DNA of 64,000 nucleotides, from the NCBI RefSeq assembly GCF_013003915.1, contig NZ_JABAIV010000002.1, forward strand, positions 682,001-746,000, in the 5' to 3' direction. Positions 1-64,000 of the stretch are shown piece by piece. This DNA is from Telluria aromaticivorans (GTDB taxonomy: Bacteria; Pseudomonadota; Gammaproteobacteria; Burkholderiales; Burkholderiaceae_D). The notes beneath the pieces are model-generated. The model was not told the DNA's origin and did no database searches. It saw only the letters and a program-made list of their open reading frames with translations. The position numbers were made by a program, and so were the translations under genes. The stretch's first letter is position 1; each line of letters begins with the position of its first letter.

Positions 1-152
1 GCCGGCGACGGATTCCAGTGAACCTTCCTACTCTCTATTTCCTCCCGAAAACGCATCCCAAGCGTCCCGGCTATTTGAACGAAGCCTTGTAAAATGCACG
101 CGAACGCGCCGCAGCCTTACCTGCCGCAGCGCACTTGCATCGAGGAATAGCC

Positions 153-533
153 ATGAGCGAAAAGACAGTTGCAGACAAGATGTTTTTGAAGACGGCGAAG
201 TCGATCCAGGTCATCAACGGCCAGGTTCATCCGACCGTGGTGGCCCAGCTGCCCACCGAACTCATCAAGGAAGGCGACGGCCCCTTCGACGTCATCCTGC
301 TGTTCGCCCTGAACCGCAAGGAGCTCGAGCAGTATCTGCCCGCCGCCAAGGAACGCCTCGGCGACAAGGGCTCGCTGTGGATCGCCTACCTCAAGCAGAC
401 CGCCTCCAAGGCCACCGACATCAACCGCGATTCGATCAACGCCTATGCCAAGGAAAACGGCATCACCGGCGTGGCGATGATTTCCATCGATCTTGACTGG
501 TCGGCGCTGCGCCTGAAGCGCATCGAGTTATGA
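153..533 (+). CDS. DUF3052-like conserved hypothetical protein
   Basis: Protein of 126 aa. The first ATG of the frame is at 135, but the ATG at 153 has a GAGGA ribosome site 5-9 bases upstream and is preferred. The second half reads ILLFALNRKELEQYLPAAKE, then LWIAYLK, and ends with WSALRLKR. That arrangement (aliphatic strand, charged helix, LWIAY strand, terminal WSALRL) matches my recollection of the DUF3052 family, whose function is unknown. There is no signal peptide or membrane segment. Its stop overlaps the stop of the convergent queG gene by six bases, so the two transcripts must be complementary at their ends. The family call is moderate; that the gene is real is likely from codon use and start signals. 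Confidence 0.7.
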   Translation: MSEKTVADKMFLKTAKSIQVINGQVHPTVVAQLPTELIKEGDGPFDVILLFALNRKELEQYLPAAKERLGDKGSLWIAYLKQTASKATDINRDSINAYAKENGITGVAMISIDLDWSALRLKRIEL

Positions 534-1622
534 AGCGTGGCGGCTGAGCGCCCAGGCCACGTGTTCGCGCACCAGTTCCGACGGATGAGCGGCGCGTGAA
601 TGCAGCGCGGCCACGATGGCCGCGTCGCCCTTGCCGGCCGGGCTGGCGGCTGCATTGCCCAGTCCCACCGCCAGGTTGCGCAGCCAGCGCTCGTGGCCGA
701 TGCGCCGGATCGGGCTGCCTTCGGTGCGGCGGTTGAATTCCTCTTCTTCCCACGCGAACAGCGCGACCAGGCTGGATTCGCCCAGGCCGTTGCGCTCGTC
801 GAAATCCGGCAACGACGCCCGTTGCGCGAACTTGTTCCATGGACAGACGAGCTGGCAGTCGTCGCAACCATAGATGCGGTTGCCGATCAGCGGGCGCAGC
901 TCTTCCGGGATGCTGCCCTTGAGTTCAATGGTGAGATAGGAAATGCAGCGCCGCGCATCGAGCCGGCCGGGGCCGAGGATGGCCTGGGTCGGGCAGACCT
1001 CGATACAGGCCTGGCAGCCGCCGCAGTGGGCGCCGGTCGGCGGGTCCACGGGCAGCGGAATATCCACCAGGATTTCGCCGATGAAGAAGGTCGAGCCGGC
1101 CGCGCGCGACAGCAGCAGGGTGTGCTTGCCGCGCCAGCCCAGGCCCGCTTTTTCGGCGAGGGGCAATTCCATCACCGGCGCCGAGTCGGTGAACACGCGG
1201 TAGCCCAGCTCGCCCACCGCCGTTTTCACCCGTTCGGCCAGCGCCGCCAGCCGGTTGCGCAGCACCTTGTGGTAGTCGCGGCCCCGCGCATACACCGAGA
1301 CCACGGCGGCGCCGGGTTCGCGCTGGCGCGCGGCCTCTTCGCCACGCCACTCTTCGCCGCGGGTCATCGGCAGATAATCCATGCGCGCCACGATGGCGCG
1401 CACCGTGCCGGGCACCAGTTCGCCCGGGCGCGCACGCTTCATGCCGTGGCTTGCCATATAATCCATCTCGCCATGGCAGCCCGCATCCAGCCAGGCCTGC
1501 AGCCCGGCTTCCGCATGCGCCAGGTCGATGTCGGCGATGCGCACGTCGGCAAAACCGAGCTCAAGGCCCCAGGCCTTGATGGCGCGTGCGAGTTCGGGCA
1601 GGTCTGGGGAAGTGGTCGGCAT
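528..1622 (-). CDS. queG: epoxyqueuosine reductase QueG
   Basis: Catalyses the last step of queuosine synthesis, reduction of epoxyqueuosine to queuosine in the wobble position of GUN-decoding tRNAs. It is a cytoplasmic cobalamin/[4Fe-4S] enzyme. The 364-aa protein has a normal length. Two ferredoxin-like clusters are visible: C200-GG-C203-QA-C206-IEV-C210-P, and C226 with C253-DD-C256-QLV-C260-PWN. Upstream lies the conserved VFTDSAPVMELPLAEKAGLG stretch, with Asp146 as the probable proton donor. A HEAT-like helical C-terminus (RNLAVGLGNA) is as in the family. It is transcribed divergently from tsaE across only 51 bp and convergently overlaps the DUF3052-like gene. Confidence 0.95.
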   Translation of the reverse strand: MPTTSPDLPELARAIKAWGLELGFADVRIADIDLAHAEAGLQAWLDAGCHGEMDYMASHGMKRARPGELVPGTVRAIVARMDYLPMTRGEEWRGEEAARQREPGAAVVSVYARGRDYHKVLRNRLAALAERVKTAVGELGYRVFTDSAPVMELPLAEKAGLGWRGKHTLLLSRAAGSTFFIGEILVDIPLPVDPPTGAHCGGCQACIEVCPTQAILGPGRLDARRCISYLTIELKGSIPEELRPLIGNRIYGCDDCQLVCPWNKFAQRASLPDFDERNGLGESSLVALFAWEEEEFNRRTEGSPIRRIGHERWLRNLAVGLGNAAASPAGKGDAAIVAALHSRAAHPSELVREHVAWALSRHAS

Positions 1623-1673
1623 GGCAGGATCAACAACACGGCGCGGTGTGCGCTCAACTCGCTATTTTATTCG

Positions 1674-2156
1674 ATGCAGTCTTTCAAAGCCTACCTCCCC
1701 GACGAAACCGCCACCGCCGCACTGGGCGCGGCCTTGGCACGCGCGCTCCAGCCCGGCCTGGTGATCTACCTGCACGGCGACCTCGGCGCCGGCAAGACCG
1801 CCCTCACCCGCGCCCTGATCCAGGCCGCCGGCCATACCGGTACCGTCAAGAGCCCGACCTATACCTTGTCGGAACCCTATCGCGTGACGGTCGACGGCGA
1901 GCCGGTCAACGTGATCCATTACGACCTGTACCGGATGTCGAGCCCGGAAGAATTCCTGGATGCGGGTTTTCGCGAAGATTTCGACGGCAAGAACGTCTGC
2001 ATCGTCGAATGGCCGGAAAAAGGCGAGCCCGTGTTGCCGCCACCCGACGTACGCGTGTTGCTGGAAGTCAGGGGACACGGCCGTGAGGTAGAATTGAAGG
2101 CGTTGTCCCAACCAGGCCTGCTATGCCTCAATCGTCTCGCCTACTCCCCGTCCTGA
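1674..2156 (+). CDS. tsaE: tRNA threonylcarbamoyladenosine ATPase TsaE
   Basis: P-loop ATPase partner of TsaB/TsaD in making t6A37 on ANN-decoding tRNAs. Of 160 aa. Walker A is GDLGAGKT at residues 35-42, followed by the family motifs SPTYTL (about 61-66), HYDLYR (82-87) and VEWPEKGE (about 113). The reading frame is open far upstream, but homology begins at MQSFKAYLPDE, so ATG 1674 is chosen. It lacks a Shine-Dalgarno site; instead a TATTTT hexamer ends five bases before the ATG, which fits a leaderless mRNA. The C-terminus overlaps amiC by 34 bases, so the two are cotranscribed, as in many proteobacteria. Confidence 0.93.
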   Translation: MQSFKAYLPDETATAALGAALARALQPGLVIYLHGDLGAGKTALTRALIQAAGHTGTVKSPTYTLSEPYRVTVDGEPVNVIHYDLYRMSSPEEFLDAGFREDFDGKNVCIVEWPEKGEPVLPPPDVRVLLEVRGHGREVELKALSQPGLLCLNRLAYSPS

Positions 2157-3565
2157 CTCCCGGATCTCCACGCCGCCGCACCCTGCTCAAGGCCGGCGGT
2201 ACGCTGCTGCTGTCGGTGATGTCGCCGCTGCCCGCCAGCGCCGCCCAGATCCTGGCCGTGCGTGTCTGGCCCGCGCCCGACTACACCCGCGTGACGCTGG
2301 AAAACGACAGCAACCTCAAGACCGAGCATTTCCTGGTGCCCGATCCGCCGCGGCTGGTCGTCGACATCGAAGGCCTGGGCTTGAGCAGCACCCTGAAAAG
2401 CCTGGTCGCCAAGGTCGAGGCGAACGACCCCTATATCAAGCAGGTGCGCGTCGGCCAGAACCGGCCGAACGTGGTGCGCCTGGTGTTCGACCTGAAGGAA
2501 GAAGTCAAGCCGCAGGTGTTCACCCTGGAGCCGGTGGCCGGCTACCAGCACCGCCTGATCTTCGACCTGTACCCGACCAAGCCGGTCGACCCGATCGCGG
2601 CCATGATCGAAAAAGGCGAGTGGACCGTGGACGGTACGCCCGCCGCCCCTACCGCCAGCGCTGCCGTCAGCGCCAACCCGTCTTCGCCACTGCCGGCCTC
2701 CCCGCCGGCCCAGACCGAAGCGGCGCCGGACGCCATCGCCAAGCTCGAGGCCGAGATGTCGGCCTTGGGCGGCACCCCGCCGCCGCAGGCGGTGCAGCCG
2801 ACCCCGGCCCCGGCTAGATCCCACCCCAAGGCTGCGCAACTGCCGCAGAAGGTGGTGCGCATGGTGACGATCGCGCTCGACCCCGGCCACGGCGGCGAAG
2901 ATCCGGGCGCCATCGGCGCCACCGGCGCCTATGAGAAGGACATCGTGCTGTCGGTCGCCAAGCGCCTGAAGGCCAAGCTGGAACAGCTGCCGAACACCCG
3001 CGTCATGCTCACCCGCGACGGCGACTATTTCGTGCCGCTCGGCCAGCGCGTGCAAAAGGCGCGCAAGGTGCAGGCCGACCTGTTCGTGTCGATCCATGCG
3101 GATGCCTTCGTGTCGCCCACCGCGCGCGGCTCGTCGGTGTTCGTGCTGTCCGAAAAAGGCGCCAGCTCGAGCGCGGCGCGCTGGCTGGCGAACGACCAGA
3201 ACAAGGCCGACCTGATCGGCGGCACCAATATCGCGACCCAGGACAAGCAGCTCGCCAGCGTGCTGTTCGACCTGTCGACGACGGCCCAGATCAACGACAG
3301 CCTGAAGCTCGGCAAGGCCGTGCTGCGCGAGATCGGCAGCATCAACCGGCTGCACAAGAACGCGGTCGAGCAGGCCGGGTTCGCGGTGCTGAAAGCCCCG
3401 GACATCCCGTCGATCCTGGTCGAAACCGCCTTCATCTCGAACCGCGAAGAAGAAGCCAAGCTCCGCGACGAGGGTTACCAGAACCAGCTCGCCGAGGCCA
3501 TCACGAACGGCATCAAGCGCTATTTCGCCGATAATCCGCCCATGGCCAAGAGCCGCATCACCTGA
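2123..3565 (+). CDS. amiC: N-acetylmuramoyl-L-alanine amidase AmiC
   Basis: Cleaves the amide between MurNAc and the stem peptide during daughter-cell separation; periplasmic. Of 480 aa. The N-terminus carries a twin-arginine-like signal (SPRRRTLLKAGG at about 15-26, then a hydrophobic stretch ending ASA-A), consistent with Tat export of AmiC. An AMIN domain (about 40-150) is followed by a Pro/Ala-rich linker (about 170-240). A C-terminal Amidase_3 domain has zinc ligands His256 (DPGHGGEDPG), the Glu of YEKDIVL and His325 (SIHADAF), with catalytic Glu434 (LVETAFISN). Translation is coupled to tsaE by overlap, and the next gene follows after 13 bp. Confidence 0.94.
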   Translation: MPQSSRLLPVLTPGSPRRRTLLKAGGTLLLSVMSPLPASAAQILAVRVWPAPDYTRVTLENDSNLKTEHFLVPDPPRLVVDIEGLGLSSTLKSLVAKVEANDPYIKQVRVGQNRPNVVRLVFDLKEEVKPQVFTLEPVAGYQHRLIFDLYPTKPVDPIAAMIEKGEWTVDGTPAAPTASAAVSANPSSPLPASPPAQTEAAPDAIAKLEAEMSALGGTPPPQAVQPTPAPARSHPKAAQLPQKVVRMVTIALDPGHGGEDPGAIGATGAYEKDIVLSVAKRLKAKLEQLPNTRVMLTRDGDYFVPLGQRVQKARKVQADLFVSIHADAFVSPTARGSSVFVLSEKGASSSAARWLANDQNKADLIGGTNIATQDKQLASVLFDLSTTAQINDSLKLGKAVLREIGSINRLHKNAVEQAGFAVLKAPDIPSILVETAFISNREEEAKLRDEGYQNQLAEAITNGIKRYFADNPPMAKSRIT

Positions 3566-3578
3566 CACGGAGCCTTCC

Positions 3579-4373
3579 ATGACCCTCGCCATCCACACCG
3601 CCGTCGGGCAGCTGCCAGCGATCCGCCTCTGCGCGCCGGACGGCGCCGAGGCCACCGTGACGCTGTACGGCGCCCACCTGGTGTCGTGGAAGGGCGCGGA
3701 CGGCAAGGAACGCCTGTTCTGCAGCGCCAAGTCGGCGCTGGACGCTAGCCGCGCCATCCGCGGCGGCGTGCCGGTAATCTTTCCCCAGTTCGCCGAACAG
3801 GGCAGCGGCATGCGCCACGGCTTCGCGCGCGTCTCCAACTGGCGTCTGGAAGACAGCGGCCTGGAAGATGGCGCGGCCTGGGCCAGCTTCGGCCTCGCGC
3901 TGGGCGACCTGCCGACCACCATCGCCGACGCCTGGCCGCACCAGTTCATGCTCTGCCTGCGCGTGGCCGTGCGCGACAACACGCTGGCAATGGAGCTCAC
4001 CGTGCGCAACCTCGGCGCCGCGCCCTTCCCCTTCGCGGCGGCGCTGCACACCTATCACCTGGTGCCGGACGTCTGCGAGGTGCGCATCGAAGGCGTGTCG
4101 TCGGACGAGATCTCGATGGTTGAGAAGCTGGACAAGATCTACCCGGGCGTCTCGGGGCGCGCGACCATGGCGACCAGCGAAGGAAGCATGGTTATCGAGC
4201 AGACCGGATTCACGGATGCCGTCGTGTGGAATCCGGGGCAGGTGGATGCGGCGGCGCTGTCGGACATGGAGAACGACGAGTACAAGCGCTTCGTGTGCAT
4301 CGAGCCGGCCTTGCTGGATCCGTTCATGCTGGAGCCGGGGGAAGCTTGGACGGGGACGTATCGGGTCAGCTGA
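3579..4373 (+). CDS. D-hexose-6-phosphate mutarotase (YeaD-like, aldose 1-epimerase family)
   Basis: Predicted to interconvert alpha and beta anomers of hexose 6-phosphates. Of 264 aa, the usual length of YeaD. Family marks are LYGAHLVSWKG near the N-terminus, the IRGGVPVIFPQFAEQG block (about 60-80), AALHTYHLV with the catalytic His (about 152), and the late CIEPALLDP block with the catalytic Glu. A GGAG ribosome site lies eight bases before the ATG and only 13 bp separate it from amiC, so it is probably the last gene of the tsaE-amiC unit. It is followed by an intergenic palindromic repeat that may end the transcript. Confidence 0.85.
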   Translation: MTLAIHTAVGQLPAIRLCAPDGAEATVTLYGAHLVSWKGADGKERLFCSAKSALDASRAIRGGVPVIFPQFAEQGSGMRHGFARVSNWRLEDSGLEDGAAWASFGLALGDLPTTIADAWPHQFMLCLRVAVRDNTLAMELTVRNLGAAPFPFAAALHTYHLVPDVCEVRIEGVSSDEISMVEKLDKIYPGVSGRATMATSEGSMVIEQTGFTDAVVWNPGQVDAAALSDMENDEYKRFVCIEPALLDPFMLEPGEAWTGTYRVS

Positions 4374-4419
4374 ATGACGAAGCTCGGCGATACCAGTCAC
4401 GCTTGAATGGTGAGAACCG

Positions 4420-4555
4420 TAGGGTGGGCAATTCGTAATTCAGGCCATTGGCCTGAATTACCTTGCCCACGCGTTCAACCAGCGGTAGCACGGACGTGGT
4501 GCGGTTTTGCCGCGCTAACTATCACCGCGTCGGCAGGAAAACCTGCCCACCCTAC
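4420..4555. repeat. dispersed two-hairpin palindromic element, copy 1 (REP/BIME-like)
   Basis: 136 bp bounded by GTAGGGTGGGC and its inverse GCCCACCCTAC. The left half contains its own hairpin, including the nested palindrome TAATTCAGGCC/GGCCTGAATTA, and closes with GCCCACGCG. The right half opens with ATCACCGCGT (here CGGCAGG in place of GGGC). The core AACCAGCGGTAGCACGG is shared with copies 4 and 8. It lies in the gap between the convergent mutarotase and carbonic anhydrase genes. Confidence 0.9.
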
Positions 4556-4583
4556 GGGTTAGTGGCAGCGCTGAGCGACACCC

Positions 4584-5681
4584 TCAATTCGACTCTTTAA
4601 TCATCCGCCCATTACTCTGCTGCACCGGCCTTGCATTCAGCGGATACAGCCGCGAGAACAGCGCCATCTGCGTCGGCGACGCCTGCATCGGCTGCTTCAT
4701 GACGATCCACAGCACGTCTTCGGTACACGGCGGCTCGGTCAGCGAACCCATATAAGTGAAGTATTCGCGCTTTTCCGGCAGCGCCTCGTTCACGTCGAGC
4801 AGGATCGACGGCGACACCGACTGCTTCTTCTCCAGCGGCAGGTTGTTCCACACAGTCTGGATCAGCGAATTGGCCTTACCACGCTCGAGCAGCACCGCCA
4901 GCACCAGCAGCTTGCCTTCGACGCTGCGGTGCACCAGGTGGATCACCATCTCGGTGCCCTTGCCGTTGATGCGCTCTTCCGACGGGCGGTGGAAGTGGAA
5001 CTGCTGCAGTTCGTAGGCCTGGTTGCCGACCGTGAGGAAGTTGCCGCCGCCGACCGTCACCTGGATGGTGTGGCCGTTGTCGACTTCGCTGAACGAACTC
5101 GGATGGTAGTCGAAGGCGATCTGCTCCAGGTCGACCTTCATGCCGTCGCGCAGGTCGATCGGCGACTGGCGGTTGCCGGTGCCGCACCTGGCCCAGGCGG
5201 TGTTGATGTTCGACCAGTTGGCCGGGCCGTATTCGCCTTCATAGCTCCAGTGGGTGCCGTTCTTCGGCTTGGCTGCAACCGCAATCGCGGCTTCGGCTTC
5301 CTTGCGGCGCCGGGCGTCCGCGGCCCGCTTGGCGCTTGCCGCCTTGGCGGCGCGCACCTGCTGCTGCGCGCGCAGTTCGGCCAGGCGCTCGGCGATGCGC
5401 ACCGACAGGTCGACTTCGGCCTGGTCTTCGCTGGCAGCGGAAGGCGCAGGCGCAGCGGCAGGCTTGGCGGCCGCGGTGGCGGCATCGGCGGCGGCGGCCA
5501 TGGCCTTCAGGTCCGGCTTGAGCATGGGCTTGCCTGCGACCGTTGGCTTGCCTTCGAGGATAGCCTTGACGGTGGCCGACTTGGCATCGACCGCAGGTTT
5601 CGCGGATTTCGGAGCGGGGTCGCTCGCGCTTGCCGTTGCCATGACAAGGCTGCAAGCGAACAGGGCGATAAGGTGGCGCAT
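4584..5681 (-). CDS. alpha-class carbonic anhydrase, secreted
   Basis: Hydrates CO2 to bicarbonate in the periplasm. Of 365 aa. ATG 5681 begins a clear Sec signal peptide (MRHLIALFACSLVMATASA); an upstream in-frame TTG at 5720 would bury the signal and is rejected. Residues of about 20-140 form an unusual Ala/Lys/Arg-rich extension with heptad-like AERLAELRAQQQVRAAKAAS, probably helical. The catalytic domain begins at HWSYEGEYGPANW and has RQSPIDL, zinc ligands in FHFHRPSEE (two His) and MVIHLVH (one His), and TEPPCTEDVLW. Alpha carbonic anhydrases usually run about 220-250 aa, so the long linker is the odd feature. Confidence 0.92.
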   Translation of the reverse strand: MRHLIALFACSLVMATASASDPAPKSAKPAVDAKSATVKAILEGKPTVAGKPMLKPDLKAMAAAADAATAAAKPAAAPAPSAASEDQAEVDLSVRIAERLAELRAQQQVRAAKAASAKRAADARRRKEAEAAIAVAAKPKNGTHWSYEGEYGPANWSNINTAWARCGTGNRQSPIDLRDGMKVDLEQIAFDYHPSSFSEVDNGHTIQVTVGGGNFLTVGNQAYELQQFHFHRPSEERINGKGTEMVIHLVHRSVEGKLLVLAVLLERGKANSLIQTVWNNLPLEKKQSVSPSILLDVNEALPEKREYFTYMGSLTEPPCTEDVLWIVMKQPMQASPTQMALFSRLYPLNARPVQQSNGRMIKESN

Positions 5682-5755
5682 GGGATTCCAGGTGTGTGCT
5701 GTCTTAATGCTTATCGGCAATTGGACCCTGAAACTTGAGTACGCAGAAGCAACAA

Positions 5756-5775
5756 CGCCCCGAAATATCGGGGCG
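5756..5775 (-). terminator. possible terminator downstream of the dedA-family gene
   Basis: Eight-bp perfect stem CGCCCCGA-AATA-TCGGGGCG. Read on the minus strand it is followed by TTGTTGCTT, a poor U-tract. It sits 37 bases after the DedA stop and before the carbonic anhydrase start. Confidence 0.5.
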
Positions 5776-5811
5776 CTGGCAGGATGACAATGGAGCTTAA
5801 CGATCGATTAA

Positions 5812-6456
5812 TTATCTGCTCATCACGCGACGGCCGAACTTGTACAGGCCGCCAATGGCCAGTGGCACGATTGCAGCCGACACGCCGACCAGCACGATTT
5901 CGGTCAGGTGGTCGCGCACGATCGGGATGTTGCCGAAGAACAAACCGGCCGTCACCAGGCTGGCCACCCACAGCACCGCACCGCTGACGTTGTACATCTG
6001 GAAGCGTGCATGGGTCATTTCCGACACGCCGGCCACGAAAGGCGCAAAGGTGCGCACCACCGGCACGAAGCGCGCCAGGATGATGGTCTTGCCGCCATGC
6101 TTCTCGAAGAAGTCGTGGGTCTTCTGCAAGGCATCCTTGTTGATCCAGCGGTAATTATGCGTGAACACCCGGTGGCCGACGGCCTGCCCGATGTAATAGT
6201 TCAGGGTATTGCCCGTGATTGCCGCAATGATGAGCAGCGCCATCAAGAGCGGATAGCTCATCTGGCCGGTGGCGCAGAAGGCGCCGGCAATGAACAGCAA
6301 GGTGTCGCCGGGGAAGAAAAACAGGAGCACCAGGCCGGTCTCGCAGAACACGATCAGGAACAGCACGATGTACACGTAGGTTCCGTACTGGGCCAGCAGC
6401 GTGCCCAGCGTCTTATCGACATGGAGAATCATGTCGAAAAATTGCATCAGATCCAT
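5812..6456 (-). CDS. DedA family inner-membrane protein
   Basis: Of 214 aa. DedA/VTT-fold proteins are inner-membrane proteins; some translocate undecaprenyl phosphate or phospholipids and support membrane potential. The start at 6456 (MDLMQFFDMIL) has AGGA five bases upstream; the frame is open further 5' but without homology. Visible family marks are FPGDTLLFIAGAFCATG with the acidic residue before the first re-entrant loop, GNTLNYYIGQAVGHR, FFEKHGGKTIILARFVPVVRTF with the conserved Arg-Phe-Pro, and FVAGVSEM. There are four or five hydrophobic segments. It is transcribed alone, divergent from the cyclophilin gene. Confidence 0.9.
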   Translation of the reverse strand: MDLMQFFDMILHVDKTLGTLLAQYGTYVYIVLFLIVFCETGLVLLFFFPGDTLLFIAGAFCATGQMSYPLLMALLIIAAITGNTLNYYIGQAVGHRVFTHNYRWINKDALQKTHDFFEKHGGKTIILARFVPVVRTFAPFVAGVSEMTHARFQMYNVSGAVLWVASLVTAGLFFGNIPIVRDHLTEIVLVGVSAAIVPLAIGGLYKFGRRVMSR

Positions 6457-6616
6457 AATTTTCCTAAAAGGTAGCGGCGAATCATACCACCGCTCTGCCC
6501 CCCGGCAGCCCGGCCTGCGCAGTCCTCCGCAGGATGTTTTCGCCGTCCATGACTTTACGTTTTGGCTATATTCCCGATTACAATCGCTGCACTCAAAACA
6601 ATGCAATGGAGACCCG

Positions 6617-7570
6617 ATGACCGCTTCGTTCACCACCCACGCACTGGCAACGGCCGCGCTGGCGCTGCTGGCTGCCGCCAGCGTCCATGCTGCCCCCGCT
6701 CTTGCCCCTACTTCGGCCGCCAAGGCCGCGGCCAAGGAACTGGCGCCCAAGCCCTCGCTGGCCGACGTGGTCAAGGCCTCCAAGCCATCCGACTGGCGCC
6801 CGCTCGACCCGGAAAACACGCTGTACATGGAACTGCCGACCGGCCGCGTGATCCTCGAACTGGCCCCCAGCTTTGCGCCGAAGACCGCCGCCAATATCCG
6901 CGCCCTGGTGCGCGAAAACTACTTCGACGGCCTGTTCATCATCCGCTCGCAGGATGGCTTCGTGGTGCAGTGGGGCGACCCGGACGAAGAGAACCCGAAG
7001 CCGTTCAAGGCCGCCAAGACGGTCAAGGCCGAGTTCACCGTGCCCATCAAGGGCACCGGAACCTTCACCCGCCTGAAGGATGGCGACGTCTACGCGCCGC
7101 AGGTCGGCCATGTGAATGGTTTCCCGGCCGCGCGCGACCCGGCCAAGGGCAACACCTGGCTGGTCCACTGCCCGGCCATGGTCGGCGTGGCGCGCGATGC
7201 CGAAGCCGATACCGGCAACGGCTCGCAGCTCTATGCCGTCACCGGCCACGCGCCGCGCCAGCTCGACCGCAACATCACCGTAGTGGGACGCATCGTCTCG
7301 GGCATGCCCTTGCTGTCGGTGCAGCCGCGCGGCACCGCCGCCTCGGGCTTCTACGAGAAGCCGGAACAGCGCATGCCGATCAAGGCGGTACGCATCGCGG
7401 CCGATGTGCCGGAAGCCGAACGCAGCAAGTTTGAAGTGATGCGCACCGAGAGCGCCACCTACCAGGCGGCGGTCGACGCGCAGCGCAACCGCGGCGGCCC
7501 GTGGACCAAGGTCGCGGCCGGCAAGATCGACCTGTGCAGTGCGCCGATCCCGGTCCGCGAGCAGAAATAA
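6617..7570 (+). CDS. secreted cyclophilin-type peptidyl-prolyl cis-trans isomerase
   Basis: Of 317 aa, with a Sec signal peptide (residues 1 to about 23, ending SVHA-AP) and a short Ala/Lys linker. The cyclophilin domain starts at [19 protein letters not shown], with [23 protein letters not shown] and VVQWGDP as its core strands; the usual FHR motif reads FIIRSQDG, keeping the catalytic-type Arg. The insert between GDP and the C-terminal strands is longer than in PpiA, and a late VVGRIVSGM resembles the family's VVEGMDVV strand. GGAG precedes ATG 6617. Probable periplasmic folding factor. Confidence 0.85.
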
Positions 7571-7585
7571 GTACATGGGGCGGGA

Positions 7586-7591
7586 TATAAT
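7586..7591 (+). promoter_or_regulatory. consensus -10 hexamer six bases before the mutL start
   Basis: A perfect TATAAT ends six bases before the mutL ATG at 7598. That places the expected transcription start on or next to the start codon. No good -35 is seen at 17 or 18 bp and no Shine-Dalgarno precedes the ATG, so the pattern fits a leaderless transcript. Confidence 0.45.
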
Positions 7592-7597
7592 CCGGAC

Positions 7598-9520
7598 ATG
7601 AACGCGCCCGTCCCCACAACCCGTCCGATCCAGCAGCTGCCTGACCAGCTCATCTCCCAGATAGCCGCCGGCGAGGTCGTCGAGCGGCCCTCGGCGGTGG
7701 TCAAGGAGCTGCTCGAGAACGCCCTCGATGCCGGCTCCACGCAAATCACCGTGCGCCTGGAAGAAGGCGGCGTCAAGCGCATCGCCATCACCGACAACGG
7801 CCGCGGCATCGCCCCGGAGGAACTGCCGCTGGCGCTGGCCCGCCACGCCACCTCGAAGATCGCTTCCCTGAACGACCTGGAGAACGTCGGCACGCTGGGC
7901 TTTCGCGGCGAGGCGCTGGCCTCGATCGCCTCGGTCGCCGCGGTGCGCATCACCTCGCGCACGCCGAACGCGGCGCATGCCTTTGAGATCGTCGGCTCGC
8001 ACGAAGGCACGGTCGCTCCATCGTCGGGCGCCTTCGGCACCACCATCGACGTGCAGGACCTGTATTTCAATACGCCCGCGCGCCGCAAGTTCCTGAAATC
8101 CGAGCAGACCGAATACGGCCATTGCGCGGAAATCGTGCGCCGCATCGCGCTGTCGCGCCCGGACGTCTCGTTCAGCCTGACGCACAACGGCCGCACCATC
8201 GACCACTGGAACGTGAGCGAAGCGGCCAAGCGCAGCGCCCAGATCCTCGGCAACGACTTCGCCGAAGCGCGCCTGGAGCTGGAGGAAGGCGCCGGGCCAT
8301 TACGCCTGTACGGCTACGTCGGCCTGCCGACCGCCTCGAAGGCGCGCGCCGACGGCCAGTTCTTCTACGTGAACGGCCGCTACGTGCGCGACAAGCTCTT
8401 GGTACACGCGGTGCGCGCGGCCTACCAGGACGTGCTGCATGGCGACCGCTTCCCGTCCTACGTGCTGTCGCTCGACCTGGATCCGGCGCTGGTCGACGTG
8501 AACGTCCACCCGTCGAAAATCGAAGTGCGCTTCCGCGACAGCCGAGCGGTGCACCAGTTCGTGTTCCACGCGGTGCAGCGCACGCTGGCGCAAACGTCGG
8601 CCACCGCGCACGGCAGCGCGCCGGCGCCGGTGTCCGCTGCCGAATTCGGGGCGATGCGGCCAAGCGGCACGCCGGCATGGGCGCCGCGCCCGCACGAGCA
8701 GACTTCCTTCGGCTCCCAACTGACCTCGACCTTCTCGCCCTCGCCCTTCGCGCCGGGCAGCCGCTGGGACGAGGGACGTCCGCAGGCGTCGAACGGCGGC
8801 GTGGCGCAGAGTACCGAAGCGTACGGTGCGCTGTTCTCCCCGGGCGAATCGACGCGGGTGCAGTTCGCATCCGGGCCCGTGGGCGTACCGCTTTCGAGTT
8901 CCGATCGCCCGCTGACAAACGAGGATTTCCCCCTCGGCTTCGCACTGGCCCAGCTGCACGGCATCTACATCCTGGCGCAAAACACCAAGGGCCTGGTGCT
9001 GGTGGACATGCACGCGGCCCACGAGCGCATCCTCTACGAACAAATCAAGAACGCGCTCGACGCGCGCGCTGAAGGCGAGGAACTGCAGGTGCAGCAGATG
9101 CTGATCCCGGTGACCTTCTACGCCGACGCCGTCGAGGTGGCGACCGCGCAAGACCACGCCGAGACCCTGAAGACCCTCGGCTTCGATATCGCCGCGCTGT
9201 CGCCGACCACGCTGGCGGTGCGCACCGTCCCGACCATCCTGCGCAATGCCGACGCCCAGACACTGGCGCGCGACGTGCTGCGCGACGTGCGCGAATACGG
9301 CGGTTCGCGGGTGCTGATCGAGCGCCGCAACGAGCTGCTCGGCACCCTCGCCTGCCACACGGCGGTGCGCGCCAACCGCGTGCTGTCGATCCAGGAAATG
9401 AACGCCCTGCTGCGCCAGATGGAAATCACCGAACGCTCCGACCAGTGCAACCACGGCCGCCCCACCTGGGTCCAGCTCGAGATCAACGCGCTCGACAAGC
9501 TGTTCCTGCGCGGTCAATGA
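7598..9520 (+). CDS. mutL: DNA mismatch repair protein MutL
   Basis: Of 640 aa. The N-terminal GHKL ATPase carries motifs [10 protein letters not shown] (about 37-46), TDNGRGI and [11 protein letters not shown] low-complexity linker covers about 335-440. The C-terminal domain has D470[11 protein letters not shown], the DQHA-x2-E-x4-E endonuclease motif with Gln replaced by Met, plus ACHTAVRA and CNHGRPTW. This is the latent-endonuclease type of MutL found in organisms without MutH, which fits betaproteobacteria. It overlaps miaA in an ATGA arrangement. Confidence 0.96.
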
Positions 9521-10476
9521 TGGGTTCCAGCCGCAGCAAGCCGATGGCGGTGGCCATCATGGGCCCGACCGCGTCGGGCAAGACCGCGGCCGCACTGGCG
9601 ATCGCGCGCACCCGTCCCGTGGAAATCATCTCTGTCGATTCCGCGCTGGTCTACCGCGAGATGGACATCGGCACCGCCAAGCCCTCCGCCGAAGAACTGG
9701 CGAGCGTGCCGCACCACCTGATCGACATCATCGACCCCTTGGAGAGCTATTCGGTCATGCAGTTCAGGACCGATACCCTCCGCCTGGTCGCCGAGATCAG
9801 CGCGCGCGGCGCCCTGCCGCTGCTGGTGGGCGGCACGATGATGTATTTCAAGGGCCTCACCGACAGCCTGGACGACCTGCCGACCGCCGATGCGGCGGTG
9901 CGCGCGGCAATCGAGCTCGAAGCTTCCAGAATCGGCTGGCCCGGCATGCACGCGAAGCTGCGCGCGCTCGACCCCATCACCGCCGACCGGCTGGCGCCGA
10001 ACGACGCCCAGCGCATCAACCGCGCCCTCGAGATCATTGAGCTCACCGGCAAGCCGATGTCCGAACTGCTGGGCAAGCGCGAGAAGCCCGAGCTGCCCTT
10101 CGAACTGGTCTCGTTCGCGCTGGAGCCATCAAGCCGCGCGGTGCTGCACCAGCGGATCGCGCTGCGCTTCGACCAAATGCTGGGCAAGCGTGACGACGAA
10201 GGACTGGTGGCGGAAGTGGCGCGCCTGCGCGCGCGCGGCGACCTGACGCCCACGCTGCCGTCGATGCGCTGCGTCGGCTACCGCCAGGCCTGGGACTACC
10301 TCGACGGCACGATCGACCGCGCCGGGCTGCGCGAGCTGGGTATCATCGCCACCCGCCAGCTGGCCAAGCGCCAGCTCACCTGGCTGCGCGCGATGCCGGA
10401 CCGGATCGTGTTAGACTGCCTCGGTAGTGATCCAACGCAGGCCATGTTGGAGCAGCTTGAGAGCTTGGAAAAATGA
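9517..10476 (+). CDS. miaA: tRNA dimethylallyltransferase MiaA
   Basis: Transfers the dimethylallyl group to N6 of A37 in UNN-decoding tRNAs, the substrate later methylthiolated by MiaB, also in this window. Of 319 aa. P-loop [30 protein letters not shown] (tRNA and catalytic Asp region), the HHLIDIIDP block and the late [13 protein letters not shown] motif are all present. The ATG at 9517 overlaps the mutL stop (ATGA); a second ATG at 9520 and one at 9544 are possible but less well coupled. It is followed by the tRNA promoter after 40 bp. Confidence 0.96.
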
Positions 10477-10516
10477 CATCGCTTCCAAGATTTTTGTTGC
10501 GATGCGGCGTCCAGCC

Positions 10517-10545
10517 TTGACAGGCCGCGCCCCAGCTTGGATAAT
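10517..10545 (+). promoter_or_regulatory. sigma-70 promoter of the tRNA-Met genes
   Basis: TTGACA (10517-10522), a 17-bp spacer and GATAAT (10540-10545). The predicted start is about 10552, six bases before the first tRNA. This is the best match to the sigma-70 consensus that I noticed in the window. Confidence 0.8.
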
Positions 10546-10557
10546 GCCTGCCGTTGC

Positions 10558-10634
10558 GGTGATATAGCTCAGTTGGTTAGAGCACAGCACTCATAATGCT
10601 GGGGTCGGTGGTTCAAGTCCACCTATCACCACCA
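10558..10634 (+). tRNA. tRNA-Met (CAU), copy 1
   Basis: 77 nt with encoded CCA. The acceptor stem GGTGATA pairs with TATCACC; the D arm is AGCTCAGTTGGTTAGAGC; the anticodon CAU is at 10592-10594 in loop CTCATAA; the T arm is GGTGGTTCAAGTCCACC. The CACTCATAATGCTGGGGTC segment resembles elongator tRNA-Met. A CAU anticodon could also belong to tRNA-Ile2 (lysidine-modified), which is less likely but not excluded by eye. The first base pair is Watson-Crick (G-C), which argues against initiator tRNA. Confidence 0.93.
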
Positions 10635-10648
10635 AGAATTCCGCACAG

Positions 10649-10685
10649 ATGGCTTGGCTCGCTGAGGGTCAAGCCATTTTGTTTT
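10649..10685 (+). terminator. rho-independent terminator after the first tRNA-Met
   Basis: Stem ATGGCTTG (10649-10656) and CAAGCCAT (10670-10677), followed by TTTGTTTT. Confidence 0.7.
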
Positions 10686-10706
10686 ACCGCCTTATGTACC
10701 AGTTTC

Positions 10707-10783
10707 GGTGATATAGCTCAGTTGGTTAGAGCACAGCACTCATAATGCTGGGGTCGGTGGTTCAAGTCCACCTATCACCACCA
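10707..10783 (+). tRNA. tRNA-Met (CAU), copy 2
   Basis: Identical over all 77 positions to copy 1, including CCA; anticodon at 10741-10743. Only the base C before the gene (CGGTGATA versus GCGGTGATA) and short flanks are shared, so the duplication unit was about the tRNA itself. No separate promoter as good as the first is visible, and expression may depend on readthrough of the intervening terminator. Confidence 0.93.
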
Positions 10784-10794
10784 GTAAAAGAGTC

Positions 10795-10825
10795 GGCCCG
10801 GTTCTCGCGAACCGGGCCGTTTTCT
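10795..10825 (+). terminator. rho-independent terminator after the second tRNA-Met
   Basis: Ten-bp perfect stem GGCCCGGTTC (10795-10804), loop TCGC, GAACCGGGCC (10809-10818), then GTTTTCTTT. It could also slow transcription arriving from the convergent small-protein gene. Confidence 0.88.
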
Positions 10826-10838
10826 TTGGATCTTCACT

Positions 10839-10997
10839 TCAGTGCTTCTTGCCGCCGCCCGAGATCTTGTTCTCGGTGGCCCAGGCGCGCCGCTTGGCTT
10901 CTTCCTTCGACACACCCTTCTTCTCGTAGCCCTGCTCGATGTGCTTGGCCTGCCGCTTTTGCTTGTCCGTATAGGACGACTTATCACCCTGAGGCAT
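10839..10997 (-). CDS. small basic conserved protein, 52 aa
   Basis: Starts MPQGDKSSYTDKQKRQAKHI and ends KISGGGKKH, with a central EEAKRRAWAT. The start is supported by AAGGAGA seven bases upstream of ATG 10997. From memory, this pattern (PxGDKSxYTDKQ, AxRRAWATxNK, SGGGKK tail) is a widespread small family sometimes labelled plasmid stabilization protein, although no function is established that I can cite. It is rich in Lys/Arg and Glu with no cysteine or membrane segment, and may bind nucleic acid. A 7-bp inverted repeat lies 20-45 bases upstream. Confidence 0.85.
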   Translation of the reverse strand: MPQGDKSSYTDKQKRQAKHIEQGYEKKGVSKEEAKRRAWATENKISGGGKKH

Positions 10998-11017
10998 GAT
11001 CGTTCTCCTTCCGACGG

Positions 11018-11042
11018 TTGATCACTGCCGGCCCATGATCAA
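11018..11042. promoter_or_regulatory. inverted repeat upstream of the 52-aa protein gene
   Basis: TTGATCA, 11 bp, TGATCAA. It lies 20 bases before the start codon of the minus-strand gene, within its 5' untranslated or promoter region. Possible operator; a chance palindrome cannot be excluded. Confidence 0.3.
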
Positions 11043-11102
11043 AAGCCTACGCTTTCACCTCATATTAATACGTTAAGCACTTCACGCACGGCCGCGATCT
11101 AC

Positions 11103-11435
11103 TCAGCAGTCGACCGGCGAATCCTGGATAGGCATGTCCTCATCCAGCGCATAGTCCCCGCGCGCCAGTCCCTCCAGCACCTCCGCGGCCTGCTGCAGGT
11201 ATTCCGACGGCACCAGGATGCGCACGCCGCCCAGCGCGGGCGCCAGCAGCAGGTCGGTCTGCATCAGGTGCGCGTCGGCCAGCACGGCGGGGATCCCGGA
11301 CGCCACCAGGCAGCCCTGCGCCAGCGTGGCTTCCATCGGGATCAGGTATTTGGCGATGACGAACAGGTCGCGGCCCGGGATCTGCTCGGCGTCCGGGTTG
11401 GCCGCGAGCCAGGCATTCAATGCGGGTGCTTCCAT
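11103..11435 (-). CDS. DUF2007-like putative signal transducing protein
   Basis: Of 110 aa. Start at 11435 with a full AGGAGG site six bases upstream; a longer frame to 11519 lies inside the preceding gene and is rejected. The order is strand-helix-strand: DLFVIAKYLIPMEATLAQGCLVASGIPAVLADAHLMQ, then LGGVRILVPSEYLQQAAEVLEGL. This is the DUF2007 (GlnB-like) pattern, in which a short domain follows a change of address phrase LIPMEATLAQGCL. Biochemical role unknown. It follows the DUF445 gene by 34 bp and is probably cotranscribed with it. Confidence 0.75.
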   Translation of the reverse strand: MEAPALNAWLAANPDAEQIPGRDLFVIAKYLIPMEATLAQGCLVASGIPAVLADAHLMQTDLLLAPALGGVRILVPSEYLQQAAEVLEGLARGDYALDEDMPIQDSPVDC

Positions 11436-11469
11436 GTGCGCCTCCTGGGTGATGACACGAGATGAGCGT

Positions 11470-12738
11470 TCACTGCAACAGCAGCGGCACTTGCGACAGC
11501 AGGTAGAGCGTGACGCCAATCAGGCCGCCGACGATGGTGCCATTGATGCGGATGTATTGCAGGTCCTTGCCGATATTGAGTTCGATCTGTTCCGACATCT
11601 CGCGATCGTCCCACTGCTTGACGGTGTCCGCGATGTGCCGCGTCAGGTAGCCTGCAAGTTCGGGCGCCATGCCGCGCGCGGCCGCTTCCAGGTTGTCCTG
11701 CAGCGACTGGCGCAACTGCGGGTCTTCGGCCAATACCTTGCCGACCCAGGCGCCGGTGGCGATCACGCGCTTGCGCAGGCTTGAGTCCTCGCTATGCAGG
11801 TCTTTCTTGAGCCAGCCCTTGAGCTCTTCCCACAGCGCAGCGAGATAGCCGTTCAGGGTCTCGTCGCCCAGCAGATAGGCCTTGATTTCGTCAGCCTTGC
11901 CGGCGAACGAAGGATCGGCTTTCAGGCGCTCGATGAACTCCTGGGTGAACACGTCGAAACGCTGGCGCAGCGGGTGCCGCGGGTCGGCTGCCACCTTGTT
12001 CAGGATGCCGGCAGCGAGGCGCACGGCCAGGTCGGCGCCCTTGCGGCCGATGAGTTCCGAGGGCAGCATGCGCTCGATGAAGGCATAGTCTTCTTTCAGC
12101 CAGTCGACGATGCCCTGCGAGATCGTGGCCTGGGTGTCGGCGTTGTCGAGCAGGTGGGCGAGCTGGGTAATGCCCTCGTTGAGCAGTTCCTGGTGGCGCC
12201 CGTCGCGGGTCAGGCTTTCCAGGATGGTGCCGGCGGATTTCGACAGGTCGACGCTGTTCACCATCTCATGCACGGCGCGGCGAATGAAGCCCTGCACCGC
12301 GCTGTCCTCGATGAAGTCGAGCATGAAGGAGCCCACCCGCACCAGTTGCTGCCCCAGCAGCTCGGTATTGGCCGGCTTGACCAGCCACTCGGCCACCTTT
12401 TGCACCGGGTCGTGGCGCCGGATCAGGGCGATGATCGATTCGGTGTCGAGGAATTTCTCGCGCACGAACAGCGCCAGGTTGTCGGCGATGCGTTCCTTGT
12501 TCTTGGGGATGATCTCGGTGTGGCGCGACACGATAGGAATCGGCACGCGCTTGAACAGCGCGACGACCGCGAACCAGTCGGCTAGCGCGCCCACCATGGC
12601 GGCTTCGGAAAAGGCGCGCAGCAGGCCGGTCCACCAGTTTTGCGGCAGGAACAGGGTCAATACGAACAGCGACGCCGCGCCGGCGAAGAACGCGAGCGCG
12701 AGCATTTTGGATTGCCGCAGTTCGGCTTCTTTGGTCAT
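11470..12738 (-). CDS. DUF445 family membrane protein
   Basis: Of 422 aa. Start at 12738 (MTKEAELRQSKM) with GGAG upstream; the apparent N-terminal extension to 12786 is translated from the adjoining palindromic repeat and is not real. Two hydrophobic segments occur near the N-terminus (about 11-35 and around the conserved EAAMVGALADWFAVVALF), followed by VSRHTEIIPKNKERIADNLALFV. The middle is long and alpha-helical with repeated acidic/basic heptads. A C-terminal membrane anchor (GTIVGGLIGVTLYLLSQV) closes it. Function in the family is poorly known. Confidence 0.85.
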   Translation of the reverse strand: MTKEAELRQSKMLALAFFAGAASLFVLTLFLPQNWWTGLLRAFSEAAMVGALADWFAVVALFKRVPIPIVSRHTEIIPKNKERIADNLALFVREKFLDTESIIALIRRHDPVQKVAEWLVKPANTELLGQQLVRVGSFMLDFIEDSAVQGFIRRAVHEMVNSVDLSKSAGTILESLTRDGRHQELLNEGITQLAHLLDNADTQATISQGIVDWLKEDYAFIERMLPSELIGRKGADLAVRLAAGILNKVAADPRHPLRQRFDVFTQEFIERLKADPSFAGKADEIKAYLLGDETLNGYLAALWEELKGWLKKDLHSEDSSLRKRVIATGAWVGKVLAEDPQLRQSLQDNLEAAARGMAPELAGYLTRHIADTVKQWDDREMSEQIELNIGKDLQYIRINGTIVGGLIGVTLYLLSQVPLLLQ

Positions 12739-12752
12739 GGCTCCTGGGTTTC

Positions 12753-12859
12753 GTAGGGTGGGCGGGTCTTCCGCCCACGCGGTCAAATCACCGCAATGCA
12801 GCCCGTGCGGCTATTCAAACCCCAACTATCACCGCGTGGGCAGAATCTGCCCACGCTAC
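12753..12859. repeat. dispersed two-hairpin palindromic element, copy 2
   Basis: 107 bp from GTAGGGTGGGC to GCCCACGCTAC (one mismatch to the inverse end). Left hairpin GGGCGGGTCTTCCGCCC, right hairpin GTGGGCAGAATCTGCCCAC. The core GCAGCCCGTGCGGCTATTCAA is nearly the same as in copy 6. It lies between the CaiB-type gene end and the start of the DUF445 gene. Confidence 0.9.
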
Positions 12860-12891
12860 GGGCTGGCTCGATGCATGCTGTGGCGCCTATG

Positions 12892-14043
<1,152 letters not shown>

Positions 14044-14060
14044 CGGGGTCTCCTTTGCCG

Positions 14061-15215
14061 TCACAGCGAACGGGCGATGATCTCTTTCATGATCTCATTG
14101 GCGCCCCCATAGATGCGCTGCACGCGCGCGTCGACATACATCTGGGCGATCGGGTATTCCAGCATGTAGCCGTAGCCGCCGAACAGCTGCACGCACTGGT
14201 CCACCACCTTGCATTGCAGGTCAGAGATCCAGTACTTGGCCATCGAGGCGCGCACGGTGTCCATGCGCCCGGCCAGCATGTCTTCGATGCAGCGGTCGAT
14301 GAAGATGCGGGCGATGGTCGCCTCGGTCTTGATCTCGGCCAGCACGAAGCGGGTGTTCTGCATCTCGATCAGGGCCTGGCCGAAGGCCTTGCGCTCGCGC
14401 GTGTGGTCGACGGTGAGCTGCAGCGCGCGCTCGATGGCGGCCACGCCGCAGACCCCTAAAATGGTGCGCTCGTAGGGCAGCTCTGTCATCAGCTGGGCGA
14501 AGCCCTTGCCTTCTTCGCCGCCCAGCACGTTCGCCAGCGGGACATGGGCGTCGTCGAAGAACAGTTCGCAGGTGTCCTGGCCCTTCTGCCCGACTTTTTC
14601 CAGGATGCGGCCGACGCGGAAGCCCGGGTTGTCCTTGGTCTCGAGCAGCAGCAGCGACACGCCCTTCGAGCCCGCAGCCGGGTCGGTCTTGGCCACCACC
14701 AGGATCAGGTCGGCCATGAAGCCGTTCGAAATGAAGGTCTTGGAGCCGCTCACGCGGTAACCGTCGCCGCCGCGCACGGCCGTGGTGCGGATGCCCTTCA
14801 GGTCGGAGCCGGCGCCCGGTTCGCTCATGGCGATCGCCGCGATCATCTCGCCGCTGGCCAGGCGCGGCAGGTATTTCTGTTTCTGCTCTTCGGTGCCCTG
14901 GTTCAGCAGGTAGTGGGCGACGATGGCGTGGACGTGGATGCCGAAGGAGGTATCGCCTGCATAGGATAGCTCCTCGAACACCACCGCCATGTGGGCGAAG
15001 CTGCCGCCGGCGCCGCCGTATTCGTCCGGGATGTCGGCCAGCAGCAGGCCCATCTCGCCCGCTTTCGTCCACAGGTCGCGGTCGACGTGCTGCTGCTCCC
15101 GCCAGGCTTCCTGGTGCGGGGTGATTTCTCCGGCCACGAAACGGCGTACCGCGTCGCGGAAGGCGCCCAGTTCTTCATTCATCCATGGGGAGGATGGGTC
15201 AATGCGCATTTCCAT
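14061..15215 (-). CDS. acyl-CoA dehydrogenase
   Basis: FAD-dependent alpha,beta-dehydrogenation of an acyl-CoA ester. Of 384 aa, normal length. Signatures are [17 protein letters not shown] (FAD/substrate motif), [19 protein letters not shown], the [19 protein letters not shown] region, [21 protein letters not shown], and the C-terminal [22 protein letters not shown] followed by [15 protein letters not shown]. The catalytic base position reads YGGANEI rather than the common YEGTNEI; the Glu seen in many members is thus replaced by Gly, while other families carry the base elsewhere. Start at 15215 has AAAGG upstream and lies 11 bp after the thiolase stop. Confidence 0.93.
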
Positions 15216-15226
15216 TGCCGGGCCTT

Positions 15227-16408
15227 TCAAGCGTTACGGTACATGGTGACGACGCAGGCGCCGCCCAGGCCCAGGTTGTGCTGCAGCGCCACGCGTGCGC
15301 CCTGGACCTGGCGCGCGTCGGCGCTGCCGCGCAGCTGGTGGGTCAACTCGTAGCACTGCGCCAGGCCGGTCGCGCCCAAGGGGTGCCCTTTCGACAGCAG
15401 CCCGCCGGACGGGTTGGTGACCACGCGTCCACCGTAGGTGTTGTCGCCCTCCAGAATGAACTTGTCGGCGCCGCCTTCCGGGCACAGGCCCAGGGCTTCG
15501 TAGGTAATCAGTTCGTTGTGGGCGAAGCAGTCGTGCAGCTCCACCACATCGAGGTCTTCCGGGCCGATGCCGGACTGCTCGTAGACCTTCTGCGCGGCGG
15601 CGCGGCTCATGTCATAGCCGACCAGGCGCATCATGTCCTTGCTGTCAAAGGTCTCCGGGCGGTCGGTCGTCATAGCCTGGGCGGCGATGTGGACATCAAG
15701 GCGCAGGCCGTGGCGCTTGGCGAAATCTTCGGATACCAGCAAGGCGGCCGCCGCGCCGCAGGTCGGCGGGCAAGCCATCAGGCGCGTCATCACGCCGGGC
15801 CAGATTTCGGGCGCGTCCAGCACGTCCTGCATCGTGACTTCCTTGCGGAACAGCGCGAGCGGGTTGTTCACTGCGTGGCGGCTGGCCTTGGCGCGGATGC
15901 GGGCAAAGGCGGCCAGCGGGGTGCCATATTTGTTCATGTGGGCCAGCCCGGCGCCGCCGAAATAGCGCAGCGCCAGCGGAATCTCGGGCTTGCCGACCAG
16001 GCGGTCGGTGACGGCATCGAAGTCGTCGAAGGGGGTCGGGCGGTCGGTGAAGATCGACCCGAGGGCGCCGGGGCTCATCTGCTCGAAGCCGAGCACCAGC
16101 ACGCATTCCGCGGCGCCGCTGGCAATCGCCTGGCGGCCGAGGAACAATGCGGTCGAGCCGGTGGAGCAGTTGTTGTTGACGTTGACGATCGGGATGCCGG
16201 TCATGCCGACCGCGTACAGCGCCTTCTGGCCGCTGGTGGAGTCGCCGTAAACGTAGCCGGCATAGGCCTGCTCGACCAGGTCGTAGGCAATGCCGGCGTC
16301 ATTCAGCGCGGCCCTGGCAGCCTGCGCGCCCATCTCGTGGTACGGGCTGCTGGCGCCCGGCTTGGCAAAGGGGATCATCCCGACGCCGCTTACATATACC
16401 TTGTTCAT
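15227..16408 (-). CDS. thiolase family protein (SCP-x / lipid-transfer type acetyl-CoA acetyltransferase)
   Basis: Of 393 aa. Begins VYVSGVGMIPFAKPG, with NVNNNCSTGSTALFLG carrying the nucleophilic Cys, LVLGFEQMSPG, then VVELHDCFAHNELITYEALG and the C-terminal NPSGGLLSKGHPLGATGLAQ with the second catalytic His. HDCFA and the lack of the classic C-terminal CxG in degradative form place it with SCP-x-like thiolases, which cleave branched or steroid-like 3-ketoacyl-CoA. Start has CCAGGAGA. First gene of the unit, reading away from tetR across the operator. Confidence 0.88.
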   Translation of the reverse strand: MNKVYVSGVGMIPFAKPGASSPYHEMGAQAARAALNDAGIAYDLVEQAYAGYVYGDSTSGQKALYAVGMTGIPIVNVNNNCSTGSTALFLGRQAIASGAAECVLVLGFEQMSPGALGSIFTDRPTPFDDFDAVTDRLVGKPEIPLALRYFGGAGLAHMNKYGTPLAAFARIRAKASRHAVNNPLALFRKEVTMQDVLDAPEIWPGVMTRLMACPPTCGAAAALLVSEDFAKRHGLRLDVHIAAQAMTTDRPETFDSKDMMRLVGYDMSRAAAQKVYEQSGIGPEDLDVVELHDCFAHNELITYEALGLCPEGGADKFILEGDNTYGGRVVTNPSGGLLSKGHPLGATGLAQCYELTHQLRGSADARQVQGARVALQHNLGLGGACVVTMYRNA

Positions 16409-16456
16409 GCTGTCTCCTGGATTCGATGAGGTCGCGCCGCTTGTTATCGGCTAATT

Positions 16457-16474
16457 ATAGGTCAGCCGACCTAT
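16457..16474. promoter_or_regulatory. palindromic operator between tetR and the acyl-CoA operon
   Basis: ATAGGTC-AGCC-GACCTAT, a perfect 7-bp inverted repeat, centred 30-50 bases from both divergent starts (thiolase 16408, TetR 16504). Its size and location match TetR-family operators. Control of both the regulator and the operon is inferred. Confidence 0.7.
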
Positions 16475-16503
16475 TTTATGTATACCTCTGCGATAATCTC
16501 GGC

Positions 16504-17139
16504 ATGACGCTCCTTCCCGACACCGCCCTGCGCAACAAAGCCTCGATCACCACCGAAAAAGGACGCGGGCGGGCGCACGATATCTTGCTGGCGGCGCGCG
16601 GGCTGCTCGCGCAGGAGGGCTATGCCGGGCTGTCGATGCGGCGTGTGGCGCAGGCTGTGGGCATGAGCCTGTCCAACGTCCAGCACTACTACGGCAGCAA
16701 GGAGCAGTTGCTGGAAGCGCTGCTGCTGTACACGATGGACGACTTCCAGGCCAAGATGGACCGCATCGCGGTCGCGATGGCGGGACGGCCGCAGGTCGAG
16801 CGCTTTCTTACCACCGTCGACATGTTCCTGGACGAGATCACCGACCCGGTAACGCATGCGATCTTCTTCGAGATCTGGGCGCTGGCCTCGCGCCACCCGT
16901 TCGCATCAAGCTTGATGGGCAAGATGATGGGACGCGAGCGCAAGGCGATCTATGGCCTGATCCGCGGCCTGAACCCGGCCATCGGCGACGAGGACTACAT
17001 GGCCCGGGCGGTGCTGATGGTGGCGCAGGTCGAGGGCCTGATGCTGTTCCGCCTCGACCGCCAGGCGCGCCCGGCGCAGTTCGAGGCCGTGCGCGCATCG
17101 GTGCGCAAAGTGCTGCTAACGCTCGCGACCGTGCCATGA
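16504..17139 (+). CDS. TetR family transcriptional regulator
   Basis: Of 211 aa. The N-terminal HTH (about 22-68) has ILLAARGLLAQEGYAGLSMRRVAQAVGMSLSNVQHYYGSKEQLL. The C-terminal ligand domain is all-helical, with a TetR_C-type EIWALASRHPFASSLMGKMM. ATG 16504 has no Shine-Dalgarno site; a GATAAT hexamer ends six bases earlier, which again suggests a leaderless transcript. It is divergent from the thiolase-dehydrogenase-CaiB unit with a palindrome between, so it is inferred to repress that unit and itself and to respond to an acyl-CoA or fatty acid. Confidence 0.9.
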   Translation: MTLLPDTALRNKASITTEKGRGRAHDILLAARGLLAQEGYAGLSMRRVAQAVGMSLSNVQHYYGSKEQLLEALLLYTMDDFQAKMDRIAVAMAGRPQVERFLTTVDMFLDEITDPVTHAIFFEIWALASRHPFASSLMGKMMGRERKAIYGLIRGLNPAIGDEDYMARAVLMVAQVEGLMLFRLDRQARPAQFEAVRASVRKVLLTLATVP

Positions 17140-17239
17140 ACGGCATGTAATTCGCATATAAGCCGCATTTAATTCGGGGCTCGAGCCCATCCGTCGCTTA
17201 TACTCTTGGGGTTAACAACCTGCCACGGAGGCCGCACGG

Positions 17240-18937
17240 ATGCACCATGACCTCAGCCTGATCACCACCATCGCAGCCGCACTGGGCTTCGGCCTGCTGT
17301 TCGGCATGCTCGCCATTCGCCTGAAACTGCCCGCCCTGGTCGGCTATCTCGCCGCCGGCGTATTGATTGGCCCGGCCACGCCGGGCTTCGTCGCCGACGT
17401 GGCGCTGGCCTCGCAACTGGCCGAGATCGGGGTGATGCTGCTGATGTTCGGCGTCGGCCTGCACTTTTCGATGCACGACCTGCTCGAGGTGAAGGGCATC
17501 GCCCTCCCCGGCGCGCTGCTGCAGATCGGGGTGGCGACGGCGATGGGCATGGGGATGGCGCACTTCCTGGGATGGAGCATGGGTGCGGGCCTGGTGTTTG
17601 GGCTGGCGCTGTCGGTGGCCAGCACGGTGGTGCTGCTGCGCGCACTCGAGGCGCGCGGGGTGCTCGACTCCATGAATGGACGGATCGCGGTGGGCTGGCT
17701 GGTGGTGGAAGACCTGGTGACGGTGCTCGTGCTGGTAATGCTGCCTGCCCTGGCAGGACCGCTCGGCGGCAAGGGCGATGCCGGCGCCGAGCTGTGGCCG
17801 GCGCTGGGCAAGACCCTGCTCCAGGTCGGCGCTTTTGTGGCCTTCATGCTGGTCATCGGCCGCAAGATTTTCCCGTGGTTCCTGTGGCGGGTCGCCAAGA
17901 CCGGCTCGCGCGAGCTGTTCACACTGGCCGTGATCGCGGCGGCAGTCGGCATCGCCTACGGCTCCTCGGCGCTGTTCGGCGTGTCCTTCGCGCTGGGCGC
18001 CTTCTTCGCCGGCATGGTGCTGCGCGAGTCGGAACTGAGCCACCGCGCCGCTGAAGAATCGCTGCCGCTGCGCGACGCGTTCTCGGTGCTGTTCTTCGTG
18101 TCGGTCGGCATGCTGTTCGATCCGATGGTGCTGGTCGAATACCCGCTGGAAGTGCTGGCGACGGTCGCCATCATCCTGTTCGGCAAATCGCTGGCCGCCT
18201 TCCTGCTGGTACTGGTGCTGCGCTATCCGCTCAATACCGCGCTGACCGTATCGGCCAGCCTGGCGCAGATCGGCGAGTTCTCGTTCATCCTGGCTGCGCT
18301 GGGCATGTCGCTCGGCCTGCTGCCGGAGCTCGGCCAGAACCTGATCCTGGCCGGCGCCATCATTTCGATCGCGGTCAATCCGCTACTGTTCACGGCGACC
18401 GAGCCGCTGCAGCGCTGGATGCGCGAGCGCTCCGAACTGGCGCGCAAGCTGGAGAGCCGCGACGACCCGCTGGCCACGCTGCCGATGGAGACCGCCCACG
18501 AAAAACTCAGTGGGCAGGTGGTGCTGGTCGGCTACGGCCGCGTGGGCCGCCGCATCGCCAGCGACCTGACGGCACGCGGCGTGCACTTCGTGGTGGCGGA
18601 ACAGAACCGCGAACTGGTCGAGCGCCTGCGCGCCGATGGCATTCCCGCAGTGGCCGGCAATGCGGCCGAACCGGCGGTGCTGATCCAGGCCCACATCACG
18701 CACGCGGCGCTCCTGGTGATCGCCACGCCGGACACCTTCCACGTGCGGCGCATGGTGGAGATCGCGCGCATGCTCAACCCGTCGATCAAGGCGGTGGTGC
18801 GCACGCATAACGAGAGCGAGGCGGTGCTGCTGCGCGAGGATACCGGCGGCAAGGTGTTCGTGGGCGAGGATGAACTGGCGGCCAGCATGACGCGGCATGT
18901 GGTGGAGACACTCAGGGAGCAGGCGACGGTGCATTGA
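17240..18937 (+). CDS. CPA2 family cation:proton antiporter with RCK/TrkA-N domain (YbaL/KefB-like)
   Basis: Inner-membrane K+ or Na+/H+ antiporter. Of 565 aa. Twelve or so hydrophobic segments cover residues 1 to about 390, with LVGYLAAGVLIGP near the start, GVMLLMFGVGLHFS, and LSVASTVVLLRALEARG in the central ion path; FFVSVGMLFDP and LAQIGEFSFILAALG follow. A cytosolic Rossmann domain starts at VVLVGYGRVGRRIASDL (about 425) and ends ASMTRHVVETLREQ. GGAGG lies nine bases before ATG. Probably ligand-gated through NAD(H) or nucleotides as in KefB/C, though no glutathione gating marks are claimed. Confidence 0.9.
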   Translation: MHHDLSLITTIAAALGFGLLFGMLAIRLKLPALVGYLAAGVLIGPATPGFVADVALASQLAEIGVMLLMFGVGLHFSMHDLLEVKGIALPGALLQIGVATAMGMGMAHFLGWSMGAGLVFGLALSVASTVVLLRALEARGVLDSMNGRIAVGWLVVEDLVTVLVLVMLPALAGPLGGKGDAGAELWPALGKTLLQVGAFVAFMLVIGRKIFPWFLWRVAKTGSRELFTLAVIAAAVGIAYGSSALFGVSFALGAFFAGMVLRESELSHRAAEESLPLRDAFSVLFFVSVGMLFDPMVLVEYPLEVLATVAIILFGKSLAAFLLVLVLRYPLNTALTVSASLAQIGEFSFILAALGMSLGLLPELGQNLILAGAIISIAVNPLLFTATEPLQRWMRERSELARKLESRDDPLATLPMETAHEKLSGQVVLVGYGRVGRRIASDLTARGVHFVVAEQNRELVERLRADGIPAVAGNAAEPAVLIQAHITHAALLVIATPDTFHVRRMVEIARMLNPSIKAVVRTHNESEAVLLREDTGGKVFVGEDELAASMTRHVVETLREQATVH

Positions 18938-18943
18938 GATTTT

Positions 18944-19079
18944 GTAGGGCGGGCGGGTCCTTCCGCCCGCGCGTTCAACAGGCGGCAAGATCATCGCAAA
19001 CGATTATTCAACCGCTAACTATCACCGCGTGGGCGCTTGTAATTCCGGGCACTGCCCGGCCTTACCCCGCCCACCCTAC
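18944..19079. repeat. dispersed two-hairpin palindromic element, copy 3
   Basis: 136 bp from GTAGGGCGGGC to GCCCACCCTAC. Left hairpin GGGCGGGTCCTTCCGCCC; the right side contains GCGTGGGC and a nested palindrome around CCGGGCACTGCCCGG. The core keeps CGTTCAAC and AACTATCACCGCGTGGGC. It begins seven bases after the antiporter stop, between convergent genes. Confidence 0.88.
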
Positions 19080-19111
19080 GTACACCTGGCCCCGCCCCGC
19101 ATACAGCTCGC

Positions 19112-19148
19112 AAAAAAACCCGCCGGCTTGCGCCATGCGGGTTTTTTT
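19112..19148. terminator. bidirectional rho-independent terminator
   Basis: AAAAAAACCCGC (19112-19123) pairs perfectly with GCGGGTTTTTTT (19137-19148), giving a stem with T-tracts on both strands. It serves the convergent antiporter (+) and FtsH-like (-) genes. Confidence 0.88.
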
Positions 19149-19169
19149 ACAACCGGTAAAACTTCAGGC

Positions 19170-21125
19170 TTACGCGGCGACTTCTTCCACGCACAGCTTG
19201 AGGTTCGCATGCCGCCCATGCAGTTGCGAAGCGATCATCTCGCTGCGCTCTTCGAGCAGCGCGAACACGGCGTCTTTTGAGAGCACATACTCTTCCATCA
19301 GCGTGTCCTTGAGCGACTCGATCACCAGCTTGTAGTCGCGGATCGCGTTCAGGGTGTAGCTGTACAGCTCATCGGCCTTTTCTTCCACAAGGCGGATGGT
19401 GTGCTCGCCGCCCACATCCTGGTTCAGCTGCGAGTAATCGAGCTTGGAGCGCGAATACATCGACAGGCGGCTCACCATCAGGTTCAGCATCTTGGTGATC
19501 TTCTCGATGTCGTTCTGGCTGCCCACCGAGATACCGCGCGCGCCGTAGAACAGCTCTTCGGCCGCGACGCCGCCGTACAGGCCGACAACGTCACGCTCCA
19601 GCTCTTCCAGGGTGCGCAGCGACATGTCTTCGCCCGACTGCAGCACATAACCCAGCGCGCCGATCTTCGAGACCGCTTCGGTGCTGATCTTGAGCAGGTG
19701 CGACTTTTCCTTCACCTCGGCCAGGCTCAGGCCCTGGCGCAGGTAAGGGTCGATCTGCATGAAGAAGTGACCCAGCTCGTGCAGGGCGATGCGCTCGCGC
19801 TGCTTGTGCTTGTCGAGCGTCGTCGCGCGGTCGGTCAGGCCGATGGTGGCGCGCTCGTAGGCCCGGAACAGCAGGTTGGTGTTGATGATCGTCTTTTCCT
19901 GGATCGACAGCATCGAAGCACGCTCGACGACGGTTTCCAGCAGCGCCGGGCTCAGGTTCTGGGTGATTTCCGCGACCTGGTCCAGGTTGGTGTCGGTCCA
20001 GTCGACCAGGCCGTCTTTCTTGCGCGACAGGAAGCTGCGCAGCAATTCCTTGCGCTCGCCCTTGTTCGGCAGGCGGAAATTGATCTTCACCGAGAAGCGG
20101 CGCAGCATTGCTTCGTCCATGTCGGTCGAGGAATCGTCGAAATTCGAGGCGACGATCCAGATCACACCCTGGCCCTTGTCGCTCTTCACGCCGTCCAGCA
20201 GGCCCAGCAGGGTGTTGGCGGTATCGTCTTCCCATTTCTTTTCGCTGCGGCCACGCGGCATGAACAGCGATTGCGCCTCGTCCAGGAAAATGATGCACTT
20301 GCCCTTGGCGCAAGCCTTGCGGTACAGAGCGTTCAGCGCCTTCGAGCCGCCGCCGACATAGCCCGATTCCAGGGCCGAACCCGAGGCCGAGATCAGCGGC
20401 AGGTTCAGGCGCTTGGCCAGGTAGCCGACCAGCTTGGTCTTGCCGGTACCGGCAGGCCCGGTCAGCATGACATTGAATGGCTTGTCGATATTGTGCGACT
20501 GGTATTCGTCGCGGTTGCGGATCATGTCTTCCAGGTGCAGCACTTCCTGCTTGATGTCTTCCATGCCGATCAGGTCGTCCATGCTGCCCTTGAGCTTGTC
20601 CGGGGTGATCACCGAAGCGCTCATGCCCATGCCCGGCACGCCGAATTTCAGCAGGTACAGCACCAGCAGCACGACACCGATGGTCAGCCCGTAGTTCTTC
20701 AGGAAGGTACCAGTCTTCTCGAGCGCGGTCTCGCCCTCGTCCATCACCGCCTGGTGGCTGGCCAGGTAGTCGTCCCTGGCGATCGAATACGGGATCCCGT
20801 TCTTGAGCAGCACTTCGCGCTCGAGCGACAGGTGCGAGGTGCTCGGCACCTTGACCACGTGCAGTGCGCTCTCGTCCTTGAACTTGTAGACATAGCGCGG
20901 CGACTCCGACAGCGGCCTGGCGATCAAGAGGTAGTCCAGGCGGCCCTTCTTCATAGCCAGCTCGGTGATCTCGGCAATGTTCTGCGAGTGCACCACCGGG
21001 CTCGGGTCCTGGGGCACATTCGATTTCCAGATTGCCACCGCCGCGATCGCGCCAAGCAGCGCCGCGATGGCGACGCGCACGTAAAGGTTCTTGAAAGCAA
21101 TTTGAAGTCGGGCGAAATTCGGCAT
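19170..21125 (-). CDS. divergent FtsH-like membrane AAA+ zinc metalloprotease
   Basis: Of 651 aa. N-terminal membrane segment (about 17-33), a periplasmic domain of about 110 residues, and a second membrane segment near 148-165. The AAA+ ATPase has Walker A GPAGTGKT (about 220), pore loop SGYVGGGS and Walker B IIFLDEAQS (about 280). An M41 peptidase part follows: H449-ELG-H453 as the zinc motif and Asp539 in GSQNDIEKIT as third ligand, with GGVAAEELFYGARG just before. Compared with housekeeping FtsH the pore loop (usually FVGVGAS), the HEAGH motif and the second region of homology differ, so this is a paralogue rather than ftsH itself, and no rlmE is adjacent. Probably hexameric, membrane-bound and proteolytic; substrates unknown. 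It stands alone between a terminator and an AT-rich gap. Confidence 0.85.
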   Translation of the reverse strand: MPNFARLQIAFKNLYVRVAIAALLGAIAAVAIWKSNVPQDPSPVVHSQNIAEITELAMKKGRLDYLLIARPLSESPRYVYKFKDESALHVVKVPSTSHLSLEREVLLKNGIPYSIARDDYLASHQAVMDEGETALEKTGTFLKNYGLTIGVVLLVLYLLKFGVPGMGMSASVITPDKLKGSMDDLIGMEDIKQEVLHLEDMIRNRDEYQSHNIDKPFNVMLTGPAGTGKTKLVGYLAKRLNLPLISASGSALESGYVGGGSKALNALYRKACAKGKCIIFLDEAQSLFMPRGRSEKKWEDDTANTLLGLLDGVKSDKGQGVIWIVASNFDDSSTDMDEAMLRRFSVKINFRLPNKGERKELLRSFLSRKKDGLVDWTDTNLDQVAEITQNLSPALLETVVERASMLSIQEKTIINTNLLFRAYERATIGLTDRATTLDKHKQRERIALHELGHFFMQIDPYLRQGLSLAEVKEKSHLLKISTEAVSKIGALGYVLQSGEDMSLRTLEELERDVVGLYGGVAAEELFYGARGISVGSQNDIEKITKMLNLMVSRLSMYSRSKLDYSQLNQDVGGEHTIRLVEEKADELYSYTLNAIRDYKLVIESLKDTLMEEYVLSKDAVFALLEERSEMIASQLHGRHANLKLCVEEVAA

Positions 21126-21697
21126 CGTTTGATCTCTTGCAAAGTTGGGTCGGACATCGACGGTACTTCGAGGGTGCCGTGCCGGCGTGGTCTCGCGGGA
21201 TCGGCTGCGGCGCGCGAGGGCCGCGCAAGCTCCAAACGTGTACGTTTGGTATTGTTTTGATGCCCGAAGGCAATGGGATACGAAGACTATACCTGTAAAA
21301 AAAACTGAGGTGTATACCGCGCGTCGAAAAAAATCGTGAATTCGACGATTATAGAAAGTGTGCCAATAGAATATATTGCAAAGCTGATAGCGAAACTTAT
21401 CTAATGCTCAAAATTACCGCCTGCCTTTGCATAAACGACATTACAAAGCAGGCTCAATATTGCAATAATGATAGGGTTACACGAGGCAAATTCGCGACAG
21501 CCAGGAATTCGATTGATTGAGCTCAACAGTATCCATCTTTCAGCATTCTGATGACTTCTTTCTGCAACTCATCAGACCCAATTGAACGCAACGGTTTATG
21601 TGTTTTTGGTATGCTGATTATGTAATTCGAGGATTGTACTGTCCCGTTTATATGGGGCTGCACAGGCCGCATGCAAGTAACAGCAAGAGGAACGGCT
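21126..21697. other. AT-rich intergenic stretch upstream of the PEP-CTERM gene
   Basis: 572 bp whose right two-thirds (about 21270-21690) are clearly AT-richer than the surrounding genes. It contains no convincing gene, only short frames with unmatched codon use. It must hold the minus-strand promoter of the FtsH-like gene and the plus-strand promoter of the PEP-CTERM gene; runs such as GTAATTCGAGG and TTTATGTGTTTTTGG are candidate promoter regions but no clear -35/-10 pair stands out. Confidence 0.5.
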
Positions 21698-21967
21698 ATG
21701 AAAAGATACGCATTGGCAGCAGCGCTGATGATCTGCCTCGGCAGTCCCGCGCAAGCCGCCGTTATCGATCTCGCTGCAAATAATGCTGACGCAGCACGCG
21801 CCCAGCAGCCGGTACGCAATTTGTCCGTGACCCAGCGCCAGGACATCGTGACGCCACCCGCCCACATGTCGGAACTGCCCGAGCCGGAAGTGTTCGCCAT
21901 GATGCTGCTGGGCCTGATCCTCATCGGCGTCAAGGCGAGCCGCGGCAGCAGCGAGAAGTTCAAATAG
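21698..21967 (+). CDS. small PEP-CTERM-type exported protein
   Basis: Of 89 aa. Start at 21698 with AGAGGA upstream. A Sec signal peptide (MKRYALAAALMICLGSPAQA, cleaved before AVIDL) leads to a 40-residue mature part with no cysteine. It ends LPEPEVFAMMLLGLILIGVK followed by a basic/polar tail (ASRGSSEKFK). Pro-Glu-Pro, a hydrophobic helix and a short charged tail make up the PEP-CTERM sorting signal, handled by exosortase/EpsH systems tied to exopolysaccharide. No exosortase is in the window. The tail is longer and less Arg-rich than the usual RRR/KRR ending. Function unknown; surface or matrix association is inferred. Confidence 0.75.
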   Translation: MKRYALAAALMICLGSPAQAAVIDLAANNADAARAQQPVRNLSVTQRQDIVTPPAHMSELPEPEVFAMMLLGLILIGVKASRGSSEKFK

Positions 21968-22044
21968 CCGTTAGTAGCGGCCGTGTGGCCGGGCGCCCTG
22001 CCCGGCTTGCCTGAAGGCGGATGACGTAGCCGTGACGCGGCGCG

Positions 22045-22590
22045 TCAGGCTGCACTGCACAGGGCGTGCAATTTCATTAATGTGTTCCAGTTGCGCGACG
22101 TGGTCGTGTCCCCCAGCTGTTTCCCCAGCGCGGTCGCCGCAGCGCTATCGAGCATCCCTTCCGGACACCAGACATAGACGGCGCGCGCGCCCAGCGCCAG
22201 CCGGTCGCAGCCCCAGTCCTTGCCGTCGAGTGCCGCCAGCTTGTTGCGTTGGGAGGGGTCGCCCAGCAGGAACACGATCAAGCGTGCGTGATCATTCGCC
22301 ACGTCGAGCAAGGGGTTGCCGTCGATGACCTCGGACAGCTCGCTGTGCGCCAGCACGAAGACGCGCGCCGCCACGCCCAGCTTGAGCACGAGGGCTTCCT
22401 CGATTGCCGCGGCGGCCTCGCCGGCCGTGGTGCCCGGCGCCTGGAAGACGACGTTGCCGCTGTTCAGGACACTGCGCACGCCGGTATAGCCCAGCCCTTC
22501 GACCAGCGTGCACAGGTCGGCCATGGCGATCCGCTTGGCGCGCCCAACATTGATTCCCCGCAAAAATGCGGCGTAGCAGTGGCTGGTCAT
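22045..22590 (-). CDS. DUF1697 family protein
   Basis: Of 181 aa. Family pattern YAAFLRGINVGRAKRIAMADL, then GYTGVRSVLNSGNVVF and the C-terminal TTSRNWNTLMKL, all typical of DUF1697. Structure in the family is a ferredoxin-like fold; biochemical activity is not established. No signal or membrane segment. Monocistronic; the ATG at 22590 has little Shine-Dalgarno sequence. Confidence 0.88.
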   Translation of the reverse strand: MTSHCYAAFLRGINVGRAKRIAMADLCTLVEGLGYTGVRSVLNSGNVVFQAPGTTAGEAAAAIEEALVLKLGVAARVFVLAHSELSEVIDGNPLLDVANDHARLIVFLLGDPSQRNKLAALDGKDWGCDRLALGARAVYVWCPEGMLDSAAATALGKQLGDTTTSRNWNTLMKLHALCSAA

Positions 22591-22645
22591 GGGCGCGATG
22601 TTACCTGAGGCGATAGCAGCATGGCGCTTCGTTTACGCCAGGCTA

Positions 22646-23251
22646 TCAGGCCAGCCCTTCGGCGCGCAGCGCTTGCTGGACGGCCGGGAGCGCGGCCACG
22701 CGCGCCTGGTAGGCTTGCAGGGTCGGCCAGTCAGCCAGGCTGAACCTGGCGAAGCCGACCCAATTCAACACCGTGAACAAATAAGCGTCGGCGATGGTGA
22801 ACTGGCTGCCCATCAGGAATTCGCCGCCGTCCAGCTTGCCAGCGATGTAGTTAAGCGGACGCGCCAGGCCGGCCCAGGCGGCGGCGCGGCCTTCCTCGCT
22901 GCAGCCAGGGGTAAAGATGGGCGTGAAGCGCTTGTGCAATTCGCTCGCCAGGTAATTGAGCCATTCCATCAGCTGGTAGCGCTCGAAGGAACCCAGGGCT
23001 GGGGCAAGTTGCGCCGCTGGCGCTTGGTCGGCGATGTATTGCAGCAGCACGGCCGCTTCGGTCAGCACCTTGCCGTCGTCCAGCTGCAAGGCCGGGACCG
23101 AACCCTTTGCGTTGATATCGCGGAAGTCGCCGCCGCTCGCAATGGCCTTCGTCTTCAGGCTGACGCGTTCGACCGTGAACGGCAGGCCGGCGGCGTTGAG
23201 GGCGATATGCGGGGCAAGCGAACAGGCGCCCGGGCTGACGTAGAGTTTCAT
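22646..23251 (-). CDS. beta-class glutathione S-transferase
   Basis: Of 201 aa. Start at 23251 (MKLYVSPGACSLAPHIAL) with AAGGA upstream; a longer frame to 23392 is not supported. The N-terminal thioredoxin-like domain carries Cys10 in PGACSLAPHI, the active residue of bacterial beta GSTs (E. coli GstA), and NAKGSVPALQLDDGKVLTEAAVLLQYI for glutathione binding. The C-terminal helical domain has FTIADAYLFTVLNW. Cytoplasmic detoxification or thiol redox role expected. Confidence 0.92.
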   Translation of the reverse strand: MKLYVSPGACSLAPHIALNAAGLPFTVERVSLKTKAIASGGDFRDINAKGSVPALQLDDGKVLTEAAVLLQYIADQAPAAQLAPALGSFERYQLMEWLNYLASELHKRFTPIFTPGCSEEGRAAAWAGLARPLNYIAGKLDGGEFLMGSQFTIADAYLFTVLNWVGFARFSLADWPTLQAYQARVAALPAVQQALRAEGLA

Positions 23252-23414
23252 GGATGTCCTTGATGAGAGGCGACACGGATCGCGAACCTGAAAGCGTACA
23301 ACATTTTTTTTGTTGCATTTAAATATAGCGCGGCGGGAACGCGACTTTGCCGCGACCAAGCGACCAGCCGGGCGGGCCGGTGATAAGATCACCCGGCTGA
23401 TAACAGGAGGAACA

Positions 23415-23744
23415 ATGAGCGATACCTATGAACTCGTGCCCATGGCGCACCTGTTCCCCGGCATGGTGCTGGCCGACGTGCTGCTCGACGAGCACGGCCA
23501 TGTGCTGCTGGCCCAGGGTGCAGTCCTGAGCGAAGCGACGATCGCCTCGCTGGCGCGGCATGGCGTCGCCGCGGTGCCGGTGGCGCGCGCGGTTCCCCTG
23601 GAGCAGCCGAGCGCGGAGTCGGTCCAGCAGCGCCTCGACCACCTGTTCCGCCGCAACGACCGCGACGACCACGGCGACTGGGCCACCGGCCTGCTGCGGG
23701 GTTATATCGAGGATTACCGCCTCAAGCGCGGGGTGGCGCCATGA
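23415..23744 (+). CDS. conserved hypothetical protein, DUF3391-like half-domain, coupled to HDOD protein
   Basis: Of 109 aa. Start at 23415 with AGGAGG. Contains AHLFPGMVLADVLLDEHGHVLLAQGAVLSEATIASLARHGV, the pattern that precedes HD-GYP phosphodiesterase domains (PGMVLAxDVxDxxGxLLLxxGxxLT), then a charged C-terminal helix ending in DYRLKRG. It has no catalytic domain of its own. Its stop overlaps the ATG of the HDOD gene (ATGA), so the two are coupled; an adaptor or regulatory partner of the HDOD protein is inferred. Confidence 0.75.
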   Translation: MSDTYELVPMAHLFPGMVLADVLLDEHGHVLLAQGAVLSEATIASLARHGVAAVPVARAVPLEQPSAESVQQRLDHLFRRNDRDDHGDWATGLLRGYIEDYRLKRGVAP

Positions 23745-24595
23745 GCGCGCCGCTCGATGCGGTGCGTACCGAAGAGTTGATCGGCAATGTCGAGGACCTG
23801 CCCTCGCTGCCGGCCGTGGTCATGGAACTGCTGGGCAGCATCGACCAGGAAGACGTCGACATTGCCGTGCTGGCAAAGAAGGTGGCGAACGATCCGGCGC
23901 TGACCGCCAAGACGCTGCGCCTGGCCAATTCCTCGGCCTTCGGGCTGCAGGTGAAAGCCACGACCATCCAGCAGGCCATGACCTTCCTGGGCTTCCAGAC
24001 CACGCGCAACCTGATCACGGCGGCGGCGCTGACCGGGTGTTTCCCGGCCGGTCTCTGCCCCGGCTTCAACGACAAGGCCTTCTGGCGCCATTCGATTGCC
24101 ACCGCCGCCTGCGCGCGGGTGCTGGCGCGGCGCGTGCGCTTCAATCCGGATTACGCCTTCACGGCCGGCCTGCTCCACGATATCGGACGGCTGGTACTGG
24201 TGGCGCGCTTCCCGGAACGCTACCAGGCGGTGCTGGCGCTGCGCGACAAGAACGATTGCGAGCTGATCGAGGCCGAACGCGCGCTGCTGGGTATCGATCA
24301 CGTCGATGCGGGCGTGGCCCTGGCCGGGCACTGGAATTTTTCCGACACCATGCGCCAGGCGATTGCCTTCCACCACACGCCGGACGCGCAGGGAGCCGGG
24401 TTCCTGGCGACGATCGTGCACGTGGCGAGCGCGGTCGTGCATGCGCTGGACCTGGCCGGCAATCCGGACGAGCTGGTGCCGCGCATTTCGGCGGTGGCCT
24501 GGACGGCATTGGGCATGACGGAAGACGCGTGGCTGCAGGCTTTCCATGACACGGAGCTGCAGTACGAGGAGATGACGGCCATCCTGATGGCCTGA
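23741..24595 (+). CDS. HDOD domain protein
   Basis: Of 284 aa. Typical HDOD start: LPSLPAVVMELLGSIDQEDVDIAVLAKKVANDPALTAKTLRLANSSAFG, then TIQQAMTFLGFQTTRNLI and FTAGLLHDIGRLVL. HDOD resembles HD-GYP but the catalytic residues are altered, so it most likely acts in signalling rather than hydrolysis; proteins of this kind are often linked to chemotaxis or c-di-GMP networks. Start overlaps the preceding stop. Two strong hairpins follow downstream. Confidence 0.9.
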   Translation: MSAPLDAVRTEELIGNVEDLPSLPAVVMELLGSIDQEDVDIAVLAKKVANDPALTAKTLRLANSSAFGLQVKATTIQQAMTFLGFQTTRNLITAAALTGCFPAGLCPGFNDKAFWRHSIATAACARVLARRVRFNPDYAFTAGLLHDIGRLVLVARFPERYQAVLALRDKNDCELIEAERALLGIDHVDAGVALAGHWNFSDTMRQAIAFHHTPDAQGAGFLATIVHVASAVVHALDLAGNPDELVPRISAVAWTALGMTEDAWLQAFHDTELQYEEMTAILMA

Positions 24596-24716
24596 AGACG
24601 GGCGCCGGCGGGGTCGCCAGTCAGGGATGCTGATCGGAAACGCCGATCGCAGGCGTCGACAAGACGCTAAAGGGAAAGACGAAAAGGCGCCGAATTAGAC
24701 GCCGGAAGGAACCGGC

Positions 24717-24745
24717 GCGGCACTGCGCTCAATGCGCGGTGCCGC
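24717..24745. terminator. hairpin between convergent HDOD and HTH-like genes (first)
   Basis: GCGGCAC-T-GCGC, loop TCAAT, GCGC-G-GTGCCGC: 11 pairs around a single T-G mismatch. No T-tract follows, so termination strength is uncertain. Confidence 0.4.
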
Positions 24746-24762
24746 AGCTCGCTGACACCGTA

Positions 24763-24788
24763 GGCATGACAGTCGCGGCTGTCATGCC
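24763..24788. terminator. hairpin between convergent HDOD and HTH-like genes (second)
   Basis: Ten-bp perfect stem GGCATGACAG, loop TCGCGG, CTGTCATGCC, eight bases beyond the stop of the minus-strand gene. Neither side has a good U-tract. Confidence 0.45.
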
Positions 24789-24795
24789 TGCGGCA

Positions 24796-25194
24796 TTAGT
24801 GAGCATAATTGCCGGACGAGGACGACGGAGTCGTTTCGTTGTTCTGTTGCGGTTGTTGCTGCTGGGCGGCTGCGGCTGCGGCGGCCTGTGCTGCTTTCTC
24901 TTCTGGCTTAGGACGGCCTTGTGCGTCCGACAGGCGGTATTTGGTGCGGCGATCGCCCATCAGGTCACGCAGGTCGCGGATGCTCATGCCGGTCACTTCG
25001 TGCATGCGGATCAGCAGCGAGGCGCCGACTGGCAGGCGGTGGTGGCGGATTTTGCTGATGACCGGCGGCGCAACTTCGAGCATGCGCGACAGCGCAGCGT
25101 CGTTCTTCAGTTGCATCTTGCCGAGCAGGATATCCAGCAGGTGGTTTGGATTGTAGCTTTCTTGCGAAGACAGAGCATGATGCTGTTGTGCCAT
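24796..25194 (-). CDS. conserved HTH-like protein with Ala/Gln-rich tail
   Basis: Of 132 aa; start at 25194 with AGAGGT upstream. Residues 15-80 read like a Cro/XRE-type helix-turn-helix: LLDILLGKMQLKNDAALSRMLEVAPPVISKIRHHRLPVG, then LLIRMHEVTGMSIRDLRDLMGD. The tail from about 95 is low complexity (Ala run of eight, then Gln, Asn, Thr, Ser). I recall homologues in many Burkholderiales but no name or function. It probably binds DNA. It has its own promoter-like site and ends against two hairpins shared with the convergent HDOD unit. Confidence 0.75.
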   Translation of the reverse strand: MAQQHHALSSQESYNPNHLLDILLGKMQLKNDAALSRMLEVAPPVISKIRHHRLPVGASLLIRMHEVTGMSIRDLRDLMGDRRTKYRLSDAQGRPKPEEKAAQAAAAAAAQQQQPQQNNETTPSSSSGNYAH

Positions 25195-25805
25195 GATGTT
25201 TACCTCTTTAGTTGGTTAAAATAGTTCCCTTACGAACTTTTGTTAAAGCTAGATCTCCTTAACATCAGTTCCCGGACTACCTTGCAGAGATTTAACAGGC
25301 TGAACCTGAAGATCCCCTTAAGAAACGTACCGGACCGCATGCCCCCGCGTTACCTCCCCGCATACGAACTTGTATTTCAAACAAATTATCAGGCTCATCC
25401 ACTACCAGTACATCCGAGCAGCGCATGTGACTCATTGTCTCAAATCAAGCTATCGTGCGGAAAGCTTATCACATAGACATTTCAGCACATGGGGATAATT
25501 TGTGGCGCACGCAAGAGATTTCTTCAATAAATTTTCCTATCAGAAGTCAGACCGAACTCATTGATTTACATAGGGAAATAAATTTATCCGGACAGATTCA
25601 AGTAGACGATTTCTCGCCCAGAAACATCATCGCACATTTAACAATCTGAGCATAATTATAATTACTTTAGGTTAAGAAAGTAATCATTCCCAGCGGCATA
25701 AACCGTCGATGCACACTTGCCTGTTTCGAGGGCAGCAGCGGATTTACGCTAAACTGGACGCCTTGTATTGCCCCGGCACCAGCTCCTTTCCTTACACAGC
25801 ACTCC
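25195..25805. other. AT-rich intergenic region upstream of miaB
   Basis: 611 bp. Left part (about 25200-25690) is markedly AT-rich with only short, atypical open frames (up to 78 codons) that I do not accept as genes. It contains a possible minus-strand promoter at 25218-25246. The right 100 bp is GC-richer and leads into miaB; I see no clear promoter there. Confidence 0.5.
25218..25246 (-). promoter_or_regulatory. possible sigma-70 promoter of the HTH-like gene
   Basis: On the minus strand TTAACA (25246-25241), 17 bp, TATTTT (25223-25218), about 25 bases before the start codon. Plausible but each box has mismatches. Confidence 0.45.
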
Positions 25806-27167
25806 ATGCAGAAAAAAGTATTCATCAAAACCTTCGGCTGCCAGATGAACGAGTACGACTCGGACAAGATGGCGGACGTCCTCGGCGCCTCCGATGGACT
25901 GGTCCGTACCGACACGCCGGAAGACGCCGACGTCATCCTGCTGAACACCTGTTCGGTGCGCGAAAAGGCGCAAGAGAAAGTGTTTTCGGACCTGGGCCGC
26001 TTCAAGGCGCTCAAGCGCGCCAAGCCGGACCTGGTCATCGGCGTAGGGGGCTGCGTGGCATCGCAGGAGGGGCAGGCCATCGTCCGCCGGGCGCCGCACG
26101 TGGACGTCGTGTTCGGCCCGCAGACCCTGCACCGCCTGCCGCAACTGATCCGCGAACGCCGCAGCAGCGGCAATGCGCAGGTCGACATCAGCTTCCCGGA
26201 AATTGAAAAGTTCGATCACTTGCCGCCTGCCAAGGTCGACGGCGCGGTCGCCTATGTGTCGATCATGGAAGGCTGCAGTAAATATTGCAGCTATTGCGTG
26301 GTGCCTTACACCCGCGGCGAGGAAGTGTCGCGCCCATTTGAGGACGTGCTGACCGAATGCGCCGGCCTGGCCGCCCAGGGCGTGAAGGAAATCATGCTGC
26401 TGGGCCAGAACGTGAATGCCTATTGCGGCGCCATGGCCGGCAGTGAGATGGCCGACTTTGCCCTGCTGCTGGAATATATCGCCGACATCCCCGGCGTCGA
26501 GCGCCTGCGCTACGTGACCAGCCACCCGAAGGAATTCACCCAGCGCCTGATCGACGCCTACGCGAAGATCCCGCAGTTGGTGAACCATATATATCTACCG
26601 GTACAGCACGGTTCCGACCGCATCCTCGGCGCCATGAAGCGCGGCTATACCGGGCTCGAGTACAAATCGATCATCCGCCGCATCCGTGCGGTGCGCCCAA
26701 GCATGACCTTTTCTTCCGACTTCATCGTTGGCTTCCCCGGCGAGACCGAAGCCGATTTCGAGGCCATGATGAAGCTGGTGGCGGACGTCGGTTTCGATAA
26801 CAGTTTCAGTTTTATCTTCAGCAAGCGTCCGGGCACCCCGGCCGCCAACCTCGACGACGATACGCCGCATGAGGTCAAGCTCGCGCGCTTGCAGCGCCTG
26901 CAGGCCCTGATCGACGCCAACACCCGCAAGTACAGCGCGGCCATGGTCGGCACCGTCCAGCGCGTGCTGGTCGAAGGCCCGTCGAAGAAAGACGCGGGCC
27001 AGTTGCAGGGCCGCTGCGAGAACAACCGCGTGGTCCATTTTGCGCCAGACGCGATCGGCCCGTCCCTGGTGGGCCAGCTGGTCGACCTGCGGATCACCGC
27101 GAGCCATGACTACTTCCTGCGCGGCGAACTCGTCGCTGACTCACATACGATAGCCAAAGCCAGTTGA
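25806..27167 (+). CDS. miaB: tRNA-2-methylthio-N6-dimethylallyladenosine synthase MiaB
   Basis: Radical SAM methylthiotransferase that acts on the MiaA product. Of 453 aa. N-terminal UPF0004 domain cysteines in [12 protein letters not shown] (Cys12), [14 protein letters not shown] and [11 protein letters not shown]; radical SAM cluster in [16 protein letters not shown]-terminal TRAM domain ending DYFLRGELV. All three cluster-binding regions are complete. Stop overlaps the phoH TTG start by four bases, starting the classic miaB-phoH-ybeY-corC-lnt series. Confidence 0.97.
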
Positions 27168-28270
27168 AAAATACCCCCTCCCAGCCTTCTTATTTCATCC
27201 CCGAGCCGCTCGACAACACGCGGCTTGCCCACCTGTGCGGTCCGCTCGACGAGAACCTGCGCCAGATTTCGGCCGCGCTTGACGTGACGGTCTTCCGGCG
27301 TGGCGAGAAATTCATCGTCAGCGGCGCCAATGCCGACCGCGCGGTCGAACTGCTCGAACGTTTCTATGCGGTGGCCAACAAGGTCGTGCCGATCGAAGAA
27401 GTGCAATTGGCCCTGGTGGAACAGCGTGTCGGCTTGAAACCGCGCACCGCCGCGGCAACGGACGAACCAGCCTCTGCCAGTGCCAGGAGCGGGCGACCGG
27501 ACGGCGCGGAAGATGCCGGTGACACCGGGGACGGCGCCACGCCCGAGCTGGTCAGCCCCCTGCTCAAGACCCGCCGCAGCGATTTGCGCGGCCGTACCCC
27601 ACACCAGATCGAATACCTGAACGCCGTGCTCGAACACGACATCAGCTTCGGCGTCGGCCCGGCCGGCACCGGCAAGACCTATCTCGCCGTGGCCTGCGCG
27701 GTGGATGCGCTCGAGCGCGATGCGGTCAAGCGCATCATCCTGACCCGTCCGGCCGTGGAAGCCGGCGAGCGCCTCGGCTTCCTGCCGGGTGACCTGAGCC
27801 AGAAGGTCGATCCCTACCTGCGCCCGCTGTACGACGCGCTGTACGACCTGCTCGGTTTCGACCGCACCCAGAAGATGTTCGAGAAACAGGTCATCGAGAT
27901 CGCCCCGCTGGCCTACATGCGCGGCCGCACGCTGAACCACGCTTTCGTGATCCTGGACGAAGCGCAGAACACGACGGTCGAGCAGATGAAGATGTTCCTG
28001 ACCCGGATCGGCTTCGGCAGCAAGGCCGTGATCACGGGCGACGTGACCCAGGTCGACCTGCACAAGACGCAGCGCTCGGGCCTGATCGATGCCATGCACG
28101 TGCTCAAGAACGTGCGCGGCATCAAATTCACCCAGTTCGCCAGCGTGGACGTGGTGCGCCACCCGCTGGTGGGCCGTATCATCGACGCCTACGAGAGCAA
28201 TGCCTCGATCGAGGAACTGGCCGCCCTCCCCAAATCGCTACCTACGAAAAATGCAAGAAAAAAAACATAA
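27164..28270 (+). CDS. ybeZ: PhoH-like ATPase (YbeZ)
   Basis: Of 368 aa. Start codon is TTG at 27164, overlapping the miaB stop (TTGA); no in-frame ATG occurs in the first 200 residues, and conserved sequence begins at once. N-terminal KH-like region ([18 protein letters not shown]), then P-loop [56 protein letters not shown] (Walker B) and [10 protein letters not shown]. Together with YbeY it is implicated in RNA metabolism. No Shine-Dalgarno site: translation is likely coupled to miaB. Its 3' end overlaps ybeY by 20 bases. Confidence 0.93.
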
Positions 28271-28718
28271 TCTCGACCTCGAAGTCCAGTACGCCGACAC
28301 GCGCCTCGAGAAAGAGCTGACCGAAGAGATGCTGCAGCGCTGGGTGCAGGCGGCGCTGCTCGGCCCCGCCGAGCTGACCATCCGCTTCGTCGACGCGGAA
28401 GAAGGCCAGACCCTGAACCGCACCTACCGTGGCAAGGACTACGCGACCAATGTCCTCACCTTCGCCTATAACGAAGGCGAAGAGCTGGGCGCCGAGGACC
28501 CGACCCAGGCCGACATCATCCTGTGCACCGACGTGCTGCAGCGCGAAGCCGACGAGCAGAAGAAGACGGTGGAGGAGCATGCGGCCCACCTGGTGGTGCA
28601 CGGCGTGCTGCACGCCCAGGGCTATGACCACGACCACGACGAAGAAGCCGAGGAAATGGAACAGTTCGAGCGCGACATCATGGAAGTGCTGGGGTATCCG
28701 GATCCGTATTCGGATTGA
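28251..28718 (+). CDS. ybeY: endoribonuclease / rRNA maturation factor YbeY
   Basis: Of 155 aa. Zinc motif [11 protein letters not shown] ([11 protein letters not shown]) and the preceding TNVLTFAYN block identify the family; it processes the 3' end of 16S rRNA and acts in ribosome quality control. ATG 28251 lies inside the end of phoH. Followed after 11 bp by a palindromic repeat. Confidence 0.96.
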
Positions 28719-28729
28719 CCTCTGCTTTT

Positions 28730-28862
28730 GTAGGGTGGGCAGGTTTCCTGCCCACGCGGTCAAACGGCGTTAGCACGGACGCGATGCGGGTTCTCCTGCG
28801 CTAACTATCACCGCGTGGGGTAACCGGGGCCAGTGGGCCGGGTTACAAGCCGCCCACCCTAC
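28730..28862. repeat. dispersed two-hairpin palindromic element, copy 4
   Basis: 133 bp from GTAGGGTGGGC to GCCCACCCTAC. Left hairpin GGGCAGGTTTCCTGCCC. The core has TTAGCACGGACGCGATGCGGG and CTAACTATCACCGCGTGGGG, like copies 1 and 8; the right arm is extended by an inner palindrome GTAACC...GGTTAC. It lies between tandem genes ybeY and corC. Confidence 0.9.
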
Positions 28863-28951
28863 GAAAACCAGCTCAGCAGCGGCACCCGAATTCAGCCCTA
28901 CGCCCTTTTGGTGTATCCTATACCCATCGCAACAACGGCTTCACGCCAACT

Positions 28952-29830
28952 ATGCCCGAGTATCCCAGTGACGTCCGATCGGACGCCAAACCCCACCGGT
29001 CGCTGTTTGAACGGCTGACCGCACTGATTTCCCCCGAACCTGAAAATCGCGCAGAACTCCTCGAAGTGCTGCACGAAGCCCACGAACGCAACCTGATCGA
29101 TGCCGACGCACTCTCGATGATCGAGGGCGTGTTCCAGGTATCCGACCTGTCCGTGCGCGACATCATGGTCCCGCGTTCCCAGATGGACGTCATCGACATC
29201 ACCAAACCCATCGAGGAATGGCTGCCGATCGTGATGGAGACGCAACACTCGCGCTTTCCTGCCATCGAGGGCGAACGCGACAAGGTGGTCGGCATCCTGC
29301 TGGCCAAGGACCTGCTGCGCTACTACGCCGAAGAATCCTTCGACGTGCGCGCCATGCTGCGCCCTGCCATCTTCATCCCGGAATCGAAGCGCCTGAACGT
29401 GCTGCTGCGCGATTTCCGCGCCAACCACAACCACATGGCCATCGTCGTCGACGAGTACAGCGGCGTGGCCGGCCTGATCACCATCGAGGACGTGCTCGAG
29501 CAGATCGTCGGCGACATCGAGGACGAATACGACTTCGACGAAGAAGAAGACAACGTCCTGTCGATCAAGGAAGGCCAGCTCGGCCTGCGCTGGCGCGTCA
29601 AGGCGCTGACCGAGATCGAGCAGTTCAATGAAGAGATCGGCGCCAACCTGTCCGAGGACGACGCCGACACCATCGGCGGCCTGGTGGCCAGCCACCTGGG
29701 CCGCATGCCGCACAAGGGTGAAGTCTTCGACCTGGAGGGCCTGCGCTTCGAGGTGCTGCGCGCCGACGCGCGCCAGATCCACGTTTTACTCGTCGAAAAG
29801 CTGCCTTACGCCCAGGACGACCGCGACTGA
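28952..29830 (+). CDS. corC: CorC/TlyC family CBS-domain transporter accessory protein
   Basis: Of 292 aa. Two CBS domains (about 68-190) around VRDIMVPRSQMDVIDI and FRANHNHMAIVVDEYSGVAGLITIEDVLEQIVGDIEDE, then a CorC_HlyC domain (about 205-285). Named for Mg2+/Co2+ efflux phenotype; no membrane segments, so it works at the inner face. A copy of the palindromic repeat separates it from ybeY. It is followed by lnt after 12 bp. Confidence 0.93.
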   Translation: MPEYPSDVRSDAKPHRSLFERLTALISPEPENRAELLEVLHEAHERNLIDADALSMIEGVFQVSDLSVRDIMVPRSQMDVIDITKPIEEWLPIVMETQHSRFPAIEGERDKVVGILLAKDLLRYYAEESFDVRAMLRPAIFIPESKRLNVLLRDFRANHNHMAIVVDEYSGVAGLITIEDVLEQIVGDIEDEYDFDEEEDNVLSIKEGQLGLRWRVKALTEIEQFNEEIGANLSEDDADTIGGLVASHLGRMPHKGEVFDLEGLRFEVLRADARQIHVLLVEKLPYAQDDRD

Positions 29831-29842
29831 TTAGGCCCTCTA

Positions 29843-31405
29843 ATGCTGCGCCAACGTACCAAACCCCTTATTGCTGATCCGGTCGCACGTCCCGCCACGC
29901 CCTCGCCCAAAGCGCTGGTACTGATGGCGCTTGCCGGCGCCCTCTCCCTGTTCTCGTTCGAACCCTTCGGCTGGTGGCCGGTGCAGTTCCTGGCGCTCGC
30001 CTATTTCTTCTACCGGGTCGGCGTCGAGAACTCGCCGCGCCATGGCCTGTTCCTCGGCTGGGCGTTCGGCTTCGGCTGGTCGGTGGCCGGCATGCACTGG
30101 CTGTACATTGCCGTGACCCGTTTCGGCGGCCTGCCCGCCATCCTCGGCGCGATTTCCATCGCCCTGCTGGGCCTGTACATGGGCCTGTTCGGCGCCTTTG
30201 CCGGCGGCGCCGCGAGCTGGCTGCGCCGCAAATGGTCGCTGCCGGTGACTGCCTTCGTGCTGCTGGCACTGCCCGCCACCTGGGGCGTGTCGGAATGGCT
30301 GCGCGGCTGGGTGTTTACCGGCTTCCCGTGGGCTTCCTCGGGCTACGCCCACAACGTCTCGCCCCTTGGTGGCTATGCGCCTTTGGTGGGCGTGTACGGC
30401 GTCGGCGTCGCCGCCGCCGTGTGCGCGGGCTGCCTGGCCATGCTCACCCAGCGCAAACGGCGCTGGCATGTCCTTGGCCTGCTCGCCACGGTCATGGCGG
30501 CCGGATTCGGCCTGAAGCAAATCCACTGGACCCAGGACGTCGGCCAGCCCGTGACGGTACGCCTGCTGCAGGGCGACGTGCGCCAGGACCAGAAATTCGA
30601 CGCCGCCTACCTGGTGGACATCATCGAACGCTACCGCGGCATGATCACGGCGGCGCCGGCCGACCTGATCGCCACGCCGGAAACCGCGATCCCGGTCACG
30701 CCCTACCAGCTTCCCGACGACTACCTGGCTGCGCTGCAGGGCTTCGCAGTCCAGACCCGCAGCCACCTGATGCTCGGCATCCCGATGATGGACAGCCCGA
30801 CCCAGTATGCGAACAGCGTCATCGCCTTCGGTCCGGGAGCCGCACCTTACCGATACGACAAGCATCACCTTGTGCCCTTCGGCGAATTCATCCCGCCAGG
30901 CTTCCGCTGGTTTACCGATTTGATGAACATCCCGCTGGGCGACCAGACCCGCGGCAAGGCCCTGCAGGCGCCCTTCCCGGTCAAGGACCAGCTGGTGCTG
31001 CCGAATGTCTGCTACGAGGACGCCTTCGGCGAAGAGATCGCGGCCCAGCTGCGCAATGCGCCGAAGCCGGCGACACTGCTGCTGAACGTGTCGAACCTGG
31101 CCTGGTATGGCGAATCGGTGGCGATCCCGCAGCACCTGCAAATTTCGCAGATGCGTTCGATCGAAACCGGCCGCCCGATGCTGCGCTCGACGAATAACGG
31201 CGCCACCGCCATCATCGACGCACGCGGGAACATCGTGCAGCAGCTGCCCTTCTACGGCCGCGGCGTACTGACCGCCACGGTGCGCGGCACCGAAGGGTTC
31301 ACGCCGTATATCCGCTTCGGTAACCTGGCTTTCCTGCTGCTCGGCGCACTGATGCTGGGTGGCGCGTGGTTCGCCGGCCGGCGTTTCCGCAGTCGTAAAC
31401 CGTAG
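29843..31405 (+). CDS. lnt: apolipoprotein N-acyltransferase Lnt
   Basis: Adds the third acyl chain to the N-terminal Cys of lipoproteins in the inner membrane. Of 520 aa. Several N-terminal membrane segments (about 25-200), then a nitrilase-fold domain with catalytic triad visible as Glu in ATPETAIPV, Lys in YDKHHLVPFGEF and Cys in LPNVCYEDAFGEE. A final membrane segment closes the protein. The stop codon TAG (31403-31405) is part of the left arm GTAGCGTGGGC of a palindromic repeat, so the element probably redefined the C-terminus. Confidence 0.96.
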   Translation: MLRQRTKPLIADPVARPATPSPKALVLMALAGALSLFSFEPFGWWPVQFLALAYFFYRVGVENSPRHGLFLGWAFGFGWSVAGMHWLYIAVTRFGGLPAILGAISIALLGLYMGLFGAFAGGAASWLRRKWSLPVTAFVLLALPATWGVSEWLRGWVFTGFPWASSGYAHNVSPLGGYAPLVGVYGVGVAAAVCAGCLAMLTQRKRRWHVLGLLATVMAAGFGLKQIHWTQDVGQPVTVRLLQGDVRQDQKFDAAYLVDIIERYRGMITAAPADLIATPETAIPVTPYQLPDDYLAALQGFAVQTRSHLMLGIPMMDSPTQYANSVIAFGPGAAPYRYDKHHLVPFGEFIPPGFRWFTDLMNIPLGDQTRGKALQAPFPVKDQLVLPNVCYEDAFGEEIAAQLRNAPKPATLLLNVSNLAWYGESVAIPQHLQISQMRSIETGRPMLRSTNNGATAIIDARGNIVQQLPFYGRGVLTATVRGTEGFTPYIRFGNLAFLLLGALMLGGAWFAGRRFRSRKP

Positions 31406-31513
31406 CGTGGGCGGCTTCGCCGCCCACGCGGTGATTGTTGGCAGCAGGATCATCGAGCCCGTGATCGGAGCCGATAACGATCACCGCGTGGGCGGGATAC
31501 CCGCCCACCCTAC
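31402..31513. repeat. dispersed two-hairpin palindromic element, copy 5
   Basis: 112 bp from GTAGCGTGGGC to GCCCACCCTAC. Left hairpin GGGCGGCTTCGCCGCCC, right hairpin GGGCGGGATACCCGCCC. The core is its own type (palindromic CGATCAC... and TATCGGCTCCG-like). It overlaps the lnt stop codon and precedes glyQ. Confidence 0.88.
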
Positions 31514-31639
31514 GAAAAACTCCCTTATTCGAACGGCTGAGCTGAATCGCTCCCCAGCGTCCCGCCAAAATTCAGTAGAATTAGTCATTTGGCAAATTAA
31601 CCGTGTCTGCGGCTTCATCCCCGCGCCGCCCCCTACAAG

Positions 31640-32575
31640 ATGCTCACATTCCAACAAATCATCCTGACCCTGCAATCCTATTGGGACAAGCAGGGCTGCG
31701 CACTGCTGCAGCCTTACGACATGGAAGTCGGCGCCGGCACCTTCCACACCGGTACCTTCCTGCGCGCGATCGGCCCCGAGCCGTGGCGCGCCGCCTACGT
31801 GCAGCCGTCGCGCCGCCCGAAGGACGGCCGCTATGGCGAGAACCCGAACCGCCTGCAGCACTACTACCAGTTCCAGGTGGTGCTGAAACCGGCGCCGGAA
31901 AACATCCTCGAGCTCTACCTCGGTTCGCTCGAGGCGCTGGGCCTGGACCTGAAGAAGAACGACGTGCGCTTCGTCGAGGACGACTGGGAAAGCCCGACCC
32001 TGGGCGCCTGGGGCCTGGGCTGGGAAGTCTGGCTCAACGGCATGGAGGTCACGCAGTTCACCTATTTCCAGCAGGTCGGCGGCCTCGATTGCAAGCCCGT
32101 GCTGGGCGAGATCACCTATGGCGTCGAGCGCCTGGCGATGTACCTGCAGGGCGTCGAGAACGTGTATGACCTGGTCTGGACTACGTGGGAAGAGAACGGT
32201 GCGGCCGGCGAACCGGAGACCAAGACGCTGAAATACGGCGACGTCTTCCACCAGAACGAAGTCGAGCAGTCGACCTACAACTTCGAGCACGCCAATACCG
32301 AGCTGCTGTTCCAGGCCTTCGCCAATCACGAATCCGAGGCCAAGCGCCTGGTCGAACTGGCGCTGACCCTGCCGGCCTACGAGCAGATCATGAAGGCTTC
32401 GCACAGCTTCAACATGCTCGACGCACGCGGCGCCATTTCCGTGACCGAGCGCGCCGCCTATATCGGCCGCGTGCGCACGCTGTCGCGCCTCGTGGCGCAG
32501 GCCTATTACGACTCGCGCGAGAAGCTCGGCTTCCCGATGCTGCCGACCGTACCCGCCGACCAAGCCGCCGCTTAA
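31640..32575 (+). CDS. glyQ: glycyl-tRNA synthetase alpha subunit
   Basis: Class II aminoacyl-tRNA synthetase catalytic subunit; works as alpha2beta2 with GlyS. Of 311 aa. [46 protein letters not shown] is the unmistakable N-terminus; motif 2 and 3 lie in [23 protein letters not shown] and [16 protein letters not shown] at 31640, 27 bp gap to glyS. Confidence 0.98.
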
Positions 32576-32602
32576 GCCGACCGGAATAGAACAGAACACA
32601 CC

Positions 32603-34690
32603 ATGAACCAGACTCTCCTCGTCGAAATCCAGACCGAAGAACTGCCGCCGAAAGCGCTCGTCAAACTCGGCGCCGCTTTTGCGAACGGCATTGCCAACGG
32701 CCTGAAGGCGCGCGATTTCCTCGCGCTTGATAGCGTCGTCACGCCTCACGCCACCCCGCGCCGCCTGGCGGTGACCATCACGAATGTAGCAGCCACCTCG
32801 CCCGACAAATCCATGCGCGAAAAGGTGCTGCCGGTGAGCGTCGCGCTGGACAAGGACGGCAACCCGAGCGCGCCGCTGGCCAAGAAGCTGGCAGCGCTGG
32901 GCTTCCCGGACCTAGGAGTAGCCGACCTCGAACGCGCCCAGGACGGCAAGGCAGAATCCTTCTTCTATACCTACACCGCAAGCGGCAGCGCCCTTGCCGG
33001 CGGCCTGCAAGACGTGCTGCTTGACGCGGTCGCCAAGCTGCCGATCCCGAAGCTCATGAGCTACCAGCGCCCTGACGGCGCCACCGTGCAGTTCGTGCGC
33101 CCGGTGCACCTGCTGCTCGCCCTGCACGGCGAACAGGTGCTGCCGCTCACGCTGCTGGGCCTCGACGCCGGCCGCCAGACCATGGGCCACCGCTTCCTGT
33201 CGCATGGCCAGGCCATCGCCATCCCGCACGCCGACAACTATGGCGCCGTGCTGGAAAGCGAAGGCAAGGTGATTTCAAGTGCCGAAGGCCGCAAGGAAAG
33301 CATCCGCCGCCAGCTGCTGGACAAAGCCGGCCTTGATAAGGTCCTGATGCCGGAATCGCTGCTGGATGAAGTGGCCGCGCTGGTCGAATGGCCGGTGGTC
33401 TACGAATGCCGCTTCGAGGACGAATTCCTGGCCGTGCCGCAGGAATGCCTGATCCTGACGATGCAAACCAATCAAAAGTATTTTGCGCTGACCGATGCCG
33501 CGGGCAAGCTGCGTTCGCGCTTCCTGATCGTCTCGAACATCGAGACAAGCGACCCGACCGCGATCGTCGGCGGCAACGAGCGTGTGGTGCGCCCGCGCCT
33601 GTCGGACGCCAAGTTCTTCTTCGAGCAGGACAAGAAGAAGACCCTGGAATCGCGCCTGCCGCTGCTGGCGAGCGTGGTCTACCACAACAAGCTGGGCACC
33701 CAGCTCGACCGCACCGAGCGCGTCACCATCCTGGCCACCAGCATCGCGCGCCGCCTTGGCTACGACGTGCCGCTGGCCGAACGCGGTGCACGCCTGGCCA
33801 AGGCCGACCTCCTGACCGACATGGTGGGCGAGTTCCCTGAGCTGCAAGGCATCATGGGCACCTATTACGCGCGCCACGATGGCGAGCACGAGGAAGTCGC
33901 CCTGGCCGCGTCCGAGCACTACCAGCCGCGCTTCGCCGGAGACACCCTGCCGTCGACCAACACCGGCCTCACCGCCGCGCTGGCCGACAAGCTCGAGACC
34001 CTGGTCGGCATCTGGGCCATCGGCCTGCAGCCGACCGGCGAGAAGGATCCGTTCGCACTGCGCCGCCACGCCCTGGGCGTGATGCGCATGCTGGTCGAGA
34101 AGCGCCTGCCGCTGTCGATTTCCGACTTGCTGGGTGAAGCGGTGGCCGTGTTCGAAGGACAAAGCGCTTTCAAGGATCCACGTGCGGAAGTCACAGCCTT
34201 CATGCTCGACCGCCTGCGCGGCATGCTGCGCGAGCGCGGCTTCTCGCCGAACGAAGTCGAAGCCGTGCTGGCCCAGAACCCGGACCGCGTCGACGACGTC
34301 GTCCAGCGCCTGGAAGCGGTGCAGGCCTTTGCCGCGCTGCCGGAATCCGCATCGCTGGCAGCCGCCAACAAGCGCATCACCAACATCCTGAAGAAGACCG
34401 AGGCCGCCATTGGCGAGGTCAAGCCGGAGCTGCTGAAGGAACAGGCCGAGAAGAACCTGGCCGCGGCGATTGCGCGCGTGCGCCCTGACGTCGATGCGGC
34501 GTTTGCGCGCGGCGACTTCACCGGCACGCTCAAGACCCTGGCCCAGTTGCGCGACGACGTCGACGCCTTCTTCAACGACGTGATGGTGATGGCCGACGAC
34601 CTCCTGCTCCGCAACAATCGCCTGGCGCTGTTGTCGCAGTTGCACGGCATGATGAATGGTGTCGCCGATATCTCGAAATTGGCGACGTAA
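32603..34690 (+). CDS. glyS: glycyl-tRNA synthetase beta subunit
   Basis: Of 695 aa, normal length. Begins [26 protein letters not shown], with HATPRRLAV and [13 protein letters not shown], the HD-like [23 protein letters not shown] region, and the C-terminal anticodon-binding part with [25 protein letters not shown]. It supplies tRNA recognition for GlyQ. Confidence 0.98.
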
Positions 34691-34708
34691 GCTGATAAGG
34701 TACGGGCC

Positions 34709-35263
34709 ATGAAGCTCATCATCCTGGACCGGGACGGGGTCATCAACCACGATTCGCCGGACTTCATCAAGTCGCCGGCGGAATGGATCCCCATTCCCGG
34801 CTCGCTTGAAGCGATCGCCCGCCTGAACCAGGCGGGCTACCGGGTCGTCGTCGCCTCGAACCAGTCCGGCATCGCCCGCGAGCTGTTCGACATGCCGACC
34901 CTGAACGCGATCCATCAAAAGCTGCATGCCAGCGCCCAGCTGGTGGGCGCCGACATCGACGCCATTTTCTTCTGTCCGCATGCCGCGATCGACAACTGCG
35001 ACTGCCGCAAGCCCAAGGCCGGCATGTTCGAAGAGATCAGCAAGCGCTTCAAGATGAACCTGAAGGGCGTTCCCACCGTGGGCGACTCGCTGCGCGATTT
35101 GCAGGCCGGCTTCATCATGGGCTGCGTGCCCTACCTGGTCCTGACCGGTAAGGGCGAGAAGACCCAGGCCACCGGCGGCCTGCCACCTGGCACCCAGGTC
35201 TTCCCCGACCTGGCCTCGATGGTGAATGCCTTCCTCAAGACCGCGGTACAGCGGCCAGAATAA
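34709..35263 (+). CDS. gmhB: D-glycero-beta-D-manno-heptose 1,7-bisphosphate 7-phosphatase
   Basis: Of 184 aa. HAD phosphatase: LDRDGVIN with the nucleophile Asp and acid Asp, VVVASNQSGIARE, zinc-site FFCPHAAIDNCDCRKPK, then VGDSLRDLQAG. Makes a precursor of ADP-heptose for the LPS inner core, the substrate added by WaaC elsewhere in this window. It is 18 bp after glyS and overlapping or abutting plsC. Confidence 0.95.
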   Translation: MKLIILDRDGVINHDSPDFIKSPAEWIPIPGSLEAIARLNQAGYRVVVASNQSGIARELFDMPTLNAIHQKLHASAQLVGADIDAIFFCPHAAIDNCDCRKPKAGMFEEISKRFKMNLKGVPTVGDSLRDLQAGFIMGCVPYLVLTGKGEKTQATGGLPPGTQVFPDLASMVNAFLKTAVQRPE

Positions 35264-35291
35264 CCAATACCGAATTCCGTCCGGAGCCCCT

Positions 35292-36032
35292 TTGCAAACC
35301 TTCACCCTGTTCCTGCGTTCCCTGCTCTTCAAGATCGTCATGATCGTGGCCACCGTCGTGTGGGCCTGTGTATGCTTCCTGGCCGCGCCGCTGCCCTACA
35401 ACAAACGCTTCTGGGTGACCTCGCGCTGGAATGTCTTCATGATCTGGTGTGCGAAGGTGATCTGCGGGATCCGCTACGAATTCAAGGGCTACGACAACCT
35501 GCCGGACAGCCCGGCCATCGTCCTGTCGAAGCACCAGTCGGCATGGGAAACGATCGCCCTGCTGCCGAACCTCACGCGCCCGCTGGTATTCGTCTTCAAG
35601 AAGGAGATCCTGTACATCCCCTTTTTCGGCTGGGCCATGGCGCTGCTGCGCATGATCCCGATCGACCGCAAGCAGGGCAAGAACGCCTTCGCCCACGTGG
35701 TCCGTCATGGCAAGCGCCGCCTCGCCGATGGCCAGTGGATCATCATGTTCCCCGAAGGGACCCGCATCCCGGTCGGCCAGAAGGGCAAGTACAAAAGCGG
35801 CGGTACGCGGCTGGCTGTCGAAACCCAAACCGTTGTCGTGCCGATCGCGCATAATTCAGGTGAATGCTGGCCGAAGAACTCGTTCATCAAACGCCCGGGA
35901 CTGATTACGGTCTCGATCGGCAAACCGATTTCGCCAGACAGTCACACCCCCGAGAGCATGATGCAAGAGGTCGAAAATTGGATAGAATCGGAAATGCGCG
36001 TCATTTCGCCCCACGTCTACAAAGGTGGCTGA
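35292..36032 (+). CDS. plsC: 1-acyl-sn-glycerol-3-phosphate acyltransferase (PlsC type)
   Basis: Second acylation in phosphatidic acid synthesis, at the inner membrane. Of 246 aa from a TTG start at 35292, preceded by CGGAG; an ATG at 35226 lies inside gmhB and would add an unmatched N-terminus. A membrane anchor covers about 6-35. Acyltransferase motif I reads KHQSAWE, that is His-x4-Glu rather than the usual His-x4-Asp; motif III is FPEGTRI and a late VPIAHNSGECW is present. The start is uncertain by about 20 residues. Confidence 0.9.
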   Translation: MQTFTLFLRSLLFKIVMIVATVVWACVCFLAAPLPYNKRFWVTSRWNVFMIWCAKVICGIRYEFKGYDNLPDSPAIVLSKHQSAWETIALLPNLTRPLVFVFKKEILYIPFFGWAMALLRMIPIDRKQGKNAFAHVVRHGKRRLADGQWIIMFPEGTRIPVGQKGKYKSGGTRLAVETQTVVVPIAHNSGECWPKNSFIKRPGLITVSIGKPISPDSHTPESMMQEVENWIESEMRVISPHVYKGG

Positions 36033-36076
36033 GCGAGGTCAGCGCCCAGATCAGGGATTTGCAAGCGCAGCAAGCC

Positions 36077-36979
36077 ATGACCTCCCCGAAGATCGACGGC
36101 CACCAGCTCGAGCTGTTTGCCCAGGAATTCTTCGCCGCGCTCAAGCCGGCGGATAAACCTGCGCCGCCGGCCCAGCACCTGTTCAAGGCGCCGCCCCCGG
36201 CGCCGCGCAACCTGCTTCCTTCCCCGCCCGTAGGGATGGACGAGCCGCCGCTCAAGCGCATCGTCCTCGGCGCCCACACCGTCGATTACGCCCTGCGCCG
36301 CTCCGCCCGCCGCTCGATCGGCTTCATGATCGACGACGACGGCCTGCGCGTGACCGCGCCCCGCCGCTGCGCCCAAGCCGACATCGACAACGCAATCCGC
36401 GCCAAGGGCCGCTGGATCCTCACCAAACTGCTCGAACGCGGCGAGCGCCGCGCCCAGCGCCAGGAACGCCTGCCGGTGGAATGGAAGGATGGCGCCCGCC
36501 TGCCCTATCTCGGTGGCGAGATCACCCTGCGCCTGGAAGAAGCCACGCGCAGCCACTGCGAATTCGACGCGGTGAATAACGAGCTGTGGATCGGCGTGGT
36601 GCCGGGGCTGTCGGAATGGCAGCTCAAGGAACGCGTCAAGCTGTGGTTCCAGGCCGAGTCCAGGCGCCTGTTCAAGGAGCGCCTCGACCACTTCGCGCCG
36701 CGCCTGGGCGTGAGCTATACCGCGTTTGCGCTGTCCTCGGCAGGTACGCGCTGGGGTTCATGCACGATTGAAGGGAATATCCGCCTGAACTGGCGGCTGG
36801 TGCACTATCCGCTGTCGCTGGTCGACTACGTCGTGGCGCACGAACTGGCGCACCTGCGCGAGATGAACCACAGCCCCGCGTTCTGGGCCACGGTGGGCGA
36901 GGTGTATCCGGATTATGACGGGGCGCGGCTGGCGCTGCGCAAGCGCTCGCATGAGATGCCGGTGTTGTTTACCGACTAG
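36077..36979 (+). CDS. SprT/YgjP-like zinc metallopeptidase (DUF45)
   Basis: Of 300 aa. First ATG with homology (MTSPKIDGHQLELF) at 36077; the ribosome site is weak and the frame is open upstream, so the start is uncertain. A Pro-rich N-terminal section (about 20-60) precedes the DUF45 core: TRWGSCTIEGNIRLNWRLV, then YVVAHELAHLREMNHSPAFW with the HExxH zinc motif and third His. Peptidase activity of the family is little characterised. Follows plsC after 44 bp, probably cotranscribed. Confidence 0.88.
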   Translation: MTSPKIDGHQLELFAQEFFAALKPADKPAPPAQHLFKAPPPAPRNLLPSPPVGMDEPPLKRIVLGAHTVDYALRRSARRSIGFMIDDDGLRVTAPRRCAQADIDNAIRAKGRWILTKLLERGERRAQRQERLPVEWKDGARLPYLGGEITLRLEEATRSHCEFDAVNNELWIGVVPGLSEWQLKERVKLWFQAESRRLFKERLDHFAPRLGVSYTAFALSSAGTRWGSCTIEGNIRLNWRLVHYPLSLVDYVVAHELAHLREMNHSPAFWATVGEVYPDYDGARLALRKRSHEMPVLFTD

Positions 36980-37036
36980 CCGATCCATCGGGGAAAGCCG
37001 GTGCCATTAACGGATTAATGGGATCTGTCGTGACCC

Positions 37037-37164
37037 GTAGGGTGGGCAGGGTAATTTCGGGCAATGCCCGGAATTACGCCCACGCGTTCAAATTACGGTA
37101 CTGCAGCCCGTGCGGCTATTCAACCGCTAGCTATCACCGCGTGGGCAGAATCTGCCCACCCTAC
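37037..37164. repeat. dispersed two-hairpin palindromic element, copy 6
   Basis: 128 bp from GTAGGGTGGGC to GCCCACCCTAC. The left arm contains GGGTAATTTCGGGCAATGCCCGGAATTACGCCC-like nested pairing; right hairpin GTGGGCAGAATCTGCCCAC. The core GCAGCCCGTGCGGCTATTCAA is shared with copy 2. Its right end CCCTA supplies the TAG stop of the convergent minus-strand gene at 37161-37163. Confidence 0.9.
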
Positions 37165-37712
37165 AACAGCGAATCCCGCCTCGCTGCCGCCAACTCCTTC
37201 ATCGCCTCCAGCTGCACCTCCGACAGACACCGGTACGGAATCGGCAGCGTCCCGCGCTTCAGCACCATCATGAACCCGCGCGAATACGTACGCACCCCGA
37301 TCACGTCTTCCCAGCCGATCAGCGTGACGCCACCGCTGGTGCGCACGATGCCGTGCTGGTCGATGGTGAATTCATAGGTGCGGCGGCCGCGGCCGAGCAG
37401 GACGAAATGCAGGGCCGCACTCAGGGTGCTCTTGAAGCGCAGGTAGAGGCTGGCTGGCCAGCGGATGCGGCGGCGGCGGATCAGGAAGCCGCCGTGCTGC
37501 CACATGAAGCTGAGGTATTCGCCCAGCGTGTAGCGCACGAAAAAATGCAGTTCGGATAAGGGGACTGGTAGAGCAGCGGAAAGCGGAACCGGCAGGTCCA
37601 CAGGGCCGTCACTCACGGGCACGTGCAGCAGCTTGTCGTCGGCCTGCTGTTGTACCAGCATGGCGACAGGCTTGTTGCTGTTGACGGGCCTCGGGTGATT
37701 AAACGACAACAT
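37161..37712 (-). CDS. YcxB-like domain protein, function unknown
   Basis: Of 183 aa. Two ATGs are possible (37718 and 37712); AAGGGG lies six bases before the second and directly against the first, so 37712 is preferred. Contains TLGEYLSFMWQHGGFLIRRRRIRWPASLYLRFKSTLSAALHFVLLGRG and YEFTIDQHGIVRTSGGVTLIGWEDVIGVRTYSRGFMMVLKRGTLPIPYRCL, a C-terminal PH-like half as in YcxB-type proteins. Some hydrophobicity around residue 85-105 but no clear membrane pair. Its TAG stop falls in the palindromic element. Confidence 0.65.
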   Translation of the reverse strand: MLSFNHPRPVNSNKPVAMLVQQQADDKLLHVPVSDGPVDLPVPLSAALPVPLSELHFFVRYTLGEYLSFMWQHGGFLIRRRRIRWPASLYLRFKSTLSAALHFVLLGRGRRTYEFTIDQHGIVRTSGGVTLIGWEDVIGVRTYSRGFMMVLKRGTLPIPYRCLSEVQLEAMKELAAARRDSLL

Positions 37713-37761
37713 ACGCATCCCCTTGTTATATCCGAGCTCGAACCCGGAATGGTAGCAAAAC

Positions 37762-39030
37762 CTAGCTGATTAATTGTCGCAGGAGTTCAACAGTGCGCAG
37801 GGTGGCGCCGCGGTGGCGGCCAGCGAACGCGAGTGCGTGCGCGCCCATGCGTGCGCGCGCCGCATCGTCCTCCAGCAGGCGCATGGCGGCCGCCATCAGG
37901 GCGTCGGCGTCCGGCACCCGCAGCGCAGCGCCATCAAGCACTGCCTCATCGGTCGCCTGCGCGAAATTGAACGTGTGTTCGCCAACCAGTACCGGCTTGC
38001 CGAGCGCGCAGGCTTCGATCAGGTTCTGGCCGCCCAGCGGCATCAGGCTGCCGCCGATGAAGGCGCAATCGCAGGCAGCGAAGTAGGCGAACATCTCGCC
38101 CATCGAATCGCCCAGCAGCACCTTGGCATTGCCGATGCCCTTGTCGATCTTCGAGCGCCGCATCACGCTCAAGCCGCGCGCCCCGATCATCTTCTCGACC
38201 TCGTCGAAACGCTGCGGATGGCGCGGTACAATCGCCAGCAGCGCATTGGCCGGCTTGTCCACCGCGCGCTGCCACGCATCGAGGATCAGGGCTTCCTCGC
38301 CCTCGCGCGTGCTGGCGCACAGGAATACCGGGCGGGCGCCGATTTGCTCGCGCAACCATGCGCCCTTCTCCAGCGCTGCGCTTGGTGGCACCACGTCGAA
38401 CTTGATGCTGCCGGTGACCGCCACCTGCGGGGCGCCAAGCGAGCGGATGCGTTCGGCGTCCAATTCGGTCTGCGCCGCAACCAGGGTAATGGCCTGGGCA
38501 GCATCGGTCATCAAGGTTCCCATCTTGCGGCCGCTGCGCAGCGAACGCTCGGACAGGCGCGCATTCACCAGCGCCACCGGCACGCCCGCTTTCGCGCAGC
38601 CGGCGACCAGGTTCGGCCACACCTCGGTCTCCATCAGGATGCACACGCGCGGTGCAAAGCGGCGCAGGAAGCGCGCGACCATGAAGCCGGTGTCGTAAGG
38701 CAGGTAGGACTGCACGACGCGCTCGCCATGGTGGCCAAACAGCGAGCGGCCGGTGGCGCGGCCGGTCGGCGTCATGTGGGTGAGCAGGATGCGGGAATCG
38801 GGGTAAGCGGCAAGCAGCGCTTCGACCAGCGGTTCGGCGGCGCGGGTTTCGCCCACCGAGACGGCATGCACCCACAGCGTCTGCCCGGTCGATGGCGCGG
38901 CGCCAGGAAAGCCGAGGCGCTCGCGCCAGTGGGCGCGATAGCCGGGCTCCTGGCGCCCGCGCCACCACAGGCGGCCCAGCACGACCGGCAGCGCCAGCCA
39001 CCAGGCCAGCGAATACAGGAGCCGGATCAA
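37762..39030 (-). CDS. waaA: 3-deoxy-D-manno-octulosonic acid (Kdo) transferase WaaA
   Basis: Adds Kdo to lipid A precursor at the inner membrane. Of 422 aa from a TTG start at 39030 that overlaps the waaC stop (TTGA). An open frame continues upstream to 39408 but lies antisense to waaC. Marks: N-terminal membrane anchor LLYSLAWWLALPVVLGRL, WVHAVSVGETRAAEPL with the catalytic Glu, METEVWPNL, PRHPQRFDEV and FIGGSLMPLGGQNLIEACALGKPVL. Translationally coupled to waaC. Confidence 0.95.
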   Translation of the reverse strand: MIRLLYSLAWWLALPVVLGRLWWRGRQEPGYRAHWRERLGFPGAAPSTGQTLWVHAVSVGETRAAEPLVEALLAAYPDSRILLTHMTPTGRATGRSLFGHHGERVVQSYLPYDTGFMVARFLRRFAPRVCILMETEVWPNLVAGCAKAGVPVALVNARLSERSLRSGRKMGTLMTDAAQAITLVAAQTELDAERIRSLGAPQVAVTGSIKFDVVPPSAALEKGAWLREQIGARPVFLCASTREGEEALILDAWQRAVDKPANALLAIVPRHPQRFDEVEKMIGARGLSVMRRSKIDKGIGNAKVLLGDSMGEMFAYFAACDCAFIGGSLMPLGGQNLIEACALGKPVLVGEHTFNFAQATDEAVLDGAALRVPDADALMAAAMRLLEDDAARARMGAHALAFAGRHRGATLRTVELLRQLIS

Positions 39031-40025
39031 CTCGTCTCCAGCAGCCGGCGTGCGGCCGCGATGACTTCCGGCGCGGATGGTGGCATGCCCATGTCGCCCA
39101 GGTTGACGATACGGTCCGACCAGTTGCCCTCGGTCTTCCACTTGGGCGAATCGCAATAGATTTCCACGGTCGGGCGCACGAAAGCGGCCGCGATGTGGGT
39201 CAGGCCGGTATCGACGCCGACGGCAAGCCGCGCATGCTGGGCCACGCCCACCGCATCCATCATCGACAGCTTGGGCAGCACGCGCGCATTCGGCAGCGCG
39301 CTGGCGAGCGATTGCGCATCCTCCAGTTCGGACTGCGAGCCCCAGGGCAGCAGCACCGGCATCGGGGCCAGCGCCTGCCCCAGCGCGATCCAGTCCGCGT
39401 GCGGCCACTTTTTGGCGTCGCGCGCGGTACCGTGGAAGAACACGGCGTAGTCGTCAGGCGGCAGGAAGGCCGGACGCTGGGCGCCCTGGGGCGCCGGCAG
39501 CCCGAAGTCTGGTGCGGTGTTTATCGGATAGCCCAGCGCGGCGCCGGCCACCATGCGGCCGCGCGCTACCGCATGGGTGCGCGGGTCGAGCGGGATGCTG
39601 TCGGTGTGAAAAAAGCGCGAGATGCCTTCGTAGCCCGAGCCTTCGCTGCCATTGGCCAGGCCGACCTTCTTGCCGCCGCGGCGTACGCGTGCGGCGCCCA
39701 TGATGATGCCGGTCTTGAGCAGGCCCTGGGTATCGAACACGTAGTCGTATTCTTCCTCGCGCAGAGTGCGGAAGAAGCCCTTGATCTCGGCCCGGGTCTC
39801 AAGCTTGCCGAGGCTCTTGCGCCAGCGGCGCAGTGCCCACGGGATGATCTTGCGCACCTGCGGGTGCAGGCGCACCAGGCTCTGATAGCCCTCTTCCACC
39901 ACCCAGTCGATCGTCGCGCCTGGATGGCGGCGCAGGATGTCGGCCACCATCGGCAGGTTGTGCAGCACGTCGCCCAGCGACGACACGCGCACCAGCAGGA
40001 TCTTCAAGCGCTTTTCCTCACCCAT
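39027..40025 (-). CDS. waaC: lipopolysaccharide heptosyltransferase I WaaC
   Basis: Transfers heptose from ADP-heptose to Kdo. Of 332 aa, GT-B fold of family GT9: ILLVRVSSLGDVLHNLPMVADILRR, YDYVFDTQGLLKTG, FFHGTARDAKKWPHADWIAL and VGVDTGLTHIAAAFVRPTVEIY. Just downstream of a phosphomannomutase gene (4 bp), so waaC and waaA belong to that transcription unit. Confidence 0.95.
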   Translation of the reverse strand: MGEEKRLKILLVRVSSLGDVLHNLPMVADILRRHPGATIDWVVEEGYQSLVRLHPQVRKIIPWALRRWRKSLGKLETRAEIKGFFRTLREEEYDYVFDTQGLLKTGIIMGAARVRRGGKKVGLANGSEGSGYEGISRFFHTDSIPLDPRTHAVARGRMVAGAALGYPINTAPDFGLPAPQGAQRPAFLPPDDYAVFFHGTARDAKKWPHADWIALGQALAPMPVLLPWGSQSELEDAQSLASALPNARVLPKLSMMDAVGVAQHARLAVGVDTGLTHIAAAFVRPTVEIYCDSPKWKTEGNWSDRIVNLGDMGMPPSAPEVIAAARRLLETS

Positions 40026-40029
40026 TCGC

Positions 40030-41412
40030 TCAGAAAGGCAGTTGAGCGTCCGGCTTGGCGGCCAGGATCACGCGCCGGAATTCAAGCTGGATACGCGCCA
40101 GGGCTTCCGGGGTCTCGCCTTCGAAGCGCAGCACCACGACCGGGGTCGTGTTCGACGAGCGCGCCAGGCCGAAGCCGTCCGGGTATTCGACACGCAGGCC
40201 GTCGATGTCGTTGACGCTGTCCGAGCCAGGGAAAGTGGCGTTGGCGCGCAGGCTGTCGATCAGCGTGAAGTTCTCGCCCTCTTTCAGGTGCAGGTGCAGT
40301 TCCGGGGTGCTGCTGGCGATCGGCAGGCTGTTGAGCAGCGTCGACGGATCCTGTTCCTTGGTCAGGATCTCGAGCATGCGCGCGCCGGCGTACAGGCCGT
40401 CGTCGAAGCCGTACCAGCGGTCCTTGAAGAAGATATGGCCGCTCATTTCGCCGCCCAGCGGGGCGCCGGTTTCTTTCAGCTTGGCCTTGACCAGCGAGTG
40501 GCCGGTCTTCCACATCAGGGGCTTGCCGCCGTGCTGCTCGATCCACGGGCCGAGGTGGCGCGTGCACTTGACGTCGTACAGGATTTCGCCGCCCGGGTTG
40601 CGCGACAGGACGTCGGCTGCGAACAGCATCATCTGGCGGTCCGGGAAGATGATCTGGCCGTCCTTGGTGACGATGCCGAGGCGGTCGCCGTCGCCGTCGA
40701 AAGCCAGGCCGATTTCGGCGTCGGTGTCCTGAAGGGCCTTGATGAGGTCCTGCAGGTTTTCTGGGTGCGCCGGGTCCGGGTGGTGGTTCGGGAAGGTGCC
40801 GTCCACTTCGCAGAACAGTTCGACGACTTCGCAGCCCATGCCGCGGTACAGGTCCCCGGCGAAGGCGCCGGCCACGCCATTGCCGCAGTCGACCGCGATC
40901 TTGATCGGGCGCGACACCTTGACGTCGCCAATGATGCGCTCGAGGTAGGCGGCGCGGATGTCGTGGGTGCTGTAGCCGCCACGCTGCGCGGCGATGCTGC
41001 CGTCGTAGGCTGCGATGCTGTCGTGCAGGCCGGTGATGGCCTCGCCGTGGATCGCTTCGCCGGCCAGGACCATCTTGAAGCCGTTGTAATCCGGCGGGTT
41101 GTGGCTGCCGGTGACCATGATGCCCGAACGGGTGCCGAGCACATTGGTGGCGAAGTACACCATCGGGGTGGCGACCATGCCCAGGTCGATCACGTCCGCG
41201 CCGGCATCGCGCAGGCCTTCGCTAAGGGCAGCCGTCAGGCTTGGGCCCGACAGGCGGCCGTCGCGGCCGATCACGACAGTGCGCTCGCCCTTGGCCAGGG
41301 CGGCGGCGCCGAAGGCGCGGCCGATGTGGCGTGCGATACCTTCGTCCAGCGTCTTGTCGATGACGCCACGGATGTCATAAGCCTTGAAGATCGTTTTGGA
41401 GAGAGCAACCAT
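40030..41412 (-). CDS. phosphomannomutase/phosphoglucomutase
   Basis: Interconverts hexose 1- and 6-phosphates for envelope polysaccharides (AlgC/ManB family). Of 460 aa. Start at 41412 with AGGAA upstream; the open frame extends 138 codons further 5' but without homology or supporting starts. Phosphoserine loop VTGSHNPPDYNGFKM, metal-binding DGDGDR, sugar-specificity GGEMSGH and a phosphate-binding RSSNTTP near the C-terminus are present. Placed directly upstream of waaC-waaA. Confidence 0.95.
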   Translation of the reverse strand: MVALSKTIFKAYDIRGVIDKTLDEGIARHIGRAFGAAALAKGERTVVIGRDGRLSGPSLTAALSEGLRDAGADVIDLGMVATPMVYFATNVLGTRSGIMVTGSHNPPDYNGFKMVLAGEAIHGEAITGLHDSIAAYDGSIAAQRGGYSTHDIRAAYLERIIGDVKVSRPIKIAVDCGNGVAGAFAGDLYRGMGCEVVELFCEVDGTFPNHHPDPAHPENLQDLIKALQDTDAEIGLAFDGDGDRLGIVTKDGQIIFPDRQMMLFAADVLSRNPGGEILYDVKCTRHLGPWIEQHGGKPLMWKTGHSLVKAKLKETGAPLGGEMSGHIFFKDRWYGFDDGLYAGARMLEILTKEQDPSTLLNSLPIASSTPELHLHLKEGENFTLIDSLRANATFPGSDSVNDIDGLRVEYPDGFGLARSSNTTPVVVLRFEGETPEALARIQLEFRRVILAAKPDAQLPF

Positions 41413-41587
41413 GATTTCCTGGGATAAGAGTCGCGTGGGGTCAGCAGCAATCGCAACTGCAGCCTGTGACGGCAAGGCGTCGACGCGGGAATGAGTGAAA
41501 AGATAATAACCGCTATTGTAGCGGCAAGCGGCGCCCTTTGGGAATCGGGCGGACCGCCTGCTACATATTACGAGCGCTAAGGCTCTT

Positions 41588-41604
41588 GGCCGGCAATGCC
41601 GGCC
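41588..41604 (-). terminator. possible terminator after the H-NS gene
   Basis: Seven-bp perfect stem GGCCGGC-AAT-GCCGGCC just beyond the minus-strand H-NS stop; no U-tract follows on that strand. Confidence 0.35.
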
Positions 41605-41608
41605 GGGA

Positions 41609-41926
41609 CTACACGCGCAGCTTGTCGATCGACTTGCCGCCTTCGACCCATTCCTTGACCCATTTCGGCTGGCGGCCACGGCCGGTCCACTGCTGCGATG
41701 CATTGTCAGGGTGACGGAAACGCACGGCCACGGAATTACCCTTGGTCGCATTGCTACGGCCGCCGGTCGCCAGCAGGTCCTTGAGGGGCACGCCGACGCT
41801 CTGCGCGATTGCCAGGATTTGTTCACGTGCCTTTTGCACTTCCTGCACTTCGCGCTTCTTCATTTCCTGCTTGATTTGTTCTTGCAGGTTGCGCATATCG
41901 CCTACCGACATATTAGACAGATCCAT
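41609..41926 (-). CDS. H-NS family histone-like nucleoid protein
   Basis: Of 105 aa. Start at 41926 with AGGGA upstream. N-terminal coiled-coil oligomerisation helix (about 7-50: MRNLQEQIKQEMKKREVQEVQKAREQI), then the C-terminal DNA-binding loop with QWTGRGRQPKWVKEW, which is the H-NS/Bph3V-type AT-hook-like motif. Silences AT-rich, often acquired, DNA; the window has two such patches. Monocistronic. Confidence 0.93.
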   Translation of the reverse strand: MDLSNMSVGDMRNLQEQIKQEMKKREVQEVQKAREQILAIAQSVGVPLKDLLATGGRSNATKGNSVAVRFRHPDNASQQWTGRGRQPKWVKEWVEGGKSIDKLRV

Positions 41927-42015
41927 CTTCGTTCCCTCAATAGGTAAAGGTTGATACAGAGGTTGATGCAAGTACGGTGAAACTCACCAATTGTCGCAAT
42001 ATACTACATGAAGTG

Positions 42016-43116
42016 TTATTTACCGTCTTTCTTGTGTAAAAAAAGCCAGCGTGGCGACTTAAATCGAACGATACGCGCATATAACCACAGGTAACTGATT
42101 ATAAACAACAAGCTGAAGAAGATCAGTACGCTTGTATTTTTCCAGAACACGGTAGCGGGAATTACGGCCATCAGTGAAAACAGCCATAGATAAGGCGAAG
42201 TGCGCGCGTTCCGTTTCATCAATGCGCGCGCTTCACGCGGACCCACCGTCCATTGCACGATACGCCGGAATATTAAACTGTGCAGGTGAATTCCGTCCGG
42301 AAGCGCGGGTGATTTACCGCGCACGAACATGCGCCGGTATGCGGAGAATATGGTTTCGAATGCGGGATAAATCAGCAGCAGCGCGGCATACCAGGTGGAT
42401 ACTTCCGGATTGCGCATCACCAGCAGCAGCGCCAGTTCGCCCAGCATGAAGCCGATGAAATACGCGCCGCCGTCGCCGAGGAAAATCAGACCCACCGGAT
42501 AATTCCAGATCAGGAAACCGGCGGTGGCGCCTGCCACCATCAGCGCCGTCACCAGCACGAACATGTCGTCCACCTGCAGCGCCACATAGGCCAGCGACAT
42601 CAGCATGCAAATACTGACCACGCTGGCCAGGCCATTGAATCCATCGATGATGTTGACGGCATTGGCGATGCCCGCCACCGCCAGCACGGTAAGCGGCACG
42701 ACGATCCAGTCGAGCTGCAGCGACAACACGCCCCAGGGTAAATCGATGCGCACGAGTTTTGCACCGAGCAGGTAATACGCAAGCAGCGCGGCGAGCATCG
42801 TGAGCAGAAGCCGGCGCGCCGGCGACACCTTGCCCGTATAGTCTTCGACGATACCGCCCGCCATTGCAATGCAGGCGCATCCAAGCAAAGGAGCGAGCCA
42901 CGGCCCGAGCGACGGCTGGCGCATCACCGACACGGCGCCCGTGATGACGGTGGCGAGATAGATCGGCACGCCGCCAATGCGCGCGACCGCATGGGAATGG
43001 AATTTCTGTACGCCGCCATAATCGTTGTCGAGCGCCGCGCCATTGCGCTTCGCAAGCTTAATCACAAGCAGGGTCAGCAGCGCACAGGAGACGAAACTGA
43101 CAAAAAAGGAGAACAT
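42016..43116 (-). CDS. glycosyltransferase family 4 protein (WecA/MraY type, undecaprenyl-phosphate sugar-1-phosphate transferase)
   Basis: Multi-pass inner-membrane enzyme that starts a surface glycan by loading sugar-1-phosphate on undecaprenyl phosphate. Of 366 aa with about ten membrane segments. Conserved loops: FHSHAVARIGGVPIY, IVEDYTGKVSP, NIIDGFNGLAS (catalytic Asp), FLGDGGAYFIGFMLGELAL and GIHLHSLIFRR (the HIHH-type motif). Start at 43116 with little Shine-Dalgarno sequence. Which sugar it uses is not visible. Confidence 0.9.
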   Translation of the reverse strand: MFSFFVSFVSCALLTLLVIKLAKRNGAALDNDYGGVQKFHSHAVARIGGVPIYLATVITGAVSVMRQPSLGPWLAPLLGCACIAMAGGIVEDYTGKVSPARRLLLTMLAALLAYYLLGAKLVRIDLPWGVLSLQLDWIVVPLTVLAVAGIANAVNIIDGFNGLASVVSICMLMSLAYVALQVDDMFVLVTALMVAGATAGFLIWNYPVGLIFLGDGGAYFIGFMLGELALLLVMRNPEVSTWYAALLLIYPAFETIFSAYRRMFVRGKSPALPDGIHLHSLIFRRIVQWTVGPREARALMKRNARTSPYLWLFSLMAVIPATVFWKNTSVLIFFSLLFIISYLWLYARIVRFKSPRWLFLHKKDGK

Positions 43117-43420
43117 TTATTATTCTTTCGGTGCAATCAGGTGAGTCGTTTCCGCTTCGACTCCGCGAAAAAACCACGGCACTCTTATCAATGGATGTGG
43201 TCGCATTGTACCGGAATAGATGAGCCGCTCCGGCGCCGGAATGGATTCCGTGGCGCGCGCTTCGATTCGATCAAATTCGCGCACTGTTTGACGGTGAAAC
43301 CGGAACGATGCCGTGCGCACCGCGATATCCGCTGCAGGGGGTGTCGAAATCATTTAGTATCCGCAAAAGCATGCGGCTTCCGCACCAATGCAGCGCTGCC
43401 TCACCATCGATAAGAACAAC
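43117..43420. other. intergenic gap between GT4 and apaH genes
   Basis: 304 bp between divergent genes; holds both promoters. A 77-codon minus-strand frame (43120-43353) ends TAATAA next to the GT4 start but has unmatched codon use and no recognisable homology, so I do not call it. Nothing else is seen. Confidence 0.4.
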
Positions 43421-44278
43421 ATGAGAACCTACGCCATCGGCGACCTGCAAGGCTGTGCCCACGAAGCCCAACTCCTGATCGAACGCATCCACGAGGATGC
43501 GCGCAGCCACGGGCCGGCGCAGTCGCGCATCCTGTTCGTCGGCGACCTGATCAACCGGGGCCCGGAATCGCTGACTGCCCTGCGCCGCATGAAGGCGCTG
43601 GCGGATGCGCATCCCGGCCTGGTGGAAGCCCTGCTGGGCAACCACGATTTGCACCTGATCGCGGTGGCGGTCGGCGCGCAGCGCGCCAGCCGTTCCGATA
43701 CGCTCGACGAGATCCTGGCCGCCCCCGACTGCGACGCGCTGATCGACTGGCTGCGCCGGCGCCCGCTGGCGATGTTTGTCGATGCCCACCTGCTGGTGCA
43801 CGCCGGCGTCGCGCCCGAGTGGACCGCGGCGCAGACGATGGCGCTGGCGCACGAGGTCGAGGCCACGCTGCGCGGCGACGGCTGGGTCGATTTCCTGCGC
43901 GAGATGTACGGCAACGAGCCGGCTCAGTGGGACGACAGTTTGAGCGGCATCGCGCGGCTGCGCTGCATCGTCAATGCACTCACGCGCATGCGCCTGTGCA
44001 CGCCGGATGGGCGCATGGACTTCCTGCACAAGGAAAGCGAGAGCGGACCGGAAGGCTCGGGGCTGGTGCCGTGGTTCGATTTGCCGCAGAGGCGCACGGC
44101 TGACGTGACGGTGGTGTTCGGGCACTGGTCGGCGCTGGGGCTGGTGTTACGACCGAACCTCGTGGGGCTGGACAGCGGCTGCGTGTGGGGTGGGAAGCTG
44201 ACCGCGGTGTGCCTGGATGACCGGTCGCTGTTGCAGGTGGATTGTCCGGAGTATCGGGAGCATGGGGGCAAAAAGTAG
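43421..44278 (+). CDS. apaH: symmetrical bis(5'-nucleosyl)-tetraphosphatase ApaH
   Basis: Hydrolyses Ap4A to two ADP and also removes Np4 caps from RNA; cytoplasmic. Of 285 aa. Start at 43421 (MRTYAIGDLQGC); an ATG at 43388 would add 11 unmatched residues. Calcineurin-like motifs GDLQGC, FVGDLINRGPES and LLGNHDLH hold the metal ligands, followed by LLVHAGVAPEWT and FGHWSALGL. Usually partnered with folA or rsmA, which are absent here. Confidence 0.95.
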   Translation: MRTYAIGDLQGCAHEAQLLIERIHEDARSHGPAQSRILFVGDLINRGPESLTALRRMKALADAHPGLVEALLGNHDLHLIAVAVGAQRASRSDTLDEILAAPDCDALIDWLRRRPLAMFVDAHLLVHAGVAPEWTAAQTMALAHEVEATLRGDGWVDFLREMYGNEPAQWDDSLSGIARLRCIVNALTRMRLCTPDGRMDFLHKESESGPEGSGLVPWFDLPQRRTADVTVVFGHWSALGLVLRPNLVGLDSGCVWGGKLTAVCLDDRSLLQVDCPEYREHGGKK

Positions 44279-44295
44279 GCAGTGCCCCGCTTTTC

Positions 44296-44462
44296 GTAGG
44301 GTGGGCGGCTTTGCCGCCCGCGCGTTCAACTATCGGGTGAAATGGCGTCGCGTTTGATCGCCCACTGGTTGAACACGTGAGCAGTTCCACCAGTAGGAGA
44401 GCAGCCGCGCAGGCGGCATCACCGTGATTTGAACGCGCGGGCGGGAGACCCGCCCACCCTAC
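44296..44462. repeat. dispersed two-hairpin palindromic element, copy 7
   Basis: 167 bp from GTAGGGTGGGC to GCCCACCCTAC, the longest copy. Left hairpin GGGCGGCTTTGCCGCCC, right hairpin GGGCGGGAGACCCGCCC; the interior contains a different core with TTGAACACGTGAGCAG. It lies between convergent apaH and ilvD, ending three bases before the ilvD stop. Confidence 0.88.
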
Positions 44463-44465
44463 GGT

Positions 44466-46328
44466 TCAGCGGCGGAGCTGAGTGATGTCCCGCACTGCCC
44501 CGCGATCCGCCGACGTCGTCAAGGCCGCATACGCCTGCAACGCCTGCGACACATAGCGCTCGCGCCCGATCGGCATCCAGGCGTCCGCCCCGCGGTCTTC
44601 CATCTTGCCGCGCCGGTGCGCCAGCTCCTCGAAGCTCACGCGCAAATTGATCGTGCGCGCCGGGATATCGATATCGATGAGGTCCCCCTCCTCCACCAGC
44701 CCGATCGCCCCGCCCTCGGCCGCTTCCGGCGAGGCGTGGCCGATCACCAGCCCCGACGAGCCGCCCGAGAAGCGCCCGTCCGTGAACAGCGCGCAGGCTT
44801 TACCTAATCCCTTGGACTTGATGTACGAGGTCGGATACAGCATCTCCTGCATGCCCGGGCCGCCTTTCGGGCCTTCGTAGCGGATGATGACGACGTCGCC
44901 GGCGGCAACCAGATCGCCCAGGATCGCTTCCACCGCCGCGTCCTGGCTCTCGAACACGCGCGCCTTGCCGGAGAAGACCAGGATGCTCTCGTCCACGCCG
45001 GCGGTCTTCACGATGCAGCCCTTCTCGGCGATGTTCCCGTACAAAACCGCCAGGCCGCCGTCCTGCGAATACGCGTGCTCGCGGTCGCGGATGCAGCCCA
45101 GGCTGCGATCGAGGTCGTTGCCGGCGAAGCGTTCGGACTGCGAGAAGGCCACCTGGGTCGGCACGCCGCCCGGTGCGGCGCGAAACATCTGATGCACGGA
45201 TTGATCGTCGCTGCGCTTGATGTCGTATTTTTCGATCGCCTCGCCCATGGTCGCGCTGTGTACGGTCGGCAGCGAGGTGTCCAGCAGGCCGGCGCGCGCC
45301 AGCTCGCCCAGGATCGAGAAAATACCGCCGGCGCGGTGCACGTCCTCGATATGGTATTTGTCGGTCATCGGCGCCACCTTGCACAGGCAGGGCACCTTGC
45401 GCGAGATGCGGTCGATGTCGGCCATGGTGAATTCCACCTGGGCCTCGTGCGCCGCCGCCAGCAGGTGCAGCACGGTGTTGGTGGAGCCACCCATCGACAC
45501 GTCCAGCGCCATCGCGTTCTCGAAGGCGGCCTTGCTGGCGATCGAGCGCGGCAGCACCGAATAATCGTCCTGCTCGTAATGGCGCTTGGCGATGTCCACG
45601 ATCAGGCGGCCGGCGCGCAGGAACAGCTCCTTGCGATCAAGGTGCGTCGCGACGATGGTGCCGTTGCCCGGCAGCGCCAGGCCGAGCGCCTCGGTCAGGC
45701 AGTTCATCGAATTGGCCGTGAACATGCCCGAGCACGAACCGCAGGTCGGGCAGGCCGAGCGCTCGATCTCGAGCACGTCGGCATCCGACACGCTGCTGTC
45801 GCCGGCCTTGATCATGGCGTCGATCAGGTCCAGCTTGATGATCTTCTGGCCGTTGTCGACCGTCTTGACCACCTTGCCCGCTTCCATCGGGCCGCCCGAG
45901 ACGAACACCACCGGGATGTTCAGGCGCATCGCGGCCATCAGCATGCCCGGCGTGATCTTGTCGCAGTTCGAGATGCACACCATCGCGTCGGCGCAGTGGG
46001 CATTGACCATGTACTCGACCGAGTCGGCGATCAGGTCGCGCGAAGGCAGCGAATACAGCATGCCGCCGTGGCCCATGGCGATGCCGTCGTCGACCGCAAT
46101 CGTGTTGAATTCTTTCGCGACGCCGCCCGAGGCTTCGATCTCGCGTGCGACCATCTGGCCAAGGTCTTTCAGGTGCACGTGGCCGGGCACGAACTGGGTG
46201 AAGGAATTGACCACCGCGATGATCGGTTTCTCGAAGTCGCCATCCTTCATGCCGGTGGCGCGCCACAGCGCGCGCGCGCCTGCCATGTTGCGGCCCTGGG
46301 TGGTGGTGCGGGAACGATAAACAGGCAT
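44466..46328 (-). CDS. ilvD: dihydroxy-acid dehydratase IlvD
   Basis: Dehydrates 2,3-dihydroxy-isovalerate and -methylvalerate in valine, leucine and isoleucine synthesis. Of 620 aa. Start at 46328 ([17 protein letters not shown]) with GAGGAGA; the frame is open a little further 5'. Iron-sulfur cysteines in [13 protein letters not shown] and [19 protein letters not shown], with the GLALPGNG and [15 protein letters not shown] blocks. Monocistronic; a perfect inverted repeat lies about 85-110 bases upstream. Confidence 0.97.
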
Positions 46329-46411
46329 GCTGGTCTCCTCAATCCTGGCAATGGTGCAAAGCACCAGCGTGACGCGCTTGCTGTGAGTTGTCCAATATAT
46401 GATTTATTGCT

Positions 46412-46436
46412 CTGTGATTCTTTTTATGAATCACAG
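46412..46436. promoter_or_regulatory. perfect 9-bp inverted repeat upstream of ilvD
   Basis: CTGTGATTC-TTTTTAT-GAATCACAG, between the end of the acyltransferase gene and the start of ilvD. It lacks a following T-tract on the minus strand, so it may be a regulator site rather than, or as well as, a terminator. Confidence 0.4.
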
Positions 46437-46442
46437 CTATGA

Positions 46443-47174
46443 CTAGCGGCGCAGCGCCTCGGCCACGGCGTCATGCGCGGCCTGGGCCAGTTCGCGCCGG
46501 TGGGCGCCTGCGCCTTCGATCGGCGCCAGCGCCTGCAGGCGCGCGCGCACCGGTTCGCCTTCCAGGATCCGGAACATGCTGTCCACAAACGTCGTGTCGC
46601 CGGTGTAGTCGACCGAGGGGTGGCTGCGGCCTGCCGCGTCGACATACGACAGCGCGTAGGGCTGCACGGCGACCCTGGCATCGATCGCGGCCTCGAACAA
46701 ATTGGCGTGGAAGGGCAGCACCTCGCCCTGCCTTGATGTCGTCCCTTCGGGGAAGAAAGCCACGCGCTGGCCCTGCGCCAGCACCGTGACGATGCCCTTG
46801 AAGATGTGGCGCAGCTCGCGCCGGTTGCCGCGCGCAATGAAGACCGTGCCGGCGGCCGCGGCCAGCCAGCCCAGCACCGGCCAGGCGCGGATCTCGGCCT
46901 TGGCCACGAAACGGCAGGGATACAGGGCGTTGATGACGAAGATGTCGAGCCAGGAGACGTGGTTGGCGACCACCAGCGCATGCTCGAGCACGGGCGCGCC
47001 CGGCGCCATTTCGACAGTGACGCGGCAGATGCCCACCAGCTTGCGCGACCAGCGCCGCGTGAGGCGCTCGCGCAGGGCCTTGGAGGCCAGCGGGAAGACG
47101 ATGGCGCAAGTCGCCAGGCCCGCCACCAGGTGGACCATGACGCGCGCGAGGCGCAGGGCAAGGCGGAGCTTCAC
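46443..47174 (-). CDS. lysophospholipid acyltransferase family protein (PlsC-like, second paralogue)
   Basis: Of 243 aa from a GTG at 47174; ATG 47138 is an alternative, dropping 12 residues. Motif I is NHVSWLD (His-x4-Asp, intact), followed by FVAKAEIRAWPVLGWLA and motif III FFPEGTTS. One N-terminal membrane segment. It is the last gene of the yqgE-ruvX-pyrR-pyrB-pyrC' operon (49 bp after pyrC'). Substrate not predicted; differs from the PlsC upstream of the SprT-like gene. Confidence 0.88.
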   Translation of the reverse strand: MKLRLALRLARVMVHLVAGLATCAIVFPLASKALRERLTRRWSRKLVGICRVTVEMAPGAPVLEHALVVANHVSWLDIFVINALYPCRFVAKAEIRAWPVLGWLAAAAGTVFIARGNRRELRHIFKGIVTVLAQGQRVAFFPEGTTSRQGEVLPFHANLFEAAIDARVAVQPYALSYVDAAGRSHPSVDYTGDTTFVDSMFRILEGEPVRARLQALAPIEGAGAHRRELAQAAHDAVAEALRR

Positions 47175-47222
47175 GATGCGGTGTTCAAGATTGCAGCGGG
47201 CGGCGCCAGCCGCCCGTCCCGC

Positions 47223-48506
47223 TCAACGCTGGTAGGCAAGGCGGCCGCGCACGATGGTCGCCCTCACCTGCCCGGCCAGCTCGTAGCCGAGGAAAGGCGT
47301 GTGCTTGCCCTGGCTGGCGAGTGCCTTGCGCTCGACCTTCCAGCGCGCGTCCGGATCGAACAGCACCACGTCGGCCGCGGCGCCGACCGACAGGGTCCCC
47401 GCCGGCAGGCCGGCGATGCGCGCCGCTTCAATCGTGACCTTGCCGATCGCCTTCGACAGGGCGCCGCTGTTGCCGTGCTGGTCGTCGGACCACTTCAGGA
47501 CCAGGGACAGCAGCAGTTCCAGGCCGGTCGCACCCGGCGAAGCTTCGGCGAACGGCAGCAGCTTCTCGTCGTCGTCCACCGGCGTGTGGTCCGAGCAGAC
47601 CGCATCCACGGTGCCATCGAGCAGGCCGCTGCGGATCGCGTCGCGGTCGCGCTGGCTGCGCAGCGGCGGGTTGAAGCGCGCATTCGGGTCGAAGAAGCCG
47701 ATGTCGGCATCGGTCATGTGCAGGTGGTGGGCACCGACGTCGCAGGTGACCGGCAGGCCTTCCTTCTTGGCGCTTGCTACCAGGGCCAGGCCCTCGCTCG
47801 AGGACATGCGGCACAGGTGCACGCGCGCGCCGCTGGCGCGCATCAGCTCGAAAATCGTGTGCAGGGCGATGGTCTCGGACATGGTCGGCACGCCCGACAG
47901 GCCCAGGCGCGATGCCAGCGGGCCGCTGTGGGCCACGCCGCCGCGGCCGATGTGGGCGTCCTGGGGGCGCAGCCACACGGTGAAGCCGAAGGTCTTCGCA
48001 TACTGCATGGCGCGCAGCAGCACGGTGGTATCCAGCACAGGTTCCTCGGCCTGCGAGAAGCCGATGCAGCCGGCCTCGGTCAGTTCGGCCATTTCGGTCA
48101 GCGCCTTGCCCTTCAGGCCCATGGTCAGCGCGCCCAGCGGGTGCACATTGGCCTGGTTCAGGATGCGCGCGCGGTGCTTGAGCATCTCGACCAGGCCCGG
48201 CTCGTCCAGCACCGGGTCGGTGTCCGGTGGGCAGACCAGGGTGGTCACGCCGCCCTGCATCGCCGCCTGCATTTCCGATTCCAGCGTGGCCTTGTATTCG
48301 TAGCCCGGCTCGCGCAGGCGTGCCGACAGGTCGACCAGTCCTGGTGCGACCACCAGGCCGCTGGCGTCGATGGTGTTATCGGCCACGAAGCCGGCAGGTG
48401 GCGCGCCGATGGCGGCAATCACGCCGTCGGCAATGAACAAATCCGTTACCTGGTCGATGCCGTTCGCCGGGTCGATCACGCGCCCGTTCTTGATATGGTG
48501 TTTCAT
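47223..48506 (-). CDS. dihydroorotase-like protein PyrC' without the catalytic HxH
   Basis: Of 427 aa. The fold is that of dihydroorotase/amidohydrolase (ending [21 protein letters not shown]), but at the zinc site where active enzymes read DxHxHLRxPG this protein reads [10 protein letters not shown], so the metal-binding His pair is gone. Beside pyrB this matches the known non-catalytic PyrC' of pseudomonads, needed to assemble aspartate transcarbamoylase. An active PyrC must be elsewhere. The ATG overlaps the pyrB stop by four bases. Confidence 0.92.
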
Positions 48507-49483
48507 CCGTGGGTTCCCGCCAAAATGCTCATCACTGCCATGCGTACTGCAATCCCGAAGGTCACCTGCGGCAGGATCACTGCCTGGCTGCCGTCCGCCA
48601 CCGCCGAGTCGATCTCGACGCCGCGGTTCATCGGGCCCGGGTGCATCACGATCGCATCCGGCTTGGCCAGCGCGAGGCGCTCCGGGGTCAGGCCGTAGCT
48701 CTTGAAGTATTCCTGGGCCGAAGGCAGCAGCGCGCCGCTCATGCGCTCGCTCTGCAGGCGCAGCATGATGATCACGTCGACGTCCTTCAGGCCTTCGTTC
48801 ATGTCGGTGAAGGTGCGCACGCCCATCTGGTCCAGGCCACCCGGCAGCAGGGTGTGCGGGCCGATGGCGCGCACTTCCGGCACGCCCAGCGTGGTCAGGG
48901 CGTGGATGTCCGAACGCGCCACGCGGCTGTGCAGGATGTCGCCGACGATCGCCACCCGCAGGTTGGTGAAGTCCTTCTTGTAGTGGCGGATCGTGTACAT
49001 GTCGAGCAAGCCCTGGGTCGGGTGCGCGTGGCGGCCGTCGCCGGCGTTCACGACGTGCACGTGCGACTGCCCGGTCTCGACCAGGTGCTTGGCGATCAGG
49101 TAGGGCGCGCCCGACTGCGCATGGCGCACCACGAACATGTCGGCGTGCATGGCCGACAAATTGTCGATGGTGTCGAGCAGCGACTCGCCCTTGCTGGCCG
49201 ACGAGGCCTGGATATTCAGGTTGATGACGTCGGCCGACAGGCGCTTGGCGGCGATCTCGAAGGTGGTGCGGGTGCGGGTGCTGTTCTCGAAGAACAGGTT
49301 GAACACGCTCTTGCCGCGCATGAGCGGCACCTTCTTTACCTCGCGGTCGGAAATGCCCACGAAGCTCGACGCGGTGTCGAGGATGTGGTTGACGATGGAC
49401 TTGGGCAGGCCCTCGATGCTGAGCAGGTGTTGCAGCTCGCCGTTCTTGTTCAGTTGCGGATTATTGTGCAGGATTTTCGGCAT
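48503..49483 (-). CDS. pyrB: aspartate carbamoyltransferase catalytic subunit
   Basis: First committed step of pyrimidine synthesis. Of 326 aa from ATG 49483; ATG 49513 inside pyrR is an alternative. Carbamoyl-phosphate loop [35 protein letters not shown], then [19 protein letters not shown]. No pyrI in the window; regulation likely through the PyrC' complex. Overlaps pyrR by 23 bases. Confidence 0.96.
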
Positions 49484-50012
49484 GGCTAGTCGTCGGGGCA
49501 GGATCTTCTTCAATGGTCAGCGAAAGTTGGCCGGCATCGCCGCGCTGCAGGCACAGCGACTGGTGCGACGGCAGCGAGGTGCGCACGCCGGCATAGTCGG
49601 CGGCCACCGGCAGCTCGCGCCCATCGCGGTCGGCCAGCGTGGCCAGGCGGATGCAGGCTGGCCTGCCGTAGTCGAACAGCACGTTGATCGCGGCGCGCAC
49701 GGTGCGGCCGGTTTCCAGCACGTCGTCGACCAGCACGATGGTCGCGCCATCGACCGGGAACCGGATATGGGTCGGTTTCACGTCCGGGTGCAGGCCCTTT
49801 TTCGCATAGTCGTCGCGGTAGAACGAGACGTCGATAGTGCCGAAGCGCCCCAGCAGGTCGAGGTCGCGCGCAAGGCGTTCGGCCAGCCAGGCGCCGCCCG
49901 AATGGATGCCGACAATGGCGGCGTCCGGCACGCCGGCCAGGCCTGCGCGGACCTGGCCCAGCAGCTCGCGGTACAGCGCCTCCGCGTCGTACTCTAGATT
50001 AGATGTTGGCAT
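49461..50012 (-). CDS. pyrR: PyrR: bifunctional pyr operon regulator / uracil phosphoribosyltransferase
   Basis: Of 183 aa from ATG 50012. PRPP motif [30 protein letters not shown] and the N-terminal [15 protein letters not shown] are as in PyrR. In Gram-positives it controls attenuation by binding pyr mRNA; no anti-terminator sequence is visible here, so the regulatory role is less clear. Upstream of pyrB and overlapping ruvX by 14 bases. Confidence 0.93.
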
Positions 50013-50391
50013 GGTCGTCAAAGTATTGTTGCAAAATGATGGCAGCCGCCTGGGCGTCGATGACCTCGCCGCGTTTCTGCGGGATGACGGCGGAAGAATA
50101 GCGTTCGTCGACGAGGTCGACGGGCAGGCTGTAGCGGCCGTGGAGCTGGTTGGCGAAGCGCCGCGCGCGCATCGTCATGTCGTGCTCGGCGCCGTCGGGA
50201 TGGCGCGGCTCGCCCACGATGAGGCGAGCCGGCTTCCATTCGTTGATGAGGTCGCCAATGACCTGGAAACGGGTGGCGTTGTCGATGGCCTTGATGACCG
50301 TCAACGGCTGCGCCTGCCCAGTCAGGGTGTTGCCCATGGCAATGCCAATGCGCTTCACCCCGAAATCAAATCCAAATACGATATCAACCAT
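49999..50391 (-). CDS. ruvX: Holliday junction resolvase-like / pre-16S rRNA nuclease RuvX (YqgF)
   Basis: Of 130 aa. RNase H fold: FGFDFGVKRIGIAMGNTLTGQAQPL with the first Asp, LIVGEPRHPDG and LPVDLVDERYSSA with the second acidic residue. Implicated in 16S rRNA 5' maturation. Follows yqgE after nine bases; always paired with it in proteobacteria. Confidence 0.95.
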   Translation of the reverse strand: MVDIVFGFDFGVKRIGIAMGNTLTGQAQPLTVIKAIDNATRFQVIGDLINEWKPARLIVGEPRHPDGAEHDMTMRARRFANQLHGRYSLPVDLVDERYSSAVIPQKRGEVIDAQAAAIILQQYFDDHANI

Positions 50392-50400
50392 TACAGCATT

Positions 50401-51057
50401 TCATGCGTGACCAGCCTCTGTAGCAAGCATGAGTGGATCGATTCCCAGCAGTTTGATGGCGGCCGTATAGCGCTCTTCGATCGGCAGGTCGAACAGCACG
50501 CGGGCGTCGGCCGCGACGGTCAGCCAGCCGTTGCGCGAGAGTTCTTCTTCCAGCTGGCCCGGGCTCCAGCCGGCATAGCCGATCGACACCAGCATGCGGG
50601 CCGGGCCGGTGCCGCTGGCGACGGCCTCGAGCACGTCGATCGAGGTGGTGAAGGCGACCTCGTCGGTAACGGTGAGCGAAGACGAGTAGCGCCCGCTGGG
50701 GGTGTGCAGCACGAAGCCGCGATCATCCTGGACCGGGCCGCCGAACATGATCGGCTCGTCCACGACCGGGGAGCGCAGGCCTTCGCCCAGCTTCAGGTCG
50801 ACGCGGTCGAACAACACTTCCATGGTCATGTCGGTGGGTTTGTTGATCACCACGCCGAGCACGCCCTTCTCGTTGTGCTCGCAGACATAGACCACCGTGC
50901 CGCCGAAGATCGGATCCTGGATCGACGGCATCGCGATCAGGAAATGGTTGGCGAGGTTCAGTCCGGAAGGAGCAGGGCCGATGTTCCCCAGCGTATCGTC
51001 GTGTTCCGGTGGCATGCCGGGCATCGGTAGAGTCTTGCCAACTTTGCTTTTTTTCAT
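50401..51057 (-). CDS. yqgE: YqgE/AlgH family protein (DUF179)
   Basis: Of 218 aa from ATG 51057; the frame opens further 5' without homology. Family marks: LANHFLIAMPSIQDPIFGGTVVYVCEHNEKGVLGVVINKPTDMTMEVLF and PIMFGGPVQDDRGFVLH, then SIGYAGWSPGQLEEEL. Proposed roles in regulation are not proven. First gene of the yqgE-ruvX-pyrR-pyrB-pyrC'-acyltransferase operon. Confidence 0.94.
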   Translation of the reverse strand: MKKSKVGKTLPMPGMPPEHDDTLGNIGPAPSGLNLANHFLIAMPSIQDPIFGGTVVYVCEHNEKGVLGVVINKPTDMTMEVLFDRVDLKLGEGLRSPVVDEPIMFGGPVQDDRGFVLHTPSGRYSSSLTVTDEVAFTTSIDVLEAVASGTGPARMLVSIGYAGWSPGQLEEELSRNGWLTVAADARVLFDLPIEERYTAAIKLLGIDPLMLATEAGHA

Positions 51058-51323
51058 ACGCTTACTCTCACATGGGCTCACTCTGGTTAGCGACCGCCTG
51101 GGATACCGTGGGCGACCGGGAAGTGTCCACAAAACAACGTTACGCTTTTCGATAGTTTACACCGAATCCGCCCGGCGCCTCTGGAAGCGCCATGACACGC
51201 ACCGTCCGCAGCCCGTGAGACGCCATCCGCAACGTCCCACAACTGACCCGTCCTCTTTCTCTGACGGCTGCTTAGGAAGAATCCTACCCAGTAAAATCGG
51301 CCGCCACCTTGACCCCGCACACG

Positions 51324-52778
51324 ATGATGAATATGAGCAACTCTTTGGTTTGGTTCCGCCGTGATCTGCGCGCATTCGACCATGCAGCCCTGCACCGGGC
51401 CTTGACCTCGTCCAAGCGTGTGTACTGCGTCTTCGTGTATGACAGCGAGATCCTCGACGAGCTGCCCCGCGACGACCGGCGCGTGCGTTTCATCCACGCG
51501 AGCCTGGCCAGCCTCGACGCCGAACTGCGACGGCTCGGCGGATACCTGATTGTGCGGCAAGGCCGCCCGCTTGAAGTGATTCCCGCGCTCGCCGCCGAAT
51601 TGCAGGTCGACGCGGTCCATGTATGTGCCGATTATGAACCCGACGCGGTCGAACGCGACGCACGGATGAAAGCCGCCCTTGAAGCTGAAGGCAGGCAATT
51701 TCTCAGCTTTAAGGATCAGGTAATCTTCGAGAAGGAAGAAGTGCTGACCCTGGCAAAGGGGCCGTTCTCGGTGTTCACGCCCTACAAGAATGCCTGGCTC
51801 AAGCGGCTGGCGGCCATGCCGGAGACCCTGGCCAGCTACCCGGTCGACGCCTACGCGCATGCCTTCGCGCCGCCCACCCTGCCGCCTGCCCTGCCGTCGC
51901 TGGAAGACATCGGTTTCGAGCCGGGCGAGCCGCCGCTGCCGGCCGGGATGGAGGGCGCGGAGGAGTTGTTCGAGCGCTTCGTGGCGCACATGGCGGACTA
52001 CGGCCGGGCGCGCGATTTCCCATCCGAGGACGGCACCTCGAGGCTGTCGACCCACCTGCGCTTCGGCACCACCTCGATCCGCCATCTCGTGCGCACTGCG
52101 CAGCAGATGGCGCTGAGCGGCGCGGGCGGCACGGGCGCCTCGGTCTGGCTGTCGGAACTCATCTGGCGCGATTTCTATTCGATGATCTTGGCGCGCAACC
52201 CGCAAATCGTGACGCGCTCGTTCAAGCCGGCTTTCGACGTGCTGGCGTGGGAGACGGGTGAGGAAGCCGACGCCATGTTCGCGGCCTGGTGCGAGGGACG
52301 CACCGGCTATCCGCTGGTGGATGCGGCGATGGCGCAGCTGAACCAGAGCGGCTTCATGCACAACCGGCTGCGCATGGTGACGGCCAGCTTTCTTACCAAG
52401 GATTTGGGGATCGACTGGCGCCGCGGCGAGCGTTATTTTGCGCTCAAGCTGAACGATTACGACCTGGCTTCCAACAACGGCGGCTGGCAATGGGCGGCGT
52501 CGACCGGGTGCGATGCGCAGCCGTGGTTCAGGATTTTCAATCCGGTGTCGCAGTCGACGCGTTTCGATGCGCAGGGCGATTTTATTCGCGAGTGGGTGCC
52601 TGCGCTGGCAAGGCTGGGCGCGAAGGAGATTCATGCGCCGTGGCTGGTGGCGGGCGAGGTGCTGGCGGAGAAAGGGGTGGTGCTGGGGAGGGATTATCCG
52701 CTGCCTATCGTGGAGCACGATGTGGCGCGGAAGCGGACGCTGGAGCGGTTTGCGGTGGTGAAGAAGGCTGCGGGCTGA
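51324..52778 (+). CDS. phrB: deoxyribodipyrimidine photolyase
   Basis: Blue-light repair of cyclobutane pyrimidine dimers. Of 484 aa; ATGs at 51324, 51327 and 51333 are possible starts and there is no good ribosome site. N-terminal antenna domain (LVWFRRDLRAFDHAAL), C-terminal FAD domain with TSRLSTHLRFGTTSIRHL, WLSELIWRDFYSMIL, GRTGYPLVDAAMAQLNQSGFMHNRLRMVTASFLTKDLGIDWRRGERYF and NNGGWQWAASTGCDAQPWFRIFNP. Class I type. Monocistronic. Confidence 0.95.
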   Translation: MMNMSNSLVWFRRDLRAFDHAALHRALTSSKRVYCVFVYDSEILDELPRDDRRVRFIHASLASLDAELRRLGGYLIVRQGRPLEVIPALAAELQVDAVHVCADYEPDAVERDARMKAALEAEGRQFLSFKDQVIFEKEEVLTLAKGPFSVFTPYKNAWLKRLAAMPETLASYPVDAYAHAFAPPTLPPALPSLEDIGFEPGEPPLPAGMEGAEELFERFVAHMADYGRARDFPSEDGTSRLSTHLRFGTTSIRHLVRTAQQMALSGAGGTGASVWLSELIWRDFYSMILARNPQIVTRSFKPAFDVLAWETGEEADAMFAAWCEGRTGYPLVDAAMAQLNQSGFMHNRLRMVTASFLTKDLGIDWRRGERYFALKLNDYDLASNNGGWQWAASTGCDAQPWFRIFNPVSQSTRFDAQGDFIREWVPALARLGAKEIHAPWLVAGEVLAEKGVVLGRDYPLPIVEHDVARKRTLERFAVVKKAAG

Positions 52779-52791
52779 TCGACAAACTTGG

Positions 52792-52811
52792 GTTCCGGCC
52801 TTCGCCGGAAC
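52792..52811 (+). terminator. hairpin downstream of phrB
   Basis: Eight-bp perfect stem GTTCCGGC-CTTC-GCCGGAAC, 13 bases after the photolyase stop; only a short GGTTT follows. Confidence 0.45.
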
Positions 52812-52902
52812 AACGGTTTCTGGGCTCATACTAAAAGCGTTTGTACGTCTACCCTAAAGACCGTCATACGCGCCACTGGCGCCTATGACTCCCGGCGCCG
52901 GC

Positions 52903-52929
52903 GGAAGCAATGCCACTGGCATCGCTTCC
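52903..52929 (-). terminator. hairpin downstream of chpA
   Basis: GGAAGC-A-ATGCC, loop ACT, GGCAT-C-GCTTCC: 11 pairs with one A-C mismatch, between the convergent phrB and chpA ends. Confidence 0.45.
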
Positions 52930-52962
52930 TCCAATTTCGTACCGCAGTCGCTCGCGCAACCG

Positions 52963-55900
52963 TCAGCCTTGTCCCTTATTCAGCAAGCTATCGATCGCCG
53001 CCAGCAACACCGCCTCCTGGTACGGCTTTCCGAAGAACGCATTCACCCCCAAGCCCAGCGCCACGTTGCGGTGCTTGTCGGCCGTGCGCGAGGTGATCAT
53101 GATGATCGGGACGCCACTGGTGGCTGGGTTCTCGCGCAGCTGGCGCGTCAAATCAAAACCGTCCATGCGCGGCATCTCGATATCGACCAGCATCAGGTCG
53201 GGCCGCGCGTGTTCGATCTGTTCGAGCGCGTCGACGCCGTCCTTGGCCAGCATCACCCCATAAGCTTCGCGCTCGAGCAGGCGCTGGGTCACGCGGCGCA
53301 CGGTGATCGAATCGTCGACCACCATGATGGTCGCGCGCTGCGCCGGCTGCGCATTGCCGGCGCCGGAGGCAGCAGGCGCGGCAGGCAGCTGCGCCAGCGC
53401 CACCGGATCGAGGATCAGCACGATCTCGCCGGTGCCCAGCACCGTGGCGCCGGCGATGCCCGGCATGCGCGACAGCTGCGGGCCGATGTTCTTGACCACT
53501 ACTTCGCGGTTGCCCAGCACCTCGTCCACGCGCAGCGCGATGCGTCCGCCCGCGCCGTGCACCACCAGCACCGGGTTCAGGCGCTGCATGGCCGGTCCAT
53601 GCCCAGCCTCACCCAGCAGCGCATCGAGTGCATGCAATGTGTGCGGCTGGCCCGCCACCGGCATCGATCCGGAGGCCTGCGCAGCCGCCAGTTCGGTATC
53701 GCGCACCTGCATCACCTGCTCGACCAGGGTCGAGGGCAGCGCCCAGGTGCGGCCGGCGCTGGCAACCAGTACTACCTGCGCCACCGCCAGGGTCAGCGGT
53801 AGGTGGATCGAGAAGCGCGTGCCCTTGCCCGGCTCGGTGGTGACCACCACGCGGCCGCCCAGCGCCTGCGCTTCGGAACGCACCACGTCCATGCCGACGC
53901 CGCGGCCGGCCAGTTCGCTCAAGGCCTCGGCGGTCGAAAAGCCCGGCTCGAAAATCAGCTCGGCCGCATCCTGGTCGGACACGGCTTCGTTTCCGCCGAC
54001 CAGGCCCATCGCGCGCGCCTTGCTGCGGATACGCTCCAGGTCCAGGCCGGCGCCGTCGTCGCTGAATTGAATGGCGACTTCATTGCCGTGCTGATCGACC
54101 TGCACCAGGATCTCGCCGGTCTCCGCCTTGCCCGCATCAAGGCGCGCGCTGCGCGCTTCGATGCCATGCACGATGGCGTTGCGCAGCAGGTGTTCGAAAG
54201 GCGCGGCCATCTGTTCCAGCACGCTGCGGTCAATTTCCACCGCGCCCCCGCGGATGTCGAGGTTGACACGTTTATCGGTTTCTTTCGCGGTCTGGCGCGC
54301 CACGCGGAACAGACGCTCGGACAAACTCGCAAACGGCACCATGCGCACTCGCATCAGGTCGCGCTGCAGGTCGCGCGTCATGCGCGACTGGGCGGCCAGG
54401 TCGTCCGCCGCGCTGTCCACGGTGCGCGACAGGCTGTCGTGGAAGGCTTCCACGTCGTCGACGCTCTCGGCCATCATGCGCGTGAGTTCCTGCAGGCGGG
54501 TGAAGCGGTCGAATTCGAGCGGGTCGAATTCGCGCTCGCCGGCGATCGACAGGCGGGACGCAATCTGCGATTCGGCCTGCATCTCGATCTCGCGCATCTG
54601 GCGGCGCAGGCGGTCGAGGTTTTCCGAGAAATCGGACAGCGCGCCCTTGAGCGAGCCGACCTGGTTTTCCAGGCGCGAACGCGAGATCGATACTTCGCCG
54701 GCCTGGTTGACCACGCGGTCCAGGATGTCGGCACGCACCCGCACCAGCGGCGTCCGCGCGCCCTGCTGCCCGGCAGGGACTTCCAACGCTGCGGCCTGCG
54801 CCGGCGGTGTGGACGGCGACTGGGGCTGCTGCAGCTGCTCGAACAGCAGCAGCGCCGCGTCGTAGCTGGCCAGCAGTTCGTCGAAGGCGGCCGGCGTGGT
54901 GGTGCCGGCATGCACCATGTTCTCGACCTGGGTTTCCAGTTCGTGGGTGTGCTGGCCGAGACGCATCGCGCCGGCCATGCGGGCGCTGCCCTTGACGGTA
55001 TGCAGCGCGCGCTGCAGGCCCTGGGCGGCGGCGCCGTCTTGCGGGTTCTGCTGCCACTGGCGCAGGCTATTCCCGATCTGCGGGAACAGGTCGGCGCCTT
55101 CTTCGAGGAAGACCGGCAGCAGGTCGGGATCGAGTTCGTCGCCGAAGACCGGGACGGCGGCCAGCGCGCTGTCTTCCAGCGCCGGCAGCGGCACGGCCGG
55201 CAGCAGCGGCGCCGGCTCGGTGTGAACATGTGGCTCCGGCTCCGGCTCCAGCTCCGGTTCCGAGGCCAGCACCGCGGCCACCGCTTCCGGCGCCTCGTCT
55301 AGCCCGGCCTCGTCCGGCGTCACCGGCACGAAAGCCGGCGTGTCGTCGCCAGGAGCGGCCGGGGCCAGGTCCGGGGCCGCGAAGGCCGAAGCGGCAAACG
55401 GGTCGTCGAGGAAGGTGTCGAACAAATCGTCGATCTCGCTGAGCGCGTTCGACTGCGCTTCTTCATCGCGCACCGCCTGCGGCGCGGCGGCCGTTGCAGT
55501 ATCACGGGGAGTGTCGGGCGACGCCAGCAGCTCGTCGTAGGCGGTGGCAAACAAGGTATCGAGCTTGCCTGCCAATACCGGGTCGGCTTCGCCATACAGG
55601 TTGGCAGCCTGCTGGCTGGCGAGGCGTTCCAGCAAGGCGCCGAGCTGGGCGACCAGGTCGGGCTGGCCAGGAGCCAGTTCGCCCAGGCCGAACACCTGCA
55701 GCATCGTGCGCACGCGCGACAGGGTCGCGTCCAACAGCTCGCGCCCGCCCTCGTCGAGCAGCGGGCCGGGCGCCGCCAGCTTTTCCAGCACCAGTTCCAG
55801 CGCGTGGGCGATGTCCTGCAAGGCGGCATAGCCGACCGTGGCCGAGGTGCCGGCCAGCGTGTGCGCAGCCTTCAGGGCTTCTAGCGAGGCGCGCCGCTGG

Positions 55901-58266
55901 GGTTCCGCGTGCCAGGCTGCGAATTCATCGGCCAGCACGCCCACCAGCGACCCGGTCTCGTCGAGATAGACCGCGTACAGGCCAGGCGGAATTTCCAGGT
56001 CGCCGATGCGCTTGATCTCCGGCGCGGCAGCCGCCGTCTCTGGTTCAGCCAGTTCGACCAGCACCGGCAGCTCGGTCAGCGCCGGCTCCCCACCCTCCTG
56101 CACCCGCGCGGCCGCTTCCACGATGGAGCCGCTTTCGCGCGCCGACCAGCCATTGGCCACCAGGTCGGCCACCCAGTCGGACAGTTCCCGGTGCGCGTGC
56201 TTGAGCAGCGCCATCAGCTCCGGCGTGGCGTCGCGCGCTTCGGACAGCCAGACGTTCATGACCCGTTCGATCGCTGCGGCCGCTTCGGCGAAGCGCTCCA
56301 GGCTCACCATACGGCTGCTGCCCTTGAGCGTATGGAAGGAGCGGCGCAGCAGGGCCAGGACTTCCTGGCTGGCCGGATTGCTTTCCGCCTGCGGCAGCGC
56401 TTCGGCGACAAACCCCAGCACTTCCTGCGCTTCGAGGATGAAGATCTCAAGCAGTTCGGATTCGATCGAGGCTTCCTGGGGCGACTGCTCCGGCGCCGGC
56501 GCTTCTGGTGCCGCTGCTTCAGTTGCAGCCGCTTCCGGCGCCGCCTCGACGAACTCGAAAGGCAGCTCGCGCAGCAGGCGTTTCTCCAGGTCGAAAGTGA
56601 AGCGGCCCTTGGCCACTTCGCTGTTCTGGCCCAGCAGGTCGGTAAAGAAGCCGAGCGCGCCGATGTTCTGGGCGATGTTGTGCAGCACGCTCGATTGCGC
56701 CGTCACGTCGCCGTCGCTGCCGGCCAGCACCCGTACCTGGCCGGCAACGTGGCGCGCGGCTTGTACTGCCTGTTCCTGGTCGAGGATGCTGAGTGCGCCC
56801 TGCAGCTGGTGCAGCACCGGCTCGGCTTTTTCCAGCACCTCGCGTTTCGACGGGTCGTCGTAGTAATCGTCGAGCAGCTTCTCGACCTGGCGCAGGCCGG
56901 CCTTGATCTCGCCAGCCAGCACCGCCACGGTCTGCCCCTGCTGGATCTGGCGCGCCAGCTCGCCCTGCCATTGCGGCGCATCCGGCGGGGTTTCGCCGGC
57001 GGCCAGCGCCAGCAGGCGTGCGCCGACCGCTTCCGCGTTCTCGGCGAAATCGTCCGGCAACTGACGCAGCTGGTCCAGGCCATTCTCGACGAACAGCATG
57101 GCGGTCGCCATTTCCAGCCCCAGGCCGTCGCTGCGGCCGGCCGCCATGGCGTCGGTCGCGGCGCGTCCCAGCTCGCGCATCAGTTGCGCCAGGGCCGGCG
57201 CGCCCAGCTTTTCGCTGGCGCCGGCAAGGCGCGACAGTGCGTCGTTGAAATCCTCCTTGACCTCCGTCTCGGCCGCGCCCTCGGTGGCGATGCGGTCCCA
57301 GTCCGACTTGCTGCGCGCCAGTGCCTCGCGCGCTTCCTGCAAGGTGGCCGGGTCGATTCGGCCATAGCGGCGCGCCGCATAGTCTGCCGGCACCAGCCCG
57401 TCCAGGCCGCAGGCCTGGCGCAGGCGCTGCGCGTCTTCATCCGGCTGCCGCGCAGCCGCCACGAAGAACAGCGCGTCGCGCAGCATCGTGTCCGGGGTGC
57501 CGCCCTGCCCCTGCGCCAGGCGGCGCAGCTGCATGTTGACCTGCCCGAGCAGCTGTTTGACATACAGGTCGCTCTCGACCTGGCCGTCGGCCACCACGCC
57601 GATGAAGGCATGGATCGCTTCCCAGAACAGGCGTGGGCGTGGTTCGGCCTGCGCCAGCGCGATCGGTGCGATCGCATCGCGCATCCCGGCCGCATATTGG
57701 GGATCGCCGCTCTTCAGGTAAGGCAGCAGCGACTTTTCGAAGCGGGTGCGGCAGGCCGCGACATCGGCGGCCACGGAGGCCTGCGCACCGGCCAGCTCGA
57801 CCCCCTGGCCCAGGTTGGGGGGCAGCAGGTCGGACGGGTGGATGCGCTCGGCGCCGAGCTTTTCCTGCAGGTCGCGGTAATAGGGGAACAGGCGCGCCGG
57901 CTGCTGCGCCGCGCCGCCCAGGAGTTCATCGAGGTATTCGACCAGCGCCTGGTAGGCGTCCTGCACGATCTTGACCGACTCCGGCGTACAGGCCTGGCGG
58001 CCATCCTTGAAAGCGTCGATCAAGGCTTCGGCCGCAGCCCCCAGCGCGCCGATGCCATCGACGTCCACCAGCTGCAGCGCGCCGTGGGCCTGGTGCAAGT
58101 GGCTCTTGGCGTGCAGCAGCAGGGTTGGCTGGGCTTCCGCGCTGCGGTTGGCCGCATCGCGCAGGGCCGTGCCCGAGCGCCCCAGCGCATCGCGGATCTC
58201 GCCGATCACCCATGACAGGGGTCCGGTGTCGAAGGCGGGGATGCGGCTGGAAGGTGCGTTGGTCAT
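52963..58266 (-). CDS. chpA: ChpA-like hybrid histidine kinase of the Pil-Chp system
   Basis: CheA-type sensor kinase that controls type IV pilus activity. Of 1767 aa. Order: N-terminal ChpA/FimL-like helical domain (HLHQAHGALQLVDVDGI near 55), then Hpt domains with phospho-His candidates His645 (FHTLKGSSRM), His802 (AHTLAGTSATVG) and His1089 (LHTVKGSARM). A Pro/Ala/Glu-rich linker covers about 960-1060. HATPase follows (EHLLRNAIVHGIE, about 1360), then a CheW-like domain (about 1480-1620) and a REC domain with Asp1695 in LVDIEMPRMDG. Shorter than the Pseudomonas protein (about 2,470 aa). Fifth and last gene of its operon, 14 bp after pilJ. Confidence 0.93.
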   Translation of the reverse strand: MTNAPSSRIPAFDTGPLSWVIGEIRDALGRSGTALRDAANRSAEAQPTLLLHAKSHLHQAHGALQLVDVDGIGALGAAAEALIDAFKDGRQACTPESVKIVQDAYQALVEYLDELLGGAAQQPARLFPYYRDLQEKLGAERIHPSDLLPPNLGQGVELAGAQASVAADVAACRTRFEKSLLPYLKSGDPQYAAGMRDAIAPIALAQAEPRPRLFWEAIHAFIGVVADGQVESDLYVKQLLGQVNMQLRRLAQGQGGTPDTMLRDALFFVAAARQPDEDAQRLRQACGLDGLVPADYAARRYGRIDPATLQEAREALARSKSDWDRIATEGAAETEVKEDFNDALSRLAGASEKLGAPALAQLMRELGRAATDAMAAGRSDGLGLEMATAMLFVENGLDQLRQLPDDFAENAEAVGARLLALAAGETPPDAPQWQGELARQIQQGQTVAVLAGEIKAGLRQVEKLLDDYYDDPSKREVLEKAEPVLHQLQGALSILDQEQAVQAARHVAGQVRVLAGSDGDVTAQSSVLHNIAQNIGALGFFTDLLGQNSEVAKGRFTFDLEKRLLRELPFEFVEAAPEAAATEAAAPEAPAPEQSPQEASIESELLEIFILEAQEVLGFVAEALPQAESNPASQEVLALLRRSFHTLKGSSRMVSLERFAEAAAAIERVMNVWLSEARDATPELMALLKHAHRELSDWVADLVANGWSARESGSIVEAAARVQEGGEPALTELPVLVELAEPETAAAAPEIKRIGDLEIPPGLYAVYLDETGSLVGVLADEFAAWHAEPQRRASLEALKAAHTLAGTSATVGYAALQDIAHALELVLEKLAAPGPLLDEGGRELLDATLSRVRTMLQVFGLGELAPGQPDLVAQLGALLERLASQQAANLYGEADPVLAGKLDTLFATAYDELLASPDTPRDTATAAAPQAVRDEEAQSNALSEIDDLFDTFLDDPFAASAFAAPDLAPAAPGDDTPAFVPVTPDEAGLDEAPEAVAAVLASEPELEPEPEPHVHTEPAPLLPAVPLPALEDSALAAVPVFGDELDPDLLPVFLEEGADLFPQIGNSLRQWQQNPQDGAAAQGLQRALHTVKGSARMAGAMRLGQHTHELETQVENMVHAGTTTPAAFDELLASYDAALLLFEQLQQPQSPSTPPAQAAALEVPAGQQGARTPLVRVRADILDRVVNQAGEVSISRSRLENQVGSLKGALSDFSENLDRLRRQMREIEMQAESQIASRLSIAGEREFDPLEFDRFTRLQELTRMMAESVDDVEAFHDSLSRTVDSAADDLAAQSRMTRDLQRDLMRVRMVPFASLSERLFRVARQTAKETDKRVNLDIRGGAVEIDRSVLEQMAAPFEHLLRNAIVHGIEARSARLDAGKAETGEILVQVDQHGNEVAIQFSDDGAGLDLERIRSKARAMGLVGGNEAVSDQDAAELIFEPGFSTAEALSELAGRGVGMDVVRSEAQALGGRVVVTTEPGKGTRFSIHLPLTLAVAQVVLVASAGRTWALPSTLVEQVMQVRDTELAAAQASGSMPVAGQPHTLHALDALLGEAGHGPAMQRLNPVLVVHGAGGRIALRVDEVLGNREVVVKNIGPQLSRMPGIAGATVLGTGEIVLILDPVALAQLPAAPAASGAGNAQPAQRATIMVVDDSITVRRVTQRLLEREAYGVMLAKDGVDALEQIEHARPDLMLVDIEMPRMDGFDLTRQLRENPATSGVPIIMITSRTADKHRNVALGLGVNAFFGKPYQEAVLLAAIDSLLNKGQG

Positions 58267-58280
58267 GGGCTCGATAATGG

Positions 58281-60602
58281 TTAGGCGGCCACGCGGAAGC
58301 GCGACACCGAATCTTTCAGTTCCTGGGCCAGCAGCGCCAGCTCACGGATCGACTGCGCCGTCTGGCGCGTGCCGCCCTGGGTGTGCTCGGTGACCGACAG
58401 GATGTGCTGCATATTATGGGCCACACCGTTGGCGGACGTCGCCTGCTGTGTCGCCGCGCTCGAGATTCCCTGGATTAGCTCCGCCAGGCGGTTCGAGACC
58501 CGCGAAATATCTGCCAGCGCGGCGCCGGCCGCATCCGACAGGCGCGCGCCCTCGACCACGCCCTGGGTCGACTTTTCCATGGCCGCCACGGCGTCGTGGG
58601 TATCGGCCTGGATGGTGCGCACCAGCGCGCCGATGCCCTTGGCCGCTTCGCCCGAGCGTTCCGCCAGGCGCTGCACTTCTTCCGCCACCACCGAGAAGCC
58701 GCGCCCGGCCTCGCCGGCCGATGCGGCCTGGATCGCCGCGTTCAGCGCCAGCACGTTGGTCTGTTCCGTAATGTCCGAGATCAGGTCGGTGATCTCGCCG
58801 ATCTCCTGCGAGGATTCGCCCAGGCGCTTGATGCGCTTCGAGGTTTCCTGGATCTGCTCGCGGATCTCGTTCATGCCGAGGATCGCATTCTGCACCGCCA
58901 GCGCGCCCTGCTCGGCCGCGTCGACCGACTGGCGCGCCACCTCGGCCGATTCGTTCGCCGAGCGCGACACGTCGGCGATCTGGGTCGCCATGCGCAGCAC
59001 CGTGCTGGATGCTTCCTGGATCTCGCGCGACTGGGCTTCGGCTGCGCCCAACAGCTCGGTCGAGACGGCCTGGGCGCCGCTTGAAGCGCGCGTGACCTGC
59101 TCGGTGGTGCGGATCACGCGCAGCACCAGTTCGCGCAGTTCTTCCACCGTATAGTTGACCGAGTCGGCGATCGCGCCGGTGATGTCTTCCGACACCGTCG
59201 CATGCACGGTCAGGTCGCCGTCCGCGACTTCCTGCAATTCGTTCATCAAGCGCAGGATCGCCGCCTGGTTCTGGTCGTTGGTGGCCTTGGCTTCTTCTTC
59301 CTTGGCCTGGGCCAGCTGGCGCATCGCCTCGGCTTCCTGCCTTCGCGCTTCGGCGCCCTGGGTGCGGTTGCGCGAGTCCTGCAGCATGACGCGGCTGATA
59401 CTGCCGCCCATCGCCAGCGTGAAGATCGAGGCGCCGACCAGCAGCCAGAACCAGCTGCTGCGCGTGCCCAGCAGCCGGCGGTATTCCGCCTGCACCCGCT
59501 CGAGCGTCGAGCGCAGGCCCTCGTTGTCGCGCGCGATGACCTGCTCGGCAACGCGTGCGGCCTCGAAATTGTGGAGATTGGTCTTCAGCGGCGCCATGCC
59601 CTGCTGCCAGCTGCGGAACGAGGTGCGTGCGGCAGCGATCCGCTCGCGCAGCTCGATGTCGGCGACCGGCGCCAGTCCCAGGGCCGGATTAAGGCCGACC
59701 AGGGCGTCCAGCAGCGCACCCAGTTCGGCGCTGTCGCGCGCGATGGTGTTGGCGGCCTCGCGGTGTGCGGCGCCGGGTGCGGTGAAGGCATGGGCCGATG
59801 CCGGCAGGCGTTCCGAAATCGCCACCAGGCGCTCGAGCGCGGCATCCTGGCGCGCGCTGGCGCCGCGCAGCCGGTCGGCCAGGCTGCGCAGCTCGGGAGC
59901 GAGCACGTCGAGCCGGGCCACGCTGGCGCCAAAACCGACCAGGTGGCGCTTGTTGCCGGCGATGGTAGTGGCAGCGGCATTCGAGGCCGACCAGGCCGCG
60001 CGTGCCTTGGCCAGCAGGGGCGCCAGCTCGCTGGACGCCGGCGGGATCGCGTTCGGGCCCGCTTTGCCGCCTCGCGCCAGCAGCGCCAGCAGGCGTCCCA
60101 GTTCGGCGCGGCTGTTGTCCAGCTGGCTGAAGGCGCTCACGTCGCCGCGCAGCGCATTCGGCGCCGACTTGGCGACCCGCTGCGAATGCATCAGGGCGTC
60201 GGCAGCCACCTGGCCCTGGGTCGACACCACGCCGTTGTGGGCGGCGTTCTGCCACATGGCCAGCACGGTCAGCAGGATGCCGATCGCAAAGGCCGCCAGC
60301 ACCAGGCGCAGCTGGCTGGCCAGCGACAGGTGGCCGATCAGCGGCAGGCGCAGGTCTTCGCCTTCGCTTGGTGCGGCAGCCAGGGGCTTGCGCGGGCGCG
60401 TGTTGCCGAGGCGGCGGGCGGCCGCTTCGGCCGAGCCGTGCTGCGGGGCCTGCTGGTGCGACGGGACGTCGTTCGAGGGCTGCTGCGGCAGCATGCCCGG
60501 GCCGAACTGGGTGTCGGGCGAGACCAGGGCGGTATCGTCGTCCGCGCTCGCGGCATTGTCTTTCAAGAAGGCGTTCATGCTGATCTTCGAGGCAAATCCC
60601 AT
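58281..60602 (-). CDS. pilJ: PilJ-like methyl-accepting chemotaxis protein
   Basis: Of 773 aa. Unusually long cytosolic N-terminus (about 1-90, low complexity), membrane segment about 95-115, a large periplasmic helical domain (about 116-375), a second membrane segment ([18 protein letters not shown]) and HAMP. The signalling tip is [46 protein letters not shown], the hallmark of MCPs. In the Pil-Chp context it is the receptor feeding PilI and ChpA. Start at 60602. Confidence 0.92.
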
Positions 60603-60620
60603 ACCGGCTCCTGGTGCGGC

Positions 60621-61157
60621 TTACTGAATGTCTGGTTGTTGTGCGATGAGCAGGAAGCGCGCTTCCCGCACCAGCGCCGCCAGCGAGAGCGGCGTCCAGA
60701 GGATGTTGTCGGCATCGCGCAGGGCGTCGCCCTCGCGCTGCATGCTGCTGGCCTGGCGCAGTCCATACACGCGGTCGGCCAGCAGGGCGCAGTTGAAGCC
60801 GAGCGAAGGCGCGAAGGTCACCAGGCGGGCGCCCGGTGCAGGCGCGGACGGCTGTGCATCGGCGCCGAGGTAGCGCGCCAGGTCGATCACGCCGACCAGG
60901 GTGCCGCGCACGTTGGCCAGGCCCAGGTACCAGGGCTGGGCCAGCGGCACCCGCGCCAGCGGTACCGGTGCGACGATTTCGCCGGCTTCGAGCAGGTCGA
61001 GCAGGTAGCGGGTGGCGCCGACCTGCATTCCCAGCTGGCGGATCGGCGCGCCGCTGCCGCTTTTGGCGGCCTGCATGCGTTCGAGGAGCTGTTCCTGGTA
61101 TTCGCGCAGGCGGGTGCTGCGCGCGTCGGCGTCCTGCCGCGGCTCGCCCGCGGTCAT
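60621..61157 (-). CDS. pilI: PilI-like CheW adaptor
   Basis: Of 178 aa. CheW fold with RYLLDLLEAGEIVAPVPLARVPLAQPWYLGLANVRGTLVGVIDLARYLG, linking receptor and kinase. The ATG overlaps the pilH stop (ATGA). A region of 30 charged residues precedes the domain. Confidence 0.9.
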   Translation of the reverse strand: MTAGEPRQDADARSTRLREYQEQLLERMQAAKSGSGAPIRQLGMQVGATRYLLDLLEAGEIVAPVPLARVPLAQPWYLGLANVRGTLVGVIDLARYLGADAQPSAPAPGARLVTFAPSLGFNCALLADRVYGLRQASSMQREGDALRDADNILWTPLSLAALVREARFLLIAQQPDIQ

Positions 61158-61561
61158 GCCGCGGCGGCGGCCGGGGCTGCGGCCGATGCAGCTTTCTCGT
61201 CCAGGGTCGCGATACTGGCCAGCAGCAGCGCTGGATTCACCGGCTTGACCAGGTAATCCTTCGCGCCCTGGCGCATGCCCCAGATGCGGTCGGTTTCCTG
61301 GTTCTTGCTGCTGCAGATGATGATGGGGATCGCGGCCAGTTCCGGGTCGCGCCCGATCGAGCGCGTCACCTGGAAACCGTTCGCGCCGGGCATGACGACA
61401 TCCATCAGGATCAGGTGCGGACGCTCGGCGCGGATCTTGCCGATCGCTTCCTCGCCGTTGACGGCGGTGGTGACGCTATAGCCATGCTTGACCAGGACAT
61501 CGGTCAGGTAAAAGCGCTCGGTCGGGGAATCGTCGACGATCAGGATCTTGTGTATGGCCAC
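61154..61561 (-). CDS. pilH: PilH-like single-domain response regulator
   Basis: Of 135 aa from a GTG at 61561 with GGAG seven bases before; no ATG is near. CheY fold: [33 protein letters not shown] (phospho-Asp), [12 protein letters not shown] and [10 protein letters not shown] 13-residue Ala-rich tail ends it. In Pseudomonas PilG and PilH act on opposite ATPases; which is which here rests on gene order. Confidence 0.9.
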
Positions 61562-61587
61562 GTGGGGCTCCGGAATTTCGGTCAATA

Positions 61588-61983
61588 TCAGGCTTTGGCA
61601 GCCGTGTGTTCGCGCACGGCAGCCAGCAGGCTGTCTTTGGAAAAGGGTTTGGTGAGGTAGGCGGAAGCGCCGACCATCGCGCCGCGCGCGCGGTCGAACA
61701 GGCCGTCCTTGGACGACAGCATCAGCACCGGCGTCGCATGGAAGCGCGCGCTCTTCTTGATCAGGGCGCAGGTCTGGTACCCATCCAGGCGCGGCATCAG
61801 GATGTCGCAAAACACCAGTGCGGGATGGTGGTCGTTGATCTTGGCGAGCGCGTCGAAACCATCGTCGGCCAGCACGACCTGGTAGCCTGCCTGGGTCAGG
61901 AAAATCTCGGCGGAGCGGCGGATCGTGCTGCTGTCGTCGATCACCATGATGGTCAGGCCGGTCGGTTGCGGCGATGTCGTCAT
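61588..61983 (-). CDS. pilG: PilG-like single-domain response regulator
   Basis: Of 131 aa. IMVIDDSSTIRRSAEIFL, LVFCDILMPRLDGYQT (phospho-Asp), VLMLSSKDGLFDRARG and AYLTKPFSKDSLL. First gene of the five-gene unit; 26 bp before pilH. The pair of stand-alone CheY proteins at the head of the operon is the pilGH arrangement. Confidence 0.92.
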   Translation of the reverse strand: MTTSPQPTGLTIMVIDDSSTIRRSAEIFLTQAGYQVVLADDGFDALAKINDHHPALVFCDILMPRLDGYQTCALIKKSARFHATPVLMLSSKDGLFDRARGAMVGASAYLTKPFSKDSLLAAVREHTAAKA

Positions 61984-62108
61984 TTTCGTTTCACTTCAGC
62001 ATGAAGCGCCACGATAGCACAGCGCTTATCCCTTGTGCGTGAAGTGTTGCAGCGGGTCAACTAGGCAAAATGGCACGCTGCGGCTCCCTTGAGAGCCATC
62101 GCCGACTC

Positions 62109-62216
62109 GTAGGGTGGGCAAGTTCCTTGCCCACGCGTTCAACCAGCGGTAGCACGGCCGCGGTGCGGTTCTCCTGCGCTAACCATCACCGCGTGGGCGG
62201 AATCCGCCCACCCTAC
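62109..62216. repeat. dispersed two-hairpin palindromic element, copy 8
   Basis: 108 bp from GTAGGGTGGGC to GCCCACCCTAC. Left hairpin GGGCAAGTTCCTTGCCC, right hairpin GGGCGGAATCCGCCC. The core AACCAGCGGTAGCACGG matches copy 1. It lies between pilG and the rubredoxin gene, 22 bases from the latter's stop. Confidence 0.9.
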
Positions 62217-62238
62217 GATTTCTCACTGATCTACCGCC

Positions 62239-62427
62239 TCAAATGGCGGTCATCTCGAAATCGTCCTTGCGCGCCCCGCACTCCGGGCAGGTCCAGTTCA
62301 TTGGCACATCGGCCCAGCGGGTGCCCGGCGCAATCCCATCCTCCGGCGCACCCGTTTCCTCGTCGTAGACCCAGCCGCAGATCAGGCACATCCAGGTCTG
62401 GAAAGCGACGGTTGTTTCAGTACTCAC
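62239..62427 (-). CDS. rubredoxin
   Basis: Of 62 aa from a GTG at 62427 with AAGGA upstream. Iron site C-x2-C in WMCLICGWVYDEETG and C-x2-C in TCPECGARKDDFE. Small electron carrier. In betaproteobacteria commonly found next to the thiD-hemL pair, as here, divergently transcribed. Confidence 0.96.
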   Translation of the reverse strand: MSTETTVAFQTWMCLICGWVYDEETGAPEDGIAPGTRWADVPMNWTCPECGARKDDFEMTAI

Positions 62428-62466
62428 GGTGATTCCTTGTATATAGATAAATTAAATAAAGCCGCA

Positions 62467-62611
62467 GGAACGTCGAAGAACCGTAGCGAGCGGCAGCAAT
62501 GGTGGCTAAGCCCCCAAGGGGATAATGCTCGCTGTACGCTAGTACAGCGAGCAGCGCAACCAGCGTGGTCCGGGCCGCCAGTGCAACGGGCAGTAGGTTA
62601 TTCGACGTTCC
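62467..62611. repeat. 145-bp element with long terminal inverted repeats and inner hairpins
   Basis: GGAACGTCGAA (62467-62477) pairs with TTCGACGTTCC (62601-62611). After one G-A mismatch four more pairs extend this (AACC with GGTT), giving 15 pairs in 16 positions. Inside, GGTGGC can pair with GCCGCC, and an 11-bp perfect hairpin GCTCGCTGTAC-GCTA-GTACAGCGAGC lies at 62527-62552. It sits in the 226-bp gap between divergent rubredoxin and thiD-like genes. It could be a structured RNA gene or a miniature inverted-repeat element; no target-site duplication is seen. Confidence 0.6.
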
Positions 62612-62653
62612 GTCTAGTAAAATGGGAGAGTGAGCATCTTAATCTAAGCCGTC

Positions 62654-63493
62654 GTGCAAAGCCAACCGCTACCCCTCATCATGACTTTCGGCGTGTCCGA
62701 CCCGGTCGGCGCACTTGGTGTCCAGTCCGACCTGGCTGCCTTTGCCGTGCACGGATGCCATGGCCTGTCGGTGGTCGCCGGCATCCTGGTGGCCGACAGC
62801 GCCAAGGTCGAAAACCTGCATGAAGTCGACAGCGACTGGATGGCCGACCAGGCCAGGGTCCTGCTTGAGGACATGCCGGTCGCCGCCTTCAAGGTCGGCG
62901 CCGTCGCCACCGTGCTGCAGCTGGCCGCGATCGCCGAGATCGTCTCGGACTACCCGGACGCGCCCCTGATCCTCGATCCCTTCCTCACCGCCCTGCCCGA
63001 CTCGGGCCTGGCCGACGAAGAGATGCTGTCGGCGATCCGCTCGATCCTGGCGCCCCAGACCACGGTGCTGATGCTGTCGCAATCGGAACTGGGCCGCATG
63101 GCCGAGACCTGGCGCGAGGGCCATGTCAACGGCGAAGACACGCTGCTCGAAGACGTTGCCGAACTGACCACGGCCGGTTGCCAGTACGTGCTGGTGATGG
63201 GCACCCGCGACGACATCGGCACCTGCTCCAACACCCTGTTCGACGCCGACGGCGAAGTCGCGCGCGTGGAATGGAAACACCTGCCGGGCCCCTTCATCGG
63301 CGCCGGCAATACCTATTCGGCCGCGTTCACGGCCCTGATGGCGCGCGGCATGGATGCGAAACAGGCCTTGTTCGCCGCCCAGGAATACACGACCGGCACG
63401 CTCGAACACGCCCAGCGCTTCGGCATGGGCAAGTTCATCCCCAATAAATTCTACCGGCGCCAGCACGGCCCAGCATCCATCAATGACCACTGA
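62654..63493 (+). CDS. ThiD-like hydroxymethylpyrimidine/phosphomethylpyrimidine kinase, altered active site
   Basis: Of 279 aa from a GTG at 62654 (an ATG at 62681, [18 protein letters not shown], is an alternative start). The ribokinase-like fold is clear: [24 protein letters not shown] and a late [19 protein letters not shown]. ThiD normally has GTGC with a catalytic Cys at the last motif; here it is GAGN (Asn about 219), and the usual QNT region reads VADSAKVEN. Adjacent to and overlapping hemL by 11 bases, so a kinase acting on a B6 vitamer for the PLP enzyme HemL is one possibility. Confidence 0.75.
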
Positions 63494-64000
63494 TAAAAGC
63501 ACCTCGAAGAACGACATCCTGTTCGCCCGCGCCCAGCAAACGACCCCGGGCGGCGTCAACTCGCCGGTGCGCGCCTTCCGCTCGGTGGGCGGCACCCCGC
63601 GCTTCATCACCCGCGCCGAAGGCCCGTATTTCTGGGACGCGGACGGCAAGCGCTACATCGACTACATCGGTTCCTGGGGCCCGGCCATCGTCGGCCACGC
63701 CCATCCCAAAGTCATCAAGGCGGTGCAGGATGCTGCGGCCAATGGCCTGTCCTTCGGAGCGCCCACCGAAGGCGAGATCGAGATCGCCGAAGAAATATGC
63801 AAGCTGGTGCCGTCGATCGAACAGGTGCGCCTGGTCTCGTCGGGCACCGAAGCGACCATGAGCGCACTGCGCCTCGCGCGCGGCGCCACCGGGCGTGACA
63901 AGATCGTCAAGTTCGAAGGCTGCTACCACGGCCACGCCGATTCGCTGCTGGTAAAAGCCGGCAGCGGCCTGCTCACCTTCGGCAACCCGACCTCGGCCGG
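63483..64000 (+). CDS. hemL: glutamate-1-semialdehyde 2,1-aminomutase, cut by the window end
   Basis: Makes 5-aminolevulinate in the C5 heme pathway. The first 172 codons are present from ATG 63483, which overlaps the thiD-like stop. Start reads [19 protein letters not shown], then [36 protein letters not shown], and [20 protein letters not shown] and EGCYHGHAD, all typical of HemL. The Lys that binds PLP would lie beyond the window. Confidence 0.97.

What the first reader, a model, noticed from the sequence alone, without database searches (positions are those of the whole stretch)
4420..62216. A family of eight intergenic palindromic elements built on GTAGGGTGGGC
Copies at 4420-4555, 12753-12859, 18944-19079, 28730-28862, 31402-31513, 37037-37164, 44296-44462 and 62109-62216 share outer ends GTAGGGTGGGC / GCCCACCCTAC (allowing one mismatch). 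Each has a left hairpin closing in GCCCACGCG or GCCCGCGCG and a right hairpin usually opening CACCGCGTGGGC or similar. That makes two inverted hairpins around a 50-100 bp core, a REP/BIME-like design. Eight in 64 kb implies a very large genomic number if the density holds. No RAYT transposase is in the window.
Basis: seen in the sequence. Interest (0 to 1): 0.7.

Follow-up and report, generated by a model that had tools for sequence, protein, structure and literature searches.

The report
REPIN mobile repeats in a Massilia-group genome
The eight repeats are ordinary members of a known class of tiny bacterial mobile hairpins (REPINs), present in hundreds of copies in this genome and apparently spread by a transposase encoded elsewhere in it.

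Summary
All eight elements are real (the first starts at 4419, not 4420) and not chance: 17 GTAGGGTGGGC-like matches against 1.0 expected. The genome has 618 exact ends, reversed control 6. Each element is a head-to-head pair of GTAG-tagged hairpins around a core, 57-60 bp in seven of eight. The genome encodes three proteins over the RAYT transposase cut-off, none in the window; two are flanked by the same hairpins. Across 62 same-genus genomes copy number is higher where this RAYT class is present, and the hairpin stem beside a RAYT tends to predict the stem repeated genome-wide, with exceptions. All eight sites lack a full element in relative G047; three there hold REP-like remnants. So this is a REPIN/RAYT system of the GTAG REP superfamily: a new member of a known kind. 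Less ordinary: 72 of 211 sampled REPs have long loops; a 27-bp palindrome lay inside a REP hairpin in all 38 sampled copies; 20 ends share a 22-nt outer module; one flanked RAYT has a substituted HUH histidine. Mobilisation by the RAYT is inferred, not shown.

The parts
4419..4555 (.). REPIN 1: left REP 4419-4470 (long arm), core 4471-4528, right REP 4529-4555
4435..4461 (.). nested 27-bp palindrome in the loop of the left REP of REPIN 1
12753..12859 (.). REPIN 2: left REP 12753-12778, core 12779-12835, right REP 12836-12859
18944..19079 (.). REPIN 3: left REP 18944-18970, core 18971-19028, right REP 19029-19079 (long arm)
19039..19065 (.). nested 27-bp imperfect palindrome in the right REP of REPIN 3
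28730..28862 (.). REPIN 4: left REP 28730-28755, core 28756-28814, right REP 28815-28862 (long arm)
28820..28846 (.). nested 27-bp imperfect, divergent palindrome in the right REP of REPIN 4
31402..31513 (.). REPIN 5: left REP 31402-31427, core 31428-31487, right REP 31488-31513; relative G061 holds a REPIN with another stem at this place
37037..37164 (.). REPIN 6: left REP 37037-37083 (long arm), core 37084-37140, right REP 37141-37164
37051..37077 (.). nested 27-bp palindrome in the left REP of REPIN 6
44296..44462 (.). REPIN 7: left REP 44296-44321, long core 44322-44436 (115 bp), right REP 44437-44462
62109..62216 (.). REPIN 8: left REP 62109-62134, core 62135-62192, right REP 62193-62216
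62087..62108 (+). 22-nt outer module directly left of REPIN 8, related to ACTTGAGAGCCGCCGGTGACTC found beside 20 REP ends of the sample; it lies in the stretch that does not align to relative G047

Best explanation
The eight elements are REPINs: non-autonomous miniature elements made of two GTAG-tagged REP hairpins in head-to-head orientation around a core of about 57 bp. They are most likely copied, when single-stranded, by a REP-associated tyrosine transposase (RAYT, an HUH/Y1 enzyme) encoded in trans. In this genome the likely enzyme is the C12:270160 copy, whose HUH motif and tyrosine are intact; the C23 copy has the first HUH histidine replaced by tyrosine and is probably weak or dead. 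Shown here: anatomy, copy number, RAYT genes flanked by the same REPs, genus-wide association of RAYT class with REP number, partial stem matching between RAYT flank and genome, covariation of the inner hairpin, and missing elements at orthologous sites. Inferred from published work on TnpA-REP: recognition and cleavage of single-stranded REP involving GTAG. Not shown: any transposition event, and any host function.
For: Ends far beyond chance. The C23 and C12 RAYTs score 186 and 183 bits on NF047646 (cut-off 80) and the C12 protein matches PDB 4er8 TnpA-REP at E 1.8e-37; both lie between GTAG REPs in inverted orientation. Of the 30 RAYT loci fetched, one each from 30 of the 37 genomes with this class, 29 have a GTAG hairpin on at least one side (330 bp left, 410 bp right of the match) and 22 on both; control stretches starting 670 bp away gave 4 and 0. 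Copy number: median 133 in 37 genomes with this RAYT class, 9 in 25 without, Mann-Whitney p 6.8e-7. Stem prediction: GTAGGGTTGGC was expected in G009 and G049 and found 22 and 166 times; GTAGGGCGGGT was expected in G046 and found 60 times, next highest of 62 genomes 10; GTAGGGTGGAC median 142 in 11 genomes with that stem beside the fetched RAYT, 9 in 19 others, p 3.6e-4. Sample of 1.124 Mb: 211 REPs, 156 of them in 78 head-to-head pairs, 64 of 78 cores 54-62 bp. Inner stem pairs, not used to select the hairpins, show changes on both sides in 12, 8 and 19 of 51 distinct sequences; over the helix 49 such cells against 12.9 in shuffles. All eight sites lack a full element in G047. No target-site duplication in 78 pairs, as known for IS200/IS605-type transposition.
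Against: No excision or insertion was observed. In G047 three of eight sites hold REP-like remnants (at most 1 of 60 shuffles as high), so loss there is as possible as gain in the window genome for those sites. Exceptions to the RAYT rule: G016 (349 copies) and G024 (181) lack a RAYT of this class over my cut; G014 has one but only 16 copies. GTAGGGTTGGC is also high in G043 (122) and G035 (73) without having been predicted; G050 has 192 GTAGGGTGGAC without that stem at its fetched RAYT. Stem labels come from one RAYT per genome though several genomes have more. Related genomes are not independent, so the p-values are too small, and the class cut was chosen after seeing the scores. The number of helix pairs with a change on both sides does not exceed shuffles (5 against 4.2, 206 of 500).
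Confidence: 0.9

Rival explanations
1. Host-maintained regulatory hairpins: the doublets are kept because their transcripts end or protect mRNAs at gene 3' ends; mobility is past.
For: Of 72 classified intergenic pairs 36 lie between convergent genes, 31 tandem, 5 divergent; all gaps in the sample are 126, 439 and 132 (chi-square p 1.2e-9, crude gene caller). Hairpin pairing is kept by compensatory change.
Against: Insertions near divergent promoters may simply not be tolerated, which gives the same bias. No conserved run of T follows the hairpin: the base after the outer CTAC is G in 129 of 155 ends, so they do not look like canonical intrinsic terminators; no transcript data were at hand. 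This reading does not explain the match between RAYT flank stem and genome-wide stem.
Confidence: 0.25
2. MITE-like derivatives of a classical DDE insertion sequence with terminal inverted repeats.
For: Short, inverted ends, dispersed, non-coding.
Against: No target-site duplication of 2-5 nt in 78 pairs; the ends are hairpins, not simple inverted repeats; they flank a Y1/HUH gene.
Confidence: 0.02
3. Chance similarity in GC-rich DNA.
For: None found.
Against: 17 matches against 1.0 expected; 618 against 6 for the reversed pattern in the genome.
Confidence: 0.001

Closest known systems
REPINs (Bertels and Rainey 2011, PMC3116915; passages read)
   Same: Inverted REP doublet, conserved ends, core of set length and less conserved sequence, compensatory changes, tied to a RAYT in the same genome.
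   Different: Another species group and REP sequence; excision reads, reported there for P. fluorescens, were not available here.
GTAG-tagged REP superfamily and its HH dimers (Di Nocera et al. 2013, PMC3733652; abstract, sections 5, 14, 16 and passages read)
   Same: Unpaired GTAG at the outer end, stem-loop, HH dimers mostly 20-100 bp apart, loop length classes, alternative complementary stem residues, siting downstream of genes, flanking of RAYT genes.
   Different: The words Massilia, Janthinobacterium and Oxalobacter do not occur in its main text. It reports complementary inner loops of up to 27 bp in Bradyrhizobium GTAG-14, so long arms are not new in kind.
RAYT/REP units of Nunvar et al. 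2010 (PMC2817692; passages read, including parts of the abstract and of Table 1)
   Same: RAYT gene between two inverted REPs; REP and RAYT co-evolve; presence of a RAYT goes with its REPs. Their Haemophilus influenzae REP is GTAGGGTGGGCTTcAGCCCACC, the same head as here.
   Different: Here the stem-loop above GTAGGGTGGGC is longer and varied, and the closing arm is GCCCACGC, leaving a G-G mismatch above the tag in most copies.
TnpA-REP biochemistry (PMC8266576; passages read; PDB 4er8)
   Same: Protein family of the RAYTs here; GTAG and stem-loop as recognition features.
   Different: The enzyme of this genome has not been assayed.

Membership tests
GTAG-tagged REP superfamily | GTAG (or near) tag next to a stem-loop, high copy, extragenic | tested here: met
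   618 exact heads in the genome; 51 distinct short hairpins keep 98% of pair cells, partly built in by selection; of 78 pairs 1 falls inside a crude gene call, 5 lie at stretch edges, 72 between genes
REPIN | REPs mostly as inverted (head-to-head) doublets with a spacer of set length | tested here: met
   156 of 211 REPs in 78 HH pairs; 69 of 78 cores are 48-62 bp, 1 is 27 and 8 are longer
REPIN | cognate RAYT in the genome flanked by the same REPs | tested here: met
REPIN | mobility (sites present or absent between relatives; excision) | tested here: inconclusive
   All 8 sites without a full element in G047. Of 32 site-by-genome pairs in four relatives 24 had both flanks; 22 were scored: 1 filled, 3 with remnant, 18 without clear trace; 2 were too long to score and carry loose REP-end matches. 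Direction of change not shown; excision not testable
RAYT (TnpA-REP) | NF047646 match over cut-off, HUH motif and tyrosine | tested here: met
   C12 copy: 183 bits, HLH, Y in DYI. C23 copy: 186 bits but YLH in place of HUH. C22:280176: 139.9 bits, HAH, leucine where the Tyr aligns. So one of the three over the cut-off meets all features
BIME (arrays of alternating REPs) | several REPs in alternating orientation as a cluster | tested here: inconclusive
   Mostly isolated doublets; 8 TT and 5 HT neighbours within 260 bp in the sample
MITE of a DDE insertion sequence | target-site duplication | tested here: not met
   0 of 78 pairs for 2, 3, 4 and 5 nt

The most novel reading that the evidence does not exclude
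The REPs of this genome are modular: a fixed base (YC-GTAGGGTGGGC ... GCCCACGCG) that the RAYT reads, topped by interchangeable apical hairpins. These include a 27-bp palindrome GTAATTYNGGSCANTGSCCNRAATTAC (132 places in the genome at up to 3 mismatches, reversed control 0) that in the sample occurs only inside REP loops (38 of 38). There are also exchangeable half-cores (tails GCGTTCAA and GCGGTGAT in AA, AB and BB pairs) and an occasional 22-nt outer module. If so, the tip is free to diversify by paired change or arm exchange, perhaps to keep the two arms of one element unlike each other and safe from palindrome-cutting nucleases.
Probability: 0.3. Interest if true: 0.45.

Novelty: new member of a known kind. 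Interest (0 to 1): 0.3.

Why it matters
It adds a well-populated REPIN/RAYT system in a group (Massilia, Oxalobacteraceae) for which my searches of the held papers listed no such report (listings only). It also gives a set of 62 related genomes in which RAYT type, REP stem and copy number all vary, so cognate recognition can be tested with natural pairs (G046, G049, G000 and others). The confined nested palindrome offers a way to ask which part of a REP the enzyme does not read.

Tried and rejected
Heterodimer rule: in the window none of the 8 elements has two arms of the same inner class, but in the 1.124 Mb sample 9 of 78 pairs share a class against 14.3 expected (P 0.07) and 0 of 78 share an identical loop against 2.8 expected (P 0.048). 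Class by class, GGC-GGC is rarer than expected (0 against 3.0, P 0.024, one of six classes tested) while AGG-AGG is commoner (2 against 0.34). A smaller first sample gave 7 of 48 against 9.2 (P 0.27). I treat this as a hint only.

Nested palindrome as a mobile element of its own: rejected for the sample. 36 of 38 copies are called inside a REP by script; the other two are visibly inside a REP with a damaged arm. It also does not flank the third RAYT of this genome (C22:280176), which has a REPIN with such an arm nearby on one side only.

Rfam at gathering threshold: only two tRNAs in the window. MITE with target duplication: none. The fourth Y1 gene (C22:108242) is below the NF047646 cut-off and is flanked by GGGGACAG-type inverted repeats, not by these REPs.

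The hairpin list held spurious hits and was replaced by that. The finder (contiguous stem of 8 or more) missed REPs with G-T or mismatched stems, so the count of RAYT flanks rests. Covariation of the outer six stem pairs is partly built in, because the script required the closing arm to match; only the inner pairs count as evidence. The gene caller is crude; in the window it calls a doubtful reverse gene at 28242-28763 that makes REPIN 4 look divergent.
Full report
Observation. The eight elements are at the given places; the first begins at 4419. GTAGGGTGGGC with up to one mismatch occurs 17 times in the window, 16 of these being the outer ends of the eight elements, against a mean of 1.00 in shuffles. 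In the whole genome (5.23 Mb, 24 contigs) the exact 11-mer occurs 618 times (301 and 317 on the two strands), the reversed control 6 times. Host: three same-genus genomes have contigs whose lengths and RAYT places match records named Massilia sp. 9I, Massilia sp. MS-15 and Massilia alkalitolerans, so the window is from a Massilia-group bacterium; the window's own record is not named.

Anatomy. Each element is GTAG, a hairpin, a tail, a core, and the same in reverse. The outer stem is GTGGGC/GCCCAC with a G-G mismatch next to the tag in most copies. I sampled 1.124 Mb of the genome (window plus 53 stretches): 211 REPs, 78 head-to-head pairs, 8 tail-to-tail and 5 head-to-tail neighbours. Of 78 cores 64 are 54-62 bp, 69 are 48-62, one is 27 and 8 are 112 bp or longer. 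Tails are of two main kinds, GCGTTCAA (A) and GCGGTGAT (B); of 69 cores of 48-64 bp, 30 are AA, 27 AB, 6 BB and 6 other; they fold better than mononucleotide shuffles (mean z -1.6), which the complementary ends of AA and BB cores partly explain. The tip of the hairpin is varied: inner stems GGC, GGG, AGA, AGG, AAG, or a long arm; 72 of 211 have a loop of 20 nt or more, some of these probably mis-called. In 51 distinct short hairpins the three inner pairs, which were not used for selection, show changes on both sides in 12, 8 and 19 sequences; over the whole helix there are 49 such cells against 12.9 in shuffles, but the number of pairs with such a change (5) does not exceed shuffles (206 of 500). 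The long arm also covaries (17 distinct sequences with a 34-nt loop).

Nested palindrome. Four of the sixteen arms in the window carry a 27-bp palindrome in the loop, one of them divergent. Its consensus GTAATTYNGGSCANTGSCCNRAATTAC with up to 3 mismatches has 132 places in the genome and none for the reversed control. In the sample 38 copies were found; 36 were scored inside a GTAG REP and the other two are inside a REP with a damaged arm on inspection. It is thus, in the sample, an allele of the REP tip and not an element of its own. Long inner loops are known from Bradyrhizobium GTAG-14 (PMC3733652 section 5).

Ends. Outside the GTAG both ends prefer C at -1 (129 of 155), T or C at -2, and more weakly A at -4. 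Twenty REP ends share a 22-nt outer module ACTTGAGAGCCGCCGGTGACTC at 16 or more of 22 positions; the 11 matches of 18 or more all adjoin a REP, while 8 matches of 16-17 do not. One copy lies left of the element at 62109, in a stretch that does not align to relative G047. No target-site duplication of 2-5 nt is seen in 78 pairs.

Transposase. The genome has four Y1-family genes, none in the window; three are over the RAYT cut-off of NF047646 (80 bits): C23:199572 (186.1), C12:270160 (183.4) and C22:280176 (139.9); C22:108242 has 64.3. The first two lie between inverted GTAG REPs. PDB 4er8 (TnpA-REP) matches the C12 protein at 1.8e-37. Among 35 loci of the first two genes' class (32 distinct: L007, L008 and L009 repeat L105, L103 and L099) HUH is intact in 34 and the tyrosine present in all 35; the exception is the C23 gene of this genome, with YLH. 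C22:280176 has leucine where the tyrosine aligns and a REPIN on one side only. C22:108242 has GGGGACAG-type inverted repeats on its flanks, like the TIRYT genes of PMC3733652 section 16. That HUH and Tyr are catalytic is established knowledge for this family.

Genus. In 62 genomes the 11-mer count runs from 0 to 651. Genomes with the first RAYT class (my cut: best E below 1e-48; 37 genomes) have a median of 133, those without (25) a median of 9, p 6.8e-7. Of the 30 RAYT loci fetched, from 30 of the 37 genomes, 29 have a GTAG hairpin beside the gene on at least one side, 22 on both; control stretches 4 and 0. Some RAYTs sit in other stems, and this accounts for three genomes with the RAYT but few copies (G009, G046, G049); G014 (16 copies) is unexplained, as are G016 and G024 with many copies and no RAYT of the class over my cut. 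I used the other stems to predict genome-wide stems. GTAGGGTTGGC was predicted for G009 and G049 and found 22 and 166 times; also, unpredicted, 122 in G043 and 73 in G035, all others 13 or fewer. GTAGGGCGGGT was predicted for G046: 60, all others 10 or fewer. GTAGGGTGGAC: 11 genomes with that stem at the fetched RAYT have a median of 142, 19 others 9, p 3.6e-4, with G050 (192) an outlier among the others; the same test for GTAGGGTGGGC gives 313 (14 genomes) against 94.5 (16), p 0.0011. One RAYT per genome was labelled, though several genomes have more, and shared ancestry is not corrected for. Co-evolution of RAYT and REP is already described (PMC2817692).

Sites. Against relatives G047, G033, G018 and G061 (aligned pieces about 74-89% identical), all eight sites in G047 lack the full element: the gap is 16-75 bp against 134-207 bp. 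Of 32 site-by-genome pairs, 8 lacked a flank in the stretches fetched. Of the other 24, 2 (18944 and 28730 in G033) had gaps of 2.6 and 3.0 kb, were flagged for loose REP-end matches and were not scored; 1 (31402 in G061) holds a REPIN with stem GGTGGTC; 3 (12753, 37037 and 44296 in G047) hold a REP-like remnant (1, 1 and 0 of 60 shuffles as high); 18 show less, the nearest being 3, 4 and 7 of 60. So presence differs between species; whether by gain or loss is open for at least three sites. Distances are too great to fix the insertion point.

Placement. With a crude gene caller, 72 of 78 pairs could be classed between genes: 36 convergent, 31 tandem, 5 divergent, against 126, 439 and 132 for all gaps; 1 pair was inside a call and 5 at edges. 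This agrees with the downstream siting reported for GTAG REPs (PMC3733652 abstract).

Verdict. The elements are REPINs of the GTAG superfamily with a cognate RAYT: a new member of a known kind. The head GTAGGGTGGGC itself is published for Haemophilus influenzae (PMC2817692 Table 1, passage). Searches of the held library for Massilia with RAYT or REP, Oxalobacteraceae with REPIN, and REPINs with RAYT since 2014 listed nothing on this system (listings only, and most subscription papers are not held). PMC3686654 was seen in listings only; PMC3116915, PMC8266576 and PMC8049555 as passages.

Noticed in passing
window 52790-52929: A second composite of palindromes (52790-52814, 52863-52889, 52903-52929) belonging to another dispersed family that resembles CGTC-tagged REPs (resemblance recalled and from PMC3733652); related copies occur in the genome sample and in some intergenic gaps of G033 and G061 at sites where this genome has a REPIN.
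   Followed up: partly
G000:C23:199572-200012 (L004, L116): RAYT with YLH in place of the HUH motif, still between GTAG REPs; the only such case among 35 loci.
   Followed up: partly
G000:C22:108242-108646 (L003, L086): Below-cut-off Y1 transposase gene flanked by several GGGGACAGAGTC / GGGTCAGAGTC inverted repeats, TIRYT-like.
   Followed up: partly
L089:5119-5226 and L089:5519-5626: Two near-identical REPINs 400 bp apart that share their flanks too, as in a tandem duplication.
   Followed up: no
window 10558-10634 and 10707-10783: Two nearly identical tRNA-Met (CAT) genes in tandem.
   Followed up: no
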